From assembly GCF_000419605.1 (NCBI RefSeq), contig NZ_ATTI01000001.1:314001-378000 (forward strand): a stretch of 64,000 nucleotides of DNA. Reading direction: 5' to 3'. The DNA is from Sphingomonas phyllosphaerae 5.2. Lineage in GTDB: Bacteria > Pseudomonadota > Alphaproteobacteria > Sphingomonadales > Sphingomonadaceae. Position 1 is the stretch's first letter. Every line of letters starts with the position of its first letter. The position numbers were made by a program, and so were the translations under genes. Under the pieces are notes generated by a model, which saw only the letters and a program-made list of their open reading frames with translations, was not told where the DNA came from and did no database searches. Positions 1 to 64,000 of this stretch are shown here, in pieces.

Positions 1-279
1 GAACGGCGAGGTGTAGTTGCGGACGTTCGTCACGCGCTTGTCGAGCAGCACGGGCTTGCCAGTCGCCTTGTCGATTCGCTTGCCCGGCACCTTGTGCGGG
101 AAGCCCCACGCCATGACGTCGAGCGCGCGGGCGCCGTTCTCCTGACGAACGACGTACGCCGGTTTGTCCGGGAACAGCTCAGGCGGCGGGATCGTGAGAT
201 CGGGCGGGAAAGGGGAGGCGACGCCGTAGCGTTGCGCCAGCGCAGCCTGCGCCTCGGTCATCCGATACCTGTTGCACAT
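1..279 (-). CDS. SRAP/YedK-type abasic-site peptidase, 3' end outside window
   Basis: The first 93 codons of a minus-strand gene are present; the rest lies beyond base 1. The protein begins Met-Cys-Asn-Arg-Tyr (ATG at 279). Cys2 becomes the N-terminal catalytic residue after Met removal, and in this family it forms a thiazolidine crosslink with abasic sites in single-stranded DNA. Further family landmarks are the MAWGFP segment near residue 54 and TNVRNY near residue 85, the region that holds the conserved DNA-binding Asn-x-Arg. The family (SOS response-associated peptidase, HMCES/YedK) acts alone, so neighbours say little. The absence of a stop codon is due to the window edge, not damage. 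Confidence 0.88.
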   Translation of the reverse strand, partial: MCNRYRMTEAQAALAQRYGVASPFPPDLTIPPPELFPDKPAYVVRQENGARALDVMAWGFPHKVPGKRIDKATGKPVLLDKRVTNVRNYTSPF

Positions 280-527
280 GGGCCGATGATGTCACGTGAT
301 TTGCCCGACGCCAATATGGCCCAGCCCCAGCCAAATCTCTCACACAGCTCGTTTCAGCGGTGCCGGCCTTTTATGATCGGAGAGCGTCGTCACCAGACGC
401 TCGATCACCGGCGCCGCGTTCGAGGGCTTTCGCGGGATCGTGGCGCGAGCCGCCGCTGTTCGCATCCAGCCACCACCTGCCATCGTACCTGCGGTGCTTC
501 GCGCGATTGCAGCCGAGCAGGAGAGAC

Positions 528-1082
528 ATGATGAAGAACACCATCCGTATGGCTGTCGCGGCATTGGCGCTGGTCGGTGTCGCCCCCGTGGTGTCGGCGC
601 AGGCTAATCCGAAAGTCGGTGGCGCGGCCATGTACCCCACCAAGACCATCGTTGAGAATGCCATCCAGTCGAAGGACCACACCACCCTGGTCGCCGCGGT
701 CAAGGCGGCTGGCTTGGTGGAGACGCTGTCGGGTCCGGGGCCGTTCACCGTCTTCGCGCCGACCAACGCCGCCTTCGCCAAGCTGCCGGCGGGCACCGTC
801 GATACGCTGCTCAAGCCCGAGAACAAGGCGACGCTAACCAGCGTGCTGACCTACCATGTCGTGTCGGGCACCATGACCTCGAAGCAGATTGCCGCGGCGA
901 TAAAGGCAGGCGATGGCAAGGCTGCGCTGACCACGGTCCAGGGCGAAACGCTGACCGCCATGATGCACGGCGGCAAGCTGATGCTGACGGACGCGAAGGG
1001 TGGCACGTCGATGGTGACGATCAAGGATGTGCGGCAGTCGAACGGCGTGATCCACGTCGTGGACACCGTGTTGATGCCCTAA
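528..1082 (+). CDS. secreted fasciclin (FAS1) domain protein
   Basis: A 184-residue protein with a Sec signal peptide (about residues 1-24, ending in an AQA-type cleavage site) followed by one FAS1 domain. The H1 box is visible as GPFTVFAPTNAAF, and the H2 box as the C-terminal NGVIHVVDTVLMP. FAS1 proteins of bacteria are periplasmic or surface adhesion-type proteins of unclear ligand. The start at 528 was chosen because AGGAG lies directly upstream (about 517-521) and the signal peptide starts here; reading further upstream adds a sequence without family resemblance. A 10-bp perfect hairpin follows the stop codon, so the gene is probably monocistronic. Confidence 0.9.
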   Translation: MMKNTIRMAVAALALVGVAPVVSAQANPKVGGAAMYPTKTIVENAIQSKDHTTLVAAVKAAGLVETLSGPGPFTVFAPTNAAFAKLPAGTVDTLLKPENKATLTSVLTYHVVSGTMTSKQIAAAIKAGDGKAALTTVQGETLTAMMHGGKLMLTDAKGGTSMVTIKDVRQSNGVIHVVDTVLMP

Positions 1083-1090
1083 CCACCTTT

Positions 1091-1114
1091 GGCCGGCAGC
1101 ATTCGCTGCCGGCC
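1091..1114 (+). terminator. hairpin after fasciclin gene
   Basis: Perfect 10-bp inverted repeat GGCCGGCAGC / GCTGCCGGCC with an ATTC loop, starting 9 bases after the fasciclin stop codon. There is no clear T-run behind it, so termination is inferred from position and stem strength. Confidence 0.55.
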
Positions 1115-1244
1115 TCCTGCATCGCTCGTGCTGCTGGTTGGCGTCCTTGAAACGCGCGGCAGGTCTGAATGAAGGGTGTAGTTCGAATATGCGGCGGGTG
1201 CGGGTGGCAGTCGCTCACAACGTGCTTAGAGCGGGAGAATATAC

Positions 1245-1643
1245 GTGCTGTTTCACACGATGGTCGGCTCCAATGACATTGAGCGGTCAAAACGCTTTTA
1301 CGACACCCTTCTCGGCACGCTCGGCATTGGGGAAGCGATCCTGAACATGGCCGACAGTGGCCATACACGTCTCATATATCGCGGTGAGGACGGAACAGCA
1401 TTCATTGTCAGTCAACCGATCGATGACAAGCCGGCTACTGTTTCAAACGGCAGCACGGTCGCCTTCCAGTGCGGCTCCCCGGAGCAAGTGCAGCAATTCC
1501 ATGACGTTGCTGTCGCGGCTGGAGGGACATCGATTGAAGCTCCGCCTGGCCCCCGTCACACGGCATCCATGGGCACCCTCGAGCTTGCCTATGTTCGCGA
1601 CCCGGACGGCAACAAGCTTTGTGGCATTCACCGTTCCGGATGA
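1245..1643 (+). CDS. VOC (glyoxalase/bleomycin-resistance) family protein
   Basis: 132 residues, the usual length for a single vicinal-oxygen-chelate domain protein built of two beta-alpha-beta-beta-beta modules. The opening MVGSNDIERSKRFYDTLL is the classic first strand and helix. The C-terminal part contains TLELAYVRDPDGNKLCGIH, where the DPDGN turn is the usual family ending. Substrate cannot be told from sequence; such proteins range from metal-dependent lyases to binding proteins. The start is GTG, preceded by GGGAGA at about 1232-1237 with suitable spacing. Confidence 0.8.
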   Translation: MLFHTMVGSNDIERSKRFYDTLLGTLGIGEAILNMADSGHTRLIYRGEDGTAFIVSQPIDDKPATVSNGSTVAFQCGSPEQVQQFHDVAVAAGGTSIEAPPGPRHTASMGTLELAYVRDPDGNKLCGIHRSG

Positions 1644-1695
1644 ATAGACATGGAGTAGGCGCGCTACGAATAATGGTGGCAAGCCTACTCCGGGC

Positions 1696-1893
1696 TTAAA
1701 GGCGATTTTCCTCTTCGACGTCAGCGCCCTGTTCAATCAACCGTTGCGCGCTCCAGCGATAGGCCAGATGGCAGCCCGCCCATGGATGCCGGAGCTCGGC
1801 AGTCGCAGCCGTCCATATTTTAGTCAGCAGCCGCTGCTCGCGCACAAACAGGCGCAGGACGTGCAGGGCAAGGCGCGCCTTGATCGTTGCCCA
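1696..1893 (-). pseudogene. 3' fragment of a paralogue of the gene at 3005-3553
   Basis: Reading the minus strand from 1893 to the TAA at 1696 gives 65 residues with clear resemblance to the C-terminus of the protein at 3005-3553. Shared elements in order are RLAL-x-VLR, LLT, WTAA, PW-x-G, A-x-RW and a final Gly. The reading frame is closed upstream by a TAG at 1894-1896 and has no start codon. I could not find the N-terminal CxxC part in other frames. I read this as a 5'-truncated remnant of a second family copy. Confidence 0.6.
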
Positions 1894-1898
1894 CTACG

Positions 1899-2240
1899 AT
1901 ATGCGGCCCTCAGGCGGCGGCGAGCGCGATCTGCGGCTAGGACATGCGGTTCTCGGTTGCACATGGCGCGATCGAAGCAACCGAGGACCTAAACTTCAAA
2001 GCCTTGTTCCCGATTAAAGCCGCGGTCTGCCGGCGTCCGCCGGAGCTCTCCACTACACTCGTATAGTACGGGATCCTGCCCAAGCAGTAGCTGCGCATAT
2101 TTACAATGAAGATGTCATTTTTCACAATACATCGTCCTAATCCAATTGGAGTATTGCTATTGAGTGGGGTCCATCACAAGAAGGTTATCGCGGGCGCTGA
2201 AGGCTTCAAGCATCTACTGTTTCATTAGTAGGTTTTGGGA
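1899..2240. other. gene-poor stretch upstream of PEP-CTERM gene
   Basis: No convincing gene is seen between the fragment ending at 1893 and the PEP-CTERM gene. The last 150 bases before 2249 are relatively AT-rich and probably hold that gene's promoter. A 62-codon minus-strand frame ending at 1937 lacks any recognisable feature and is not called. Confidence 0.4.
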
Positions 2241-2248
2241 GAGGGCAC

Positions 2249-2920
2249 ATGCGGAAATTCATTCTTGCTTGCGGTGTTGCGGCGATTTTTACATCGGTCC
2301 AATCGTCCGCGGCTACCTACATGATCGGGGACAATGATGGCTTTGGCGTCGGCGTTTCGGATAATGCAGACCACCCTTTTACGGGCCTCCCCCCATACGA
2401 CAACCGGAGCGCAGCCGAAAAGGCTGCAATGAACGGGGCGCAATACACCGACACTTATAGCACGACACAGCCGGGCTACAGTCCGCAGGCGGGCGCAATC
2501 GCCACCTTTATTTTCACCAACCTGGGAAGCGGCTGGACACAGGGGGCGATGACCTTCGATTTGGCCGACTTTCAAGCCAGCACCTTTGGCGCGACAGTCG
2601 TTACATACAACGGTTTCGTTCAGAACTGGGCCTTCAACGACGGGTATCCTAAAACAGCGATCCACTCTTTCGATCTACAACAGAACGTTCTCAACTCTAT
2701 AAATTCGTTGGGGAGCTTGACTGTCAAAATCGACCGCTCTGCTTCCACTGACTTCTACGGCTTCGACTATGCTATGCTAACGGATTACAACATAGTCACC
2801 CCCATGCCCGCTGTTCCGGAGCCGGCGACTTGGGCGATGATGATCCTCGGTTTCGGTGTGGTGGGGCACTTACTTCGTCGCGGTAAGTCGCACGTGCGAA
2901 CCGCCATTCGCTTCACCTAA
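2249..2920 (+). CDS. PEP-CTERM (PEPxxWAM) exported protein
   Basis: 223 residues. An N-terminal signal peptide (about 1-22, ending SSAA) is followed by a beta-rich, Thr/Ser/Gly/Asn-rich exported body. The C-terminus carries the motif PEPATWAMM, a hydrophobic helix (ILGFGVVGHLL) and an RR cluster: the tripartite PEP-CTERM sorting signal recognised by an exosortase. The Ala-Met form of the motif is the subtype common in sphingomonads. Such proteins are thought to be sorted to the surface or matrix during exopolysaccharide production. The body matches no family I recognise. A strong GGGAGAGGG ribosome site lies just before the ATG. Base composition is visibly lower in GC than most neighbours, which suggests acquisition. 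Confidence 0.85.
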   Translation: MRKFILACGVAAIFTSVQSSAATYMIGDNDGFGVGVSDNADHPFTGLPPYDNRSAAEKAAMNGAQYTDTYSTTQPGYSPQAGAIATFIFTNLGSGWTQGAMTFDLADFQASTFGATVVTYNGFVQNWAFNDGYPKTAIHSFDLQQNVLNSINSLGSLTVKIDRSASTDFYGFDYAMLTDYNIVTPMPAVPEPATWAMMILGFGVVGHLLRRGKSHVRTAIRFT

Positions 2921-2944
2921 GCACTCGCAAACTGGGCTCGATAG

Positions 2945-2977
2945 AAGACCGTCGCTTGCGCGAGCGACGGTCTTTCT
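2945..2977 (+). terminator. intrinsic terminator after PEP-CTERM gene
   Basis: AGACCGTCGCT / AGCGACGGTCT forms a perfect 11-bp stem (2946-2956 with 2963-2973) around a TGCGCG loop, followed by TTCT. It lies 25 bases after the stop codon. Confidence 0.8.
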
Positions 2978-3004
2978 AAGCCCGTAATCGGGCGGAGGCA
3001 GTTC

Positions 3005-3553
3005 TCATCGAAACTCCGCCCACACCGGATGCCCTCGCTTCTCCAGCTCAGCGACAAGCCAGCGGTGCGCCTGCTGTGCGCCGCCCCACGGCTTGCCGAC
3101 GCTCTCCCGGGCCGCGGTCCAGAACGTCGTCAGCAGTTCGGAACTAGCAAGGCATGGACGCAGCACACGCAGTGCGAGGCGCACAGCCGGGGTGCAGACG
3201 TCCTCCCGCACCGCGCGCTGAGCGGCGTCCTTCAGCACAAGCAGCGCCAGGTTCATCACCAGCGTCCTGGCACGCTGCTCTCGTAGCTCGCGATCGTCTC
3301 GGCCGAACGGCACTGCGTCGACCTTCACGTCGTGCCCGGCGCCCACGTCGCAGCGCTGGCAGACAAACGCGCGCCGTGCAGTCGGCCAATCCATCGTCTG
3401 CCGGTGGAAGCTGCGTGATTTAATCACCGCCTCCAGATCGTGCACCTTCACCGTCTTGCAAACGCGGCACGTGACCCGGAGCGATGCCTCTATCTTCCGC
3501 AGGTCGTACAGGGTTTTGGGATCACCAACCATACCGCCTAAATCCCGGAACAT
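3005..3553 (-). CDS. hypothetical protein with two CxxC pairs
   Basis: About 182 residues from the ATG at 3553. Two Cys pairs, CRVC and CQRC roughly 40 residues apart, suggest a zinc-ribbon-like N-terminal half. The C-terminal half is helical, with the WTAARES and PWGGAQQAHRW segments. I do not recognise the family. It must be repeated locally, because the C-terminal half is echoed by the fragment at 1696-1893. No strong ribosome site marks the start: ATG at 3553 and ATG at 3532 are both possible, and 3532 gives the tighter VGDPKTLYDLR start. No function is proposed. Confidence 0.6.
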   Translation of the reverse strand: MFRDLGGMVGDPKTLYDLRKIEASLRVTCRVCKTVKVHDLEAVIKSRSFHRQTMDWPTARRAFVCQRCDVGAGHDVKVDAVPFGRDDRELREQRARTLVMNLALLVLKDAAQRAVREDVCTPAVRLALRVLRPCLASSELLTTFWTAARESVGKPWGGAQQAHRWLVAELEKRGHPVWAEFR

Positions 3554-3663
3554 TGCAGGAACAAAAAGGCTGGAAAGCGCAGCCAAGAGGGTGCATCTGA
3601 TAGCTAGAACCGCCCGCCAGCGAGTCGATGCGGGTGGACGCAGGTCGATCGAGGATCACGGAC

Positions 3664-3900
3664 ATGATGCAGATTGAAGGGTTGCCGCCCGCCCGGTCAC
3701 TGTCGTTTGGAGAATGGGTGCTCTCGCAGAAAGACCGTGGCGGGTTGATCGGCTCGCTCGCAACTGGCGCAGCCGCTGATCGCGCCTTCCCGAAGCAGGG
3801 CAACCCTGAAGACGTACGCGCTCGCCTCCGCACACTTCAGGCCGAAGGCGATATGTTCGAGGCGGTCGACGATGCCGAACTTGATTGGGCAGCCTACTAG
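3664..3900 (+). CDS. YozE-like (SAM-like fold) small protein
   Basis: 78 residues. The centre reads FGEWVLSQKDRGGLIGSLA followed by FPKQGNPEDVRARLRTLQA and an acidic DDAELDWAAY end. This resembles the small sterile-alpha-motif-like YozE group common in sphingomonads (recognition from memory, not a search). No function is known to me. Two ATG codons lie in tandem at 3664 and 3667, with GAGGA about 10 bases upstream. The next gene starts 3 bases after this stop, so the two are probably co-translated. Confidence 0.6.
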   Translation: MMQIEGLPPARSLSFGEWVLSQKDRGGLIGSLATGAAADRAFPKQGNPEDVRARLRTLQAEGDMFEAVDDAELDWAAY

Positions 3901-3903
3901 CCG

Positions 3904-4128
3904 GTGGCGAATGATCGCGCCGCGCCACCAGGCATCGGGCACAATGGAGGTGGCTGCCGGCTGTGCGAAAGCGAAGACCGCAATGCGCTGATCGAGCACG
4001 TCGCGCAGGCGCTATGGCAAAGCCGCGAACCGGACGGCGGATGGTCGTGGGAGACAGCGGGCGACCACTGGCGCCGGATTTTTCGTCAGCTCGCCGAGAC
4101 GGCGCTGGACGCGATGCGGTCTTCTTAG
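3904..4128 (+). CDS. small hypothetical protein with PPGIGHNGG motif
   Basis: 74 residues from a GTG start located 3 bases after the preceding stop, implying translational coupling. The N-terminus carries PPGIGHNGG, a short motif that recurs in small alphaproteobacterial and phage-related proteins. A CxxC-like C-R-L-C follows, then a helical region with WSWETAGDHWRRIFRQLAE. The mechanism is unknown; the motif and gene size fit a mobile-element or prophage accessory gene, but this is inference. Confidence 0.5.
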   Translation: MANDRAAPPGIGHNGGGCRLCESEDRNALIEHVAQALWQSREPDGGWSWETAGDHWRRIFRQLAETALDAMRSS

Positions 4129-4198
4129 CAAGAAAATCGGCGGACACCGGCGCTCCGATGCGGCTGGCACATAGGGCTAGCGCGTCGTAGCGAGCCGC

Positions 4199-4465
4199 AT
4201 GTTTAGCCGTTACCTACCTTCCGCTGCCATTTTTGTCACCACGGCAGCATGCACGCGCCTGGTGCTCCAGCATACGATAGACACGCGGTATCAGATCCTT
4301 GCCTTCTGGCTTTTCGGGGCCGTGCTGGAGGCCGCCATGTTTGCCTTGAGAAAGGATCATGATCTCCGCCGTCTGCTGATCAACGGGTGCGCCGCAACCG
4401 TGGCGATGGTCGTCGTGCGGCTCATACTTGAAGGCGTGCCCGAGAAGGTGGCGCATTTGCTTTAG
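4199..4465 (+). CDS. small hypothetical membrane protein
   Basis: 88 residues with three hydrophobic stretches: about 5-22, 33-50 (ILAFWLFGAVLEAAMFAL) and 62-80 (NGCAATVAMVVVRLILEG). A short charged loop, RKDHDLRR, separates the last two. No family is recognised. The ATG at 4199 has no strong ribosome site, so confidence in expression is moderate. Confidence 0.5.
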   Translation: MFSRYLPSAAIFVTTAACTRLVLQHTIDTRYQILAFWLFGAVLEAAMFALRKDHDLRRLLINGCAATVAMVVVRLILEGVPEKVAHLL

Positions 4466-4483
4466 CGCGCATCTGTGGGGCGG

Positions 4484-4645
4484 TTAGCTAGGATGCGCCT
4501 CGCTGTCTTTTTCCGCGTCTCCGCCTTCCGTCGGCTGCTCAGCAGCGACGAAGGATGCGCTCTCGTCACCACCGGAGTTGTCGCTCCGGTTCATCGTTTC
4601 CTGGAAATCGCTGGGCTTCGGCTCATTGGGCTTGTGATCCGACAT
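4484..4645 (-). CDS. small acidic disordered protein
   Basis: 53 residues rich in Asp, Glu, Ser, Pro and Asn, with no hydrophobic core, so probably unstructured. The start at 4645 (MSDHKPNEPK) was preferred because AGGAGAG lies immediately upstream at ideal spacing. The frame extends further 5' but without a ribosome site. No function is proposed. Confidence 0.5.
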   Translation of the reverse strand: MSDHKPNEPKPSDFQETMNRSDNSGGDESASFVAAEQPTEGGDAEKDSEAHPS

Positions 4646-4727
4646 ATGTCTCTCCTGGGCTGCCGTCTGAACGCTCAAACGCGGAGAGCGAGCCGACAAA
4701 CCACGCTTACCTAAAGCAACCTCTCGG

Positions 4728-4945
4728 ATGATGCGGCTGCGGCCACTTATCTGTCACGTCGTTCGCGTCCGTGACGGGGATGGGCCGTTGTGGTGCCAAT
4801 CAGGCAAGCTATCCGGGTTGCTGGGCTGCAGGCGCCGAACATCGAGAACGCAGCCCCTTGTCGTCGGCCAGCATGCCAGCGGCAGGCCTATGTCTGCGAC
4901 GATCCCGCCACGAGTATCGTCGCTCCCCTCGCTGAGCAAGGCTAA
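4728..4945 (+). pseudogene. remnant of a thermonuclease (SNase)-like gene, frameshifted
   Basis: The frame starting at 4728 reads ICHVVRVRDGDGPLWC-QSGK, matching the RVxDGD active-site strand of staphylococcal-nuclease-like proteins. Near 4808 the homology moves to another frame, AIRVAGLQAPNIENAAPCRR, matching the next strand (IRVAGxxAP). That frame ends at TAA 4943-4945. The C-terminal third expected for the family is missing. One indel plus truncation makes this a decayed gene; it sits about 140 bases upstream of the IS element. Confidence 0.6.
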
Positions 4946-5082
4946 ACCCAAAACCCTATCGCGTACTGCCTGCCGCCCGCGGGCTGGGGCTAACAGGACT
5001 TTCGTACGCCTGCCGGCGCCGAAACTCTTAAGGAGAGCTGCCCGTCCGCTTACGCGCGCAGAGAACCGCAGAGCGGCGGTTA

Positions 5083-5918
5083 CGGTCAGGACCCATTGAT
5101 GTGAGCGCCGCGATCTGATTCAGGCCCCGTGAGGAGAGCGTGGATGAGCGACCTGTACTGGTTGACGGATGAGCAGATGGCGCGCCTGCAGCCGTACTTC
5201 CCCAAGAGCCATGGCAAGCCGCGGGTCGATGACCGACGGGTGCTGAGTGGCATCGTCTTCGTCAATCGCAACGGACTGCGCTGGTGTGATGCACCGAGCG
5301 CGTATGGTCCGCACAAGACGCTGTACAACCGGTGGAAGCGCTGGGGTGAACGGGGCGTTTTCCTGCGCATGATGGAGGGTCTGGCGTCAGCGGAGGCCGT
5401 GCCGAAAACAGTCATGATCGACGCGACTTACCTGAAGGCACACCGCACGGCATCGAGCCTGCGGGTTAAAAAGGGGATCTCGGCCGCCTGATCGGCCGCA
5501 CGAAAGGCGGTATGAACACCAAGTTGCATGCCGTCAGCGATGCGGATGGGCGGCCCTTGAGCTTCTTCATGACCGCCGGGCAGGTCAGCGACTACACCGG
5601 CGCGGCAGCTCTGCTCGACGATCTGCCAAAGGCGCAATGGCTGCTTGGTGATCGCGGTTATGATGCGGATTGGTTCAGGGACGCCCTGGAAGCCAAGGGC
5701 ATCCAGCCCTGCATCCCGGGCCGTAGATCGCGCAACGAGCCGGTCAGGTACGACAAGCGGCGCTACCGGCGCCGCAGCCGCATCGAGATCATGTTCGGCC
5801 GCCTGAAAGATTGGCGCCGCGTCGCCACACGCTACGACCGATGCCCAACGGTCTTCCTCTCCGCCGTCGCCCTCGCGGCCACAGTCATCTTCTGGCTATG
5901 ACCAATGAGTCCTGACCC
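5083..5918 (+). mobile_element. IS5-family (IS427-like) insertion sequence, complete
   Basis: The 836-bp element is bounded by imperfect terminal inverted repeats: CGGTCAGGACCCATTG at 5083-5098, and GGGTCAGGACTCATTG read inward from 5918 (14 of 16 match). A TA dinucleotide flanks both ends (5081-5082 and 5919-5920), consistent with the short TA/TNA target duplication of the IS427 group. It carries one transposase split over two frames. Both ends and both reading frames are intact, so the copy could be active. Confidence 0.88.
5144..5901 (+). CDS. IS5-family transposase, -1 frameshift between two frames
   Basis: The first frame (5144-5491) has the N-terminal helix-turn-helix-like region and the first catalytic Asp in VMIDATYLKAHR. 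The second frame continues the homology as KGDLGRLIGRTKGGMNTKLHAV, followed by the second Asp (LLGDRGYDAD) and the Glu (RIEIMFGRLKDWRR), completing the DDE triad. The frames join by -1 slippage at GTT-AAA-AAG-GGG (5465-5476), giving about 252 residues. This is the arrangement many IS5-group elements use as programmed frameshifting. Without slippage the first frame ends after about 115 residues and lacks two catalytic residues. Confidence 0.88.
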
Positions 5919-5920
5919 TA

Positions 5921-6446
5921 GATACCCTCCGTCTCCGCCATAATCGCGTGCAAGGGCTCCGAGGTCCTGCATTCGATGACTTCGCGCTATAGTTCTCATC
6001 GCCCTGCCCAGGCCGGTCGCCACCCCGCATCGTGGCCAACGCTGTCGGTCTACATTGGCGTCCTGAGAAGGAAGTCATTCCGGATCGAGCGGTCAGTGGG
6101 GCGAACCCCAGCGATGGCATCGAAGCGCCCGCTGACCGATACCGCATCAGCTTCCTGCTGTGCTGAAGTGGCGCCGCACATGATGGGCCGGCGCGGTTCC
6201 TGCATCAGGCGCATCTCCGGCGCCTGCGATAAGGCTGCGGACTGCGCTTACGGCGGGCCGCCACGGCAATATTCCACCACGCCTCCCTTGCCCATTCATC
6301 GTATAAATTCCGGCATTTACCGCAAAATTATTGCCGCCATGCAGGTGAGCCGCTCCCTTTGAAGGGCAAGGAGGCCGGCACAGGAACGCTCAAAAGGGCG
6401 GGTTCGACCTTCTCGCGACGAACGAAGATGAAATCGGGAGAGGAAC
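5921..6446. other. intergenic stretch between IS and TonB receptor
   Basis: No gene is supported over these 526 bases. The last 150 bases (about 6290-6440) include an AT-rich patch around 6300-6335 that could be the promoter and leader of the receptor gene. The stretch nearest the IS shows no recognisable homology in any frame. Confidence 0.4.
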
Positions 6447-9344
6447 ATGAGGTCGTGGTGGATTCTGGCCGCTCTGGGCGCCAGCTGCTCGTTGCCATCG
6501 ATGACGTTGGCGCAGGTCGCGGCGGAGGCCCCGGCCGTCCCCACCGACGCTCAAGGCCCCGGGGCTCTGGCCTTGCCCGGGCAGGCATCCGCCGCGCCGC
6601 AGGATCAGGCCGCGCCGACCGCCGATGCGGGCGCCGCAGCCGACATCGTCGTCACCGGTATCCGCGCCAGCCTCAGTTCGTCGGCGCAGGTAAAGCGTGA
6701 CGCCAACCAGATCGTCGATTCGATCACCGCGGTCGACGTCGGCAAGTTCCCCGATGCCAATATCGCCGAATCGCTGCAGCGTATCACCGGCGTCGCCATC
6801 GACCGGTCGGGCGGCGAGGGGCAGTTCATCACGGTCCGCGGGCTCGGGCCGGAGTTCAACACCGTGCTGGTCAACGGCCGGGTGATGGCGACGGACAATG
6901 CCGGGCGCGAATTCTCGTTCGACGTGCTGTCGTCGAACATGATCCAGCGCACCGACGTGTATAAATCGCCGGTGCCGGAGTTGCAGGAAGGCGGGATCGG
7001 CGCGACCGTCAACATCGTCACCGCCCGTCCGCTGGAGGGGCGGACAGGCTTCCACGCGGCCGCCCAGGTCGGCGGCATCTACGACACGTTGCGTGACAAG
7101 GTCTCGCCCGATTTCGCGGCCACCGCCTCCTATGCGAACCCCGACAAGACGTTCGGGGTACTGCTGGCCGGATCGTACACCAGGCGCAAGAACCAGATCG
7201 ACACGATCGCCATCGACGGCTGGATCAACGGGCGTCCTGATATCGCCACCACGATCGGCGGCGTGCCGACGCTCGTGACCGGGTCGGACCCGCGCTATCC
7301 GGCGACTGGCAACGTCAACGTGCCGCAGAGCCTGTACTACCAGCGCGCGCAGGAAGAACGCGAGCGGATCAACGTCTCCGGCGCGATCCAGCTTCGCCCC
7401 ACCGACAGGCTGGAGATCACGGTCGACGGCATCTATTCGCGATTCAACATCTCGGGCGAAATCCGCCGCATGGATAATTTCCTGGCGGCGCCTTATTACC
7501 AGCCGACCTTCAACGGGAACAACACCGCGACCGGGCTGAGCATGCTGGGGCGCGACTTCATCGCGCAGAACCCACAATTCCTGGCTGCCAACCCGACGCT
7601 GACCAACAACGGCGTGAACGCCAAGATCGATCACGTCTACAACCTGACCAATCGGAAGTCGGACAGCTACCAGATCGGCGGCAACGTCAAGTGGAACCCG
7701 GTCGACAACGTCGAGTTGCGGTTCGACGCGTCGGTCACCGGCGCCAACCGCACCTCCCCGAACCAGTATCTCGTGATCGGCGCGCTGCTTCCGTACACCT
7801 ATCAGTTCCAGTTGGGCAGCGGGGAGGGCGTGCCGTCGATCTCCTACGACAACGCCATCATCAACAACCCCGACCTGATGCGATTGCACTACATGGCGTT
7901 CGACAACAATCGCACGCGGGATCGTGGCTCCGAATATCACCTCGACACGAAGTGGGACGTCGATGATTCGATCCTGAAGTCGGTAACACTGGGCGGCTCG
8001 TATACGGAGCGGCGCAAGATCAACCGGCAGTTCAACAACAGCGATTCCAACTGCACCTATTGCGGATACCAGGTGCCGATCGCTGCAGGGCTGCTGAAGG
8101 CCTACAACTGGACGGACCTGCTCGGCGGCGGGCGGGATATCCCGCCCTCGGTCTTCGAGTTCGATGCCGACGCCTTCGTGGCCTATCTCAACGATCCCGC
8201 GACGTTGAACATTCCCAGCAACGGACGCACGCCGGCGCAGCAGGCGGCGTTCGCGCAGCAGGTGCAGGCGCTGCCGGGCGGACCGTTCGGCGTGCGCGAG
8301 CAATTGCGCGGCACCGTCAACGTGCAGGAGCGGCTGACCGCGGGCTATATCAGCATGCAGTTCGGCAACGAGCGCTGGACCGGCAATGCCGGCGTGCGTG
8401 TGATCCGTACCGACGTGCTGTCGTCCGGCTTCAACACGCCGGTCACCAGCATCGCCAACACCCCGGGCGACGATACGCTGCAATATACGTACGGCCCCGC
8501 GACGGCGGTGTCGCTGCGCAACAGCTACGTCAACGCGCTGCCCTCCGCGAACATCAAATACAATCTGACGGACAAGCTGATCGCGCGCGCGGCGTTCTCG
8601 CAGACGATCACGCGTCCGACGCTGACCGACCTTGGCGTGAACAACGACTTCGGCGGGCGTATCGCGGTGCCGCTGTCGTCGGGGGGCAATCCCAGCCTGT
8701 TGCCGTTCCGGTCGACCAACTACGATCTGGCGCTGGAATGGTATATCTCGCGCGTCAGCTACATCAGCGTCGGCGGCTTCTACAAGGATCTGTCGGACTT
8801 CCTGGAGTTGCAGACGCTGCCGGTCGATCGCTTCGGGCGCGTCTTCCAGGATACGCGGACGCGCAACGGGCAGACCGGCAAGATCAAGGGCATCGAGGTT
8901 GGCGGTCAGTATTCGTTCGATGCGCTGGGCGGACTGATCTCCGGGTTTGGCGTCACCGGCAATTACACCTATGTGTCGAGCAGCGCGGAGCGCGACCAGA
9001 CGCTTGCCGACTACCCATGCGGATATAACGGCCTGTCACCGCACTCAGCGAACGGCAGCATCTTCTACGAAAAGTACGGTATCTCGGCGCGGGCATCGTA
9101 CAATTGGCGCTCCGAGTATCTGCGTAATTGCCGCGACAGCCAGTCCCGTCCGCGCAATCGCTCTTCCTACGGACAGTTGGACTTCAACGTTTCCTATGAC
9201 CTCACGCCGAACTTCCAGGTTTATGTGCAGGGGGTGAATGTCACCAACCAGTATATCGACGAATGGTCGGCGATCGAGGAGCGGTTCCTTCTCCTGCAGG
9301 ATACTGGCGCCCGGTACAATTTCGGTATCCGCGCGAAGTTCTAG
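6447..9344 (+). CDS. TonB-dependent receptor
   Basis: 965 residues, typical length for an outer-membrane 22-strand receptor. There is a signal peptide (about 1-22), an Ala/Pro-rich linker, then the plug starting near residue 66 with ADIVVTGIRAS. The plug continues with FPDANIAESLQRITGV and RGLGPEFNTVLVNGR. The barrel ends in the expected aromatic residue (YNFGIRAKF). The RGLGPEFN plug type belongs to the large sphingomonad/xanthomonad group linked to carbohydrate or other nutrient uptake; the ligand is unknown. GGGAGAGGA precedes the ATG. The gene stands alone: the upstream neighbour is an IS and downstream is the nitrate operon, so context gives no substrate. Confidence 0.9.
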   Translation: MRSWWILAALGASCSLPSMTLAQVAAEAPAVPTDAQGPGALALPGQASAAPQDQAAPTADAGAAADIVVTGIRASLSSSAQVKRDANQIVDSITAVDVGKFPDANIAESLQRITGVAIDRSGGEGQFITVRGLGPEFNTVLVNGRVMATDNAGREFSFDVLSSNMIQRTDVYKSPVPELQEGGIGATVNIVTARPLEGRTGFHAAAQVGGIYDTLRDKVSPDFAATASYANPDKTFGVLLAGSYTRRKNQIDTIAIDGWINGRPDIATTIGGVPTLVTGSDPRYPATGNVNVPQSLYYQRAQEERERINVSGAIQLRPTDRLEITVDGIYSRFNISGEIRRMDNFLAAPYYQPTFNGNNTATGLSMLGRDFIAQNPQFLAANPTLTNNGVNAKIDHVYNLTNRKSDSYQIGGNVKWNPVDNVELRFDASVTGANRTSPNQYLVIGALLPYTYQFQLGSGEGVPSISYDNAIINNPDLMRLHYMAFDNNRTRDRGSEYHLDTKWDVDDSILKSVTLGGSYTERRKINRQFNNSDSNCTYCGYQVPIAAGLLKAYNWTDLLGGGRDIPPSVFEFDADAFVAYLNDPATLNIPSNGRTPAQQAAFAQQVQALPGGPFGVREQLRGTVNVQERLTAGYISMQFGNERWTGNAGVRVIRTDVLSSGFNTPVTSIANTPGDDTLQYTYGPATAVSLRNSYVNALPSANIKYNLTDKLIARAAFSQTITRPTLTDLGVNNDFGGRIAVPLSSGGNPSLLPFRSTNYDLALEWYISRVSYISVGGFYKDLSDFLELQTLPVDRFGRVFQDTRTRNGQTGKIKGIEVGGQYSFDALGGLISGFGVTGNYTYVSSSAERDQTLADYPCGYNGLSPHSANGSIFYEKYGISARASYNWRSEYLRNCRDSQSRPRNRSSYGQLDFNVSYDLTPNFQVYVQGVNVTNQYIDEWSAIEERFLLLQDTGARYNFGIRAKF

Positions 9345-9356
9345 GAATGGCGATCC

Positions 9357-9383
9357 GTCACCCCGGTCGTGAGCCGGGGTGAC
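9357..9383 (+). terminator. hairpin after TonB receptor
   Basis: GTCACCCCGG / CCGGGGTGAC is a 10-bp perfect stem with a 7-base loop, 13 bases after the receptor stop codon. There is no T-run. From here to 9646, the rest of the gap before nasT, nothing else is recognised; the nasTS promoter should lie here. Confidence 0.55.
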
Positions 9384-9646
9384 GGGTGATCGGTGGCGGT
9401 GGCAGTGGCCGGGATGTCGCGTTCGGAGCTTCGTGTCCGGTGCCGCTCGCTCGACAAACTGGCATGTTGAAACCTGGTTCGATGCGATCATGGCGTGCCG
9501 CGGCGTGCCGCTGTTCAGGAGGGCGTCCGACGGACGATGCTCGATCTTCATCGTCACGACGCGCCGGGCCGCCGTGTGGGCGCTACGGCGGCGCACCAGG
9601 CGATTGGGGCTGGCCGGCCATCACGCCAGCCGATAGTCACCCAGGT

Positions 9647-10228
9647 GTGAGGATCGCGATCATCGACACCAGCACCACGCGCGCCGCGATCATCTCGGAC
9701 GGGCTGCGCGAGGCCGGGCTGACCGATCTGGTGGTGATCGATCCCGCCGGGCCGCTGGTCGCGCAGGTCGAGGTATGTGCGCCAGAGGTCGTGCTCATCA
9801 ATCTCGAGAATCCCAGTCGCGATGCGCTGGAGGATTTCTTCGCGATGTCGCGCGCGCTGGCGCGGCCGATCGCGATGTTCGTCGACCAGTCGGATGCGCA
9901 GACCACGATGGCGGCGGTCGATGCCGGCGTGTCGGCCTATGTCGTTGACGGGCTGGCGAAACAGCGGATCAAGCCGGTGCTCGACCTCGCGATCCGCCGC
10001 TTCGAGGCGTTCTCGCGTTTGCAGACCGAATTGGCCGAGGCGAAGTCGGCGCTGGCCGATCGCCAAACGATCGATCGCGCGAAGGCGATCATGATGAAGC
10101 GCCGCGGGCTGGACGAGCCCGCCGCGTACGCGCTGCTACGCGGTCATGCGATGAAATCGAACCGCCGCATCGCCGAGGTGGCGGAAGCGATCGTGACCAG
10201 CGAGGCGCTGATGGGAGATCTGCCATGA
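9647..10228 (+). CDS. nasT: NasT, ANTAR-domain antitermination regulator
   Basis: 193 residues from a GTG start (VRIAIIDTS), the usual NasT length. Residues 1-120 form a receiver-like domain. The phospho-acceptor position appears as Asn52 in LINLENPSRD, so the domain probably does not use phosphorylation. Residues about 125-190 form the ANTAR RNA-binding domain, with LADRQTIDRAKAIMMKRRGLDEPAAYALLR. In known systems NasT binds leader hairpins and prevents premature termination when nitrate releases it from NasS. That role fits here: nasS overlaps by 4 bases, and a hairpin/terminator leader lies before the transporter. Longer in-frame upstream sequence lacks family homology, which supports the GTG start. 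Confidence 0.92.
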   Translation: MRIAIIDTSTTRAAIISDGLREAGLTDLVVIDPAGPLVAQVEVCAPEVVLINLENPSRDALEDFFAMSRALARPIAMFVDQSDAQTTMAAVDAGVSAYVVDGLAKQRIKPVLDLAIRRFEAFSRLQTELAEAKSALADRQTIDRAKAIMMKRRGLDEPAAYALLRGHAMKSNRRIAEVAEAIVTSEALMGDLP

Positions 10229-11436
10229 GCGCCGAAACCTTCCGCATCGGCTTCGTGCCGCTGGTCGATGCCGCGCTGCCGATCTTGGCGCACGAACTGG
10301 GCTTCGCCGCGGCGGAGGGGGTGCGGATCGAGCTGGTCCGCGACGTCACCTGGGCGACGGTGCGCGACCGGTTGCTCTACGGCCATACCGATGCGGCGCA
10401 CATGGTCGCGCCGCTTGCGATCGCCACCGCGCTGGGCCGCGATCGGCCTGCCGTGCCGATCGCGGTGCCGTTCGTGCTGGGGCTGAACGGCAATGCGATC
10501 ACCTTCTCGACCGCGCTGGGCGAGGAATGCGGGTTGGGCGACGCGCTCGGCGATCCGGTCGCGCTCGGTGCGACGCTGAAGGCCGTCGCGACGCGCCGCC
10601 GTGCCGCGGGCAGGCCGCTTCGGTTCGGGGTCGTCCATCGGTATTCCAGCCACAATTACATGCTGCGCTACTGGCTGGCAGGCGTGGGCATCCGCCCGGA
10701 CAGCGACGTTGCGATCACCGTCACCAGCCCGACCTTCGCCGCCGATGCACTGGCGGCGGGCGAGGTCGACGGCATCTGCGTCGGTGAGCCGTGGAACGCG
10801 ATCGCGGTCGATCGCGGCGTCGGGCGGATCGCACTGGCGACCGCGCAGGTGTGGCGGCGCGGGGTCGAGAAGGTGCTGGCGCTGAAGTCGGACACCGCGG
10901 CGGCGCGCCCGGAGGCGCTGGCCGCGCTGGTCCGCGCACTTCATGCCGCAGCGGTGCATTTCGTGCGCCCCGATACCGTGGCAGACAGCGCGGCTCTGCT
11001 CGCCCGACCGGAATATCTGGACGCGCCGATCGATGCGATCCTGCGCGCGATCACGGATCGCATCCGCGTCGTGCCCGGCAGCGTCCCCGTTCATTATCCC
11101 GACTTCATGTTCCAGCATCGCGAAGCCGCCAACTTCCCGTGGCGCAGCCAGGCCGCGTGGCTTTATGCGCAAATGGTGCGGTGGGACGGGATCGGCTTTT
11201 CGCCGGACGACGCGGCGGTAGCGCAGTCGGTGTTCCGCCCCGATCTCTACCGCGCTGCGCTGGCGGGATCGAGCGCACCGTTGCCCAACGCCAGCTCCAA
11301 GCTGGAGGGCGCCCTGGATGCGCCGATCGGTGCCGGAGCGTCGCAGGGGCGGCTGATCCTGAGCGAGGATCGTTTTTTCGACGGGCGCGCGTTCGATCCC
11401 GATGACATCGCAGGATATCTCGCGACGCTCCCGTGA
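10225..11436 (+). CDS. nasS: NasS, nitrate-sensing NrtA-like protein
   Basis: 403 residues with no signal peptide, so this periplasmic-binding-protein fold (NrtA/CmpA family) is cytoplasmic, as expected of NasS rather than a transporter component. Family-like segments are RIGFVPLVDAALPILAHELGF at the start, the ligand-loop HMVAPLAIATALG, and GVVHRYSSHNYMLRYWLAG in the middle. NasS holds NasT inactive and lets go on binding nitrate or nitrite (established for this family in Azotobacter and Paracoccus). It overlaps the nasT stop by ATGA, implying coupled synthesis in fixed ratio. No ABC transporter genes are nearby, further supporting a sensor role. Confidence 0.9.
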   Translation: MSAETFRIGFVPLVDAALPILAHELGFAAAEGVRIELVRDVTWATVRDRLLYGHTDAAHMVAPLAIATALGRDRPAVPIAVPFVLGLNGNAITFSTALGEECGLGDALGDPVALGATLKAVATRRRAAGRPLRFGVVHRYSSHNYMLRYWLAGVGIRPDSDVAITVTSPTFAADALAAGEVDGICVGEPWNAIAVDRGVGRIALATAQVWRRGVEKVLALKSDTAAARPEALAALVRALHAAAVHFVRPDTVADSAALLARPEYLDAPIDAILRAITDRIRVVPGSVPVHYPDFMFQHREAANFPWRSQAAWLYAQMVRWDGIGFSPDDAAVAQSVFRPDLYRAALAGSSAPLPNASSKLEGALDAPIGAGASQGRLILSEDRFFDGRAFDPDDIAGYLATLP

Positions 11437-11497
11437 GCGCCTGATGCTGCGCCTGCGAAAGGGGCTTGTGCAGCGCCGGCGAATCAGGCAGCTTCAC

Positions 11498-11593
11498 CAT
11501 CGTCGGGCAACGATGCCGGACACGAGATAGCAGCGACACGCCTCTCCAGCGCCGGGGAGGTTCTCCGCTGGCGGAGCCGGGCGATGACGCCCG
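11498..11593 (+). promoter_or_regulatory. nitrate leader: ANTAR-type hexaloop hairpins
   Basis: Upstream of the transporter lie several stem-loops. Hairpin 1 (11498-11515) is CATCGT-[CGGGCA]-ACGATG. Hairpin 2 (11541-11560) is CCTCTCC-[AGCGCC]-GGGGAGG. Hairpin 2 has a six-base loop with A at position 1 and G at position 4, the published hallmark of ANTAR protein binding sites; hairpin 1 also has a six-base loop and G4, but C1. A third stem (11578-11593, CGGGCG/CGCCCG) precedes the intrinsic terminator. The layout (two hexaloop hairpins, then a terminator) is the NasT antitermination leader architecture. Binding is inferred from layout and the adjacent nasT. Confidence 0.75.
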
Positions 11594-11614
11594 CAACCGC
11601 ATGGAGGCAACGAC

Positions 11615-11660
11615 GCCGCCAGAACGCATCCGCAAGGATCGCCGTTCTGGCGGCTTTTTT
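11615..11660 (+). terminator. conditional intrinsic terminator of the nitrate leader
   Basis: GCCGCCAGAACG (11615-11626) pairs perfectly with CGTTCTGGCGGC (11643-11654). An inner ATCC/GGAT stem sits in the loop, and six T follow at once. It ends 19 bases before the transporter start, inside the transcript, so it must be bypassed for expression. It is the expected target of NasT control. Confidence 0.9.
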
Positions 11661-11679
11661 CTGTTTTGGAGAACGAGCG

Positions 11680-12924
11680 ATGGCGACGGCGTTCTGGGAT
11701 CGCGATACGAACGGCAGCAAGCGGACGGGCAGTTTCTGGTCGAGCGGGCACACGCCGACACTGATCGCCGCGTTCCTCTACTTCGACCTGGCGTTCATGG
11801 TGTGGGTGCTGCTCGGGCCGCTCGCACCCGATATCGCCCACGCACTGGGGCTCAGCCCGGCGCAGAAGGGGCTGATGGTCGCAGTGCCGACGCTGGCGGG
11901 CGCGGGCTTGCGCGTCGTCAACGGGCTGTTGGTCGACCGGATCGGCCCGAAGCGCTCGGGCGCGATCAGCCAGTTGATCGTCATCTTCGGTCTGCTCGCG
12001 GCCTGGACGCTCGGCGTCACGAGCTTTGCTGGTACGCTCGCGCTGGGCGTGATCCTCGGCTTCGCCGGCGCCAGCTTCGCGATCGCCTTGCCGCTCGCCA
12101 GCCGCTGGTATCCGCCCGAGCATCAGGGCAAGGCGATGGGGCTGGCGGGCATGGGCAATTCCGGCACCGTCCTGGCCGCGCTGTTCGCGCCGGCGCTGGC
12201 TGCGCTGTTCGGGTGGAACGCCGTGCTGGGGTTGGCGTGTATCCCGCTGACGATCGTGTTCGCCGTCTACATGCTGCTCGCCAAGGACCCGCCGGGCGCA
12301 CCGGCGCCGAAGCGGCTTGCGGAATATCTCGCGCCGTTGAAGCAGGGCGATGCGTGGTGGTTGATGGCGTTCTACGCCGTCACGTTCGGCGGGTTCGTCG
12401 GGCTTGCGGCCAGCCTGCCGATCTACTTTACCGATCGCTTCGCACTCAGCCCGATCCACGCCGGCTACGCCACCGCGGCGTGCGTGTTCGCGGGCTCGCT
12501 GGTGCGCCCGATGGGCGGTGCGCTCGCCGACGCGATCGGCGGGGTGCGCGCGTTGACCGCGGTGTTCATGCTCTCCGCGCTGGCGCTGGTCGGCGTCAGC
12601 CTTGCCGCGACCTTCCCGGCGGCGCTCGCCTGTTTCGTCGCGGCGATGCTGGCGCTCGGCGTCGGCAACGGCGCGGTGTTCCAGCTGGTGCCGCAGCGGT
12701 TCGCCGCCGAGATCGGTGTGATGACGGGGCTGGTCGGCATGGCGGGCGGCGTCGGCGGTTTCTATCTCGCCTCGTCGCTCGGCCTGGCCAAGCAATGGAC
12801 CGGCAGCTTCGCGCCCGGCTTCCTGATCTTCGCCGCGCTCGCGCTCGTCGCGCTCGCCGGCCTCACGATCGTCAAGCGCAGTTGGCGCGCCCGCTGGGGC
12901 ACGGCCGACGGCGTGCGGATCTGA
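11680..12924 (+). CDS. narK: NarK/NasA-type nitrate transporter (MFS, NNP family)
   Basis: 414 residues with about twelve membrane helices. The nitrate-porter signatures are visible: GFAGASFAIALPLASRWYPP with GMGNSGT in the first half, and GVGNGAVFQLVPQRF with GMAGGVGG in the second. It imports nitrate (or nitrite) across the inner membrane for assimilation. The start at 11680 follows GGAGA and lies just downstream of the leader terminator; longer in-frame readings would run through the terminator stem and are rejected. It is the first structural gene of the operon, 26 bases before nirB. Confidence 0.93.
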   Translation: MATAFWDRDTNGSKRTGSFWSSGHTPTLIAAFLYFDLAFMVWVLLGPLAPDIAHALGLSPAQKGLMVAVPTLAGAGLRVVNGLLVDRIGPKRSGAISQLIVIFGLLAAWTLGVTSFAGTLALGVILGFAGASFAIALPLASRWYPPEHQGKAMGLAGMGNSGTVLAALFAPALAALFGWNAVLGLACIPLTIVFAVYMLLAKDPPGAPAPKRLAEYLAPLKQGDAWWLMAFYAVTFGGFVGLAASLPIYFTDRFALSPIHAGYATAACVFAGSLVRPMGGALADAIGGVRALTAVFMLSALALVGVSLAATFPAALACFVAAMLALGVGNGAVFQLVPQRFAAEIGVMTGLVGMAGGVGGFYLASSLGLAKQWTGSFAPGFLIFAALALVALAGLTIVKRSWRARWGTADGVRI

Positions 12925-12950
12925 TCGCCCGAACACGGACAGGACCCATC

Positions 12951-15431
12951 ATGAAGCATGAACCCATCCGCATCGCAGCGGCCGACACCCGGCCGCACCT
13001 GATCGTCATCGGCAACGGCATGGCCGGTTGCCGCGCCGTCGAGGAACTGCTCGCCCGCGATCCGGCCCGTTACCGCGTGACCATCGTCGGTGCCGAGCAG
13101 CACGTGAACTACAACCGCATCATGCTGTCGCCCGTGCTGGCGGGCGAGAAGACCTTCGAAGAGATCGTGCTCAACGGTCGCGACTGGTACGACGACAATG
13201 GCGTCACGCTGCTGGCCGGCGACCCGGTGATCGCGATCGATCGCGCGGCGCGCAGCCTGACCACGCGCGGCGGGATCGTGTTGCATTACGACCGGCTGCT
13301 GATCGCGACCGGCTCCGACCCGTTCATCATTCCCGTACCGGGCAAGGACTTGCCCGGCGTGATCGGCTTCCGTGACATGAATGACGTCGGCGCGATGCTC
13401 GCCGCCGCCGAGAAGGGCGGCAGTGCGGTGGTGATCGGTGGCGGTCTGCTCGGCCTGGAGGCCGCGCACGGCCTCGCGTTGCGCGGCATGACCGTCACCG
13501 TCCTGCACCTGATGCCGACGTTGCTGGAACGGCAGCTGGACGAGGCGGCGGCGTGGTTGCTTCGCACGGCTTTGGAGGCACGCGGGCAGACGATCCTGAC
13601 GGGCGCGGACACCGCCGCGATCCTGGGCGACGGCCGCGTGGAGGCGGTACGGCTGAAGGACGGGACCGAGATCCCGGCCGATCTGGTGGTGATGGCGGTC
13701 GGCATCCGCCCGTCGGTTGCGCTGGCGCGCGAAGCCGGCCTGGACGTCGGGCGCGGGATCAGGGTCGACGACCATATGGTCACGTCCGACCCGCATGTTC
13801 TGGCGGTCGGCGAATGCGTCGAGCACGACGGGCAGGTCTACGGCCTCGTCGCGCCGCTCTGGGATATGTGCCGCGCGCTGGCGGACGGGCTGGTCGAGGC
13901 GCCCAGTGGTTACAAGCCCGCACCGACCGCGACCAAGCTGAAGGTCGCCGGGCTCGACGTTTTCTCCGCCGGTGATTTTTCCGGCGGCGACGGCGCGGAG
14001 GACATCGTGCTGCGCGACGCGAGCCGCGGCATCTACAAGCGCGTCGTCGTCAAGGACGACCGGATCGTCGGCGCGGTGCTCTACGGCGACACCGCCGACG
14101 GCAATTGGTATTTCGACCTGCTCAGGCGAGGCGAGAGTGTCGCGGACATCCGCGACATGCTGATCTTCGGCCAGGCGTTCGCCTCGGGAGGGGGGCACGC
14201 GGACCCTAGGTCGGCCGTTGCGGCGCTTTCCGACGAAGCGGAAATCTGCGGCTGCAACGGCGTCACCAAGGGCAAGGTGCTGGCATGCATCGATGGCGGG
14301 GCGCACAGCCTCGACGCGGTGCGTGGCGGGTGCAAGGCGTCGGCGAGCTGCGGCTCGTGCACCGGGATCGTGGAGAGCCTGCTGGCGCTCCGGCTCGGCG
14401 GCGAGGTCGAGGCCGGACCCAGGACGATGTGCAAATGCACCAGCTTCGGCCACGATGACGTTCGGCGTGAGATCGTCGCGCAAGGGATGCGTGCGATCCC
14501 GGAAGTGATGCAGAAGCTGCACTGGTCGACGCCCGACGGCTGTTCGTCGTGCCGCCCGGCGCTGAATTACTATCTGCTGTGCGCGCTGCCGGGCGACTAT
14601 GTCGATGACCAGCAGAGCCGCTTCGTCAACGAACGGATGCACGCCAACATCCAGAAGGACGGCACCTATTCGGTCGTTCCGCGGATGTGGGGCGGGCTGA
14701 CCAGCCCGAAGGAGCTGCGCGCGATCGCCGACGTGGTCGAGAAGTTCAACGCGCCGATGGTCAAGGTGACCGGCGGTCAGCGGCTCGACATCTTCGGGAT
14801 TAAAAAGGAGGATCTGCCCGCGGTCTGGGCGGACCTGAACGCGGCGGGGATGGTCAGCGGCCATGCCTATGGCAAGAGCCTGCGCACGGTGAAAACCTGC
14901 GTCGGCAGCGAATGGTGCCGCTTCGGTACGCAGGATTCGACCGGGCTGGGCGTGAAGATCGAGCGCGCCACCTGGGGGTCGTGGATGCCGCACAAGTTCA
15001 AGATCGCGGTCAGCGGTTGCCCGCGCAACTGCGCCGAGGCGACGATCAAGGACTTCGGCATCGTCTGCGTGGACAGCGGCTACGAACTGCACGTCGGCGG
15101 CAACGGCGGGATCAAGGTGCGTGCCACCGACCTGCTCGGCAAGGTCGCGACCGAGGCCGAGGCGATGGAGATGTGCGCCGCCTTCATCCAGCTGTACCGC
15201 GAGGAGGCACGCTATCTCGAGCGCACCGCCCCGTGGATCGAGCGTGTCGGACTGGCCTACGTCCAGTCGCGGCTGCTGCCCGATGCGGAGGCGCGCGCCG
15301 AACTCGCCCGACGCTTCGTCTTCTCGCAGCAATTCATGCAGGACGACCCGTGGGCGGCGCGCGTCGCCGGGGCCGAGCGCGAGATCCATGCGCCGATGGC
15401 GCGCTTCCAGCCGCAGGAGGAATTGGCATGA
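12951..15431 (+). CDS. nirB: NirB, assimilatory nitrite reductase large subunit
   Basis: 826 residues. The order is: FAD/NAD(P)H-binding disulfide-reductase-like module (GNGMAGCRAVEELL near residue 20, VVIGGGLLGLEAAHG near 160), then a BFD-like [2Fe-2S] module (CGCNG...SCGSC, about residues 432-470), and a second Cys-rich stretch (CKC). The siroheme/[4Fe-4S] reductase domain has its four cluster Cys in CVGSEWC (about 650) and GCPRNC (about 688). The protein reduces nitrite to ammonium with NAD(P)H in the cytoplasm. The ATG at 12951 was chosen because homology begins at IAAADTRPHLIVIGNG. nirD overlaps by 4 bases. Confidence 0.95.
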   Translation: MKHEPIRIAAADTRPHLIVIGNGMAGCRAVEELLARDPARYRVTIVGAEQHVNYNRIMLSPVLAGEKTFEEIVLNGRDWYDDNGVTLLAGDPVIAIDRAARSLTTRGGIVLHYDRLLIATGSDPFIIPVPGKDLPGVIGFRDMNDVGAMLAAAEKGGSAVVIGGGLLGLEAAHGLALRGMTVTVLHLMPTLLERQLDEAAAWLLRTALEARGQTILTGADTAAILGDGRVEAVRLKDGTEIPADLVVMAVGIRPSVALAREAGLDVGRGIRVDDHMVTSDPHVLAVGECVEHDGQVYGLVAPLWDMCRALADGLVEAPSGYKPAPTATKLKVAGLDVFSAGDFSGGDGAEDIVLRDASRGIYKRVVVKDDRIVGAVLYGDTADGNWYFDLLRRGESVADIRDMLIFGQAFASGGGHADPRSAVAALSDEAEICGCNGVTKGKVLACIDGGAHSLDAVRGGCKASASCGSCTGIVESLLALRLGGEVEAGPRTMCKCTSFGHDDVRREIVAQGMRAIPEVMQKLHWSTPDGCSSCRPALNYYLLCALPGDYVDDQQSRFVNERMHANIQKDGTYSVVPRMWGGLTSPKELRAIADVVEKFNAPMVKVTGGQRLDIFGIKKEDLPAVWADLNAAGMVSGHAYGKSLRTVKTCVGSEWCRFGTQDSTGLGVKIERATWGSWMPHKFKIAVSGCPRNCAEATIKDFGIVCVDSGYELHVGGNGGIKVRATDLLGKVATEAEAMEMCAAFIQLYREEARYLERTAPWIERVGLAYVQSRLLPDAEARAELARRFVFSQQFMQDDPWAARVAGAEREIHAPMARFQPQEELA

Positions 15432-15781
15432 CCCGTGGTGCTTTGGCGGGCGAATGGCTCGATATCGGGTGGGTCGATGAAATCCCGCTGCGCGGCAGCC
15501 GCACCGTGCAGGTCGAGGGCGGCGACGACATCGCCGTCTTCCGCACCGGCGAGAACAGCGTCTTCGCGCTGCTCGATCGATGCCCGCACAAGCACGGGCG
15601 ATTGTCGCAGGGCATCGTGCACGGCGGCGCGGTCGCATGTCCGCTGCACAATTGGCGGATCAGCCTGTCGACGGGCGAGGCACTGGGTGAGGACCGCGGC
15701 TGTACGCCGACGGTGCCGGTCAAGATCAGCGGCGGCCGCGTGCTGATCTGCCGCGCAAGCACGCTGAAGGCGGCGGCCTGA
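15428..15781 (+). CDS. nirD: NirD, nitrite reductase small subunit (Rieske-type)
   Basis: 117 residues forming one Rieske-like domain. Both ligand pairs for a [2Fe-2S] cluster are visible: CPHKHGRLSQG, and CPLHNWRISL. Many NirD proteins lack these ligands; this one keeps C-x-H and C-x-x-H, so a bound cluster is plausible. It is the partner of NirB and overlaps it by ATGA. Confidence 0.93.
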   Translation: MTRGALAGEWLDIGWVDEIPLRGSRTVQVEGGDDIAVFRTGENSVFALLDRCPHKHGRLSQGIVHGGAVACPLHNWRISLSTGEALGEDRGCTPTVPVKISGGRVLICRASTLKAAA

Positions 15782-15782
15782 G

Positions 15783-18368
15783 ATGGACACCGCGATCCGC
15801 ACCACCTGCGCCTATTGTGGTGTCGGCTGCGGCATCCGCGCGACCGTCACCGGCGAACGGCAGGTACGGATCGAGGGTGACCCGGACCATCCCGCCAACC
15901 ACGGCCGGCTGTGCTCGAAGGGCACGCACCTCGGCGAGACGGTCGGGCTGGACGGTCGTTTGCTCCATCCGATGATCGGCAATCGCCGCGCGACATGGGA
16001 CAAGGCGGTCGATCACGTGGCGCGGCGCTTTCGTGAGACGATCGCGCGGCACGGCCCGGGCAGCGTCGCCTTCTACGTCTCGGGGCAGTTGCTGACCGAG
16101 GATTATTACGTCGCCAACAAGCTGATGAAGGGCTTCATCGGCACCGCCAACATCGACACCAACTCGCGGCTGTGCATGTCGAGCGCGGTCGCCGGGCATG
16201 TCCGTGCCTTCGGCGAGGACGTGGTGCCGGCCAGCTACGACGATCTCGACGGCGCCGACCTGATCGTGCTGGTCGGATCGAACACCGCATGGTGCCACCC
16301 GGTCGTCTACCAGCGGGTCCGCGCGCGCTGCGCCGCCGGTGCGAAGCTGGTGGTGATCGACCCGCGCCGCACCGAAACCGCGGAGGAGGCCGACCTGCAC
16401 CTCGCGATCCGCCCGGGCAGCGACGTGGCGCTGATGAACGGCGCGCTGGAATGGTGTCGCGCGGCGGGGGTGCTGGACGACGCCTTCCTTGCCGCGCATG
16501 TCGCGACGCCGGACGGCTTCTGGGACGCGCTGGGCGCGGGGAACGATCTGTGGTCGGTCGCGCGCAGCTGCGACGTGCCCGCCGCCGACCTGCGCCGCTT
16601 CTACGAATTGTTCGCCGCTACGCCACGCACCGTCACGATGTTCAGCCAGGGGATCAACCAGGCGCTGGCCGGCACCGATCAGGTCAATGCGATCATCAAC
16701 CTCCACCTCGCCACCGGGCGGATCGGCAAGCCGGGAGCCGCGCCCTTTTCGATCACCGGACAGCCCAATGCGATGGGGGGGCGCGAGGTCGGCGGACTCG
16801 CTACGACACTGGCGGCGCACATGGATTTCGCGCCCGAGAACCGCGCATTGGTGCAGCGCTTCTGGGCCTCGCCGACGATCGCGGAAAAGCCGGGGCTGAA
16901 GGCGGTCGACCTGTTCCGCGCGGTCGGCGAAGGGCGGATCAAGGCGCTGTGGATCATGGCGACCAATCCGGCGGTGTCGATGCCGGATGCGGCGCGCGTG
17001 CGTGAGGCGCTGGCGGCATGTCCGTTCGTGGTCGTCTCCGACGTGGTTGCGGACACCGATACCGGCGCCTTCGCGCACGTGCGGCTGCCCGCGGCGGCAT
17101 GGGGCGAAAAGGACGGCACCGTCACCAATTCGGAACGGACCGTCAGTCGCCAGCGCGCGCTGTTCCCGCTGCCGGGCGAGGCGCGGCCGGACTGGTGGAT
17201 CATGGCGCAGGTCGCGCAGCGGATGGGCTGGAAATCCGCCTTCGACTACGATCGCCCGGCCGACATCTGGCGCGAGCATGTCCGCCTGTCGCAGTACGGC
17301 AATGGTGGACAGCGGATGTTCGCATTGCCGGGACAGGGCGGCGGCGGCAACGCCGGCTACGACGAGCTGGCGCCGTTCCGCTGGGGCGGGACGCCGTTCG
17401 CGGACGGCCGCTTCGCGACGCCGGACGGGCGGGCGCGGCTGGTGGCGGTGACGCAGAAGCCGTTGCCAGCGGCGTTGCCGAAATGGCCGATGACGCTCAA
17501 CACCGGACGTTACCGCGATCACTGGCACACGATGACCCGCACCGGGCTCAGCCCGAAACTGGCACGTCACCGCGCCGAGCCGCTGGTGGCGGTGCATCCC
17601 GACGACGCCGCGCGGCTGGGGATCGACGACGGCGGGCTGGCGCGCGTCGCCACGCCGCAGGGTGACAGCGTCTACCGCGTCGCCGTCGACGATGCGCAGC
17701 GCCCCGGCGAGCTGTTCGTGCCGATCCACTGGACCGACCAGACGTCGAGCGGCGGGCGGACCGGGTTGCTGCCCCGCCCGCTCGCCGATCCGCTTTCGGG
17801 GCAACCCGGCTTCAAGGCGACGCCGGCGGCGATCGCGCCCGTGACCACGCGCTGGCGCGGCTTCGCCTTGTTCGCGGGCGAGCCGGCGAAACGGCCCGAT
17901 TGCGTGTGGGCGACGCGCGTCGCGGTGCCGTCCGGCAGCTTGTGGGAACTGGCCGGCGACGCTGGCATCGACGCGCTCCTGCCGTCGGGCGAGCGGATCG
18001 AGGCGGTGGATCGCGCGCGGGGGACGCAGCGGATCGCAGTCCTGCGCGACGGACGGCTGATCGCGGCGCTGTTCCTCACCGAAACCGGCGAGTTGCCCGG
18101 ACGCGACTGGCTGATCGCACAACTGGCCGAGGCGCAGGCCGCCCCGACCCTGCTGGCGGGCCGCGCACCCGGCGCGGCTGTCGAACGCGGCGCGATCGTC
18201 TGCGCCTGTTTCGATATCGGGGTGCGGACCATCGTTGCGGCGATCCGCGATCAGCGTCTGGCCGACGTTGCCGCGATCGGTGCAGCGCTCGGCGCCGGCA
18301 CCAATTGCGGATCGTGCCGTCCCGCACTCGCCAAGCTCATCGCCGAGGAGACGATCCATGCCGCATGA
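15783..18368 (+). CDS. nasA: assimilatory nitrate reductase catalytic subunit
   Basis: 861 residues, a molybdopterin oxidoreductase of the NasA/NarB/NasC type. Cys9, Cys12, Cys16 and Cys44 (TTCAYCGVGC ... GRLCSKG) bind the N-terminal [4Fe-4S] cluster. The Cys in NSRLCMSSA (about residue 130) is the probable molybdenum ligand. The C-terminus carries an extra BFD-like [2Fe-2S] module (CACFDIG ... NCGSCRPALAKL, about 803-855), as in Klebsiella-type enzymes that accept electrons from NAD(P)H or ferredoxin partners. No separate NasB-like electron donor gene is seen; NirB or an unlinked protein may serve. No Tat signal is present, consistent with a cytoplasmic assimilatory enzyme. It starts one base after the nirD stop. 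Confidence 0.93.
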   Translation: MDTAIRTTCAYCGVGCGIRATVTGERQVRIEGDPDHPANHGRLCSKGTHLGETVGLDGRLLHPMIGNRRATWDKAVDHVARRFRETIARHGPGSVAFYVSGQLLTEDYYVANKLMKGFIGTANIDTNSRLCMSSAVAGHVRAFGEDVVPASYDDLDGADLIVLVGSNTAWCHPVVYQRVRARCAAGAKLVVIDPRRTETAEEADLHLAIRPGSDVALMNGALEWCRAAGVLDDAFLAAHVATPDGFWDALGAGNDLWSVARSCDVPAADLRRFYELFAATPRTVTMFSQGINQALAGTDQVNAIINLHLATGRIGKPGAAPFSITGQPNAMGGREVGGLATTLAAHMDFAPENRALVQRFWASPTIAEKPGLKAVDLFRAVGEGRIKALWIMATNPAVSMPDAARVREALAACPFVVVSDVVADTDTGAFAHVRLPAAAWGEKDGTVTNSERTVSRQRALFPLPGEARPDWWIMAQVAQRMGWKSAFDYDRPADIWREHVRLSQYGNGGQRMFALPGQGGGGNAGYDELAPFRWGGTPFADGRFATPDGRARLVAVTQKPLPAALPKWPMTLNTGRYRDHWHTMTRTGLSPKLARHRAEPLVAVHPDDAARLGIDDGGLARVATPQGDSVYRVAVDDAQRPGELFVPIHWTDQTSSGGRTGLLPRPLADPLSGQPGFKATPAAIAPVTTRWRGFALFAGEPAKRPDCVWATRVAVPSGSLWELAGDAGIDALLPSGERIEAVDRARGTQRIAVLRDGRLIAALFLTETGELPGRDWLIAQLAEAQAAPTLLAGRAPGAAVERGAIVCACFDIGVRTIVAAIRDQRLADVAAIGAALGAGTNCGSCRPALAKLIAEETIHAA

Positions 18369-19137
18369 CGATTTCCCGCCCGCCAGCGTGTGGCTGGTCG
18401 GCGCCGGCCCCGGTGATCCGGAACTGCTGACGCGCAAGGCGGCTCGGCTGATCGCAGCGGCGGAAGTGATCTTCTACGACGCGCTGGTCGGGGCGGGGGT
18501 GCTCGATCTCGCCTCGCCGGCTGCCGAGCGGGTCAGCGTCGGCAAGCGATCGGGACGCCATTCGAAGGACCAGGCGACGATCGATGCGTTGATCGTCGCG
18601 GCGGCGCGCGACGGCAAGCGCGTGGTGCGGCTGAAGGGCGGCGATCCGGCGATCTTCGGCCGGACCGTGGAGGAAGCCGCCGCCTGTGCCGCTGCCGGGG
18701 TTCCGGTGCGGATCTGTCCCGGCATCACCGCCGCGAGCGCCGCCGCCGCCGCCGCCGGTACGTCGCTCACGTCGCGCGGCGTCGCACGCCGGCTCTCCTT
18801 CGTGACTGCCCACGCGCGTGCCGGCGAGCCGCTCGATCTCGACTGGCAGGCACTCGCGGCACCCGATGCGACGCTCGCGATCTACATGGGACGTGCCGCA
18901 GCGGCGACGGTGGCGCAGCGGTTGATCGCGGCGGGACGCGGTGCGGACACGCCGGTGATGGTCGTGGTCAACGCCTCCTTGCCTGGCGAGCGGATCATCC
19001 GCGGACGACTGTCGTCGCTCGCCTTCCTTGTCGACACGATAAGCGACCACGACCCGACCTTGCTGTTGGTCGGCGATGCGGTGCGTTCGCCAGCGCCGGT
19101 GGCCTGCGCTCCCGTGCACGTGATGGCGCAGTCGTGA
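18358..19137 (+). CDS. cobA: CobA, uroporphyrinogen-III C-methyltransferase (SUMT)
   Basis: 259 residues, the length of a stand-alone SUMT. Landmarks: VWLVGAGPGDPELLTRKAARL at the N-terminus (SAM-binding loop), VVRLKGGDPAIFGR, and VRICPGITAASAAAA. It makes precorrin-2, the siroheme precursor needed by NirB, which explains its place as the last gene of the nitrate operon. It overlaps the nitrate reductase gene by 11 bases. There is no CysG-type oxidase/chelatase domain, so the later siroheme steps are encoded elsewhere. Confidence 0.93.
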   Translation: MPHDDFPPASVWLVGAGPGDPELLTRKAARLIAAAEVIFYDALVGAGVLDLASPAAERVSVGKRSGRHSKDQATIDALIVAAARDGKRVVRLKGGDPAIFGRTVEEAAACAAAGVPVRICPGITAASAAAAAAGTSLTSRGVARRLSFVTAHARAGEPLDLDWQALAAPDATLAIYMGRAAAATVAQRLIAAGRGADTPVMVVVNASLPGERIIRGRLSSLAFLVDTISDHDPTLLLVGDAVRSPAPVACAPVHVMAQS

Positions 19138-19227
19138 ACCGCGCGTTCGGCGCGCCGTCGTGCGGCTGGCCGCGTTTTCTGTTTTATGCGGTCCTGTGCT
19201 GCACCATCTGCGTATTTTTGCGCTAGT

Positions 19228-19614
19228 TCATGCAACGTGGCGCGCCATTCGGCGCATGGCTTCGGTCACTTCGCGATGCAGGACCGGCTTCGGGTAGAAT
19301 TCCGAACGGACCGGCAGATCGAGATCGGCCCTGGCGAAGCTGGCCGAGGTGAGCACGATCTCGATCGGCGGCCAGCGGTCGCGGATCGCGGCCGCGATCT
19401 CGATCCCACGCACGCCGCGCGGCATGTCGAGGTCCATGTAGACGATGCGGATGTCGGCGCGGCGCTCCAGGATGCGGATCGCGTCCTCGACGCTGGTCGA
19501 GGTGACGGCCTCGAACCCGGCATGCTCGACCATGTCGATCGCGTCCAGGCGCAGGATCGGCTCGTCCTCGACGATAAGCACGGGAAGGCGCGTGATCGGT
19601 TCTTGCTGCGGCAT
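19228..19614 (-). CDS. single-domain response regulator
   Basis: 128 residues, a CheY-like receiver with no output domain. The acidic pair is in VLIVEDEPILR, the phospho-acceptor Asp in VYMDLDMPRG, the conserved Thr/Ser in VLTSASF and the Lys in YPKPV. It lies 19 bases downstream of the HWE kinase on the same strand, so it is the likely partner or a phosphate sink for it. It probably acts by protein-protein contact. Confidence 0.88.
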   Translation of the reverse strand: MPQQEPITRLPVLIVEDEPILRLDAIDMVEHAGFEAVTSTSVEDAIRILERRADIRIVYMDLDMPRGVRGIEIAAAIRDRWPPIEIVLTSASFARADLDLPVRSEFYPKPVLHREVTEAMRRMARHVA

Positions 19615-19633
19615 TGTGGTTCGTTCGATGTCC

Positions 19634-21511
19634 TCAGGCCTGCTGCACCTGGCGAACCGGCGCTGTCATCTCGACGGTCAGGCCGTCACTAGCATAGTGC
19701 AGCTTAACGTCTCCCGACCCGGTTAGACCCATGTTGATGATCCGCGAGCCGAATCCGCGCCGCGTCGGCGCGATCGCGGGCGGGCCGCCGCGTTCGACCC
19801 AACGCATTTCGAGTTGCCCTTCATTGATCGCCCAATCGATCAGGACATGCCCCGCGGGCACGCTGAGGGCACCGTGCTTGACGGCGTTGGTGGCCAGTTC
19901 GTGGATCAGCAGCGACAGCGACATCGCGGTGCGCGCACCGATCGGCAGTTCGGGGCCATTCACGCGCACACGGTCGGCGGGGAAGGAGGCCAGTGTCGCC
20001 TGCACGACATCTGCGATCTCCGCGGCCGCCCAGCTTCGCGTCAGCAGTACGTCGTGCGCCGCCGCCAGCGCCTTCAATCGGTTGCCGAACGCTTCCATCG
20101 AGCCGCGGTCGATCTGGCTGGACAGCGTCTGCATCGCGATCGCCTGCACCACGCTCAGCGTGTTTTTCACCCGGTGTGACAGTTCGCCATTCAGTATTTC
20201 CTGACGCTCGGCCGCCCGCAGCCGCTCGACCGCGGCGCGCAGGCGATGCGCGACGTCGCGGAGGAACTGCACCTCCTCCGCGCTCCAGTCGCGGGGGGCC
20301 GCGCTGCTGACGTGGAGCAGCGCGACGAGCGTTCCGCGCTCGACGACCGGCATCACCACGAACGGGGCCATGCCATCGCGCTTCATGATCGCGCGGCCGG
20401 CGCGCAGATCCTCGACGAACGGCGTCAGGACCATGCCGCCGATCGCGACCGACGCTGCGCCGGCCTCGATGTCGTCGTAATCCACGACCGGCACTTCGAA
20501 TGAATCGGCCAGGATCGTGGCGGTGGCCGCCACCATGTCGTCGACGGAGGCCAGCGCCTGCAATCGGTCACCCAGCGTGATGATCGCCGACTGCCGCTGC
20601 TCGCGGCGGACGCGGTCGGTCACCTCGGTGAACAGCACCGTGAAATAGTCGCCACCAGCTGCCTTGGCGACCCCGTCGTACCAGCGGCCAAGCGAACCGA
20701 CCTGCCGGGTGAAGCGCACCGGCTCGCCGGCTTCGACGACGGAGGCGAACTCCAATACCCATTCGTCCTCGATCCCCGGAAAAACTTCGCGGATCGTGCG
20801 CCCGATCGCGCCGCCGCGTGCAATCCCGACGAGGTCGTACCACGCGTCGTTCACCTCTTCGTAGCGCCAGTCGATAATCCGGCCCGCATCGTCGCGGAGC
20901 ACTGCGCCCAGAATGAAGCCTTCCTCCATCGTCTCGAACAGGCGACGCCACTGGCCCTCGCTGCGCCGCAGTTCGGCGATGGCCTTGTCGCGTTCCTGTT
21001 CGGCGATCACGCGCCCGGTCGTTTCCGTCGTGACGTTCAGCAGCCCCGCCACCGCTCCGCGATCGTCGCGTACCGGCGAGTAGGAGAAGCTCCACCACGT
21101 CTGCTCGGGAAAACCGTTGCGGGTCATCGTCAGCGGCATGTCATGAAAGGTCGCCGTCTCGCCCGCGAAGGTGCGCGCGACCAGCGGCCCGATCTCCGAC
21201 CACACGTCCGACCATATCTCCTCGAGGCGCATGCCGAACGCCGCCGGATGCCGCGCGCCCAGCACTGCGGCGTACGCGTCGTTGTAGAGCAACGTCCGCT
21301 CCGGTCCCGAGGCGAGGCACATCGCGTGGCCGGACGCCATCATCAGGTCCACCGTCGTGCGCAGGCTGAATGGCCAGTCGGCACGTGCACCGAGCGGGGT
21401 GGCGCTCCAATCGTACCGGCGCAGCAAGTCGATCATGCCCGGCATTACCGTTCCAGGATCATCATCCTCCGCCGCATCCATGCCCCGCCATCGCCCCGTC
21501 ACATCCGGCAT
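19634..21511 (-). CDS. HWE-family sensor histidine kinase with PAS and GAF domains
   Basis: Up to 625 residues, with no membrane segments, so cytoplasmic. A PAS domain (about 40-165, with a PAC-like FSYSPVRDDRGAVAGLL) is followed by a second PAS (about 185-300) and a GAF-like domain (about 310-430). The transmitter holds the phospho-His in ELSHRVKNTLSVVQAIAMQTL; its ATPase region has LLIHELATNAVKHGAL and RGFGSRIINMGL. This is the HWE/HisKA_2 type common in alphaproteobacterial light and stress sensing. The first PAS does not show the photoactive Cys motif of LOV domains. The start is uncertain: ATG at 21511 or 21481. Confidence 0.88.
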   Translation of the reverse strand: MPDVTGRWRGMDAAEDDDPGTVMPGMIDLLRRYDWSATPLGARADWPFSLRTTVDLMMASGHAMCLASGPERTLLYNDAYAAVLGARHPAAFGMRLEEIWSDVWSEIGPLVARTFAGETATFHDMPLTMTRNGFPEQTWWSFSYSPVRDDRGAVAGLLNVTTETTGRVIAEQERDKAIAELRRSEGQWRRLFETMEEGFILGAVLRDDAGRIIDWRYEEVNDAWYDLVGIARGGAIGRTIREVFPGIEDEWVLEFASVVEAGEPVRFTRQVGSLGRWYDGVAKAAGGDYFTVLFTEVTDRVRREQRQSAIITLGDRLQALASVDDMVAATATILADSFEVPVVDYDDIEAGAASVAIGGMVLTPFVEDLRAGRAIMKRDGMAPFVVMPVVERGTLVALLHVSSAAPRDWSAEEVQFLRDVAHRLRAAVERLRAAERQEILNGELSHRVKNTLSVVQAIAMQTLSSQIDRGSMEAFGNRLKALAAAHDVLLTRSWAAAEIADVVQATLASFPADRVRVNGPELPIGARTAMSLSLLIHELATNAVKHGALSVPAGHVLIDWAINEGQLEMRWVERGGPPAIAPTRRGFGSRIINMGLTGSGDVKLHYASDGLTVEMTAPVRQVQQA

Positions 21512-21715
21512 CGCGCAGCCGGACTATGATCCACATCTATACCACGCGATCGATTGCGCAAAGGCGCAGGGCACGGAAGCGGCGGGATTACCGGGCAAAA
21601 ATGTGCCTGAGTTGATCTGGATCATAATCAATTGCCGGCGATGCAGTCAGCCGCCGCGAGCAGCGTTGCGGGTGCGCGCCGCAACCTCGCCACACAATGC
21701 GGGTAGGGCGCCGCC

Positions 21716-23026
21716 ATGCCGATCATCGCTCCGAGCCGTCGCCGCTGGACCATCCGGCGCGCCCGCGCACTGCTGCGTTCGCGTGGACCGACATCGCTGA
21801 TGTTCCGGCGCCGGGTGGCGGTGGTGGCGGGTGCGGTGGCGATCGGTGTCATCGCGGTGCTGTTTGCGGCCGCTGCGGACACGGCGGGGGAATGGTTCGA
21901 GCGATTTTCGCGCAGCTGGTGCCGCATAACGCTCGTAACGACGCCGCTCGGCTTCATGGCGCTGGTCTGGTTGACGCGGCGTGTCGCGCCCGCGGCGCGT
22001 GGCTCCGGAATCCCGCAGGTGATCGCGGCGCGCACGCTGCCCGACCTGGGCGTCGCGACGCTGCTGACGATGCGCACCGCGATCGTGAAGGTCGGGCTGA
22101 CGCTCGTCGCGATCCTGACGGGGGCGAGCGTCGGGCGTGAAGGCCCGACCGTGCAGCTTGCCGCGGCGACGATGGCGCTCAGCCATCGTTGGCTGCGCGT
22201 GCCGATGCGCGCGTCGGTGGTCATCGCAAGTGGTGCGGCGGGGGTGGCCGCAGCCTTCAACACGCCGCTCGCCGGCATCCTGTTCGCGATCGAGGAACTC
22301 GCCGCGGCGTATGAGCAACGGGTGACGCTGCTCGTCCTGTCGCTGATCGTGATTGCGGGCATGGTCGCGCAGAGCCTGGTCGGCGATTACGTCTATTTCG
22401 GTGCGATCGGCGCGACGATCCCGCTCAAGAGCGCCGTGCTGATCGCCCCGGTGGCGGGCATCGTCGGCGGCGCGGCAGGCGGGCTGTTCTCGCGACTGAC
22501 GCTCGCCGTGGCACTCGCCGATCATCCGGTATCGCGGTTCGCGCGCCGGCGTCCGCTGGCGTTCGCCGGGAGCTGTGGGTTGGTCGTCGCGGTGCTGGGC
22601 GTGGTGACCGGATTGACATGGGGCACCGGCTATACCGCCGCGCACGCGATGATCGTCGGAATCGACGCGCCGCTGTGGTTCGGCCCCGCCAAGTTCGCCA
22701 GTACATTGGCGACCGCGGTCGCGGGATTGCCGGGCGGCATATTCGCGCCGAGCCTGGCGGTCGGCGCAGGCGTCGGCAATCTGCTGCGCGCGGCGTTCCC
22801 GGACGGCCCGGCGAGCGCGATCGTGATCCTGGGGATGGTCGCCTATTTCGCGGGCGTCGTCCGCGCCCCGCTGACCGCCGTCATCATCCTCGCCGAGACG
22901 ACCGGCAGCCGCGGATTGATGTTGCCGATGTTCGCATCGGCGTTCGTGGCGGATTGGGCGAGCACGCAGGTGTGCCGCGAGAAACTGTACCACGGCCTGT
23001 CGCGCACGTTCGCACCGGCGCGGTGA
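21716..23026 (+). CDS. CLC-family chloride channel or H+/Cl- antiporter
   Basis: 436 residues, with the three anion-pathway signatures in order: GSGIPQV, GREGPTVQ (the Glu is the external gating residue of transporters) and GIFAPSLAVGAG. About ten hydrophobic helices fit the family. The gating Glu argues for exchange or gated conduction; selectivity cannot be read. No CBS domains follow. It is divergent from the histidine kinase and convergent with the next TonB receptor. Confidence 0.9.
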   Translation: MPIIAPSRRRWTIRRARALLRSRGPTSLMFRRRVAVVAGAVAIGVIAVLFAAAADTAGEWFERFSRSWCRITLVTTPLGFMALVWLTRRVAPAARGSGIPQVIAARTLPDLGVATLLTMRTAIVKVGLTLVAILTGASVGREGPTVQLAAATMALSHRWLRVPMRASVVIASGAAGVAAAFNTPLAGILFAIEELAAAYEQRVTLLVLSLIVIAGMVAQSLVGDYVYFGAIGATIPLKSAVLIAPVAGIVGGAAGGLFSRLTLAVALADHPVSRFARRRPLAFAGSCGLVVAVLGVVTGLTWGTGYTAAHAMIVGIDAPLWFGPAKFASTLATAVAGLPGGIFAPSLAVGAGVGNLLRAAFPDGPASAIVILGMVAYFAGVVRAPLTAVIILAETTGSRGLMLPMFASAFVADWASTQVCREKLYHGLSRTFAPAR

Positions 23027-23055
23027 GCGGGCGGCGGCGCATCGCCGCCGCCCGC
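23027..23055. terminator. bidirectional hairpin between clc and TonB receptor
   Basis: GCGGGCGGCGGCG / CGCCGCCGCCCGC forms a 13-bp perfect stem with a 3-base loop, filling the gap between two convergent genes. It could serve both transcripts. T-runs are lacking. Confidence 0.6.
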
Positions 23056-23062
23056 CGCGCGA

Positions 23063-25924
23063 TCAGAACGAGAAGCGCACGCCCGCGTCGTAGCGCGGAC
23101 CAAAGTTCTGGTACGACAGCAGCTGGTTGTCGAAGCGCCCGGTGGTGAAATACTTCGAGTTGAACAGGTTGGTGCCCTCCACGAACACCTGCACCGCAGG
23201 GGTCACGTTGACCGCGACGCTGCCGTCGAACTGCCCGTAATCGCGCACGAAGATCGGTTCGTTGCCCGAACCGCCCGCCAGCTGACGCAGGAAGCGTTCG
23301 CGGCGGTTGTAGGCGATCCGCGCCGAGACGCCGTATTTCTCGTAGAACACCGTGCCGTTCTGCGAATTGCCGATGCCTTCCGCTGCGAACGACTGCCCGA
23401 TCTGGTCGACGTCGAATTCGCGGTTGGTGCTGACGAAGGTGGCGTTCGCCTGCACGCCGAAGCCGCTCAGCACGCCGGGCAGCCAATCGAGCGTGTGCAC
23501 CACGTTCAATTCGAGCCCCTTGATCTCCAGCGACTGCGCGTTGCGCGGACGCCGCACGCTGAACTCGCCGAAGAACTGTCCGCCGGTCTGGGTGATCAGC
23601 CCGCCGGCCGGCAGCCGCACGCCCTGCGCGTTGCCCGCGTTCAGGATCGGAAGTCGCTCGTCACCGAAGCTCTGGATGATGAAGTCGTCGACCTTCTTGT
23701 AGAAGACCGCCGCCGACAGCGTCGTCGTCGAGGTCGGATACCATTCCACCGACAGATCGGCGTTGTTGGCGCGGTACGGCTTCAACTCGGGATTGCCGCC
23801 GCTGGCGCTCAGCGTCGCCGGGCGGAGCGTGTCGGTGTTGAAGGTGGGTGCCAGATCGCCGATCGCGGGGCGGGTCAGCGTCTGGTAGGCCGCGACGCGC
23901 ACCTGCAGCTTCGGCGTCAGGTTCAGCCGGACGTTCGCGGTCGGCAGGAAGTTGCTGTACGACGACTTGCGCGTGATCGATACGCCGGCCGGGCTGTTGA
24001 ACACCCCGACATAGATCGTCGGATCGGTCGGCGGATTGCCGCCGGTCGGCGTCAGATCGACCAGCTGGCGCTGCTGACCGAACGAACTGAGTTCGGTATA
24101 TTCGTAGCGCGCGCCGACGTTGACGAACAACGGCATGCTGCCGATGGTCGATTCGAAATCCATGTCGGCATAGCTGGCATAGACCGTCTCCTTGACCCGC
24201 GCCGACGGCTGCGGCGTCGTCGCATAGCCGTTGACCGCGGCATAGCGCGCGGCGGTCGTCCCGGGCGCCAGCTTCTGCGCGCTGTCCAGCGCCGACGTGG
24301 CGGCCGGGCTGGTCAGGAAATCGAGGTAGCGGCGCGGATCGAAGGTAAGGAAGGTCAGCGGCACCGAACCGCTCTTCGCCCCCAGCCCGTTCATCGTGAA
24401 CGGCGTCAGCAGCGACGGATCGGCGAAGGTCGGATAGCCGCAATAGACGCAGCCGACGTCGTCGGCGGACGTGATCGGCACGTTGTTCTTGTCACGCGAG
24501 GTGCGTGCCAGCCCGAAGCGGAACGCCTTCAGGACGCCGTCGTCCGGCTTGAATTCGTTGTTCCAGCGATATTCCTGCACTTCTTCGGTGATATCGTTGC
24601 CGTTCACGCCCGCGATGTGCGTCTTGCCCAGCGCCGGATCGCTCAGCACGCCGGGGCCATAGCCGGAGGTGGAGCCGATCCCGCCGTCCACGGCCTGATT
24701 GAAGGTATAGGGCGAGGCCGAGCCGATGACCGCGAAATAGGACTTGCCGCCGCCCGCGTTCTTGGCGCGCGACCACGTCGCATCCAGCACCATCTTGAAC
24801 TGGTCGCTGGGGTTCCACTCGACGTTGCCGCCGGCTTCCCACGTCGTCGTCTCGCGGATCGCGCCCGACGAGATGAAGTCGGCGTTGCCGCTGGTGGTCA
24901 GCGAGGTGATCGTGCGGTTGTCGTCGATCGTCGCCGCCGTATATTGCGACGGCTCGAACCAGCTGCCCAGCGCCCGCGTCGTCGAATCGCTCTTGAACTT
25001 GTTGTACAGCCCGTCGACCGTGAAGGTCAGCGTATCGCTGGCCTCGTATTGCCCGACCAGCGTCGCGCCCAGCCGGGTACGAACGTCACGCGCGTTGCCG
25101 ACGTCCTGGTTGCGCGGCGCATAGACGTTTTCGAACAGCCGCGCGCCTTCGCGACCGACCGCCGTCCGCGGCAGGTATCCGCCGTTGGTGACGGAATCGA
25201 TCGACGCGATACGCTTCTGGTACGACAGCGACGCCAGCAACCCGAGCCGACCGTCGGCGAACGTGTCGCTCAGCAACCCGAACAGCTGCGGCGTGAATTT
25301 TTCGCTGTTCTTCTCGTACAGTGCCTTGGCGCTGACGATGCCCTTGAATTCCTTGAGCGCGAGCGGACGCGGCGTCTGGATGTTGATCGTCGCGCCGATG
25401 CCGCCGCCCTGCAGCGACGCCTGCGCGCTCTTGTAGACCTGCGCACCGCTGATCAGTTCGGCCGGGATCAGGTCGAACGAGAAGGAGCGATTGAAGTTGT
25501 CGCTGGCGAAGCTGCGGCCGTTGAACAGCACGGTGTTGAACTGCGGCCCCAGCCCGCGGACGGTGACCGACTGGCCCTCGCCGTTGCTGCGGTCGATCGC
25601 GACGCCCGGGATACGCTGGAGCGATTCCGCGACATTGGCGTCGGGGAACTTGCCGAGATCCTCCGACGAGATCGCATCGAGGATGCCCGACGCGGTACGC
25701 TTCTGCGCGGCGGAGGATTCGATGCTGGCACGAATGCCGGTGACGACGATGTCGCCCGCGGCGCTGTCGGTCGAGGTCTGGCCGGGGGCTGCGATGCCGG
25801 CGGCTTCCGGCGACGTGCCGTCCTGCGCCAGTGCCGGCGTTGCCACGATCAAGGCGCCGATGGCGCACCCCATGCCCGCTGTGATACGCTGCCACGTGCG
25901 CGCGTGCCGGAATGGTGACGTCAT
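23063..25924 (-). CDS. TonB-dependent receptor, halogenase-linked
   Basis: 953 residues. A signal peptide (about 1-34, ending ALAQ) precedes a plug starting near residue 57 with GDIVVTGIRASIESS. It continues with FPDANVAESLQRIPGV and RGLGPQFNTVLFNGR, and the barrel ends YDAGVRFSF. GGGAG precedes the ATG. The gene is divergent from the halogenase/sapC pair with 132 bases between starts, an arrangement seen repeatedly in Caulobacter, Xanthomonas and sphingomonads. A shared substrate or product is therefore likely, but its identity is unknown. Confidence 0.92.
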   Translation of the reverse strand: MTSPFRHARTWQRITAGMGCAIGALIVATPALAQDGTSPEAAGIAAPGQTSTDSAAGDIVVTGIRASIESSAAQKRTASGILDAISSEDLGKFPDANVAESLQRIPGVAIDRSNGEGQSVTVRGLGPQFNTVLFNGRSFASDNFNRSFSFDLIPAELISGAQVYKSAQASLQGGGIGATINIQTPRPLALKEFKGIVSAKALYEKNSEKFTPQLFGLLSDTFADGRLGLLASLSYQKRIASIDSVTNGGYLPRTAVGREGARLFENVYAPRNQDVGNARDVRTRLGATLVGQYEASDTLTFTVDGLYNKFKSDSTTRALGSWFEPSQYTAATIDDNRTITSLTTSGNADFISSGAIRETTTWEAGGNVEWNPSDQFKMVLDATWSRAKNAGGGKSYFAVIGSASPYTFNQAVDGGIGSTSGYGPGVLSDPALGKTHIAGVNGNDITEEVQEYRWNNEFKPDDGVLKAFRFGLARTSRDKNNVPITSADDVGCVYCGYPTFADPSLLTPFTMNGLGAKSGSVPLTFLTFDPRRYLDFLTSPAATSALDSAQKLAPGTTAARYAAVNGYATTPQPSARVKETVYASYADMDFESTIGSMPLFVNVGARYEYTELSSFGQQRQLVDLTPTGGNPPTDPTIYVGVFNSPAGVSITRKSSYSNFLPTANVRLNLTPKLQVRVAAYQTLTRPAIGDLAPTFNTDTLRPATLSASGGNPELKPYRANNADLSVEWYPTSTTTLSAAVFYKKVDDFIIQSFGDERLPILNAGNAQGVRLPAGGLITQTGGQFFGEFSVRRPRNAQSLEIKGLELNVVHTLDWLPGVLSGFGVQANATFVSTNREFDVDQIGQSFAAEGIGNSQNGTVFYEKYGVSARIAYNRRERFLRQLAGGSGNEPIFVRDYGQFDGSVAVNVTPAVQVFVEGTNLFNSKYFTTGRFDNQLLSYQNFGPRYDAGVRFSF

Positions 25925-26056
25925 GCCTTGATCTCCCTTTTGTGCCCCGCTTTGATGTCCGCAGGGTCTGCAATCGTTCTAGTAAGACAATTGGATATGA
26001 TCAATATTATAAAGGTGTGGTGGCAAACATCGCGCCTGAGGCTGGGGGAGGGTTGA

Positions 26057-27616
26057 ATGAGCGAGCCGCACGAAGACGCGGAACGGCCGGTGCGCCACGT
26101 CGTGGTGGTCGGTGGCGGCTCCGCCGGGTGGATCGCGGCGGCGCGGCTTGCGGCGGCGGTGCGACGTAGCGGCGCGGAGGTAGCGGTGACGCTGGTGGAA
26201 TCGGCGCAGGTGCCGACGATCGGTGTCGGCGAGGGCACCTGGCCGACGATGCGCAACACGCTGGCCAAGATCGGCATCTCCGAAACCGAATTCGTGCGGC
26301 GTTGCGATGCGGCGTTCAAGCAGGGCGCGCGGTTCGTCGGCTGGGCGGACGGCACACCCGGCGACGGTTATTACCATCCGCTCAACCTGCCGGCGGGCGC
26401 GACCGAGCTGGACCTCGCGCCATACTGGCCCGGCGGCACGGGTGACGCGGACTTCGCGTCGTGGGTCGATTTTCAGGCGACCCTGTGCGACGCCGGGCGG
26501 GCGCCGAAGGCGATCACGATGCCCGAATATGCCGGGCAGGCGAACTACGCCTACCATCTCGACGCCGGCAAATTCGCCGGACTGCTCCACGAACATGCCA
26601 CCACCAAGCTGGGCGTGACGCATGTCGTGGGCGACATCGTGCGCGCCGAGATGGCCGCCAATGGCGACGTCGCGGGCATCGTCCTGGCCGATGGACGCAC
26701 GATCGCCGGCGACCTGTTCGTCGATTGCTCGGGGTTCGCCGCGCTGCTGATCGGCGGCGTGTACGACGTTCCGTTTCGATCGTGCCGGGACGTGATGTTC
26801 GCCGACCGGGCGATCGCGATACAGGTGCCGTACGCCGACCCCGACGACCCCGTCACCTGCCACACCGTCGCCACGGCGCAGGATTCCGGATGGATCTGGG
26901 ATATCGGGCTATGGACGCGCCGCGGCACCGGGCACGTCTACAGCAGCGCGCACATCAGCGACGATGCCGCAGAGGCGACGCTGCGCCGCTACATCGGCCC
27001 CGCGGCGGAGGGGCTGTCGGCGCGGATGCTGCGCATCGACGCCGGCCATCGCGAGCGCTTCTGGCAGAACAATTGCGTCGCGGTGGGGCTGTCGGCTGGG
27101 TTCGTCGAGCCGCTGGAGGCGTCGGCGCTGATGCTGATCGAGGCGTCGATGGATGCGATCGCCGACCGCCTGCCGCGCACGCGCGGGGCGATCGACACCG
27201 CCGCGCGGCAGTTCAACGCCGCGTTCACGCATCACTGGGCGCGGATCATCGAGTTCCTGAAGCTGCATTATGCGATCACGCGGCGTACCGACACGCCGTT
27301 CTGGCGCGACCATGCCGATCCCGCGACATGGCCGGACGGGCTGGCCGAGCGGCTCGCCATGTGGCGCGACCACCCGCCGGCCGCGGTCGATTTCGATCAT
27401 GCGCGCGAGGTGTTCGGCTGGCCCAGCTATCAATATGTGCTGCACGGCATGAACTATCCCACCCGCTATGCGCGCCGCGACGCCGCCCCCGAGGCGGCGC
27501 TGGCGAAGCGCTGGATCGCGCGCACCGAACGGATGCGCGCCGAGGCGATGCAGCGGATGCCGATGCATCGCGACCTCCTGCGCGCGGTTCGGGAACATGG
27601 ACTGCAGGCGGTATGA
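26057..27616 (+). CDS. flavin-dependent tryptophan-halogenase-like protein
   Basis: 519 residues with a GGGSAGW dinucleotide-binding motif near residue 19. IGVGEGTWPT follows, and Lys88 in AAFKQGARF aligns by eye with the catalytic Lys of PrnA/RebH. The halogenase motif WxWxIP is altered: residues 279-284 read WIWDIG, with Gly in place of Pro. FVEPLEAS is conserved. The protein belongs to the TBDR-linked halogenase-like clade, few of which have confirmed substrates; it may halogenate an indole or do another flavin oxidation. GGGGGAGGG precedes the ATG. It overlaps sapC by ATGA and so is probably co-transcribed with it. Confidence 0.85.
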   Translation: MSEPHEDAERPVRHVVVVGGGSAGWIAAARLAAAVRRSGAEVAVTLVESAQVPTIGVGEGTWPTMRNTLAKIGISETEFVRRCDAAFKQGARFVGWADGTPGDGYYHPLNLPAGATELDLAPYWPGGTGDADFASWVDFQATLCDAGRAPKAITMPEYAGQANYAYHLDAGKFAGLLHEHATTKLGVTHVVGDIVRAEMAANGDVAGIVLADGRTIAGDLFVDCSGFAALLIGGVYDVPFRSCRDVMFADRAIAIQVPYADPDDPVTCHTVATAQDSGWIWDIGLWTRRGTGHVYSSAHISDDAAEATLRRYIGPAAEGLSARMLRIDAGHRERFWQNNCVAVGLSAGFVEPLEASALMLIEASMDAIADRLPRTRGAIDTAARQFNAAFTHHWARIIEFLKLHYAITRRTDTPFWRDHADPATWPDGLAERLAMWRDHPPAAVDFDHAREVFGWPSYQYVLHGMNYPTRYARRDAAPEAALAKRWIARTERMRAEAMQRMPMHRDLLRAVREHGLQAV

Positions 27617-28320
27617 CGCGGCTGCGCGCGCTCGATCCGACGCGGCATGGCGGGTTGTCGATCGACCGGACGCGCGGCGGTGCGCAGCGCCGGCTGGTGC
27701 CGCTTGGCCGCGGCGAGATCGCGCTCGCCGCGGCCGACATGCCGCTGTGCATGGCCAAGGACGCGCAGACCGGGCGGTTCGAGCTGGTCGCGCTGACCGG
27801 GCTGGTGGAACCCGTCAATCTGTTCGTCTCGCCGGCCGGCTATCATGCCACGTACCAACCGCGCGCCGCCGGGCTTTCGGCGCTCCGGCTTGATCCGGGC
27901 GGTGCGGGGGGCGTTGCGGTCGACGAAGAGGATGCGTCGGTCGGCGGGTCGGGCGAGCCGTTGTTCGACGACGGGCGCGCCGATCGGTGGCGCGAGGCGC
28001 TGGACGCGGTGCTGGCGGGCGTCGCGGCCGGGCGCGCCCTCGCCGACGCTTACGCGCGGCGGTCGCTGCTGCGCGCGTTGACGGTGGTGCTGAAGCTGGC
28101 GGACGGGCGTGAGCACGTGCTGGACGGGCTGTATGCGGTGGCGGAGCCGGCGCTCGCCGCCCTCGACGATGCGGCGGTGGTGGCGATGCACCGCGCCGAC
28201 GAACTCGCGCCGGCCGCGGTGCTCGGCGCATCGCTGGCGCAGGTCGAGCGACTGCGGCAACTCCACAATGCGCGCTTCGACGACGCCATTTCCGCGGTCC
28301 GGCTGACGACGCGCGACTGA
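27613..28320 (+). CDS. SapC-like protein
   Basis: 235 residues. It resembles the SapC group found beside TonB receptors and halogenase-like genes: it has an early MPLCMAKDAQTGRFELVALTGL, then LFVSPAGYHATY, and an internal DEEDASVGGSGEPLFDD acidic loop. It starts within the halogenase stop codon (ATGA). No signal peptide is seen. The biochemical role of the group is not established; the fixed linkage suggests work with the halogenase and receptor. Confidence 0.75.
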   Translation: MTRLRALDPTRHGGLSIDRTRGGAQRRLVPLGRGEIALAAADMPLCMAKDAQTGRFELVALTGLVEPVNLFVSPAGYHATYQPRAAGLSALRLDPGGAGGVAVDEEDASVGGSGEPLFDDGRADRWREALDAVLAGVAAGRALADAYARRSLLRALTVVLKLADGREHVLDGLYAVAEPALAALDDAAVVAMHRADELAPAAVLGASLAQVERLRQLHNARFDDAISAVRLTTRD

Positions 28321-28370
28321 ACACCGCTCGGGAGATGACGGACCGTTGAGGTGATAGCCGGGCGGGGCGC

Positions 28371-29116
28371 CTAGAGCCGGCGCCTGAAGGTACCGAAGAT
28401 CTGGCGCGGCGATCCGGCCTGTAGGGTGTTGTTCAACGACGCGGCGGTGTCGAAGAACTGCCCGGAGCCGAGCGCGGCGACATACCGTTCGTCCGTCAGG
28501 TTGACGGCGTTGATCTGGAGCTCGACGCCGGCAAGCACGCCGTTTGCCGGGAAGCGATATTCGATGGTGGCATCGAACAGCGTGTAACCCTCCACCGTCA
28601 CGTCGCCGGTGTAGGTGGTATTGCGACGCGACGTGTACGCGCCGGCAAGATCGCCGAAGAAGCGCCCATCGTCGTAGTTGATCTCGCCCTTGCCGAGATG
28701 GGCGGGAGTGTCGACGGTGCGCACGCCTTTGGTCCGGACGAAGGCCGCGCCATTGGCGGTGTCGTCGTCGTAGCTGCGGTCATTGTACGAATAGGAGGCG
28801 ATCAGCGCGGGCGGGCGGGCGACAGGCGCGTGCCGAGTTCGTACGAAGCGAACGGGTCTGAGCTCTGCAGCGCCACGCCAGGCAGCCGCGCCACCGCCTT
28901 CAGCGGCGAACTTCCCGGCGGCAGGATGTCGATCGCCTTGCGTGAGATCGTCTGTTTTTGGCGGACCTTGCCGCGGCCATAGACCACGATCTCTGCGCCT
29001 GCATCCCGGGTTTCGACCGTCGCCGCCTGCTCCCCCGGTGTGGCGCGCGCGTGCGCGGTGCCGGAGATGGCGAACAGCGCGCTTGCCAAGGCGAGCAGCA
29101 GCGTCTTGCGGATCAT
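28371..29116 (-). pseudogene. TonB-dependent receptor with large internal deletion
   Basis: The 5' part (29116 to about 28810) encodes a signal peptide, the start AEIVVYGRGKVRQKQTISR and plug segment AVARLPGVALQSSDPFASYE, then stops at TGA 28802. The 3' part, in another frame, encodes the last barrel strands: LIASYSYNDRSYDDD, then INAVNLTDERY and the C-terminus. Everything between, some 450 residues by comparison with typical receptors of this type, is absent. The junction lies in a repeated GCGGGCGGGC tract near 28808-28820, suggesting slippage or microhomology-mediated deletion. It follows the halogenase/sapC operon convergently. Confidence 0.85.
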
Positions 29117-29432
29117 GAACTTCCCACTTTGTAAGGTGCCTGCGGAGATCGCCGCTGATCAGCGAGCGTTACGGCGCGGGTACGATCACCTCGGGTCGCT
29201 TCCGGTGCTTTCCCGCGACGGATTCATGACGTCCGGTCGTCGGCGGGTCGCCGATCCGCCGACGCGTGCGCATGATCTCGCTGCACGGAAGCGGGGAATC
29301 GCCGTTGTGCAGGGGGCAAGCCTTTGCCCTGCGACTTCGCCTTTGTGAGGAGCTCGACCCCCGTCAACCGCCGCTTGGCTTCTGCTACGGCGGCTCACTG
29401 GGGCCGGTGCCGCAAGGCGTTGCGCTACGGCA
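29117..29432. other. non-coding stretch between two broken genes
   Basis: No gene is supported. It holds the presumed promoter of the receptor pseudogene and a 9-bp inverted repeat, CGTCGGCGG/CCGCCGACG, at 29238-29264. From about 29440 the base composition turns AT-richer, into the phosphodiesterase pseudogene. Confidence 0.4.
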
Positions 29433-30595
29433 TCAATAAAGAAGTCTATGCTGCTCCTTTCGAGCACCCATCGCTCGCGCTTTTGCCAGCGCCTGCGACC
29501 CCTTTTCACTGATGATGACAGCGTTGTACGATATCATATAGTGAAGATTTTCGCGATCATCGCGCGTATCGGTCCCGAAGTGCCGTGATGTATCATGGTG
29601 CTGCGCCAGCTGCTGGCAGCATTGTCCATCAACGAAATAATAGCCCGAGCCTGGCTGGTTTGGAGTGGAGAAATGTTCGGGAGAAGGGCGAAAGCCTCCC
29701 TGTGTGATACCGGTAAGTCGCATATAGAAGTTCACCTGGTTTAGCGGCCCTTCTACCTTGGCATCGAAATCATTATTCGATGTCGGTCCGCTAAACATCT
29801 TGTTGCGTACCTCGAAATACACGAACCCCCGTGTCCTTGAAAGATCGTGTACGTAGGCGTTGACGCGCTCCGACGGGCTTGAACGCTCCAGGTGGAAGTG
29901 ATCGGCGATCTGATCGAGGCTGCCGGTTCCCATCACGGGAACGAAGTGGAGACCTTGCGTCTCTGCGAGGAGATTTCGAGGTGATACCAGCGTGCTACTG
30001 AATTTCAGGATCGAACGGTCTTGCAGGCCCATGCGCCTGATCATCGACGCGGTCTTGCCGATTGCGGAGGACGTCTTGATATCAAACATGTAGACGAGAT
30101 TGCGATTGCCGATGTCAACGTCGCGCATCATATTCTCAAGTCTTTGGAACGATAGCGCGAGACATTTCCCAAGGGATCCCGCAGCCGCAATTTCTCAAGC
30201 GTTGCATCGCGCAACTTGCTGATTTCAGGATTGCTCTGGGTGTTTCGCTCGGAGCGGACGTATGGGTCGAACAGATGCCCGTTTGCGGCGAAATTGGTTG
30301 TCCGGCCCACGCGGGTGTCGTGGATGGGCCACTATGTTCCATCAGCGGATTCCCTGACGTCGATCTCGACGGCTTCGATACCGGCATTGCCCGTGGCATT
30401 GATCGCGCAAATGGAATTCTCCGGACAGTCCTGTGAAAAATTCCCACGATGTTCGACAATGATGCGAAGGTTGTGGTTGTTTGCCTTCATGCCTTCTATG
30501 ACCTTGGCCGGCGAGTAATTCTGCTTCGCGGCTGCCGGGGTGCTTAGCGTCACCATCGCTACGATAAGCGCGCCTAGAAATCTTCTCGGTATCAC
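29433..30595 (-). pseudogene. secreted glycerophosphodiester phosphodiesterase, two lesions
   Basis: Translation from GTG 30595 gives a signal peptide (IPRRFLGALIVAMVTLST) and the GDPD start IIVEHRGNFSQDCPENS with EAVEIDVRESADGT. There an in-frame TAG (30332-30334) interrupts. The same frame continues with WPIHDTRVGRTTNFAANGHL, carrying the second catalytic His, until TGA 30128-30130. Homology then moves to a third frame (RLENMMRDVDIGNRNLVY, MFDIKTSSAIGK) and runs to the stop at 29433. So there is one nonsense codon and one frameshift near 30140-30165. All catalytic elements are otherwise present, so the decay is recent. Base composition is lower in GC than the neighbours, suggesting acquired DNA. 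Confidence 0.8.
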
Positions 30596-30648
30596 GGTCG
30601 ATACTCCTGCTTTGGGGCCCAAAGGTGGGCACGACAACCTGGCGTCGG

Positions 30649-31200
30649 TTATCGAGGACGCTGAAGGTATTGGGTGAAATGCAGATCGCCGCGGTCATCG
30701 GCTTCGATCTCGATCGAACCTGCCGGCACCAGGCCCGCGCGCGCGTACGCCGGGGCGAGGCGCCCAGCGACCAGTTGGGCGACCGCCGACTGTTGATCCC
30801 CGAACGACTGTAACCGGCCTTCGACGGCGCAGAGCCTGTCGGCGCAGCGGGCGGATTGTACGGCCAGTCCGCGCATCGCTCCTGCAAGCTGTCGTGTCAG
30901 TTCGCTTTCCGTGTGGCGTGCCCAGACAGGCTCCCGGCTGCGCCCGTCGAGCATCGCCGCGCGCTCGTTGACGGAAAGCGGCTCCAGATCGGGCAGCGCC
31001 GTTTCCGGTCCGCCGCCCGGCGGGACCCAGGCCGGTTTCGACACCGGCGAAGGATGCGCCACGGCCGCCTCACCACCCGCCGGCACGATCCGAATGTGTC
31101 CGTCATCGACGGCAGGCGGATCACGGTGCCCGCGCCAGAGGAGCCAGCCCGCGCACAGCAGGATGGCGAGCACCCCCGTGCCGAGCAACCCGCGCATCAT
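30649..31200 (-). CDS. membrane-anchored hypothetical protein
   Basis: 183 residues. An N-terminal hydrophobic helix (about 4-22, LLGTGVLAILLCAGWLLW) is followed by a Pro/Gly-rich linker and a C-terminal domain of about 90 residues. That domain has a Cys pair in ARCADRLCAVEGRL that could form a disulfide, so the body is probably periplasmic. No family is recognised. It overlaps the upstream exported protein gene by 4 bases and precedes the phosphodiesterase pseudogene by about 50, implying one operon. Confidence 0.65.
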   Translation of the reverse strand: MMRGLLGTGVLAILLCAGWLLWRGHRDPPAVDDGHIRIVPAGGEAAVAHPSPVSKPAWVPPGGGPETALPDLEPLSVNERAAMLDGRSREPVWARHTESELTRQLAGAMRGLAVQSARCADRLCAVEGRLQSFGDQQSAVAQLVAGRLAPAYARAGLVPAGSIEIEADDRGDLHFTQYLQRPR

Positions 31201-32330
31201 GATCGCGGCCGTGGCTGGCCCGGTCTGGTCGCGACGGACGGAGACGATGGTGGTGGAGCGACAGGATCGCGCAAGGCACCGGAATCGGCGTCATAGCGGA
31301 ATGTCTCGACGATCTCGTCGGTAGCGACGGTCAAGATACCCGCGTCCCGATCGTCCGTGACGGTGATCCGTCGATCGGGTCGGCCCGCACAGGCGACGAT
31401 CGCACCCCCGGCAAAGCTCGTTCCCTGCAGCGGGCGGATCAGGCAAGCCGATCCCGCCGCGCTACCGATTTCGAGCCAGCCCTGCTCCGTGATGCGGTGC
31501 GTGTAGACGGGACGTCCATCCGGGGCGACAGTGACGAACCGTTCCCCGCGGGCATAGCGGCGATCGGGTGCGGTCGACCCTTTTATCCCGACCACGTTGT
31601 GAGACAACAATCCCCCGCTCGTCAGGTAATAATGGCCGATCTGCGTGCCGGCGTCGCCGGGCCAGCGCAGGTGCATGTGGACGTGCGGTGGTGCGTCGAT
31701 ATGGCCATGCGGGGCATTGGTATCGAAACCCATGATCTGGATGGCGCCCGATCCGTTCCGGGCAACTTCCTCGCCGATACCGAGCGTGCGCACGACGTCG
31801 CGCTGCGCAAATTCCAGTACGTCGGCAGCCCGGCGCTCCATGACCGGGAAACGCCCGGTGGCATAGGCGCCCGCCCTGCGCGCGGGATCGGCATGCTCGA
31901 AACGCAGCACCATGCCGGGCTCGACGATATGCGTCGCCACTTCGGCCGCGGTCACCATATCGAAGGAGAGCGGCGGCAACGGCACGACGATCCGCTCGTG
32001 CCCGGCGCGAAACGGTATGTCGCCTCCCTCCAGCAGCACGCGCCGCAGCGCATCGGGCTTGCCCAGGAACCCGAGTTCCAGGCTCCGCCGGTAGGGCACG
32101 GTGATCGCCACCACGGTCTCGCGCGGATTGTCCGCGTTGAAGAGCGGGTCGGCGACCGGTTCGCACGCAGGGCAGGACGCCGGATCGAAGCGAACCACCG
32201 GACCGGAGGCGGCTGCACGCTTGACGAATTTCAGGACGACCCTGACCGTGTCGGTCTCCGCTGCGGCGGCGGGCACGGAAACCATCCCCGCCGCAAGGAC
32301 CGATGCCGCCAACAGCGAGCGCCTCATCAT
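31197..32330 (-). CDS. exported protein of unknown function, His-rich motif
   Basis: About 377 residues with a signal peptide (MMRRSLLAASVLAAGMVSVPAAAA). The body has a CPAC pair (about residue 55) and a cluster of histidines near 208-222, PHGHIDAPPHVHMHLRWPG, spaced like a metal-binding site. Further on come HYYLTSGGLLSHN and a C-terminal beta-rich section. I do not recognise the family. The ATG at 32330, after GGAAG, overlaps the TonB receptor stop (32327) by 4 bases, so the protein is made together with that receptor. It could be a periplasmic binding protein or metal-dependent enzyme acting on the imported compound; this is inference only. Confidence 0.65.
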   Translation of the reverse strand: MMRRSLLAASVLAAGMVSVPAAAAETDTVRVVLKFVKRAAASGPVVRFDPASCPACEPVADPLFNADNPRETVVAITVPYRRSLELGFLGKPDALRRVLLEGGDIPFRAGHERIVVPLPPLSFDMVTAAEVATHIVEPGMVLRFEHADPARRAGAYATGRFPVMERRAADVLEFAQRDVVRTLGIGEEVARNGSGAIQIMGFDTNAPHGHIDAPPHVHMHLRWPGDAGTQIGHYYLTSGGLLSHNVVGIKGSTAPDRRYARGERFVTVAPDGRPVYTHRITEQGWLEIGSAAGSACLIRPLQGTSFAGGAIVACAGRPDRRITVTDDRDAGILTVATDEIVETFRYDADSGALRDPVAPPPSSPSVATRPGQPRPRS

Positions 32331-35086
32331 GGCTTCCACGACAGACCGAGCCAGAACGTGCGGCCGACCGGGAAGTAGTAGTTGAGATACTCACCTCCCG
32401 TACCTTGCCGGACGACAAACGGTTCCTTGCTCAGGTTCTGCACCTGCGCGACCAGTTCCAGCCCGTCGTACACGGCGTACCGTGCCTGCACGTCGACCTG
32501 CTGGCGCGGCTGCTGATAGAGATCGCGCGTCGGCGTATCGCCGTCGGCCGATTGCATCGCGCGGCCGATGCGATTGTACGAGGCGCGCAACTCGACCGGG
32601 CCGATACCGTAGAAAGCGGTCAGGTTGGCGATATAGTCCGGCTGCTGGATCAGCCCGGTCGTCCCGCGCGTCGCGGGAAGTCCCGAGGCGATACCCGCTG
32701 CACTGACGGGCTGACGATATGATCCGTCGAGCAAGGTGAAGTTCGCGTTGACGCCCAGCCCCGGGATCGCCGCGATGCGATCGACCGAATAGCCCAGCTC
32801 CATACCCTTGATCTTGGCGCTGCTCGCATTGCGCGGCGTGTTGACGAACACCGTCTGGTAACTGACCGCCTGGAACGTCGTGGGCGGCCCTTGCTGGCTG
32901 CTGGTGAATATCTCGTTCCTGATGTCTTTCGCAAAGGCAGCGACCGAGATCATGCCGGCGCCCATGTACCATTCGTAGGACAGGTCGTAATTCCACGCCT
33001 CGCGCGGCTTCAGGTCGGGGTTGCCGGTATTGACGGTCAGCGTTCCGTCGGTGCCGATCCCGAACGAGGTGCGCGCGGCATATTGGCTGTAATCCGGGCG
33101 GCCGATGGTCTTGGATACGCCTGCGCGGATCCGCATGCCGTCGCCCAGCTGGTACGTGGCAAGGGCAGAGGGGAGCCAATAGGCATAGTCGGTCGTACGC
33201 CGCGTCGCTTCGTAGCGGGTCGCGCCCCGCATCGTCGGTGCCCGGTTGGTATCGACGACCAGTGTCGTCGCGTCGTAACGGACGCCCGCCTGCACGTCGA
33301 ACCGGTCTGCGCGGAACAGCAGCTGCGCATAGCCGGCCTTCGTCGTTTCGAGATCGCGGAAGTCGTCGGCGGCATTGTTGGCACGCTGGTCGGTGGCGAC
33401 GAACGCGCTGCGGTTCGCCTCGAAACGCCGCCATGCCGCCGGCCGGTCGATCAGCAGATAGGGTACGGCCGGCGTGAGATAGGCGCCGGGCCGTTGATCG
33501 TGCAGGATGCCGCGCATCGTCCCGATCGTCGCCAGTCCGGCAGCGTTGGCGGAAACATGTTCGGTGTAGCGCTGATCGTAGGACAGATCGGTACGCGTCA
33601 CTGCCGCGCCGATGTTCGCACCGAACCCGCGGTCGTCGCCGGTCGCGTTGACGCCGAGGTTGATCCTGGCGAAATCGACGGTGGAATCGAGATCGCGGTT
33701 GATGCTGCGATAGTAGAGCGCCCGATAGCGGTCGGGGTTACCCGCTGCCGCGGTATCGTTCAGGGTCAGCCGTGGCCGACCGCCATCGATGATATAGCCA
33801 TAGCCGAACGCAGGCAGAAAACCCGCCTGGGCCGTGCCCGCGCGCGGGCTGGTGTCGTATTTGATCATCTCGCGCAGTTCGCGATATTCCGCTTTCGAGC
33901 GCGCCAATGTCGTATCCAGCACGACGCCGCTTCCGAAATCGTGTCGCCCCTTCGCATCGATCAGCCAGGTGTCGCGGGTGACGGGCTGATAGGTCAGCCC
34001 CTGTTGCAGATCGCCCTGCGCGAAGGCGCCGCTCGTCGCGGTGACGGCAGTGGGCGCGCCGGTGGGCAGGGTCAGTATCTCGTACCGGGTCTCGGTATCC
34101 TTGTCGTGATAATAGCCGCCGAACAGCGACAGCTCGGTCGCGTCGTCGGGGCGCCATTCCAGCTTCAGGTTGCCGCTGAGCCGGGTGCGCAGGTTCTCGA
34201 AGAAATAATCCTGATTGCGCACCGGGACGAGCAGGCCGCTCGACCGGTTCGGGAACGGCGTGCGCGCGCCGGCCGCGGTGAAGTAGGACCAGCCCGCACC
34301 GTTGCTGTCGCCCGGCAGTTCCGCGCGCGCCGTCGACGGCAGTCGCTGGTATTCGACCGACGCCACGATCCCGAACGTCCGGTCGGCGCCGAAACGCGCC
34401 GCGCCTGTGGCGTCCGCGCGGATCGCCGGGCCGCCGCGCCGGATCAGCTTGCCGGCGGTGTCGTTATGGCCGCCATTGGCGTTGACGACGAAGAACCGGT
34501 CGTCGCGCCCGTCGAAGGCGCTTTTCGACACGATGTTGATCTGGCCGCCCAGTGCATGCGGATCATATTGCGCGGTGACGCTCTTGATCGCCTCGATCCG
34601 CGACACGAGCGAGGCCGGCAGCATGTCGAGCCGCGCGCCTCGGAACACCCAGTCCGGCGAAGCGAGCGGAACGCCGTCGATGGTCACGAGGCTGTATTTC
34701 GGGTCGAGCCCGCGGATCGTCGCGCGCTGATAGATGTCGCGGTTCTTGGTCGGATCGGCACCACCGACGACCGAAACGCCGGTGATCCGGCGGCTGGCCT
34801 CCACGATATTCAGGTCGGGCAAGCGGCCGACATCATCCTGCGACACGGCATCCAGGATGACGGTCGAATCCCGTTTCGCCTTGACGGCCGAACGTTGCGA
34901 CGAACGGAAGCCCGTCACGACGATGTCCTCGCGCGCACCCTCGCCCGCACCTTCGTCGGAAACTGTCGGCGGCGCCTGCGGAGCTGCTGGTGCGGAAAAA
35001 GGCGTTTGCTGCTGCGCCAGCGCGGGCGTGCCCGCAAGGATCGTGCTCGCCAGCAAGCCGCACATCCAACCCGTTCCGTACGCCAT
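32327..35086 (-). CDS. TonB-dependent receptor, first gene of operon
   Basis: 919 residues, with signal peptide (about 1-24), a Pro/Ala linker, and plug starting near residue 53 at EDIVVTGFRSSQRSAV. It continues with RLPDLNIVEASRRITGVSV, and the barrel ends WLGLSWKP. This plug (IRGLDPKYSLVTIDGVPL) differs from the other receptors here. It heads an operon with the two exported proteins and the phosphodiesterase pseudogene and is divergent from the ROK regulator, which is its likely controller. Substrate unknown; the phosphodiesterase remnant and the MFS gene nearby suggest an organic nutrient. Confidence 0.9.
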   Translation of the reverse strand: MAYGTGWMCGLLASTILAGTPALAQQQTPFSAPAAPQAPPTVSDEGAGEGAREDIVVTGFRSSQRSAVKAKRDSTVILDAVSQDDVGRLPDLNIVEASRRITGVSVVGGADPTKNRDIYQRATIRGLDPKYSLVTIDGVPLASPDWVFRGARLDMLPASLVSRIEAIKSVTAQYDPHALGGQINIVSKSAFDGRDDRFFVVNANGGHNDTAGKLIRRGGPAIRADATGAARFGADRTFGIVASVEYQRLPSTARAELPGDSNGAGWSYFTAAGARTPFPNRSSGLLVPVRNQDYFFENLRTRLSGNLKLEWRPDDATELSLFGGYYHDKDTETRYEILTLPTGAPTAVTATSGAFAQGDLQQGLTYQPVTRDTWLIDAKGRHDFGSGVVLDTTLARSKAEYRELREMIKYDTSPRAGTAQAGFLPAFGYGYIIDGGRPRLTLNDTAAAGNPDRYRALYYRSINRDLDSTVDFARINLGVNATGDDRGFGANIGAAVTRTDLSYDQRYTEHVSANAAGLATIGTMRGILHDQRPGAYLTPAVPYLLIDRPAAWRRFEANRSAFVATDQRANNAADDFRDLETTKAGYAQLLFRADRFDVQAGVRYDATTLVVDTNRAPTMRGATRYEATRRTTDYAYWLPSALATYQLGDGMRIRAGVSKTIGRPDYSQYAARTSFGIGTDGTLTVNTGNPDLKPREAWNYDLSYEWYMGAGMISVAAFAKDIRNEIFTSSQQGPPTTFQAVSYQTVFVNTPRNASSAKIKGMELGYSVDRIAAIPGLGVNANFTLLDGSYRQPVSAAGIASGLPATRGTTGLIQQPDYIANLTAFYGIGPVELRASYNRIGRAMQSADGDTPTRDLYQQPRQQVDVQARYAVYDGLELVAQVQNLSKEPFVVRQGTGGEYLNYYFPVGRTFWLGLSWKP

Positions 35087-35210
35087 ATCGAATCACCCCC
35101 AAAAACCAGGAGCAATATATATCACAATGTATGTTATTTATTTGACAGTTGTAGGGAGATGACGGAAACGTAGCCGGGTGAGCAGCTTAGCTGGCCGGGG
35201 AAGGACTTGG
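35087..35210. promoter_or_regulatory. divergent promoter region, TonB receptor / ROK regulator
   Basis: A strikingly AT-rich 124-base gap between divergent starts. TTGACA at 35142-35147 is a good -35 candidate for the ROK gene. The TATATAT stretch at about 35116-35124 could be the -10 region of the receptor on the other strand. A ROK operator would be expected here, but I cannot define one confidently. Confidence 0.45.
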
Positions 35211-36326
35211 ATGGGTGCCATCGTCATCAGTGCACGGGCACGCACGGTCCTTGCGACGATCAGACGTCACGGGGCGGCGTCCCGCGCGGCGTTGATCCGC
35301 GAGAGCGGACTGTCCGGAACAGCGATCTTCAGGGCGACCGAGGAACTGGAAGCGGCCGGGCTGGTGCGTACCGGTGATCCCGTGGCAAGTGGACGCGGGC
35401 AACCCAGCCACCTCATCCACATCGTTCCCGACGCTGCCTTCGCGCTGGGCCTGTCCGTGATGACGGACCGCGCCGATGTCGTGCTGCTCGATCTGGCTGG
35501 TCGTGTGCGGGCGCAGCGCGAGATCACCGTCGCGGGCATGCCCCGGGCGGCGCTGCTCGATGCTGCGGTCGCATTCGGGACTGCGGCGTTGCAGCCGCTC
35601 GGGATACCGCCGGGCAGATTGAAGGGGATGGGGATCGCGGTTGCCGGCTATTTCGTCGCACCCGGGACGGTCAACCCCGGTGAGGAGCTGAATGACTGGG
35701 CGCTGGTCGACCTGCACGCGGCCGCCGCGCGCCAGCTTGCCCTGCCGGTCGCGATCGAGAACATCGCCAGTGCCGCCGCGCTGGGCGAGCGACTGCTCGG
35801 CAGCGGCGCGCGCTATGCCAGTTCCTGTTACGTCAACGTCGCGGGCGGGTTCGGTGCCGGCGTGATCGTCGACGGCGTGCTGCTTCGTGGATACCATGGC
35901 AATGCCGGCGAGGTTGCGGGACTGTTCCCGCTCGCCGGGCGCGTCACGCCCAATCTGGCCACCTTGCGGCATTGTCTGGACGATCATGGTGTCGCGACTG
36001 CCGGTATCGCCGACATGATCGCCCGTTTCGATCCGGCATGGCCGGGGATCGAAACCTGGCTGGAGCAGCATCAGCCGAGCTTTTCCTATCTATTTGGAGC
36101 GCTCCGCTACACGCTGGATTGCGAGGCGATCATCCTGGGCGGGCGGCTGCCGCGTGTTCTCGCGCAGCGGATCGTCGCCGCGGTCGACTGGCCCGAAGCG
36201 CAGTTGCCCGCCCGCCGCGAGCGGCGCGCGCCTATGACGAAGCTGGACGTCGCGGTGCTGGAGCCCGAGCTTGCCGGCCCGCTGGGCGCGGCGGCGCTGG
36301 TTTTCCATCGGACCCTGTTTGACTGA
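35211..36326 (+). CDS. ROK-family transcriptional regulator
   Basis: 371 residues. An N-terminal winged helix (about 8-65: TVLATIRRHGAASRAALIRESGLSGTA) is followed by the ROK sugar-kinase-like domain. Markers are GMGIAVAGYFVAPGTV, NVAGGFGAGVIVDGVLLRGYHGNAGE and AIILGGRLP. The zinc-binding CxCGxxGC consensus of ROK proteins is not visible, as in some regulators. Such proteins repress sugar-use genes until the sugar binds. Start 35211 follows AAGGA; a further upstream GTG is possible. The target is probably the divergent receptor operon. It overlaps the convergent MFS gene by 95 bases at the 3' end. Confidence 0.85.
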   Translation: MGAIVISARARTVLATIRRHGAASRAALIRESGLSGTAIFRATEELEAAGLVRTGDPVASGRGQPSHLIHIVPDAAFALGLSVMTDRADVVLLDLAGRVRAQREITVAGMPRAALLDAAVAFGTAALQPLGIPPGRLKGMGIAVAGYFVAPGTVNPGEELNDWALVDLHAAAARQLALPVAIENIASAAALGERLLGSGARYASSCYVNVAGGFGAGVIVDGVLLRGYHGNAGEVAGLFPLAGRVTPNLATLRHCLDDHGVATAGIADMIARFDPAWPGIETWLEQHQPSFSYLFGALRYTLDCEAIILGGRLPRVLAQRIVAAVDWPEAQLPARRERRAPMTKLDVAVLEPELAGPLGAAALVFHRTLFD

Positions 36327-37494
36327 CGGCAAAGGCCAGCGCGAGCGCGGTCGACGCAATGGCAAGAAGGGCGAGCGGCATCAACAGCGACGGCGGCGAC
36401 CCGGGATCGACGAGTGTCACGCGGTACGGGGAGCGCGCCATGACCCGGCCGATCAACAGCATCGCCGCGGCTTGCGCCAACTTCGACACGCACGTGAACG
36501 TACCGACATAGCCGGTCGCGCCGCCTGCGGCAGCGTGGGTCATCATCGCGGTCCAGAGCGCGAGCCACAGCCAACCCGTGGCGATACCGAACCCCAGCCC
36601 TGCGAGACCGCTGCCGAGCGGCGACGGCCATGCCAGTCCGAGCGAGGCGAGCGTCGAGACCAGCGCAGCAAGGACCAGCATGCCCGCGGCAGACACCCGG
36701 CGCCGGCCCGCGAACCACAGGAACTGGCTGGCCAGCCCTCCGGTCGCCGCCCAGACCATGATGCCCATGCCCCGCCCGGCGAACGTCGCCTGATAGGGCT
36801 CCAGGGTCCGGAACGTCGCACCGGCGGCCATCATCACCGCCAGAGCCGCCAGTACACCCCCGAACGACAATGACGGGATGGGAGCGATCTCGGCAGGCGT
36901 ATCCCCCGTCTCGTCGGGCCTGCAGGTCCGCGCAAGCCACCATGCCGAGCCGCAGGCGAGCACCGCGAGGCACGTCGCCCACGTGAGCCACGCGACGGGT
37001 CCTTCCCCCCGTACCAGCAACGGGGCCGCGATCCCGCCGACTGCGAGACCGGCAATCCCGGACGCGATGTTGCGTTTGGCAAGCAACGCCTGGCGAGTTT
37101 CGACGGAGAACCCGGCAAGGGCGACGACAGCGTTTTGCGGCACGTCGAGAAACGGATAGCTTGCGCGGAAACCCAGGAGCATGAACAGCGCCCAGCCAAG
37201 CCGCTGATCGTGCGCGATCAACGGCGTCGCGCAGACCAGCAGGAAGAACAGACAGGTCACCGGCGCCCCCCATGCCTGACGTCGCATGGCATCGACGGTG
37301 CTGACCACCAATGTCCGCCAGCGCCGCCCGATCCCGGCATCGACCGCGCCGTTGAGCACCAGCGAGGCGGCCATGATCAGGCTCATCTCCGCCATGCTCA
37401 ATCCGCACGCTTCGGTCAGAAAGAAGCCGAACAGCAACGTGCTGGCGTGCCAGAGCTGGCTTTTGGCGAAATGCGCGAAAAGGTAGGACGACAT
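36232..37494 (-). CDS. MFS transporter
   Basis: About 420 residues from ATG 37494, with around twelve hydrophobic helices. N-terminal FAKSQLWHASTLLFGFFLTEACGLS and the central QNAVVALAGFSVETRQALLAKRN loop resemble sugar/cation-symporter-type MFS_2 proteins, but the cargo is not evident. The final 30 residues (Pro/Arg/Ala-rich) extend into the 3' end of the convergent ROK gene and look like a run-on tail. Reading upstream of 37494 adds over 100 residues without family character, so that start is rejected. Confidence 0.75.
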   Translation of the reverse strand: MSSYLFAHFAKSQLWHASTLLFGFFLTEACGLSMAEMSLIMAASLVLNGAVDAGIGRRWRTLVVSTVDAMRRQAWGAPVTCLFFLLVCATPLIAHDQRLGWALFMLLGFRASYPFLDVPQNAVVALAGFSVETRQALLAKRNIASGIAGLAVGGIAAPLLVRGEGPVAWLTWATCLAVLACGSAWWLARTCRPDETGDTPAEIAPIPSLSFGGVLAALAVMMAAGATFRTLEPYQATFAGRGMGIMVWAATGGLASQFLWFAGRRRVSAAGMLVLAALVSTLASLGLAWPSPLGSGLAGLGFGIATGWLWLALWTAMMTHAAAGGATGYVGTFTCVSKLAQAAAMLLIGRVMARSPYRVTLVDPGSPPSLLMPLALLAIASTALALAFAVSQTGSDGKPAPPRPAGRQARAPAPRRPASS

Positions 37495-37868
37495 AGCCGT
37501 TAGATCTCGCCGTCCCCGTCGCCCTGCCTGAATGAAGGCGGTCGTGCCTTCCTTTACGGAAATTGCGCTCACCCGACCATCAGGATGGACGCTAGCCGAA
37601 ATTTGTGTGCCTTTTATGTACGCGGATGGAAGGTTGCGGTGATCCTGCCGCGATGAAGGCCATCCGAGCCGGCGGCCTCTATTTTCCGAGGAATTTCGCC
37701 CGACGGTTCGCCTGTCCGTCGCGTTCCAATGCGCGTCGGGGACGTCGCCGCGTTCGACGGCGGGTATGCGGAACACCCTTCCTGCAACGGCCGGGCGGCG
37801 TTCCGCCAGCGCAGATGTTGCATTTCCCATGCTTGCCAAGCGGCGCGGGCGACCGCACTCGTTAGTTC

Positions 37869-37986
37869 CTGATATACCACGACATGGACAAACCGCCTCA
37901 TGGACACGCCCCGATCGGCATCGATTCCCCGAAAAAGAGAAGAAAGCCTGCTTGAACGAACATATAAATGCGGTACTGATATTTCA
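37869..37986 (+). promoter_or_regulatory. two candidate GntR operators before TonB receptor
   Basis: CTGATATTTCAT (37976-37987) lies 35 bases before the receptor start, and a weaker copy CTGATATACCAC lies at 37869-37880. Both fit the CTGATATnTCAG motif found before other transcription units of the sugar locus and before gntR. The rest of the 500-base gap from 37495 shows no gene and should carry the MFS and receptor promoters. Confidence 0.5.
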
Positions 37987-38020
37987 TAAGCGCATGGAGC
38001 GCGATTGCACGGGGGGGATA

Positions 38021-40807
38021 ATGAAGGCTCGAGTAGCACTTTTGCGCGGCGCGGCGTTCGTCGCACTTTTGAGTTCCGAAGCAGCTTATGCCAAAGCTGG
38101 GCCTGAGACGACGCAAGCCGGCACCGCAGGCGCCGCGTCCGAGGGCGTTCAAGTTGGTGTGCCGGCGGCCGGTGCGCAGGCGCCGGATACGCGTGCATCC
38201 GATGCGACCGATTCTCCGGGAGCGGATATTATCGTCACCGGATTGCGCGCGAGCCAGCAAGCTTCGATCGAACTGAAGCGCCAGGCCGTCAACCAGGTGG
38301 ACTCGATCACCACCCAGGACATCGGCAAGTTACCCGAGCAGAACGTCGCGGAATCGCTGCAGCGCATTCCCGGCGTGACGATCAGTCGCAACGGGGGCGA
38401 CGGTCAGTTCGTGTCGGTGCGCGGCCTCGGCCCGCAGTTCAACGTGGTGACGCTGAACGGTCGCGTGCTCGCCACCGACAACATCGGACGCGAGTTCAGC
38501 TTTGACATCCTGCCCTCCGAGCTGATCGCCGGGGCCGATGTGTTCAAAAGCCCGAATGCGCGCATCAACGGTGCCAGCATCGGTGCGACCATCGACGTGC
38601 GCACGTTGCGGCCCCTTACCCAGAAGGCCTTCGTCCTCGCCGGGTCGTTCGACATGCAGTACGACGACCTGCCCGGCCAGTGGAACCCGCGTGCTTCGGG
38701 CGTGGTGAGCTGGCACAATGACGACAACACCATCGGCGCCTCGCTGGTCGCATCCTACCAGAAGCGCAACGTACGGATCGACTCGTTCGATATCGGCGCC
38801 GGCTGGGTTCGGCACAGCAACAACGACAGCTATTATGCCGGGCGTGTGGCGCCGTCGCTGGGGTCGTTCACGAACGTCGTGATGCCTTCCAACATCTCGC
38901 CGACCGTCAGCTTCTCCGACCGCGAGCGCATCGGGCTGAGCGGCACCATCCAGGCCGAGGCCAGTGAGGAACTGACGTTCACCGGCGACGGCTTCTTCTC
39001 GCATCTCCGGCAGCTCGACACGGCAAGCGGCATCGCTTTCGACTTCAGCGGCGGCACGCTGGCGGCGATGACGGTCGGCGACGACAATCGCGCGGTATTC
39101 CAGCGCTTCACCGGCGGCTTCGTCGACCAGATCGTCACCCGTTATCCGCGCAAGGCCGACACTTATCTGATCGGCGGCAACCTGGCGTGGGATCACGGCC
39201 CGATCAAGCTGGTCGCCGACCTCGCGGCGTCACGCGCCACGCGCCGTGGCAATGAAGACCAGTATTTCTCCACCATTCGCCGCACCAATTCGACGCTGGA
39301 GTGGGACAGCCGGACCGGCACGAACATCTTCGATACCAGGTTCAGCAATCCCGGTTATGCCAACGCGGCCGTCGACCGGAACAACGTCGGTGCGCATTTC
39401 GAGTTCGCGGGCGGCACGAACACCACCGACAAGACGCTTGAGGCGCATCTGGATGGCGAGTGGGCTCCGACGGATGCGGTCAAGATCTCGTTCGGCGGCG
39501 CCCGACAGAACCGCGACAAGACCGCAAGCAACGTCTCGCAGCCGGGCGCGTCGCAATGCGCGTTCTGTGGTGGCACGGTCTACTCGCCGCTGCCTGCCTC
39601 GTTGTTCTCCGCCACCCCGTCCGACTGGTTCCCCGGCTACAAGGGCGATACCGTACGCCAGTGGGTCATCTACGATCCGCGCGAAATGGCCAACACCCTG
39701 TCGGCGTTCCGCAGCAATTCACCGGGCTTTGCCGGCTATCAGCGTCCCGTGGCGGATCCCGCACAAAGCTCGATCGTCAAGGAGCGTGTCTGGGTCGGCT
39801 ATCTGATGTTCGACGTAAAGACCGATCTGGGTGACATGCCGCTGGCGATCAACACCGGCGTCCGCTTCGAGGACACCAGCTTCACCTCGGACGGCGCGGC
39901 GCAGACGATCCTCAGCGCGCGCTCGAACGGCCAGGGGCAGAATATCATCGCCCTCTCGCCGGTCGTGCCGATCGGCTTCGAGGGGCATTATTCGGACCTG
40001 CTGCCGTCGTTCAACGCCCGCCTCGATGTGACCGATACGCTCGTCGTCCGCGCCGATGCCTCGCGGGTGATGAGTCGCCCGACGCTGACCGATCTGTCTC
40101 CGGCGCAGAACATCCTCTCGAATCCGGGTAACGAGCAGATCACGCGCGGCAACCCGAACCTGTTGCCGTTCCGCGCGTCGCAGATCGGTGCGGCGCTCGA
40201 ATGGTACATCGACCGCTACTCGCTGCTGTCGGGTGCACTGTTCTACAAGAGCATCGACAGCTTCGTCGCGCGCACGACCACGGCGCAGACCGTTGATCAG
40301 GTCACCTTCCAGGTCACCACCCCGACCAACGGCAAGGGTGCGACCGTCAAGGGCTTCGAGGTCAATTACCGTCAGGCGTTCCGCAACCTGCCGTCGCCGC
40401 TCGACGGTCTGGGCATTCAGGCCAACTACACCTACACGGCAAGCAACGCCAATTACGCCAATCAGGTCACCGGAACGAGCTATGGCCTGGAGGGACTTTC
40501 GAAGAATTCCTATAGTCTGGTAGGATTCTACGAGAAGTATGGCGTGCAGGCGCGCGTCGCCTACAGCTGGCGTGACCGCTACCTGATCCAGGCCAGCGGG
40601 CGCAACGGGCTTCCGCTCTACTCGAACAGCTACGGGCAGGTCGACGCCAGTCTGATGTACGAAATAAACCCGCACCTCACGTTGAGCGTCAACGCTCTAA
40701 ACCTCAACAATGCGAAGGAGTTCACCTACTCCGACGTACCCGAACAGGTGTTCAGCTACCGTTTGACCGGTCGGCGATACCTGGTTGGTATCCGGGCGAA
40801 GTTCTGA
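38021..40807 (+). CDS. TonB-dependent receptor, deoxysugar locus
   Basis: 928 residues from ATG 38021, after a purine (G7) tract. Signal peptide (about 1-26), linker, then plug near residue 65 with ADIIVTGLRASQQAS. It continues with LPEQNVAESLQRIPGV and RGLGPQFNVVTLNGR, and the barrel ends YLVGIRAKF. An internal Cys pair (QCAFCGG) sits in an extracellular loop, similar to the CxxC in the first receptor. It probably imports oligosaccharides released by the GH141-like enzymes. It is followed by two strong hairpins and a convergent PEP-CTERM gene. Confidence 0.9.
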   Translation: MKARVALLRGAAFVALLSSEAAYAKAGPETTQAGTAGAASEGVQVGVPAAGAQAPDTRASDATDSPGADIIVTGLRASQQASIELKRQAVNQVDSITTQDIGKLPEQNVAESLQRIPGVTISRNGGDGQFVSVRGLGPQFNVVTLNGRVLATDNIGREFSFDILPSELIAGADVFKSPNARINGASIGATIDVRTLRPLTQKAFVLAGSFDMQYDDLPGQWNPRASGVVSWHNDDNTIGASLVASYQKRNVRIDSFDIGAGWVRHSNNDSYYAGRVAPSLGSFTNVVMPSNISPTVSFSDRERIGLSGTIQAEASEELTFTGDGFFSHLRQLDTASGIAFDFSGGTLAAMTVGDDNRAVFQRFTGGFVDQIVTRYPRKADTYLIGGNLAWDHGPIKLVADLAASRATRRGNEDQYFSTIRRTNSTLEWDSRTGTNIFDTRFSNPGYANAAVDRNNVGAHFEFAGGTNTTDKTLEAHLDGEWAPTDAVKISFGGARQNRDKTASNVSQPGASQCAFCGGTVYSPLPASLFSATPSDWFPGYKGDTVRQWVIYDPREMANTLSAFRSNSPGFAGYQRPVADPAQSSIVKERVWVGYLMFDVKTDLGDMPLAINTGVRFEDTSFTSDGAAQTILSARSNGQGQNIIALSPVVPIGFEGHYSDLLPSFNARLDVTDTLVVRADASRVMSRPTLTDLSPAQNILSNPGNEQITRGNPNLLPFRASQIGAALEWYIDRYSLLSGALFYKSIDSFVARTTTAQTVDQVTFQVTTPTNGKGATVKGFEVNYRQAFRNLPSPLDGLGIQANYTYTASNANYANQVTGTSYGLEGLSKNSYSLVGFYEKYGVQARVAYSWRDRYLIQASGRNGLPLYSNSYGQVDASLMYEINPHLTLSVNALNLNNAKEFTYSDVPEQVFSYRLTGRRYLVGIRAKF

Positions 40808-40815
40808 TCCTGGGC

Positions 40816-40869
40816 GGGCGCGATCCGAGCAGGAGGTCGGCGGATACCTTCCGGCCTCCGATCGCGCCC
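40816..40869 (+). terminator. two-tier hairpin after TonB receptor
   Basis: An outer stem GGGCGCGATC/GATCGCGCCC (40816-40825 with 40860-40869) encloses an inner stem GGAGGTCGG/CCGGCCTCC (40832-40840 with 40851-40859, one G-T pair). It starts 9 bases after the stop codon. There is no T-run. Confidence 0.6.
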
Positions 40870-40968
40870 GTGTGGCGCAGCCCCGACTTCTACCATGACG
40901 TTGTTCCGGTGTAATTCCGGGAAGCGCTGGCGGACGAAGGACTTGCGCGTGCCGGCATGCCGCTGTCG

Positions 40969-41007
40969 GACGCACCGCCATTGTCGATCCGGCAATGGCG
41001 GTGCGTC
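40969..41007. terminator. 15-bp perfect hairpin between convergent genes
   Basis: GACGCACCGCCATTG (40969-40983) pairs perfectly with CAATGGCGGTGCGTC (40993-41007) over a 9-base loop. It lies 14 bases from the 3' end of the minus-strand PEP-CTERM gene, so it probably terminates that transcript, and may act for both directions. Confidence 0.6.
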
Positions 41008-41021
41008 GAGCGCAGTTCGAT

Positions 41022-41600
41022 CTATCCGGGCATCGAAGCCGCCCTCCGGGTGGCCGAGGCCGGCCGTGAAGACGCAGTTCTGCGACAGGCATAGCCCACG
41101 ATCCCGAAACCGGCCAGCATCAGTAGCCATGTTGCCGGCTCGGGCACGGCGGCTGCCGACCGAATGGTCATCTCGCCGCGGCCCATGGCGTCACCGATGT
41201 TGGTGGAGAACGTCATAGCCATGCCCTCTCCAGGGTTCATGCGCCCGCCTGCGGACAGCAGCGAAGTTCCGTAGCCCGACAAAAGCATGTCGCCGAACTG
41301 CATCGCAATCCCGCCGCCCTGAAGTTCCGAAAAGAAGGAGACGGTTGGCGCTGCCAAGTCGATGCGCTGCCCACCTAACCTGTATTCAAATGAGGATACG
41401 ACGACGGGACTATGTACGAGCGCATCGTCAACGGTGAAGTCGAAAGAAAAACTGCTGTCGGGCGAGGTCGCCGCACTCGCCATTGTGTCGCGGTCCCAGG
41501 CCCCCGAACCGATAACCTGCATCAGGGCGGCTTGTGCAGTGGCCGGCCAGCACAGCGACATCGCAGCCGCCAGCGTCAATCCCAAACGCGGAACCTTCAT
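41022..41600 (-). CDS. PEP-CTERM exported protein, deoxysugar locus
   Basis: 192 residues. The ATG at 41600 follows AGGAGGG and starts a signal peptide (MKVPRLGLTLAAAMSLCWPATAQA). The exported body is beta-rich, with SFSFDFTVDDALV and GGGIAMQFGDMLLSG. The C-terminus has PEPATWLLM, a hydrophobic helix (LAGFGIVGYACRR) and basic residues: a PEP-CTERM sorting signal. It is divergent from the GH141-like gene, with a candidate operator between them, so it is probably co-regulated with polysaccharide degradation. Function beyond sorting is unknown. Confidence 0.85.
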   Translation of the reverse strand: MKVPRLGLTLAAAMSLCWPATAQAALMQVIGSGAWDRDTMASAATSPDSSFSFDFTVDDALVHSPVVVSSFEYRLGGQRIDLAAPTVSFFSELQGGGIAMQFGDMLLSGYGTSLLSAGGRMNPGEGMAMTFSTNIGDAMGRGEMTIRSAAAVPEPATWLLMLAGFGIVGYACRRTASSRPASATRRAASMPG

Positions 41601-41663
41601 AAATCCCCTCCTGTGTCTCTCAACCGTTGGCACGCGCTGATCGAGTGCGTGTCCGGCCTGATT

Positions 41664-41682
41664 CTGATATTCCAGATATCTG
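41664..41682. promoter_or_regulatory. candidate GntR operator between PEP-CTERM and GH141-like genes
   Basis: CTGATATTCCAG (41664-41675) matches the locus motif with one change. It overlaps a second perfect 10-bp palindrome, CAGATATCTG (41673-41682). The pair sits in the divergent promoter region, 64 and 87 bases from the two start codons. Confidence 0.55.
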
Positions 41683-41768
41683 TTTACAGCAAGAAACAAT
41701 GGACATAGTAATTTCACGTCAACGATGCCTGTTCACAAAGTGCGTAATGTTGATATAATTGGCAGAGG

Positions 41769-44450
41769 ATGTTGAAGAACATGGGAAAACTCGCAATCCG
41801 CGGCGCCTTGACGCTGCTGGCGTCAACTTGTTTGGCCGGCGTGGCCCAGGCATCCACCAATTATTACGTCGACCCTGCCAACGGCAGCGATCAGGCGTCC
41901 GGGGCAAGCGTTGACGCTGCCTTCCGGACTCTCGCCCGTGCAAAGCAGGCGGTGCGTTCCGTCAACGCCACGATGAAGGACGACATCGTCGTGAACCTGC
42001 GCGGCGGCACGTATAGCCTCACGACCCCGCTGGTGCTGGACACGGCGGATTCCGGCATGAACGGCCACACCGTGATCTGGAAGGCCTATGCATCGGAAAC
42101 GCCGCTCATCACGAGCGCGCGGCGGGTGACCGGATGGCGCTCGGTCGGGAACGGTCAGTACAAGGCCGCGGTCGGCGCGATGAACTTTCGTCAGATGTTC
42201 GTAAACGGCGTCCGGGCGACACGCTCCCGCCATCCGGAGGTGGGCAGCTTCGGGCAGTTGCTGAAAGGAGATCGCGCTGCCGAGACACTCACGACGTCGA
42301 GCGTCCTGGTCGGGAATTGGGCCAATCTGCCCCGCGTCGAGATGAGTCTGCTGATGCAATGGGCGGAATCCTATCTTCGCCTGGCGAGCATCACGCCGCA
42401 AGGCGATCGCGCGGACATTCGCATCCAGAAGTACGAAAGCGATATCTTCTTCCAGCGGCCCTTTCCGTTGCTGAAGGAGAACTCACCGTTATTCTTCCAG
42501 AACGCGCGCGAGTTCCTGAATACGCCGGGTGAGTTCTACGTCGATACCGATGAGCGCGCGGTCTATTATATGCCACGCAACGGCGAGACGTTGAGCGCCG
42601 CATCCGTGATCGTTCCCACGCTGGAGACGCTGGTCCAGATCAAGGGAAGCAGTTTGGATGCACCCGCGCACGACATCCGCTTTTCGGGCATAACGTTCGC
42701 GGACACGACGTGGCTATATCCCAATAGCCGTGGTCATATGAACGAGCAGGGAGGCATGTACAGCCTGGCGGCCAACATGCAGAACGAGCAATATGTCGGG
42801 CGTCCGCCCGCCGCGGTCTCCGCCGCATGGGCCGATCGTCTGCAATTCGACGGCAATACCTTCACCCGTGCCGGTGCCTCCGCACTCGATCTTCATAACG
42901 GCGTCCATCAGAGCGCCATCGTCGGCAACGTGGTGTATGACATCTCCGGCAATGGCATCGTCGTCGGCAAGTTCAGCGATCCGGACTACGAGGATCATCT
43001 GGTGTACAATCCGCCCATCACTCCGGCGGGTGAAGATCCGCGCGAAGTGACGCGCGACGTCGACGTGCTGAACAATCTGGTGACCAGGATCGGGCAGGAC
43101 TATTTCGGCACCGCGGCGATCAACGCCGGCTTCGTCAACACGGTCAACATCCGGAACAACGAAGTGACTGCAGTGCCGTGGGCCGGCATCTCGCTGGGCT
43201 GGGGCTGGCAAAAGGCGGCGAATGCACTCGGCAACAATCATGTCGACCGGAACGAGGTGGCCGCCGCTGTCGGCATGTTGTGCGATACGGCCGCAGTGTA
43301 TCACCTGTCGAACGATCCGGGCACCACGATCGACGCGAACTATTTCCACGACATCACCCGCAGCCCGTCGGCATGTCCGCACTACGTCGGCGGCTTCTAC
43401 CTCGACGAGGGAACCAGCAACGTTTTCGTTCGCGACAACGTGATGCAGACCGTTGAAAACCCCAAAATCTTCAACTTCACCGGCCCCAACAACGTCGTGC
43501 AGAACAATGAGGGGCAATCGTCGGCGACGATCAAGGCGGCCGGCCTCGAAGCGCCCTACCGGTCTCTGCGGAACCGCGTGAACCTTGCCTATAATCGTCC
43601 GACATCGTCGTCCTCGGTCTATGCGGCGCCGTTCGCCGCCGGGCGGGCGAACGACGGAAACGTCGGCAGCGGCTGGTCGCCGACCGCCAGCGACACCGCC
43701 GCATGGTGGCAGGTCGATCTCGGCCAGCCGTATCAGCTGGGCAGCTTCAGCATCGTCACCCGGCAGGATATGGATCAGCCGGATTCCCGCACCAATTTCG
43801 AGGTGCAGGCATCGAACGATCCCAACTTCGCCGACTTTACCGTCATCGGCCGGCAAGATCGCTGGACGCGAATCCCGTTCAGCGGCACGCTGACGCGGCA
43901 GGTCGTGGATAATGGCGCATACCGCTACGTCCGCGTAGCGAAGACCGACACGAACTATCTGTTCATCAGCGAGTTCAGTGTCGGCGCAGGTGGTGGCGAG
44001 GCGGTCAGCTATCCCGCACCCGATTTCGATCCGGCGCGCTATTACACGATCAAGAACGTGAACAGCGGCAAGCTCCTCGACGTGTCCGGCGAGAAAACGG
44101 AGCCGGGGACCCGACTGCAACAATGGGCGGCCACCGGCGCGAAGAACCAGCAGTTCCAGATCGTCAAGGTATCGGGCAACCTTTTCAAGATTGTGGCGCG
44201 ACACAGCGGGCTGGTGCTGGATGTCAAGGACGGCAGCAGTTACCCGGGTGCCGGGATCAACCAATATGCGTTCGAGGGCACGAACCACCAATTGTGGTAC
44301 TTCCAGCCCGCCGCCGACGGCACCTGGGTGATCCGCAGCTTCCGCAGCGATCTGGCGCTGGAGATCGGTGGAGAGTCGGTGGCGGACGGTGCCGCTGCCG
44401 CACAGTGGACTTACTACACCCAGAACAATCAACGCTGGACGATCGAATAG
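41769..44450 (+). CDS. secreted beta-helix glycosidase-like protein (GH141-like) with lectin modules
   Basis: 893 residues with a signal peptide ending VAQAS (about 1-29). Residues about 30-610 form a right-handed parallel beta-helix: the opening NYYVDPANGSDQASG and LRGGTYSLTTPLVLD, then repeated short strands with NNxV/NYFHD turns. This resembles family GH141, which includes an alpha-L-fucosidase acting on pectin and a xylanase. Residues about 615-760 are an F5/8-type-C (CBM32-like) module (WWQVDLGQPYQLGSFSI). Residues about 765-893 are a ricin-B lectin module (YYTIKNVNSGKLLDVSG and repeats with QxW-like ends). The extra lectins point to an extracellular polysaccharide target. ATG 41781 is an alternative start. 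A paralogue without lectins is at 59994. Confidence 0.7.
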   Translation: MLKNMGKLAIRGALTLLASTCLAGVAQASTNYYVDPANGSDQASGASVDAAFRTLARAKQAVRSVNATMKDDIVVNLRGGTYSLTTPLVLDTADSGMNGHTVIWKAYASETPLITSARRVTGWRSVGNGQYKAAVGAMNFRQMFVNGVRATRSRHPEVGSFGQLLKGDRAAETLTTSSVLVGNWANLPRVEMSLLMQWAESYLRLASITPQGDRADIRIQKYESDIFFQRPFPLLKENSPLFFQNAREFLNTPGEFYVDTDERAVYYMPRNGETLSAASVIVPTLETLVQIKGSSLDAPAHDIRFSGITFADTTWLYPNSRGHMNEQGGMYSLAANMQNEQYVGRPPAAVSAAWADRLQFDGNTFTRAGASALDLHNGVHQSAIVGNVVYDISGNGIVVGKFSDPDYEDHLVYNPPITPAGEDPREVTRDVDVLNNLVTRIGQDYFGTAAINAGFVNTVNIRNNEVTAVPWAGISLGWGWQKAANALGNNHVDRNEVAAAVGMLCDTAAVYHLSNDPGTTIDANYFHDITRSPSACPHYVGGFYLDEGTSNVFVRDNVMQTVENPKIFNFTGPNNVVQNNEGQSSATIKAAGLEAPYRSLRNRVNLAYNRPTSSSSVYAAPFAAGRANDGNVGSGWSPTASDTAAWWQVDLGQPYQLGSFSIVTRQDMDQPDSRTNFEVQASNDPNFADFTVIGRQDRWTRIPFSGTLTRQVVDNGAYRYVRVAKTDTNYLFISEFSVGAGGGEAVSYPAPDFDPARYYTIKNVNSGKLLDVSGEKTEPGTRLQQWAATGAKNQQFQIVKVSGNLFKIVARHSGLVLDVKDGSSYPGAGINQYAFEGTNHQLWYFQPAADGTWVIRSFRSDLALEIGGESVADGAAAAQWTYYTQNNQRWTIE

Positions 44451-44458
44451 GCGGTGAC

Positions 44459-44501
44459 GGTCCGCGGCGAACGTGCATCGCCGCGGACCATCGAGCCTTT
44501 T
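44459..44501 (+). terminator. intrinsic terminator between GH141-like gene and virB operon
   Basis: GGTCCGCGGCGA / TCGCCGCGGACC is a perfect 12-bp stem (44459-44470 with 44478-44489) with a short T-rich tail at 44498-44501. It separates the sugar gene from the secretion operon, so virB has its own promoter or depends on read-through. Confidence 0.75.
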
Positions 44502-44518
44502 CTTCCTCAAAGATCGAA

Positions 44519-44881
44519 ATGCGGGACATGACGACAGCGTCAGCAACATCGAAACACAGGGCAGCGCGATGCTGCGGGGTAATGACGGCGGCGGCAAGCG
44601 CCCTGGCGACGCTTCGGGCGCAGGCGCAATCGTATGACGATCCCGCAGGATCGGGTGCGATCGTCGGCGCGGTCAGCTGGTTGCAGGGCACGCTGCTCGG
44701 CACGGTCGCGACGGTAGTGGCGGTGATCGCGGTGGCATCGGTGGGATTCATGATGCTGACCGGGCGGATGAACTGGCGGTATGGCGCGACGGTGATCCTG
44801 GGCTGTTTCATCCTGTTCGGCGCGGCGGGGATCGTCGGCGGCATCCGATCGACGTCGGGGTCGGAATATGGCGGAAACTAG
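44519..44881 (+). CDS. virB2: VirB2/TrbC-like pilin subunit
   Basis: 120 residues (or 117 from ATG 44528). A long signal-peptide-like N-terminus with TAAASALATLRAQAQS is followed by two hydrophobic helices, VSWLQGTLLGTVATVVAVIAVASVGFMML and YGATVILGCFILFGAAGIVGGI, joined by TGRMNWR. This is the VirB2 pilin layout. It builds the pilus or surface part of a type IV secretion system. First gene of the operon; virB3 starts inside its last codons. Confidence 0.85.
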   Translation: MRDMTTASATSKHRAARCCGVMTAAASALATLRAQAQSYDDPAGSGAIVGAVSWLQGTLLGTVATVVAVIAVASVGFMMLTGRMNWRYGATVILGCFILFGAAGIVGGIRSTSGSEYGGN

Positions 44882-45167
44882 CGTCGGCACGCTCGACCGT
44901 GACACGCTGTTCGTCGCGTTGGCGCGGCCGCAGATGTTCGCCGGCGTGACGTACAGCTTCTTCGTGCTGAACGCGGTGGTCACGACCGAAGTGTTTCTGC
45001 TGTCGAGGTCGGTCTGGGTGCTGGTACTGGCGCTGGCGGTCCACGCCGGCGGCTGGATCGCGTGCCGGTACGAGCCGCGCATCTTCGACATGATGCTCAA
45101 GCGCTCGGTGCATTGCCCGCGCGTGCGCAACCATCGCTTCTGGCGCTGCAACAGCTACCGCGCATGA
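44868..45167 (+). CDS. virB3: VirB3, inner-membrane T4SS component
   Basis: 99 residues with the VirB3 pattern: LFVALARPQMFAGVTYSFFVLNAVV, then a second hydrophobic helix (VWVLVLALAVHAGGWI) and RYEPRIFDMM near the C-terminus. It works with VirB4 at the inner membrane. The start lies within the end of virB2 and the stop within the virB4 start (ATGA). Confidence 0.88.
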   Translation: MAETSVGTLDRDTLFVALARPQMFAGVTYSFFVLNAVVTTEVFLLSRSVWVLVLALAVHAGGWIACRYEPRIFDMMLKRSVHCPRVRNHRFWRCNSYRA

Positions 45168-47536
45168 CGACCGAGGCGCTGTTCTGGGCGCGGGAAAAGG
45201 CGGCCGGCCTGCGGTTGCCGTATGTGGCGATGGTGGACCCGTACACGCTGTTGTTGCGGGACGGGCGGCTGGCACAGTTCGTCCGTCTTGACGGTTTCCT
45301 GTTCGAAACCGCCGAGACGGACGAGATCAACTACCGCAAGCAATTGCGCGACGCGATGTTGCAGGCGGTGGGGACGTCGCGCATCGCGCTCTACCATCAT
45401 GTGGTGCGCCGCGCCGCGCCGGCACCCGCGGCAGGCGCGTTCCCCGATGCGTTCAGCGCACGGCTGGACCGGACATGGACCGACCGGCTCGCGTCGCGGC
45501 GATTGTTCGTGAACGAAATCGTGCTGACGATCGTGCGCGGTCGTCCGCGGGGGCGCGGCGACGCGCTGCAACGCCTGTTCTCCCGTGTCGGCCGCGGCGG
45601 CGGCCGGCAGGCCCGGCTCGACACGCTGATGGCGGAGGTGCGCGCGCTGGATGCCGCGCGTGAGGCGATCACCGCCAATCTGTCGGCTTATGGTCCGCGC
45701 CTGCTGGGAGAGTATGACCGCGGCGGCGGGCGATGCTCGGAGCCGCTCGCATTCCTGTCTGACCTCTATAACGGTCGGCCCGGCCGCGTGCTGTTGCCGG
45801 AGGACGATGTCGGCGATTACCTGCCGCGCCGCCGCATATCGTTCGGCACCGACGTGGCGGAACTGTCTGCGATGGCGGGCGCCGACCGCAGTTACGTCGC
45901 GATGGTCGGCGTGAAGGATTACCCCGGGCACACGCTGCCCGGGATGCTGGACGAGGTGTTGCGCCTGCCCCTGCAAATGGTGGTGACGCAAAGCTTCGGG
46001 TTCGCCGACCGGCAAGCCAGTCTGGGCCGGATCAACCTGGTGCTGCGCCGGATGCGGGCGGCTGACGACGAGGCGGTCAGCCTGCGTGGCGACCTGATGC
46101 AGGCGCGCGACGATCTGGCGGCGGGGCGTGCGGTCTTTGGTCAGCATCATCTGACCTTCGCCATCCGCGCCGACACGCCGGCCGAACTGGACCGTGGCGT
46201 GGCCGAGGTGCAGGCGCTGCTGGCCGATCTTGGCATCGCCGCGGTGCGGGAGGATCTGGCGCTGGAACCGGCCTTCTGGTCGCAATTTCCCGGCAACGAA
46301 GCGCTTATTCCGCGCCCGGCGCTGATTGCCGGCCGCAACTTCGCCAGTCTCGCCTCGTCGCACAACTTCCCGCACGGGACCGCGACCGGCAATCATTGGG
46401 GCGACGCGGTCACCGTGCTGGAGACAAGCGCGGCCGGACCGTATCATTTCAACTTCCACCAGGGCGATCTGGGCAATTTCACGATCATCGGCCCGTCCGG
46501 TTCGGGCAAGACGGTGGTGCTGAACTTCCTGCTGGCGCAGGCGCGGCGCTACGATCCGCGCATCGTCTTCTTCGACAAGGATCGTGGCGCGGAACTCTTC
46601 CTGCGCGCGGTCGGCGGGCGCTACGACGTGCTGCGCCCCGGCCAGCCCTCCGGCCTGAACCCGCTGCAACTGCCCGACACGCCGGAGAACCGGCGATTTC
46701 TGGCCGACTGGATCGCGCAACTGGTATCGTCGTCGGGCGCGCCGGGACCGGAAGAGGCGGCGCAGATCGATGATGCGATCGCGGCGAACATGCTCGCGCC
46801 GCCCGAGTTCCGGCAGCTTCGCCATCTCGCCAGCCTGTTCCGGGGTGGCGAGCGCCCCCATGCCGGCGACATCCACGCGCGGCTCGCGCCGTGGTGGGGC
46901 AATGGCGAGCGCGCCTGGCTGTTCGACAATGCGGAGGACCGCACCGACCTGCAATCGCGCGTGATCGGGTTCGACATGACGCGCATCCTTGACGATCCGA
47001 TCATGCGGACGCCCGCGATGATGTACCTGTTCCACCGGGTGGAGGAGCGTCTGGACGGGTCGCCGTCGATCATCGTGGTGGACGAGGGATGGAAGGCGCT
47101 GGACGATCCGGTCTTCGTCGCGCGTATCCGCGACTGGGAGAAGACGATCCGCAAGCGCAACGGCATCGTGGGTTTCGCCACGCAAAGCGCCGAGGATGCC
47201 TTGTCGAGCAGCATCGCATCCGCGATCGTCGAGCAGGCGGCGACGCAGATCTTCATGGCCAATCCGCGTGCGCAGGCGGAACATTATATCGACGGCTTCG
47301 GGCTGACCCGCCACGAATATGATCTGGTGCGCGGCCTGCCCGAAAGCGCGCGCGCGTTCCTGATCCGGCACGGCCAGCACAGCGTGGTGGCGCGGCTCAG
47401 CCTGGACGGCGAACGCGAGTTGCTGACGATCCTGTCGGGTCGTGAGCGGACCGTGCGGCTGCTGGACGACATTCGCGCGGAGACCGGTGACGACCCGGCC
47501 GACTGGATACCGCGCCTGATGGCCACGCTCGGTTGA
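45164..47536 (+). CDS. virB4: VirB4, T4SS ATPase
   Basis: 790 residues. The N-terminal CagE/TrbE/VirB domain (about 170-390) is followed by the ATPase domain. Walker A reads GPSGSGKTVVLNFLL (near residue 443) and Walker B reads IIVVDEGWKAL (near 637). FATQSAEDAL and FMANPRAQ follow as expected. It energises pilus assembly and substrate transfer. The start at 45164 is set by ATGA overlap with virB3 and family alignment; the longer reading upstream is spurious. Confidence 0.93.
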   Translation: MTTEALFWAREKAAGLRLPYVAMVDPYTLLLRDGRLAQFVRLDGFLFETAETDEINYRKQLRDAMLQAVGTSRIALYHHVVRRAAPAPAAGAFPDAFSARLDRTWTDRLASRRLFVNEIVLTIVRGRPRGRGDALQRLFSRVGRGGGRQARLDTLMAEVRALDAAREAITANLSAYGPRLLGEYDRGGGRCSEPLAFLSDLYNGRPGRVLLPEDDVGDYLPRRRISFGTDVAELSAMAGADRSYVAMVGVKDYPGHTLPGMLDEVLRLPLQMVVTQSFGFADRQASLGRINLVLRRMRAADDEAVSLRGDLMQARDDLAAGRAVFGQHHLTFAIRADTPAELDRGVAEVQALLADLGIAAVREDLALEPAFWSQFPGNEALIPRPALIAGRNFASLASSHNFPHGTATGNHWGDAVTVLETSAAGPYHFNFHQGDLGNFTIIGPSGSGKTVVLNFLLAQARRYDPRIVFFDKDRGAELFLRAVGGRYDVLRPGQPSGLNPLQLPDTPENRRFLADWIAQLVSSSGAPGPEEAAQIDDAIAANMLAPPEFRQLRHLASLFRGGERPHAGDIHARLAPWWGNGERAWLFDNAEDRTDLQSRVIGFDMTRILDDPIMRTPAMMYLFHRVEERLDGSPSIIVVDEGWKALDDPVFVARIRDWEKTIRKRNGIVGFATQSAEDALSSSIASAIVEQAATQIFMANPRAQAEHYIDGFGLTRHEYDLVRGLPESARAFLIRHGQHSVVARLSLDGERELLTILSGRERTVRLLDDIRAETGDDPADWIPRLMATLG

Positions 47537-48750
47537 TGCCGGCCTGTTCCGCTCCCGCGGCGATCGCCGGGCTGGCGATCCGCATCTACGACGCCGTCGA
47601 TTGCCGGGCGCAGGCGCTGGGCCGCGATGGCTTCGATGCGCTGGCCGGCTCGTCGATGTTCGCGCAGCTGCTATCGGGCATGATGATGATCGCCGTCGCC
47701 GTGATCGGCTATCGGCTGATATTCGGCGGGGTTCCGACGACGCGAAACGCGGTGCTGTGGGTGGCACGGATCGGCGCGGTGCTGGCGCTGACCACCGGCT
47801 GGGCGGCCTATGGCACGCTGTTCCACCGGGTGTCGTTCGACGCGCCTGCCGAACTGGCGAGCGTGGTGCTGCCCGCGGCCGGGCTGGGCGATCCGTACAT
47901 TCTGGTCGGGCGCGTGCAGGCCACCTATGACGCGTTCGTCGCCGCGGGGCAGATGGCGTCGCAGAACGATCCAGCCGACGCGCCGCCGCCCCCGGCGGGA
48001 GTCGATGCGGTCGCGGCACCGGCGGTGCCGGCGGTCGGCGATGACCGGTCGCTGGGTCCGCTGGCGTTCTCCGCCGCCGGCGTCGTGCTGTTGGTGACCG
48101 GGCTGGGCAGTTTGCTCGCCGCCAAGCTGGCCGGCGGGCTGCTGCTCGCCTTGGGGCCGTTGTTCGTGCTTGCCTTGTTGCTGGATGCGACGATCGGCCT
48201 GTTCGAAGGATGGCTGCGCGCGCTGGCCGTGGTGTTGCTGGGCGCGCTGGGCACGACGGCGGTGCTGTCGGTCGAACTCGACGTGCTGGCCGGCGAGATG
48301 GCGATTGCGACCGACGCCGGGCAGGCGGCGGCGCGCGATCCGGCCGGCATCATCGCGATCGTCGCGATGTTCGGCGTCGTGCTGGTGGTGATCTGGTTTG
48401 CCGCGGGGCGCGCGGCCGGGCGCATCCGGCTGCCCAGAACGATCCCCGCCGTCCCCGTGGGGGCGGCGGCGCCGGCACCCGCACCGTCGGAACGGCTCCC
48501 GGCGTCGGCGAACGTAGCGGGCGGCACCAGCGCACCGGCGGTGCTCGCCTCTTCGGTGCTGCGTGTCCGCACGGTTACCGAGGCCATCTCGCGTCGCGAG
48601 CGCGGGATATCGGGCGGGATCACGCAAGTTCCCGACGCGACCGCTGCGACGGCGCAGGCGGGCGCGGACGGCCACGCGCCACCACCGACCGCGATGGCGC
48701 CGCACACCCCGGCCGGCCGGCGGCTGAACTGGCGGCAGAACACGGCATGA
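47536..48750 (+). CDS. virB6: VirB6-like polytopic T4SS protein
   Basis: 404 residues with several hydrophobic segments: SMFAQLLSGMMMIAVAVIGYRL, VLLVTGLGSLLAAKLAGGLLLALGPLFVLALLL and IIAIVAMFGVVLVVIWFAAG. A conserved-looking LDATIGLFEGWLRALAVVLLGAL follows. The C-terminal 100 residues are Pro/Ala-rich and presumably cytoplasmic or disordered. VirB6 forms part of the inner-membrane channel. The ATG overlaps the virB4 stop (TGATG). No virB5 lies between them, unlike the Agrobacterium order. Confidence 0.82.
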   Translation: MPACSAPAAIAGLAIRIYDAVDCRAQALGRDGFDALAGSSMFAQLLSGMMMIAVAVIGYRLIFGGVPTTRNAVLWVARIGAVLALTTGWAAYGTLFHRVSFDAPAELASVVLPAAGLGDPYILVGRVQATYDAFVAAGQMASQNDPADAPPPPAGVDAVAAPAVPAVGDDRSLGPLAFSAAGVVLLVTGLGSLLAAKLAGGLLLALGPLFVLALLLDATIGLFEGWLRALAVVLLGALGTTAVLSVELDVLAGEMAIATDAGQAAARDPAGIIAIVAMFGVVLVVIWFAAGRAAGRIRLPRTIPAVPVGAAAPAPAPSERLPASANVAGGTSAPAVLASSVLRVRTVTEAISRRERGISGGITQVPDATAATAQAGADGHAPPPTAMAPHTPAGRRLNWRQNTA

Positions 48751-48766
48751 CAGGGCGATACCTGAG

Positions 48767-49615
48767 ATGAGCGACAGCGACGACGATTATTACCGGCGTG
48801 CGAGCGGATGGGCCGTTGCGCAACAGGCCGCGTCCGACCGCTCGCGGCGCGTTGCCTGGGCCGTCGCGGGGGTGGCGGTGGGCGTCATCGCGCTGCAGGC
48901 CACCGCGCTGGCGCTGATGACGCCGCTGAAGACGGTGGAGCCGGTGACCCTGCTCGTCGATCGCACGACCGGGTTCGTCCAGGCACTGAAGCCGCTGGAG
49001 GCGAACCGCGTCACCCGCGATGCCGCGCTGACCCAGTCGTTCCTGGTCCAGTACGTCATCGCGCGCGAGGGCTTCGCGCGGACGAGCCTGCGGCAGGATT
49101 ACCGCAAGGTGGCGCTGTGGTCCGCCGGGCGGGCCCGTGCCGACTATCTGGCGGGGATGCCGGTCACCAACCCGCAAAGCCCGCTGAACCTTCATCCCGG
49201 CGATACCACCGTCGATGTCGCGGTGAAGAGCGTGTCGCCGGTCCGCGATGGCGTCGCTCAGGTCCGTTTCGACACGCGCGTCGCCGGTGGCGGCAAACCC
49301 GCGGCACCGCCACGATCATGGATCGCGAACATCCGCTATCGCTACACCGACGCGCCGATGTCCCTGCAGGATCGCTACGTCAATCCGCTGGGTTTTCAGG
49401 TGTCGCAGTATCGCCGCGATCCCGAAGCATTGCCCGCCTTTGCGGAACCGCCTGTGGTCGACGCAGCGACCGGGGCCTACGACGTTCGCCTGCCCGTCCC
49501 GTCGTCGGCCGGTCGATCGATGCGCTCGCCGGCCTCGGCGATGCCCGCGACGGCCACGATCGTCGTCCCGATGGCGAACCTGCCGATGGGGTCGCCGCTG
49601 GGGCCCGGCCGATGA
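48767..49615 (+). CDS. virB8: VirB8, T4SS inner-membrane assembly factor
   Basis: 282 residues. A short cytoplasmic N-terminus (MSDSDDDYYRRASGWAV), one membrane helix (VAWAVAGVAVGVIALQATALALM) and a periplasmic VirB8 domain with TPLKTVEPVTLLVDRTTG, FLVQYVIAREGF and ANIRYRYTDAPMS-LQDRYVNPLGFQV. It nucleates the complex. The last 50 residues are unusually Pro/Ala/Ser-rich. The gap to virB6 (16 bases) is the only non-overlap in the operon and contains no room for virB7. Confidence 0.9.
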   Translation: MSDSDDDYYRRASGWAVAQQAASDRSRRVAWAVAGVAVGVIALQATALALMTPLKTVEPVTLLVDRTTGFVQALKPLEANRVTRDAALTQSFLVQYVIAREGFARTSLRQDYRKVALWSAGRARADYLAGMPVTNPQSPLNLHPGDTTVDVAVKSVSPVRDGVAQVRFDTRVAGGGKPAAPPRSWIANIRYRYTDAPMSLQDRYVNPLGFQVSQYRRDPEALPAFAEPPVVDAATGAYDVRLPVPSSAGRSMRSPASAMPATATIVVPMANLPMGSPLGPGR

Positions 49616-50313
49616 GGATGTGCTATCTGCTGTGCGGCGCGCTGATGCTCGGTGTGACGAGCGGCGGCCTGGCGCAGGCCGACCCGCCGGCGGAACGATC
49701 CGGCGATCCGCGCATCCGGACGTTGCTCTACGATCCCGAGCAGGTGTTCGAGGTGCAGGTCGCCTCCGGCTTCGCGCTCACGCTCGCGCTGGCTCCGGAC
49801 GAGCGGGTGGAGAACGTCATCGTCGGCAACAGCGCGGCCTGGCAGGTTACGCCCAGCCGTCGCGGCGACCATCTGTCCGTCAAGCCGGTCCAGGACGGCG
49901 TCGAAACCAACATGACGGTGATCACCGACGCGCGGCGCTACAGCTTCCTGCTGCGGCCCGCATCCGATCCGGCAGCGGCGGCCTTCGACATCCGCTTCCG
50001 TTACGCCGGCGTCCCGCGCGACGTGGAGACGATCGTCGCGGCGACCCCGCCGGCCTTTTACAAGGTCAGCGGTGATCGCCTCCTGCGTCCCGGCGCGATG
50101 GGGGACGATGGGGAGCGGACCACCATCCGCTGGCCGGACGGCGTCGCCCTGCCGGCGATCTATACGGTCGACGAGCGCGGGCGGGAGTCGATCGTGAACG
50201 GTCGCATGGTGGATGGCGACTATGTCGTTCCCGGCGTCGCGGCGCGGTTTCGGTTCCGGCGTGATGGCCGGCAGGCGACCGCCACGCGCCAGCTGCCCAA
50301 GGCACGGCCATGA
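49612..50313 (+). CDS. virB9: VirB9/TrbG, T4SS outer-membrane core protein
   Basis: 233 residues with a signal peptide (about 1-22, ending LAQA). The first domain has RIRTLLYDPEQVFEVQVASG and the C-terminal beta domain has FYKVSGDRLLRPGAMGDDGERTTIRWP and PAIYTVDERGRESIVNGRMV, as in VirB9. It forms the outer-membrane core with VirB10 (and normally VirB7). Overlaps virB8 by ATGA. Confidence 0.9.
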   Translation: MRMCYLLCGALMLGVTSGGLAQADPPAERSGDPRIRTLLYDPEQVFEVQVASGFALTLALAPDERVENVIVGNSAAWQVTPSRRGDHLSVKPVQDGVETNMTVITDARRYSFLLRPASDPAAAAFDIRFRYAGVPRDVETIVAATPPAFYKVSGDRLLRPGAMGDDGERTTIRWPDGVALPAIYTVDERGRESIVNGRMVDGDYVVPGVAARFRFRRDGRQATATRQLPKARP

Positions 50314-51431
50314 CCGCAGCACGGCGGCGGCCGGCATCGACCGGCGAGGATGAATTGCGGCGCATCGCACCGTTGCGTCCCGATGTGCCGGTGACCCGGC
50401 CGCGCGGCGGCGCGTGGTTGTTCGCGGGCATGTGCAGCGCGCTGGCGATCGGCCTGTTCGTGGCGCTGGACATCCAGCGGCAGGCGAGGTCCGCGCCCGA
50501 TCTTGCCGGACGCGGCGGTGCGGCCGCGGGCTTTGCGGAGCCGCCGCCGCTGCGCGTTCCGCCCAGCGCCACGCCGACTCCTGTGGCCGCCCTGCAGGTA
50601 GAGCTGCCGCCACCGCCGGTCGAACCTCGACCATCGGACCCGATGCCGCCGCCCGCCGTCACGAACGCGTTGCCGCCACCGCCGCCGCTCCCGACCGGGC
50701 GTTCGTCGGCGCAGGCGCCGGTTGCGGCGCGCCGCGATGATCAGGCGATGGTGTACGATCGCTCGGGCGACGCCGCCGGCCCCGCCACGGCCGCAGCCGG
50801 CACGACGGGCGGCTCGCCGGCCGCCGCCTCGGCAGCGGCGGGGGACGACCCGCCGTTGCGCGCCTCCGTCATCCGCGGTCGATCGTCCACGATCGTGCAG
50901 GGATCGTTGATCGCAGCGACGCTGGAGACGCCGATCGATTCCACACGGGCGGGCTTCGTCCGCGCGATCGTGGCGCGCGACGCCCGCGGGTTCGACGATA
51001 CGCGCATCCTGGTCCCGCGCGGCAGCCGCCTGATCGGCGAATATGCATCGGACGTGCAGTCCGGCCAGCGCCGCGTGCTGGTGACCTGGACCCGGTTGAT
51101 CCGGCCGGATGGCGTCGCGATCCGGCTCGGCGCGCCCTCGACCGACCGGCTGGGGCAGGCCGGCATTCCGGGCCGGGCGAACACCCACTTCCTCGCGCGG
51201 TTCACCAGTGCGGTGTTGCAGACCGCGCTGGCGGTCGGGACGAACCTGGCGTCACGGCCGGGAAGGGGGTCGGTGATCGTCGGCGTCCCCGGTCAGGCGA
51301 CCGGGTCGATCGGGCAGTTGCTGTCGCCGGGCGCCGATCTGCGCCCGACGATCAAGGTGGACCAGGGAGCTGCCGTCATGGTCTTCGTCGCGCGCGATCT
51401 CGATTTCGCGGGCGCGGCGCCGCGACAATGA
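50310..51431 (+). CDS. virB10: VirB10/TrbI, T4SS envelope-spanning core protein
   Basis: 373 residues. A cytoplasmic N-terminus, one membrane helix (AWLFAGMCSALAIGLFVAL, about residues 32-50), a long Pro-rich periplasmic spacer, then the TrbI/VirB10 domain. That domain has GSLIAATLETPIDSTRAGFVRAIV, VPRGSRLIGEYASDVQSGQRRVLVTWTRLI, and a DQGAAVMVFVARDLDF end. It links inner-membrane ATPases to the outer-membrane pore. Overlaps virB9 and virB11 by 4 bases. Confidence 0.93.
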   Translation: MTAARRRPASTGEDELRRIAPLRPDVPVTRPRGGAWLFAGMCSALAIGLFVALDIQRQARSAPDLAGRGGAAAGFAEPPPLRVPPSATPTPVAALQVELPPPPVEPRPSDPMPPPAVTNALPPPPPLPTGRSSAQAPVAARRDDQAMVYDRSGDAAGPATAAAGTTGGSPAAASAAAGDDPPLRASVIRGRSSTIVQGSLIAATLETPIDSTRAGFVRAIVARDARGFDDTRILVPRGSRLIGEYASDVQSGQRRVLVTWTRLIRPDGVAIRLGAPSTDRLGQAGIPGRANTHFLARFTSAVLQTALAVGTNLASRPGRGSVIVGVPGQATGSIGQLLSPGADLRPTIKVDQGAAVMVFVARDLDFAGAAPRQ

Positions 51432-52381
51432 CGATCGCGCCATCGCCGTATCTGACGCAATATCTGCAGCCGATTGCAGCATTGCTGGCACGCGACGACG
51501 TGACCGACATCTACATCAATGCCCCCGGCGAGGTCTGGGCGGAGACGATCGGCGGCACGATCGAGCGATACGAGGAACCCGCCATCGACGAGGCGTCGCT
51601 GTGGCGGTTGGCGCGTCAGGTCGCCAGCCTGTCGCATCAGGGCATCAATCGCGAACATCCGCTGCTCTCGGCGATCCTGCCGGATGGATCGCGCGTACAG
51701 ATCGTCGCACCGCCGGCGACGCGCGGCGCGATGGCTGTGGCGATCAGGCGGCACGTCGTGGCGGACCGGCGACTGACGGATTACGACTGGTCGACGCTGG
51801 CGCGCGCGCGCGATGTGCCCACCGCCCCGGTCGAAACCGATCCCGCCGCGCGGCTGGCCGCGGCCGTCCGCGCCCGCAAGACAATCCTCGTCTCCGGCGG
51901 AACGTCGACCGGCAAGACAACCTTCCTCAATGCGTTGCTAAGCGAGATCCCGGCGAACGAACGGCTGATCGTGATCGAGGATACGCCAGAACTGCAATTG
52001 CGCCACGCCAATGCGGTCGGCCTGGTGGCCGTGCGCAATGCGTTGGGCGAGGCGCGGATCGGCACCGAAGACCTGCTCCAGGCATCGCTGCGCATGCGGC
52101 CCGACCGGATCATCCTTGGCGAATTGCGCGGGCCCGAGGCGATGACGTTCCTGCGCGCCATCAATACCGGGCATCCCGGATCGATCAGTACGATCCACGC
52201 CGACACGCCCGACCGTGCGGTGGAACAGCTGGCGCTGCTGGTCCTGCAAACCGGAACCCGGCTGACCCGCGCGGATATATTGCTGTATGTCCACCAGATC
52301 ATCGACGTCTTCGTCCAGCTCGAACGCCGCAACGGCCGCCGACAGATCACCGAGGTGCGCTGGACCGATCGGACCCGATAA
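51428..52381 (+). CDS. virB11: VirB11, T4SS hexameric ATPase
   Basis: 317 residues, soluble. Walker A GGTSTGKTTFLNALL (near residue 157), then RLIVIEDTPELQLRHANAVGL, RMRPDRIILGELRGPEAM (Walker B) and TGHPGSISTIHADTPDRAVEQL (His box), in the order typical of VirB11. It powers secretion together with VirB4. Last clear gene of the operon; no virD4 coupling protein follows. Confidence 0.95.
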   Translation: MTIAPSPYLTQYLQPIAALLARDDVTDIYINAPGEVWAETIGGTIERYEEPAIDEASLWRLARQVASLSHQGINREHPLLSAILPDGSRVQIVAPPATRGAMAVAIRRHVVADRRLTDYDWSTLARARDVPTAPVETDPAARLAAAVRARKTILVSGGTSTGKTTFLNALLSEIPANERLIVIEDTPELQLRHANAVGLVAVRNALGEARIGTEDLLQASLRMRPDRIILGELRGPEAMTFLRAINTGHPGSISTIHADTPDRAVEQLALLVLQTGTRLTRADILLYVHQIIDVFVQLERRNGRRQITEVRWTDRTR

Positions 52382-52397
52382 GCGGAAGGCGATAGAC

Positions 52398-52514
52398 GTG
52401 TCGTCACGGCATCTGCTGGGCCGGATTGCTCGTGCAGCCGACGCCGACGAACAGCTGGAGCGCTCCGGCAGTATGGGCCTTGCCATCACCGATGTGAAAA
52501 GCGCAGCCGGATAG
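52398..52514 (+). CDS. possible 38-residue peptide at operon end
   Basis: A GTG at 52398 follows GGAAGG (52384-52389) at good spacing and opens a 38-codon frame ending at TAG 52512-52514. The peptide (SSRHLLGRIARAADADEQLE and on) is amphipathic, with no signal peptide or Cys, so it is not a VirB7 lipoprotein. The position after virB11 and the ribosome site are the only support. Confidence 0.25.
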   Translation: MSSRHLLGRIARAADADEQLERSGSMGLAITDVKSAAG

Positions 52515-52802
52515 CGCTTGCAGCGTCAAGGCTTAGGCTTGTCGCCGTGTGCGTCGAGTAGACGACGTGCCGTTGCGGGAGACGCTAGGCGAGTCAGGCG
52601 CGGGATCGACGGTTGTAACTCCATCAATCCTGCGCCTTTGCGGGGCAGGTTAGCAGCAGCCAGGCTTACCCACACGCATTCGTTTCATACCAACGAAGGG
52701 ACCACACCATGAAACAGTGAAATGAACGGAGTGCTTGCAGCCACGCCCCTGGGCTGTCGGAGAAACCGACCATTCCCAGCGCACGTGGCCGCGGCATCAG
52801 GG
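52515..52802. other. non-coding stretch at right edge of virB operon
   Basis: No gene, tRNA or direct repeat that would mark an integration end was found here. Both frames on either strand are short. It separates the plus-strand virB operon from the convergent receptor gene. Confidence 0.4.
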
Positions 52803-55664
52803 TTAGTAGAAGGCCCGAATGGCGAATGCCACGGTTCGGCTGCGCTGGATGAACGAGCGGAACACGTCGGGATCGACGATGTAGTCGCGTCGATTGGCCC
52901 GGCTCAGGTTGGTGCCCGTGATGCTGAGCTCCAGATGCTCGACCGGACGGTACGAGATGCTGGCGTTGAGTTGCCCGTAGCTTTTCGTAAACGTCGGTTG
53001 CGCAGACCGGTCGTTGCCACCGCCAAGCGCCTGGAAGTAGCTTGAACGATAGGCGTACGCCACGCGCGTGGCGAACGGCCCCTTTTCGTAATACGCGACC
53101 GCGTTCGCATTGTGCTTCGATGCGCCGGGGAAGCCATACGACGTCGTGCTCGCCGCGCTGTCGATGTTGATCTTGGAATTGATGTACGTGTAGTTCGCCT
53201 GCACGCCGAAGCCGTCATACGGCGAGGGCAGGAAGCTGAACGGCTGGTTCATGCCGACTTCGGCGCCGTACACCCGTCCGTTTGAGGCGTTGACCGGCTG
53301 GGTCACATCCAGCCGGATTGCGCCCTGAGCGGGAATGGTGGTGTTCTGGGTGACGGTGCGCAGGATGAAATTGTCGACCTTCTTGTAGAACCCGCCGAGA
53401 TAAAGGGCACCACCACCACCGGTATAATATTCAAGCGTCGCGTCGAATTGCCATGCCGTCAGCGGCTTGAGCTTGGTGTTGCCGAGCGTGGCAGTACCGC
53501 GCTGGCTGCGATCGACGCGAGGATCGTTGGGATCGTAGAAACTGACCGCGTTGCGAGGCGCCGTATCCTCATATTCCGGACGGGACATGACCCGCGAGAC
53601 TCCGAGTCGCAGGTGCAGGGGATCAACCGGATTCAGGTCCACGTTCGCCGAGGGAAGCACTTCCCAGTAACGGTTCGTGTCCCGGCTAGGCGTCAGCCCC
53701 TGGCTGAGCGTCGCGTTCAGACCGTTGAGGATGGTGGTGCTTTGCGCCGATCGCGACGTGAGATCGGTATAAACCGCCCGCACGCCGGCATTGCCCTTGA
53801 ACGGTACGCCTGCGACGGTTCCATCGGTGTCGCCCTGCAAGTAGAGCGCCGTCGTCTTTTCGAGCGCGGTCACGGCGAACGACGCATCCTCCTTGTCGAT
53901 CGCGGCGTCACGCAACGCCGGCACCAGATTGGCTGCGGCGGGGTAGTTCAGATACGGCGCGGGCACGCCGAAGTCGAAACGCGTCAGGAAGTCGGCACCG
54001 GACCCGTTGAACACCACGCCAGGCATCTGCTGGGACACAGCAGTGGTGAAGCCGGATTTGGCGTCGGGCGCCGGGACGAACAGCGACGTGCTGCGCAGGC
54101 GTATGGTGGTCGCCTGGTAGCGTGCCCCGGCCTTCAGCACGAAGTTAGCCGTCGCGTCGAACGCGATGTCGCCACGAAACGCATGGGCATGTGAATTGTT
54201 GAAGTATTTGCGACCGAAGAAGCCGTTGAAGACACCGCCCGCTGGCGTCGTGACGTTCGATACGCCTGTGATCGTCGGAACTTGCTGGCTGCCGTCGAAC
54301 TGGACGTTTTGGTTGGGTGCGCTGATCCCGCCGAAGAAGAGGCGGAGATCCTGCTTATAGCGCCCGTTCGAATAGCCGTAGTCGACGCTCGCGCGAACCC
54401 GGTCACCCTTGTATTTGATGTTGCCGCCGGCAACGATTGCATATTGATCGTTGAAGAACTTCAACGGCTGCGGATCGAGCGCCACTCCGGGACCCGTTCC
54501 GCCGGCATATGTCAGACGCGAGGTGTCGAAGCCGATCAGGCGCCCGTCCCGCGTCGTGTAACCGCCGGGGCGCGCCACGCCGGTATAGACACTGTTCTCG
54601 CCGTTGAGCTGAAGATCGCTCGTCGGCCGGAACTGTCGGTTGAGCAGCTTGGAATAGGTGCCGTCGACGTTCACTTCCCATGCGTCATCCGGCTTGTACT
54701 GCATCCCGCCGCTGAATGCGAGGCGCGTGATTTTGCCGTCGTTTTTCGACATCGCGATGCGGGAGGGCACCAGAACGTTCCGCTCGACCCGATCAGCGCG
54801 GCCATCCGAATTGTCATCGAACGACAGGTCGCGGGTGGCGAAGCGCGAGAAGAGCTCCGATGCCGACGTGTCGCCGCGCGACCACAGGCTCGACACATAG
54901 ACGCCGAGCTTGTTGTCCATCAACTTCGTGCCGACGATACCGCTGACACGAGGAATAAAGTTTTCCGTCTGATCGTCGTAATCGGCGCGCGCGGTGACGC
55001 TGCCGAACGACGTGCCGCCGCTGGGCACGCGGTAATCGAGCGGCTTCAGTGTCTGTACGTCGATCTCGCCCGCGATGCCTGTTTCGACGAGGTCGGCGGT
55101 CGGCGTCTTGTACACGAGCATGCCGGAAATGACTTCGGTCGGCAGCACGTCCAGGTTGACCTGGCGCAAGGAGCCGATGCCCTCGTTGCCACCGGTCAAT
55201 GGTACGCGACCGTTGATCGTAACCTGCGTGTAGCTAGGTCCAAGCCCCCGGATCGACGCACGATCACCGGCGGTTCCGCTGTCGTTGCGCTCGATCTGAA
55301 CGCCGGGAACGCGTTGCAGCACGTCGGCGATGTTCACGTCGCTGAACCGGCCGAGATCCTGGCTCGTCACGGCCTCGACGACCGACGCGGCCTCGCGCTT
55401 GACCGCAACGGCCCGCTCGGCAGACGCGCGATAGCCGGTGACCACGATGTCCGAAATCTGCTCATCCTGCGCACCGGGGGCGTTTGCGGCAGCGGCGACG
55501 CTGGTAGTGGGGGACGGAGCCGTATCAGGCGAATTTTGCGGTGAACCGGGCGTTCCAGCCGGAAGCGGCGTGGGCGTGTCGCCTGCCTGAGCGCTCGCCA
55601 TTGTCGCCTGTGTGAGCGACAGCAAACCTGCGGAACACAAACAGAACACTCGAACCCTGCTCAT
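52803..55664 (-). CDS. TonB-dependent receptor, deoxysugar locus
   Basis: 953 residues from ATG 55664, preceded by GGGGAGAG. Signal peptide (about 1-26), a long Pro/Thr linker, and a plug near residue 76 with SDIVVTGYRASAERAVAVKR. It continues with FSDVNIADVLQRVPGVQIER and RGLGPSYTQVTINGR; the barrel ends TVAFAIRAFY. Its divergent partner is the sugar-acid dehydratase operon, so it probably imports a fucose- or rhamnose-containing oligosaccharide. A candidate GntR operator lies about 104 bases upstream. The frame can be read 34 codons further 5' but without a ribosome site. Confidence 0.9.
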   Translation of the reverse strand: MSRVRVFCLCSAGLLSLTQATMASAQAGDTPTPLPAGTPGSPQNSPDTAPSPTTSVAAAANAPGAQDEQISDIVVTGYRASAERAVAVKREAASVVEAVTSQDLGRFSDVNIADVLQRVPGVQIERNDSGTAGDRASIRGLGPSYTQVTINGRVPLTGGNEGIGSLRQVNLDVLPTEVISGMLVYKTPTADLVETGIAGEIDVQTLKPLDYRVPSGGTSFGSVTARADYDDQTENFIPRVSGIVGTKLMDNKLGVYVSSLWSRGDTSASELFSRFATRDLSFDDNSDGRADRVERNVLVPSRIAMSKNDGKITRLAFSGGMQYKPDDAWEVNVDGTYSKLLNRQFRPTSDLQLNGENSVYTGVARPGGYTTRDGRLIGFDTSRLTYAGGTGPGVALDPQPLKFFNDQYAIVAGGNIKYKGDRVRASVDYGYSNGRYKQDLRLFFGGISAPNQNVQFDGSQQVPTITGVSNVTTPAGGVFNGFFGRKYFNNSHAHAFRGDIAFDATANFVLKAGARYQATTIRLRSTSLFVPAPDAKSGFTTAVSQQMPGVVFNGSGADFLTRFDFGVPAPYLNYPAAANLVPALRDAAIDKEDASFAVTALEKTTALYLQGDTDGTVAGVPFKGNAGVRAVYTDLTSRSAQSTTILNGLNATLSQGLTPSRDTNRYWEVLPSANVDLNPVDPLHLRLGVSRVMSRPEYEDTAPRNAVSFYDPNDPRVDRSQRGTATLGNTKLKPLTAWQFDATLEYYTGGGGALYLGGFYKKVDNFILRTVTQNTTIPAQGAIRLDVTQPVNASNGRVYGAEVGMNQPFSFLPSPYDGFGVQANYTYINSKINIDSAASTTSYGFPGASKHNANAVAYYEKGPFATRVAYAYRSSYFQALGGGNDRSAQPTFTKSYGQLNASISYRPVEHLELSITGTNLSRANRRDYIVDPDVFRSFIQRSRTVAFAIRAFY

Positions 55665-55767
55665 TTCAAGCTCTCCCCACGCATGCCTGGTCAACAGCCG
55701 GCATCTCGTGCTGATTGGCGCTGAAATGTATTTCATGCAAGCTATATAATTAGCACGTACCCCCATT

Positions 55768-55779
55768 CTGATATATCAA
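55768..55779. promoter_or_regulatory. candidate GntR operator, TonB receptor side
   Basis: CTGATATATCAA contains the perfect 10-bp palindrome TGATATATCA (55769-55778) and fits the CTGATATnTCAG motif. It lies in the AT-rich divergent region upstream of the minus-strand receptor. Confidence 0.55.
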
Positions 55780-55962
55780 GCGAGCTATCAGGCTCTAGTC
55801 TGGCGCTTCTACCAGATATTGTGTGCGAGTTATGGACATGTGATCTCGCGTTAGATGTTGTGAACGGCGGTGGCCAGATGCCGCGATCGTCCACATGGAC
55901 CTCGCGACGACCAGGGCGCGGCAAAAGCTGCTTGCAGCACCGCTTTTAGTTTGCAATATGAT

Positions 55963-55976
55963 TCTGAAATATCAGA
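55963..55976. promoter_or_regulatory. candidate GntR operator, dehydratase side
   Basis: TCTGAAATATCAGA has 5-bp inverted arms (TCTGA/TCAGA) around AATA and matches the locus motif with one change. It ends 36 bases before the dehydratase ATG (56013), overlapping where RNA polymerase would start, as expected for a repressor site. Confidence 0.6.
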
Positions 55977-56012
55977 CGGAGATGGGTGATGCCGGATGGG
56001 CACAGGATCGCC

Positions 56013-57113
56013 ATGTACAAGCTCACGCGATTTCAATATCCGCGTGATCGGTCGGTGGGCGACTCGCAGGTCTTAACAACCGAAATCAACGTGGCGGCGA
56101 TCGAACTGATCGATGCCGGCGGGCGGATCGGGCTTGGCTTTGCGCAGTCGCTGTTCAGCGTTCTGCCTGATTCCGCCGAAATCGAGCGCATCTTTCTGGA
56201 GCAGGCCTGGCCCGGCCTGGAAGGCAAGCTGCCGTCGGCGCTTGCCCTGGCGGTAAGGCGACCGCGCGGTGGTAATGTCCGGCGCATGACGCTGCCGTTC
56301 GAAGAGGCCATCCAGCAGGCGGTGTGGGATCTGCTCGCACAGCAGCAGGGTGTGCCGCTGTGGCAGATGCTGGGAGCGGAGCGGCAGTCGGTTCCCGCAT
56401 ACGCCAGCGGACTCGACTTCCACCTGTCGGATCACGCGTTCTCCGAATTGTTCGGCAATGCGGCAGAGCAGGGCTATCGCGGGTTCAAGATCAAGGTAGG
56501 TCACCCCGAACTGGAGCGCGATCTGCACCGCCTGAACCTGCTGCGTCAGGCAGTCGGGCCCGAGCGACCGGTAATGATCGATCCCAACGAGGCGTGGAAC
56601 GCGCAGCAGGCGATCGATGCGCTGGCGATCTTCGAGCGCGCGGGACACCGCATCTTCTGGGTCGAGGACCCGGTGCCGCGCGACGATATCGACGGGCTGA
56701 AGATGATCCGTCGCCTGGGCGTGACGCGGGTGAATGCCGGCGAGTATCTCGATTTGTCCGGCAAGCGCCGGCTGCTGGAGCAGCGCGCGTGCGACATGCT
56801 GAACGTCCATGCCCAGGTCGGCGACGTGATGCGCGCCGGCTGGCTGGCGAGCGAGCACAATGTCGAAGTGACGTTGGGCAACAGCTTCCTGGAGATCGGC
56901 GTCAACATGGCGCTGGCGCTGCCGGGCGTCCGCTGGCTGGAGTATAGTTTCCAGAACTTCGATCATCTGGTCGAGGAGACGTTCCCGATCCGAGACGGCA
57001 TGATCTTCGGCAGCGATCGGCCCGGGCATGGCCTGCGATTGAGCGCGGGCGCGGAGCAGGCCTGCCGCGCAATAGCTGCGGCGGGTGCGGCGACCGCCGT
57101 GACCGCGGCATGA
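56013..57113 (+). CDS. enolase-superfamily sugar-acid dehydratase
   Basis: 366 residues (ATG 56013 after AGGA; ATG 55989 is an alternative). It is a mandelate racemase/muconate lactonizing enzyme family member: GFKIKVGH supplies the KxK catalytic lysines, MIDPNEAW the first metal ligand, FWVEDPV the second and NAGEYLD the third. A later NVHAQVGDVMRAG replaces the usual His-containing strand. It would dehydrate an aldonate to its 2-keto-3-deoxy form; by context L-fuconate or L-rhamnonate. It is shorter than characterised L-fuconate dehydratases (about 440 residues), so exact substrate is open. First gene of the catabolic operon. Confidence 0.75.
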   Translation: MYKLTRFQYPRDRSVGDSQVLTTEINVAAIELIDAGGRIGLGFAQSLFSVLPDSAEIERIFLEQAWPGLEGKLPSALALAVRRPRGGNVRRMTLPFEEAIQQAVWDLLAQQQGVPLWQMLGAERQSVPAYASGLDFHLSDHAFSELFGNAAEQGYRGFKIKVGHPELERDLHRLNLLRQAVGPERPVMIDPNEAWNAQQAIDALAIFERAGHRIFWVEDPVPRDDIDGLKMIRRLGVTRVNAGEYLDLSGKRRLLEQRACDMLNVHAQVGDVMRAGWLASEHNVEVTLGNSFLEIGVNMALALPGVRWLEYSFQNFDHLVEETFPIRDGMIFGSDRPGHGLRLSAGAEQACRAIAAAGAATAVTAA

Positions 57114-58372
57114 CGATGTCCTCGCCCCCGACGGGCACACCCGCCTCCGCGCCGCGGAACTGGCGGCTGATCGTCTCGCTTGGCGTCGTGTTCTTCGTGC
57201 TGCTGACGCTGTACGCGGCGGTGCTCGGCGTGCTGCTGCCCAACCAGATCCAGAGCATCGATCCGGCGAGCAAGACGAAGACGCTGGGCATCGTCTTTGC
57301 GATCACATCGGTGTTCAGCACGATCTCGACACCGTTTGCAGGTGCATTCTCCGATCGTACACGAAGCCGGTTCGGGCGCAGGACGCCGTGGATCGTCATC
57401 GGCGGCATCATCGGCGGCGGGACGATCGTTCTCGTCCCGCACGGTGCCAACCTGGCCGTGGTCACCACCTTGTGGGTGGTCGCGGTAATCAGCCTCAATT
57501 CGATGCAGCCGGCGATCACCACGATCGTCGCCGATCGCTTCTCGGTCGAGGAACGTGGCTTCGTTTCCGGCGTCGTCGGTGCGGCGATGACCGCGGGCGT
57601 GTCGGCCGGCACCATCTATGGCGGCTTGCTGGCCCACGATCTGACGTTGGCTTATGGCGCGTTGGGGGGCGGCATCGTCGTTACGTGCCTTGGCTTCGTC
57701 CTGCTCAATCCCGAACCGCGCGAGGCGTTGCCGCCGCTGCCGCCGTTCCGGGCAGGTGCCTTCCTGCGTTCGTTCTGGATCAATCCGCGCGAGCATCCGG
57801 ACTTTGCCTGGGCGTTTCTCGGCCGCTTCACCATCTACATGGGCTATCAGGCGATCGTCACGTATCTGCTGTACATCCTGCAGGATCATATCGGGCTGAG
57901 CCAGGCCGACGCCAATTCAAAGATCGCGCAATTGTCGTCGGTGACGTTCGTGGCGCTGGTCTTTTCGGGGCTGGCCTCGGGATGGCTGTCCGACCGCCTG
58001 CAGCGCCGCAAACCGCTGGTGTTCGTCGCCGGCATCGTCATGGCGCTCGCGGTGGCCGCCCCGCTGGTGCAGCCGACCGCGACGGGCATGCTCGTCTACG
58101 CCGTGCTGATCGGCCTGGGCTATGGCGCGTTCATGTCGGTCGACCTCGCGCTGATGACGCAGGTGCTACCGGCCAGCGAGGGTTCCGACGATACGGGCAA
58201 GGATCTCGGCATCCTGACGACGGCGGTCAACGTGCCGCAGATCCTCAGTCCCGTCCTGGCGGCGATGCTGCTCAGCGCCAGCGGCAACGATTACCCGCTG
58301 CTCTTCATGGTGGCCGGCATGTTCGTGCTCGCCGGTGCGGGTTTGGTGCTGCCGATCAGGTCGGTGCGGTAG
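57110..58372 (+). CDS. MFS sugar transporter
   Basis: 420 residues with about twelve helices. SDRTRSRFGRRTPWIVIGG is the typical loop 2-3 motif, and its repeat-like counterpart in the second half is SGWLSDRLQRRKPLVFVAG. It overlaps the dehydratase stop by ATGA. In this operon it most likely carries the free deoxysugar, or its lactone or acid, across the inner membrane. The loop 2-3 motif is shared with glycoside/cation-symporter-type MFS proteins. Confidence 0.82.
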   Translation: MTMSSPPTGTPASAPRNWRLIVSLGVVFFVLLTLYAAVLGVLLPNQIQSIDPASKTKTLGIVFAITSVFSTISTPFAGAFSDRTRSRFGRRTPWIVIGGIIGGGTIVLVPHGANLAVVTTLWVVAVISLNSMQPAITTIVADRFSVEERGFVSGVVGAAMTAGVSAGTIYGGLLAHDLTLAYGALGGGIVVTCLGFVLLNPEPREALPPLPPFRAGAFLRSFWINPREHPDFAWAFLGRFTIYMGYQAIVTYLLYILQDHIGLSQADANSKIAQLSSVTFVALVFSGLASGWLSDRLQRRKPLVFVAGIVMALAVAAPLVQPTATGMLVYAVLIGLGYGAFMSVDLALMTQVLPASEGSDDTGKDLGILTTAVNVPQILSPVLAAMLLSASGNDYPLLFMVAGMFVLAGAGLVLPIRSVR

Positions 58373-58378
58373 CGATGG

Positions 58379-58390
58379 CTGATATCTCAG
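58379..58390. promoter_or_regulatory. candidate GntR operator before gntR
   Basis: CTGATATCTCAG is the best-formed copy of the locus motif: arms CTGA/TCAG around TATC. It lies 6 bases after the MFS stop and 60 bases before the regulator's ATG, suggesting autoregulation and a second promoter inside the operon. Confidence 0.6.
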
Positions 58391-58450
58391 TTATTGCGTG
58401 CCGGACTGGACAGTTGCTCCTGGCAGTCGATTGGCCCTATCCGAATACTC

Positions 58451-59158
58451 ATGCCCAGAACCAAGATCAGTGCGAGCGCCCAGAAACGGGATCCGGCGAT
58501 AGGCGAGGAGGCGGAGCCACGGCTCGCCGAAAAGGCCTATCGTGCGATCCTGCAGGGATTGTTCGACCGGACCATTCCGACCGGTGCCGAGGTGTCGCAG
58601 AACGACCTGATGAAGCTGCTCGGCGTCACCGTCCAGCCGCTGCGCGATGCGTTGCGCACGCTGGAGACCGAGGGGCTGGTGACGATCCATGCACGATCCT
58701 GCATCCGCTTCATCAAAGCGGATCTGGAATTGTCGCGGTCGACCTATCACTTCCGCTCGCTGATCGAACGGGCGGGTGCGCGGGCGCTGGCCGAAACGGG
58801 CGACGCCGCCGAAATAGCCGCGATGATCGCGGATCATCGCGATCTCGTGGCCGCGCTGGAGCAGGGCGATCTGGGTCTGGTCGAGCAGGAACGGCTGGGC
58901 GAGCTGGAGGAGCGTCTGCATGGCGCCCTGATCGCGTCCCTGCGCAATCCGTTGATCGAAACGACGGCCCGTCGCCTGAAGAATTACGTCACGCTGGTGC
59001 GGCTCGATCGTCTGGTGACGAAGCCGCTGGCGCTGCGCACGCTGCGCGAACATCTGGATATTCTGGAGGCCTGTGCCGACCGGGAAGCGGATGCGGCCGA
59101 AGCGGCGCTCGCCACCCACTTCCAGCAGGCATTGCAGCGGATCCTCGGCATGGCGTGA
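58451..59158 (+). CDS. GntR-family regulator (FCD domain)
   Basis: 235 residues. An N-terminal winged helix (about 20-85: AYRAILQGLFDRTIPTGAEVSQNDLMKLLGVTVQPLRDALRTLETEGLV) is followed by an all-helical FCD effector domain. FRSLIERAGARALAE and an HLDILEACADRE stretch near the C-terminus are visible, with Asp/His positions typical of metal-dependent acid binding. FadR-type GntR proteins repress uptake and catabolic operons until a sugar acid binds. It sits inside the operon it presumably controls, with a motif copy just upstream. The ATG at 58451 has no clear ribosome site; TTG 58394 is less likely. Confidence 0.85.
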   Translation: MPRTKISASAQKRDPAIGEEAEPRLAEKAYRAILQGLFDRTIPTGAEVSQNDLMKLLGVTVQPLRDALRTLETEGLVTIHARSCIRFIKADLELSRSTYHFRSLIERAGARALAETGDAAEIAAMIADHRDLVAALEQGDLGLVEQERLGELEERLHGALIASLRNPLIETTARRLKNYVTLVRLDRLVTKPLALRTLREHLDILEACADREADAAEAALATHFQQALQRILGMA

Positions 59159-59162
59159 TGCC

Positions 59163-59990
59163 ATGCAGGTGATCGACGCCCACCACCATCTATGGGCGCT
59201 CGACACCCCCGGCCACATGTGGCCGGGACCTGCCGAGCCGACGATCCATCGCGATTTCGGCATCGACGACCTGATCGCGGATGCCGGCGACTTGCCGCTG
59301 GCGTCGACCGTACTGGTCCAGTCGCAGCCGACCGATGCCGATACCGACTGGTTGCTGGGGATCGCCGCGGCAAGTCCGACGATCGGCGCGGTCGTCGGCT
59401 GGGTCGATCTCGCCGCATCGACCGCGCCCGCCAGGATCGCGGCGCTCGCGGAAAACCCGAAACTGCGCGGGCTCCGGCCGATGCTGCAAGGGATTGCGGA
59501 CACCGACTGGCTGCTCGGTCCGACGCTGGAGTCCGGATTACGCGCGATGCTGGAGCATGGCCTGCGCCTCGACGCCCTGGTCCAGCCACGCCACCTGCCG
59601 ATGCTGGCGCGGTTCGTCGATCGCTGGCCCGGGCTGCCGGTGGTGATCGATCATGGCGCAAAGCCCTTCATTGCCAGCGGCGTATTCGACCCGTGGCGTG
59701 ACGACATCGCCGCCCTCGCGGGGCGCGGGTTCTGGTGCAAGCTTTCTGGCTTGCGGACAGAACAACTGCCCGGCGCCCCGGTCCAGGATCTCGCCCCCTA
59801 TGTCGAACATCTCGTCGTGACATTCGGCGCCCGGCTGATGTGGGGAAGCGACTGGCCGGTCCTGCACCTGGCGGGTGACAGCCCCCGCCAATGGTTTGGC
59901 GATGCGGATCGGCTCGCCCGACGTCAAGGCGCAGCGCGGGAGCGACTCTTCGCCGGGGCGGCCCGAGAATTCTACGGATTGGAGTGCTGA
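59163..59990 (+). CDS. amidohydrolase-family sugar lactonase
   Basis: 275 residues, a COG3618-type metal-dependent hydrolase. Motifs: IDAHHHLW at the start (metal-binding His pair), PVVIDHGAKP, FWCKLSGL and LMWGSDWPV (catalytic Asp). Family members include L-fucono-1,5-lactonase and L-rhamnono-lactonase; in this operon it would open the deoxysugar lactone to the acid for the dehydratase. It starts 4 bases after the gntR stop. Confidence 0.85.
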   Translation: MQVIDAHHHLWALDTPGHMWPGPAEPTIHRDFGIDDLIADAGDLPLASTVLVQSQPTDADTDWLLGIAAASPTIGAVVGWVDLAASTAPARIAALAENPKLRGLRPMLQGIADTDWLLGPTLESGLRAMLEHGLRLDALVQPRHLPMLARFVDRWPGLPVVIDHGAKPFIASGVFDPWRDDIAALAGRGFWCKLSGLRTEQLPGAPVQDLAPYVEHLVVTFGARLMWGSDWPVLHLAGDSPRQWFGDADRLARRQGAARERLFAGAAREFYGLEC

Positions 59991-59993
59991 ACG

Positions 59994-62090
59994 ATGCCAA
60001 TGTGGAAAACGCACCTTTGCGCGGGTCCGATCCTGGCGCTCGCGCTGGCGTCCGCCTTGCCGGGCCAGTCGCTGCTGCCCCCGCCTCCAGCGATACCGCC
60101 TGCGCCAGCTGCGGCACCGCCACACTTCGGCGGGCCGATCGCGCTGCCAACGGCGCCGGTGTCGCCGCCGCTGCTCGTCCATGTATCCCCCAATGGCTCG
60201 GACGACGGGGACGGCTCCGCCGACCATCCGTTTGCGACGCCGGCGCGCGCGCAAGCGGCGGTCCGGACGCTCAACCGTGATCACGACGTCACCGTCCGCC
60301 TGGCCGATGGCGTCTATCGCCTGAGCGCGCCGTTGCGCTTCGGCGCGGCCGATGGTGGCCGCGGTGGCCATGTCGTTCGCTGGCAGGCGGCAGAGGGCGC
60401 ACATCCGGTGCTGTCCGGCGGCATTCCGGTATCCGGGTGGCGGCGAGCCGATGCAGCCCGCGACATCTGGGTCGCCACCATCCCGCGCGGTCTTGCGCCA
60501 CGTCAGATCTGGGTGAACGACCGGCTGGCGAAGCGTGCGGCGGTGGAAGCGCCGCGTGCCGCCTTCGCATTCCACGAATGGGGCATCGAGATCGTCAATC
60601 CGGCCTGGCGCTTCCTTGCGACGCTGGAGGACCAGCACCGGATCGAAGTCGAGAACAGCGGCTGGTTCACGCACCGGCATGCCGTGGTCGACCGGATCGA
60701 GGGCAGCCGGATCGTGATGCAACAGCCCGGCTGGCAGAACAACATCATCGGCTATGACACGTTCGCCAAGCCAATTTCCGGCAATGACGCACGCTTCTTC
60801 CTCGTGAACTCGCTCGCATTTCTGCGCGAGGGCGGCAGCTATTATCTGGACCCGGTCAAGGGCAGCCTATTCTACAAGCCGCGCGCTGGTGAGGACATGG
60901 CGAAGGTATCGGTGATCGCGCCGCGGCTGCCGCTGCTGATGGCGATCGGCGGAACCCACGACCTGCCGGTGCAGGATATGGAATTCAGCGGCATCGCCTT
61001 TCATCATACCAGCTGGACCGTGCCTTCCAGTGAGAACGGCTATGCCAGCCAGCAGAGCGGATCCTATATCACGGGGCGCGTCGCCGACCTTCCGGAGCAG
61101 ATGATTCGCGACTGCAGCTGGGGATGCCGGGCGTTCGAGGCAATGCGCAATCGCTGGCATCAGCAACCTGCCGCCGTGCAGGTCGCTGCCGCGAAGCGCA
61201 TCCGGTTCGCCGACGACGACTTCTCGCATCTGGGACAGATCGCGCTGGGGATCGGCAATAACGACGATGCGAACGAGTCCGGCATCGGTCTGGGGGCCAG
61301 TACGATCACCGTGGAGCGAAGCCGCTTTACCGATCTTGCCGGCGGCGGGATGATGGTGGGTGGCGTCCGACCGGATGCTCATCACCCGTCACGACCGGAA
61401 ATGGGCGTGAGGGATATCCTGATCCGCAACAATCTGGTCCGGTCGGTATCGCAGGATTATCGCGAGCAGGCGGCGATCCTGGTCACTTATGCGACCGGGG
61501 CCGTCATCACGCACAACGAGATTGCGGATGCGCCATATGACGGCATCGACGTAGGCTGGGGCTGGGGCGTCAACGATCCCGGTGGCAGTGCCGCTTACCG
61601 GACGCTGGGCCGCGGCTATTACGACAGCCCGGCCAATCCGGTTTACGATACGCCCACCATATTGCGTGACACCGTCGTGTTCGCGAACAAGGTTCACGAT
61701 GTGAAGCGCTGGTTCCCGGATGGTGGCGCGATCTATCACCTTTCCGCAGATCCGGGCGCGTTGATCGCCGAAAACTACGTGTACGACGTGCCGGGTGGAA
61801 TCGCGCTCTACCTTGACGAAGGGTCGCGTTACATCACGTTGCGCAACAACGTCGTCAGTAACGTCGGCACGTGGCTGAACCTCAACTCACAGGATTTCCT
61901 CGCCCCGCGTCGAACCGCGTTCGATAACGTTGCGCGTGATAATTGGTACGATTCCGGGCGGCGCAGCGGATCGTGGACCGAGTATCTGAACAATCAGGCG
62001 ATCGGTAACGTGAAGATCGACAAGGGCCGGTGGCCCACCGCTGCGCGCGAAGTCATCGAGCGCGCCGGTATCGAGCCTGCAACTAAATGA
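59994..62090 (+). CDS. secreted beta-helix glycosidase-like protein (GH141-like)
   Basis: 698 residues. Signal peptide (about 1-24), a Pro-rich spacer (PPPPAIPPAPAAAPP), then the same beta-helix architecture as the protein at 41769: LLVHVSPNGSDDGDGSADHPF, VRLADGVYRLSAPLRF, and the late repeats GIDVGWGWGVND and GALIAENYVYDVPGGIALYLDEGSRYITLRNN. The lectin modules of the larger paralogue are absent. The GH141 assignment is from memory and moderate; release of L-fucose or a similar sugar from polysaccharide fits the operon. It lies 3 bases after the lactonase stop and overlaps the mutarotase by ATGA. Confidence 0.7.
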   Translation: MPMWKTHLCAGPILALALASALPGQSLLPPPPAIPPAPAAAPPHFGGPIALPTAPVSPPLLVHVSPNGSDDGDGSADHPFATPARAQAAVRTLNRDHDVTVRLADGVYRLSAPLRFGAADGGRGGHVVRWQAAEGAHPVLSGGIPVSGWRRADAARDIWVATIPRGLAPRQIWVNDRLAKRAAVEAPRAAFAFHEWGIEIVNPAWRFLATLEDQHRIEVENSGWFTHRHAVVDRIEGSRIVMQQPGWQNNIIGYDTFAKPISGNDARFFLVNSLAFLREGGSYYLDPVKGSLFYKPRAGEDMAKVSVIAPRLPLLMAIGGTHDLPVQDMEFSGIAFHHTSWTVPSSENGYASQQSGSYITGRVADLPEQMIRDCSWGCRAFEAMRNRWHQQPAAVQVAAAKRIRFADDDFSHLGQIALGIGNNDDANESGIGLGASTITVERSRFTDLAGGGMMVGGVRPDAHHPSRPEMGVRDILIRNNLVRSVSQDYREQAAILVTYATGAVITHNEIADAPYDGIDVGWGWGVNDPGGSAAYRTLGRGYYDSPANPVYDTPTILRDTVVFANKVHDVKRWFPDGGAIYHLSADPGALIAENYVYDVPGGIALYLDEGSRYITLRNNVVSNVGTWLNLNSQDFLAPRRTAFDNVARDNWYDSGRRSGSWTEYLNNQAIGNVKIDKGRWPTAAREVIERAGIEPATK

Positions 62091-62452
62091 CGCATATCCG
62101 TGTCATCAGGATCATGGATCTGGCTGCCGAGGCGGCAACGCTGGAAGTCTACGACGACGCACATGCGATCGGTCGGACGCCGCGTGCCGTCATTGAGGCG
62201 TTGCATCGGCACGGCATCGCCGAAATGGAGATCTTTCGCGCCGGGCACCGGCTGGTGATGATCCTGTACCTGGCCGAAGACTTCGATCCGGCGGGTCTGG
62301 CGGAGAGCGAGCGAACGGACCCGGAGCTGGCGGCGTGGCAGATCCGCATGGCGGCATTGCAACGCGGGCCGTTCGGCGACGGAGAAGCGTGGCCGGAGGC
62401 GCATGCGGTGTTCCGGCTGAGCGACCATCTATCAAACAAGGAAATGACATGA
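62087..62452 (+). CDS. rhaM: RhaM-type L-rhamnose/L-fucose mutarotase
   Basis: 121 residues, the DUF718/L-rhamnose-mutarotase length. YDDAHAIGRTPRAVIEALHRHGIAEMEIFR holds the conserved His pair, and a late EAWPEAHAVFRLSDH fits the usual C-terminus. It equilibrates alpha and beta anomers of the sugar before oxidation. Related proteins act on L-fucose or L-rhamnose, so it does not settle the substrate. Both ends overlap neighbours by 4 bases. Confidence 0.82.
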   Translation: MTHIRVIRIMDLAAEAATLEVYDDAHAIGRTPRAVIEALHRHGIAEMEIFRAGHRLVMILYLAEDFDPAGLAESERTDPELAAWQIRMAALQRGPFGDGEAWPEAHAVFRLSDHLSNKEMT

Positions 62453-63180
62453 CCCGATTGGCCGGCAAACGCGCACTGGTGACCGGCGCGGCGCAGGGAA
62501 TTGGCAGGGAGACGGTCGAACTGTTCGTGCGCGAGGGTGCGGAGGTGATCGCGCTGGACGTGCAGGCGGAGGCATTGGCGACGCTTGCGGGATGCACGAC
62601 GATGACGGTCGACCTGCTCGATGCCGCGGTGGTGGACGCGTTGGGCGAAACGGTCGGAACGGTGGACATCCTCGTCAATTGCGCGGGCTATGTCGATGCG
62701 GGCGACCTGCTCTCCACATCCGAGCGCGGGTATCGCCTGTCGTTCGACCTGAACGTCGATGCCGCGATGCGGATGACGCGGGCGGTGCTGCCGGCGATGA
62801 TCGCGGCGGGACGGGGATCGATCGTCAACGTCGCCTCGGTGGCGGGCGCGATGATCGGGGTGCCCAATCGCTTCGCCTATTGCGTGTCGAAGGGCGCGCT
62901 GGCGGGCCTGACCCGCGCCGTCGCGGTGGATTACGTTGCGCAGGGCATCCGCTGCAACGCGATCTGCCCGGGCACGGTGCAGTCGCCGTCGCTGGACGCG
63001 CGGCTTGCCGCAACGGGCGATGCGGACGCGGCGCGGAACGCCTTCGTGGCGCGCCAGCCAATGGGACGGATCGGTACCGCTGCCGAGATCGCGGCGCTGG
63101 CGCTGTATCTGGCGTCGGACGAAAGCGCCTATACGACCGGCTGCCTGATGGCGGTCGACGGCGGCTGGACAATGGCGTGA
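62449..63180 (+). CDS. SDR dehydrogenase, probable 2-keto-3-deoxy sugar-acid dehydrogenase
   Basis: 243 residues, a classical short-chain dehydrogenase. [10 protein letters not shown] is the cofactor loop, NCAGY the structural motif, and Ser-Tyr-Lys appear in VNVASVAG ... [10 protein letters not shown]. In the non-phosphorylating deoxysugar route such an enzyme oxidises 2-keto-3-deoxy-L-fuconate (or -rhamnonate) to the 2,4-diketo acid. ALDVQ after the cofactor loop, with Asp at the strand end, suggests NAD preference. ATGA overlap with rhaM; AAGGA upstream. Confidence 0.82.
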
Positions 63181-63187
63181 GCGGGCG

Positions 63188-64000
63188 ATGAGCGCGATCG
63201 CATCGGTAGAGGATTTCCGGACGGCGGCGCGCCGGCGTCTGCCGCGTTTCCTGTTCGATTATGCCGACGGGGGGGCCTTTGCGGAGGAGACGCTCCACCG
63301 CAACGTCGCCGATCTGCGCGGGCTGGCGCTGCGCCAGCGGGTGCTGCAGGACGTCGCGACGCTGGACCTCGGCACGACCTTGTTCGGACGGCGTCTGCCG
63401 CTGCCGGTGGTGCTCGGCCCGGTCGGGATCGCGGGCATGTACCGACGGCGCGGGGAGGTTCAGGCGGCGCGCGGCGCCCATCGCCACGGGCTGCCGTTCA
63501 CGCTGTCGACGGTCGGCATCTGCGCGATGGACGAACTGCGTCGCGGCGCGCCCACGGGGCCGCTGTGGTTCCAGCTCTACGTGATCCGCGACCGCGGCTT
63601 CATGCGCGAACTGATCGCGCGCGCGAAGCAGGCCGGTGCCGAGGCACTGGTCTTCACGGTTGACATGCCGATCCCGGGCATCCGTTACCGCGACGCGCAT
63701 TCGGGCATGTCGGGGCCGGGCGCTGCGGTGCGGCGGATCGCGCAGGCGATCGGCAAGCCCGGCTGGGCGGTGGATGTCGGCTTGCGGGGGCGTCCGCACC
63801 AGCTCGGCAATCTGGAACCGGTGCTGGGTCGCGACAGCGGCCTGAACGATTACATGGGCTGGCTGGGCGCCAATTTCGATCCGGGTATCCGCTGGAGCGA
63901 TCTGGACTGGCTGCGCGCCGAATGGGACGGCCCGCTCATCATCAAGGGCATCCTCGATCCGGACGATGCGCGCGCCGCGGCGGATTACGGCGCGGAGGGA
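63188..64000 (+). CDS. lldD: L-lactate dehydrogenase (FMN, LldD-like), 3' end outside window
   Basis: 271 codons are present and open to the window end. The start reads [34 protein letters not shown], as in FMN-dependent alpha-hydroxy-acid dehydrogenases. It continues with [52 protein letters not shown] and [31 protein letters not shown] holds the substrate-site Lys region. It oxidises L-lactate to pyruvate at the membrane. It fits the pathway because cleavage of the 2,4-diketo acid yields L-lactate and pyruvate. It starts 7 bases after the SDR stop. Confidence 0.9.

Follow-up and report, generated by a model that had tools for sequence, protein, structure and literature searches.

A palindromic motif predicted to be the operator of an FCD-type GntR regulator in a probable split L-fucose-type regulon of Sphingomonas phyllosphaerae

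Five strong palindromes in the 64,000-nucleotide stretch of the Sphingomonas phyllosphaerae 5.2 genome analysed here (the window) are very probably docking sites of the neighbouring GntR protein. The reading that we consider highly likely is that the palindromes are operators through which this protein, encoded at 58451, represses an L-fucose regulon induced by an acid of the pathway. A GntR dimer would bind each palindrome in the absence of inducer and would thereby hold down gntR itself, the dehydratase operon, two TonB receptors and the GH141/PEP-CTERM pair. The operon would comprise the genes for the dehydratase, an MFS transporter, GntR, a lactonase, a GH141-like glycosidase, an SDR dehydrogenase, lldD, an FAH hydrolase and an aldo/keto reductase. 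Release of GntR would be triggered by a carboxylate of the kind expected for an FCD regulator, here an acid of the L-fucose pathway (L-fuconate or its keto-deoxy product, as the pathway suggests), so that uptake, glycosidases and the non-phosphorylative route to pyruvate and L-lactate would be switched on together. The sites, their positions and their conservation with gntR and its targets were read from the sequence; binding, repression as opposed to activation, effector, sugar and operon structure are inferred. In kind, the system is an unremarkable case of a GntR protein controlling the use of a carbon source.

All six palindromic sites reported in the first-pass annotation are present. They were scored with a matrix built from other genomes only, in a host scan of 321,403 bases, a few kb of which were counted twice. 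The candidate operator CTGATATTTCAT (37976..37987; matrix score 22.6, the top of the 321 kb scanned) lies 33 bp ahead of the start of a TonB-dependent receptor gene assigned to the regulon (38021..40807, + strand; Pfam Plug and beta-barrel), and a weak possible second operator, CTGATATACCAC (37869..37880), scores 15.0, which taken alone is at background level. The candidate operator CTGATATTCCAG (41664..41675; 21.1) stands between the gene for a PEP-CTERM exported protein, a possible target (41022..41600, − strand; Pfam PEP-CTERM, 1.7e-07), and the predicted target gene for a GH141-type glycosidase (41769..44450, + strand; Pfam GH141_M, 3.5e-24, F5_F8_type_C and the ricin-type lectin RicinB_lectin_2). 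Two further candidates occupy a divergent region: CTGATATATCAA (55768..55779; 21.9) precedes a second putative target, a TonB-dependent receptor (52803..55664, − strand; Pfam, scanned as 52803-55766) with a likely initiating Met at 55664 and a ribosome-binding-like GGAGAG before it, and CTGAAATATCAG (55964..55975; 22.2) precedes the dehydratase operon. The last candidate, CTGATATCTCAG (58379..58390; 17.4), is 60 bp ahead of the gntR ATG. The claim that the motif is always upstream of genes holds for the five strong sites, which precede likely gene starts, but the weak copy at 37869 may not count. A simple longest-frame gene caller had placed the matches at 37867, 37974 and 41662 within genes; once the likely gene starts (38021, 41600 and 41769) are used, they fall between genes. 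An unlisted one-mismatch match at 33986, within a receptor gene, was rejected; its score is 3.8. A scan of positions 37000-64000 against Rfam found no family at the gathering threshold.

The word itself is not clearly over-represented. At up to three mismatches the pattern occurs barely above chance in the window (78 matches against a shuffle mean of 64, sd 10; 7 of 100 shuffles reach 78). In the 3.92 Mb genome, 17 strand-matches at up to one mismatch compare with 10 for the backward control, and YTGAWATWTCAR at the same stringency has 10 distinct sites against 11 control sites; neither is a clear excess. Both genome copies of the exact CTGATATNTCAG are located within this 20.4 kb, as are five of the ten genomic YTGAWATWTCAR sites, all upstream of likely gene starts. 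The non-random feature is thus the location of the sites, not the word count. Counting words over the whole window or genome was rejected as a test because the word shows no clear excess; the informative tests are those of position and conservation.

De novo motif discovery upstream of gntR orthologues (24 loci from 23 other genomes) yielded yTGAwATwTCAr, with a posterior above 0.85 in 18 of the 24 genus loci and no confident gntR-upstream site in the other six. The motif search itself was run without a shuffled control; column-permuted palindromes served as the control for the motif. In the host scan the five strong sites ranked first to fifth (22.6, 22.2, 21.9, 21.1 and 17.4), followed by a match at L022:18672, in an AT-rich gap, at 17.2 and by the weak copy (37867) at 15.0. 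In the 24 relatives' loci, with the training 16-mers excluded, matrix matches of at least 18 numbered 27 between genes and 7 in called genes, whereas 60 column-permuted palindromes counted in the same way gave means of 0.4 and 0.1 (maxima 3 and 2). The lack of a clear genome-wide excess is what one would expect if the repeats were chance AT-rich palindromes between genes. That explanation is hardly credible, because precisely these five sites head the ranking under a matrix derived from other genomes, the sites recur before homologous genes across genera, and the permuted controls fall far short; for the strong sites chance is very unlikely, and 37869 is set apart as weak. None of the matches elsewhere in the host was accepted: those at 1902084 (14.6) and 2296979 (17.3, level with the 58379 site) fall within open frames of 862 and 414 aa, respectively, and those at 1444157, 1874489, 2056139, 3207800 and 3338168 score 3.1-12.6.

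The first-pass annotation had proposed a genome-wide motif search as a check. The five sites do come top of the host scan, but the word is also common where the genus lacks gntR: 124 of 271 gntR-negative genomes contain the exact 12-base pattern, against 19 of 24 gntR-positive ones, which makes its genus-wide presence a weak test of co-occurrence. Ten of 20 fetched gntR-negative loci had a site scoring at least 16 (six in called genes, three intergenic, one at a gene edge), and none of the 20 had a pathway-gene homologue at 45% identity or more. An intergenic copy alone is therefore no proof of regulon membership. Thirteen distal exact matches were fetched from gntR-positive relatives; in two of them (L127, L135) the match stands ahead of lldD or overlies its start, and the others are in called genes or near genes matching no label.

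Conservation was then counted gene by gene, as a site of at least 16 upstream, in the 24 genus loci and in 22 loci of named outgroup genomes. The latter come from a set of 40 loci; of the 18 left out, 17 apparently repeated genomes of the genus set, and L147 was a second Nitrospirillum amazonense. Gene neighbourhoods were compared in 23 outgroup loci and spacings in 19 (L146, L148 and L159 were dropped as near-copies). A site precedes the dehydratase gene in 17/21 genus and 16/18 outgroup loci (33/39 in all) and the homologue of the 38021 receptor in 10/11 and 4/4 (14/15 in all). For gntR the outgroup count is 17/20, and the genus count of 15/24 is circular because the same loci trained the matrix. 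The aldo/keto reductase gene has a site in 9/16 genus and 5/9 outgroup loci, the FAH hydrolase gene in 0/4 and 4/6, lldD in 2/8 and 1/9, and the SDR gene in 1/12 and 0/10. No site was found before the operon-internal MFS gene (0/20 and 0/11, or 0/31), the lactonase gene (0/12 and 0/2) or the GH-like gene (0/16 and 0/9), and all remaining called genes gave 19/212 and 3/131. Among 295 genus genomes searched, gntR is present in 21 of the 22 that have the dehydratase; the exception (G440) has no site of at least 15 in the 20 kb around its dehydratase gene.

The regulator, the sites and the fucose-type genes thus recur together in many related bacteria. The outcome is a list of operators and targets, amenable to testing, for an L-fucose-type regulon found in several bacterial groups. 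The description of the regulon as split is correct for this genome, where VirB-type secretion genes stand within the 20 kb separating its parts. The homologue of the 38021 receptor lies divergently next to the dehydratase gene in one relative (G515; 79% identity) and in a Sphingobium (L144; 71%). The sites might instead belong to another regulator, such as the ROK-family protein at 35178, whose gene ends about 1.5 kb ahead of the 37869 site. We regard this as quite improbable: in relatives the motif accompanies gntR and was derived de novo from gntR upstream regions, and just two of the 24 genus loci (L061 and L069) have a gene labelled as a ROK homologue, at 32-33% identity.

The predicted link between GntR and the palindromes is backed by the de novo motif, by the sites at targets across genera, by the co-occurrence of gntR and dehydratase, and by a core conserved at a second host gene. 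The gntR gene (58451..59158, + strand) encodes a 235-aa FCD-type GntR regulator, which is probably autoregulated and a repressor, as its family and the upstream site suggest. Its N-terminal winged helix (PF00392, 1.7e-10) and C-terminal FCD domain (PF07729, 3.4e-17) are both above cut-off. These two domains are shared with TM0439, VanR/Atu1419, PmiR and NanR, and the AlphaFold model, which has six C-terminal helices, matches their structures (TM0439, PmiR and VanR; NanR more weakly, with a query TM of 0.36-0.41), at identities of about 14-24%. Across 23 aligned regulators, the host's two among them, the helix residues Q62, P63, L64, R65, A67 and L68 are invariant, and so are E153, H157, H201 and H223, which may correspond to the acidic and histidine metal ligands of the FCD effector pocket. 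Operators of the FCD group are of the TGGTATACCA/TTGTATACAA type. The predicted GntR operator, TGATATATCA, resembles them as a short even palindrome and differs in its core, AT..AT rather than GT..AC. The second host gene, gntR2, lies elsewhere in the genome and encodes a protein 84% identical to GntR. Upstream of it the core TGATATCTCAG is intact at the same −72 position, while 54 of 120 upstream bases are identical between the two genes; the gntR2 site scores only 13.1, which is within background. A second partly conserved block (14/20 bases) lies just ahead of the start codon, so the core is not the sole conserved piece upstream of the pair. GntR2 could act on the same predicted operators.

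In the relatives, operators often have a weaker partner exactly 21 bp away (51 pairs against 0-8 at other spacings), in 12/24 genus and 17/19 outgroup loci, mostly as weak partners. The window's own sites have no 21-bp partner, only weak neighbours at 13, 19, 36, 42 and 47 bp. These partners distinguish the GntR relatives from the FCD-domain regulators named above. E. coli NanR is an FCD protein that controls the uptake and degradation of a sugar, as GntR would, and it binds repeated elements; these are short direct hexamers, whereas in the GntR relatives each element is palindromic, with 21 bp from centre to centre. Tandem elements, a feature of NanR-type regulators, are present in relatives and not at the window's own sites. 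A tentative reading, which we think possible and rather less than even in probability, is that of an ancient FCD-GntR circuit with phased arrays. Pairs or triplets of palindromes, their centres spaced by exactly 21 bp, or two helical turns, would line up dimers on one DNA face for cooperative binding. Such a circuit would be common to sphingomonads, Nitrospirillum, Niveispirillum, Kaistia, Labrys, Mesorhizobium, Bosea, a Caulobacter and Steroidobacter relatives. In the host the arrays would have decayed to single sites and the regulator been duplicated, so that two regulators, interchangeable or in competition, would share a single set of operators. The prediction is a cooperative, helically phased operator architecture.

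The partners also bear on the direction of control. Of 152 oriented site-gene pairs in relatives, 10 have TTGACA at −27 and 9 have it at +15, peaks that compare with a mean of 0.75 per offset. These offsets are the exact start of the 21-bp partner, and TTGATA is one base from TTGACA; in a recount every TTGACA at these offsets (10 of 10 and 9 of 9) belonged to one of the 74 pairs that have a partner, and the 78 pairs lacking one contributed none. Since the signal is the partner motif itself, pooled promoter placement in relatives is uninformative and was withdrawn as support for repression, which leaves the repressor reading slightly less probable and an activator slightly more so. GntR might act as an activator, or in both ways, and the 41664 site does occupy an activator-like position, upstream of a promoter-like pair (TTTACA-17-TAGTAA; 41683, 41706). 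We consider this rather unlikely, in that most FCD-GntR sugar regulators are repressors and, as a weak hint, two sites lie just downstream of −10-like hexamers: 37976 follows TATAAA (37963-37968), and 55964 begins one base after TATGAT (55957-55962).

The gene families and their order fit the non-phosphorylative L-fucose route, and the individual activities are predicted from family matches. The first gene of the operon encodes an enolase-superfamily sugar-acid dehydratase (55986..57113, + strand; Pfam MR_MLE_C; alternative ATG at 56013). Its nearest solved structure is 2oz8 (Mll7089; 1.9e-130), whose PDB name carries no function, and it is remote from the solved L-fuconate dehydratases (1yey and 2hxt, about 4e-15). 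No curated sugar-acid dehydratase family scored above cut-off, so its likely substrate, L-fuconate, is deduced from context; the regulon suggests a role for the Mll7089 group. The MFS sugar or sugar-acid transporter (57110..58372, + strand; Pfam MFS_1) precedes gntR, which is followed by a lactonase of the L-fucono-1,5-lactonase type (59163..59990, + strand; Pfam Amidohydro_2). The latter matches NCBIfam FuconLaconase at 5.1e-37 but reaches 128 bits where the curated cut-off is 400, and its nearest solved structure is 4dlf (2.4e-20), presumably a protein with lactonase activity. The GH141-like beta-helix glycosidase (59994..62090, + strand) has its best PDB match in the glycoside hydrolase BT_1002 (5mqp; 1.9e-43), which we take to be an alpha-L-fucosidase. 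An SDR dehydrogenase (62335..63180, + strand; Pfam adh_short_C2 and adh_short), presumably for the 2-keto-3-deoxy-sugar-acid step, and the L-lactate dehydrogenase gene lldD (63188..64000, + strand; NCBIfam 2.2e-129, above cut-off) complete the window. lldD runs 363 bases beyond its end and is followed by the FAH hydrolase and aldo/keto reductase genes.

L-fucose is the more likely sugar than L-rhamnose. L-fucose is 6-deoxy-L-galactose, and the aldo/keto reductase is nearest to L-galactose dehydrogenases (best 2.8e-28); the lactonase is nearest to the fuconolactonase model, though under its cut-off; and there are two GH141-type glycosidases, one matching BT_1002. A regulon serving L-rhamnose, or else some other sugar acid or 6-deoxy sugar, would account for the best solved relative of the FAH hydrolase, L-2,4-diketo-3-deoxyrhamnonate hydrolase (8gsr, 8.2e-96), and for the distance of the dehydratase from solved L-fuconate dehydratases. 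The late steps are common to both routes, and in a Sphingomonas metagenome-assembled genome (L143) gntR lies beside an arabinofuranosidase and a GH3 gene; on balance we judge this alternative unlikely, with some weight of its own. In the non-phosphorylative pathway from L-fucose or L-rhamnose to pyruvate and L-lactate, the successive steps call for families that are adjacent here on one strand, fitting a dehydrogenase, lactonase, dehydratase, SDR, FAH hydrolase and L-lactate dehydrogenase.

The first-pass annotation had read a repeated palindrome as the operator of an FCD-type GntR regulator (gntR, 58451..59158, plus strand) and as the mark of a sugar regulon split across 20 kb. All six of its sites were re-found, at 37869, 37976, 41664, 55768, 55964 and 58379. 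At up to three mismatches the palindrome was barely over-represented in the window (78 copies versus 64 ± 10 in shuffled sequence, with 7 of 100 shuffles reaching 78). Genome-wide, there was no clear excess at up to one mismatch, either of the palindrome (17 strand-matches versus 10 for a backward control) or of YTGAWATWTCAR (10 sites versus 11). Exact CTGATATNTCAG, however, occurs just twice in 3.92 Mb, both times within one 20.4-kb stretch that also holds five of the ten YTGAWATWTCAR sites. These exact CTGATATNTCAG and five YTGAWATWTCAR copies each lie 5′ of a likely gene start, as had been proposed. The non-random signal of the palindrome is thus its location, not its word count.

Searches with the GntR protein gave hits in 7 of 296 genomes at order level (1e-20) and in 24 of 295 Sphingomonas genomes (1e-30), the host counted in. 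At 24 loci (23 other genomes), motifs were sought in the 300 bp before gntR together with 30 bp of the gene itself. All four widths tried, three palindromic and one free, gave the same top motif, summarised as yTGAwATwTCAr, with a site of posterior >0.85 in 18 of the 24 loci. A 16-column matrix built from the relatives' sites was then scanned over 321,403 host bases, comprising the window, its 3′ continuation, the region of a second host gntR copy (gntR2) and ten 20-kb background stretches. The five strong sites of the first-pass annotation took the first five ranks: 37976 (score 22.6), 55964 (22.2), 55768 (21.9), 41664 (21.1) and 58379 (17.4). The next match, 17.2, fell in an AT-rich gap at position 18672 of the gntR2 locus L022. 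The copy at 37869, already described as weak, is present but scored 15.0, below that match. On score alone 58379 is near background; we retain it as a candidate operator because its core is also kept before the gntR2 paralogue and relatives carry sites before gntR.

The gntR2 gene (G000:C1:1185655-1186359; L021:17656, L022:1656) is 84% identical to gntR in protein and 80% in DNA. Its neighbours are of carbohydrate type (DUF2264, another FCD-GntR, a TonB receptor, an MFS gene and KduI), in a cluster that differs from that of gntR. Only 54 of 120 upstream bases are identical overall, yet TGATATCTCAG is intact at equal distance (−72); the last 20 bases 5′ of the start are also partly conserved (14/20), and the gntR2 site scores 13.1, within background. 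GntR2 may be autoregulatory and may use operators in common with GntR.

We counted sites scoring ≥16 within 350 bp upstream of genes in the 24 genus loci and in 22 loci from named genomes. Of the latter, 21 carry a genus name other than Sphingomonas, and near kin among them (Nitrospirillum, Sphingopyxis, Kaistia) are not independent. Among the named genomes with a regulator at 50–74% identity are Sphingomonas, Sphingobium, Sphingopyxis, Hephaestia, Stakelama, Nitrospirillum, Niveispirillum, Azospirillum, Caulobacter, Labrys, Kaistia, Bosea, Mesorhizobium, Prosthecomicrobium, Peristeroidobacter and Steroidobacter. A site preceded the dehydratase in 17/21 genus and 16/18 named-genome copies, the TonB receptor in 10/11 and 4/4, gntR in 15/24 (training loci, hence circular) and 17/20, the aldo/keto reductase in 9/16 and 5/9, FAH in 0/4 and 4/6, lldD in 2/8 and 1/9, and the SDR gene in 1/12 and 0/10. 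None preceded MFS (0/20 and 0/11), lactonase (0/12 and 0/2) or GH-like genes (0/16 and 0/9). For other called genes, divergent neighbours of targets included, the counts were 19/212 and 3/131. Outside the training 16-mers, 27 intergenic matches ≥18 were observed, versus at most 3 with column-permuted palindromic matrices, which served as the control for the motif.

At 1e-80 the dehydratase had a match in 22 of the 295 genus genomes, 21 of which also carry gntR. In the single exception, G440, no site ≥15 was found in 20 kb around the dehydratase. Exact copies of the pattern are present in 19 of 24 gntR-positive versus 124 of 271 gntR-negative genus genomes. Among 20 gntR-negative loci read, ten contained a site ≥16 (six in called genes, three intergenic, one at the edge of a gene); pathway homologues at ≥45% identity were absent from all 20. 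The motif from relatives, its position before homologous targets and the co-occurrence of dehydratase and gntR support the proposed operator reading, and on this comparative evidence we regard the system as a well-supported GntR sugar regulon in kind, with predicted operators.

Secondary core copies in relatives formed 51 distinct pairs at a spacing of 21 bp, versus 0–8 at each of the remaining spacings between 12 and 65 (thresholds ≥16 for the main site and ≥4 for the core of the partner, intergenic and coding positions pooled); the count is inflated by close relatives, and many partners are weak given that low threshold, but arrays nonetheless occur in widely separated genera. At least one array was present in 12/24 genus and 17/19 outgroup loci, eight outgroup arrays having three or more copies. 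Loci with two or three copies at this centre spacing include L170, L171-L175, L177, L157, L158, L152, L165 and L145. The window's own sites have no 21-bp partner. Two helical turns separate such copies, which suggests cooperative binding on one DNA face.

An AlphaFold model of GntR (mean pLDDT 80) matched the FCD regulators TM0439, PmiR, McbR/YncC and VanR. All 23 aligned sequences share residues E153, H157, H201 and H223, in keeping with a metal-dependent acid pocket. Candidate operators 37976 and 55964 lie just downstream of −10-like hexamers (TATAAA at 37963, TATGAT at 55957), a position at which dimer binding would mask the transcription start; 41664 lies upstream of a promoter-like pair. 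The likeliest mode, judged mainly from the behaviour of the family, is repression that a pathway acid would lift. Pooled hexamer counts had seemed to place relatives' sites on the −10; this was rejected, since the signal was the 21-bp partner motif itself and therefore carries no information on promoters.

The predicted operon runs dehydratase (MR_MLE; 55986..57113), MFS, gntR, lactonase, GH141-like glycosidase, SDR and lldD, followed beyond the window on the same strand by the remainder of lldD, an FAH hydrolase and the aldo/keto reductase. Nearest solved structures were Mll7089 (2oz8, 1.9e-130) for the dehydratase, L-2,4-diketo-3-deoxyrhamnonate hydrolase (8gsr, 8.2e-96) for FAH, BT_1002 (1.9e-43) for the glycosidase, L-galactose dehydrogenases (2.8e-28) for the reductase and 4dlf (2.4e-20) for the lactonase. 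By homology, this set fits the non-phosphorylative L-fucose route, which ends in pyruvate and L-lactate; lldD would consume the latter. ABC-transporter genes flank the dehydratase-gntR pair in Kaistia soli (L173), and one ABC gene was seen in Mesorhizobium (L170). In a Sphingomonas metagenome-assembled genome (L143), gntR with two nearby sites adjoins an alpha-L-arabinofuranosidase and a GH3 gene; the glycan source may therefore differ between species.

Between the regulon halves lies a VirB-type type IV secretion set (45062-52381; VirB4, VirB6/TrbL, CagX/VirB9, TrbI/VirB10, VirB11). None of the 24 loci from relatives, each of roughly 20 kb or shorter, carried a VirB-type label. The host has a second VirB4 at C1:901887 (66%), and VirB4 (1e-60) occurred in 20 of 80 genomes searched, the host counted in. 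A GPH/MFS_2 symporter frame (36232-37839, minus strand) diverges from the receptor at 38021; the match is confined to roughly the first half of the profile, so the frame may be truncated, and the weak site 37869 could belong to it. A ROK-family regulator (35178-36326) and another TonB receptor (32327-35086) also adjoin the regulon, perhaps as a separate sugar system.
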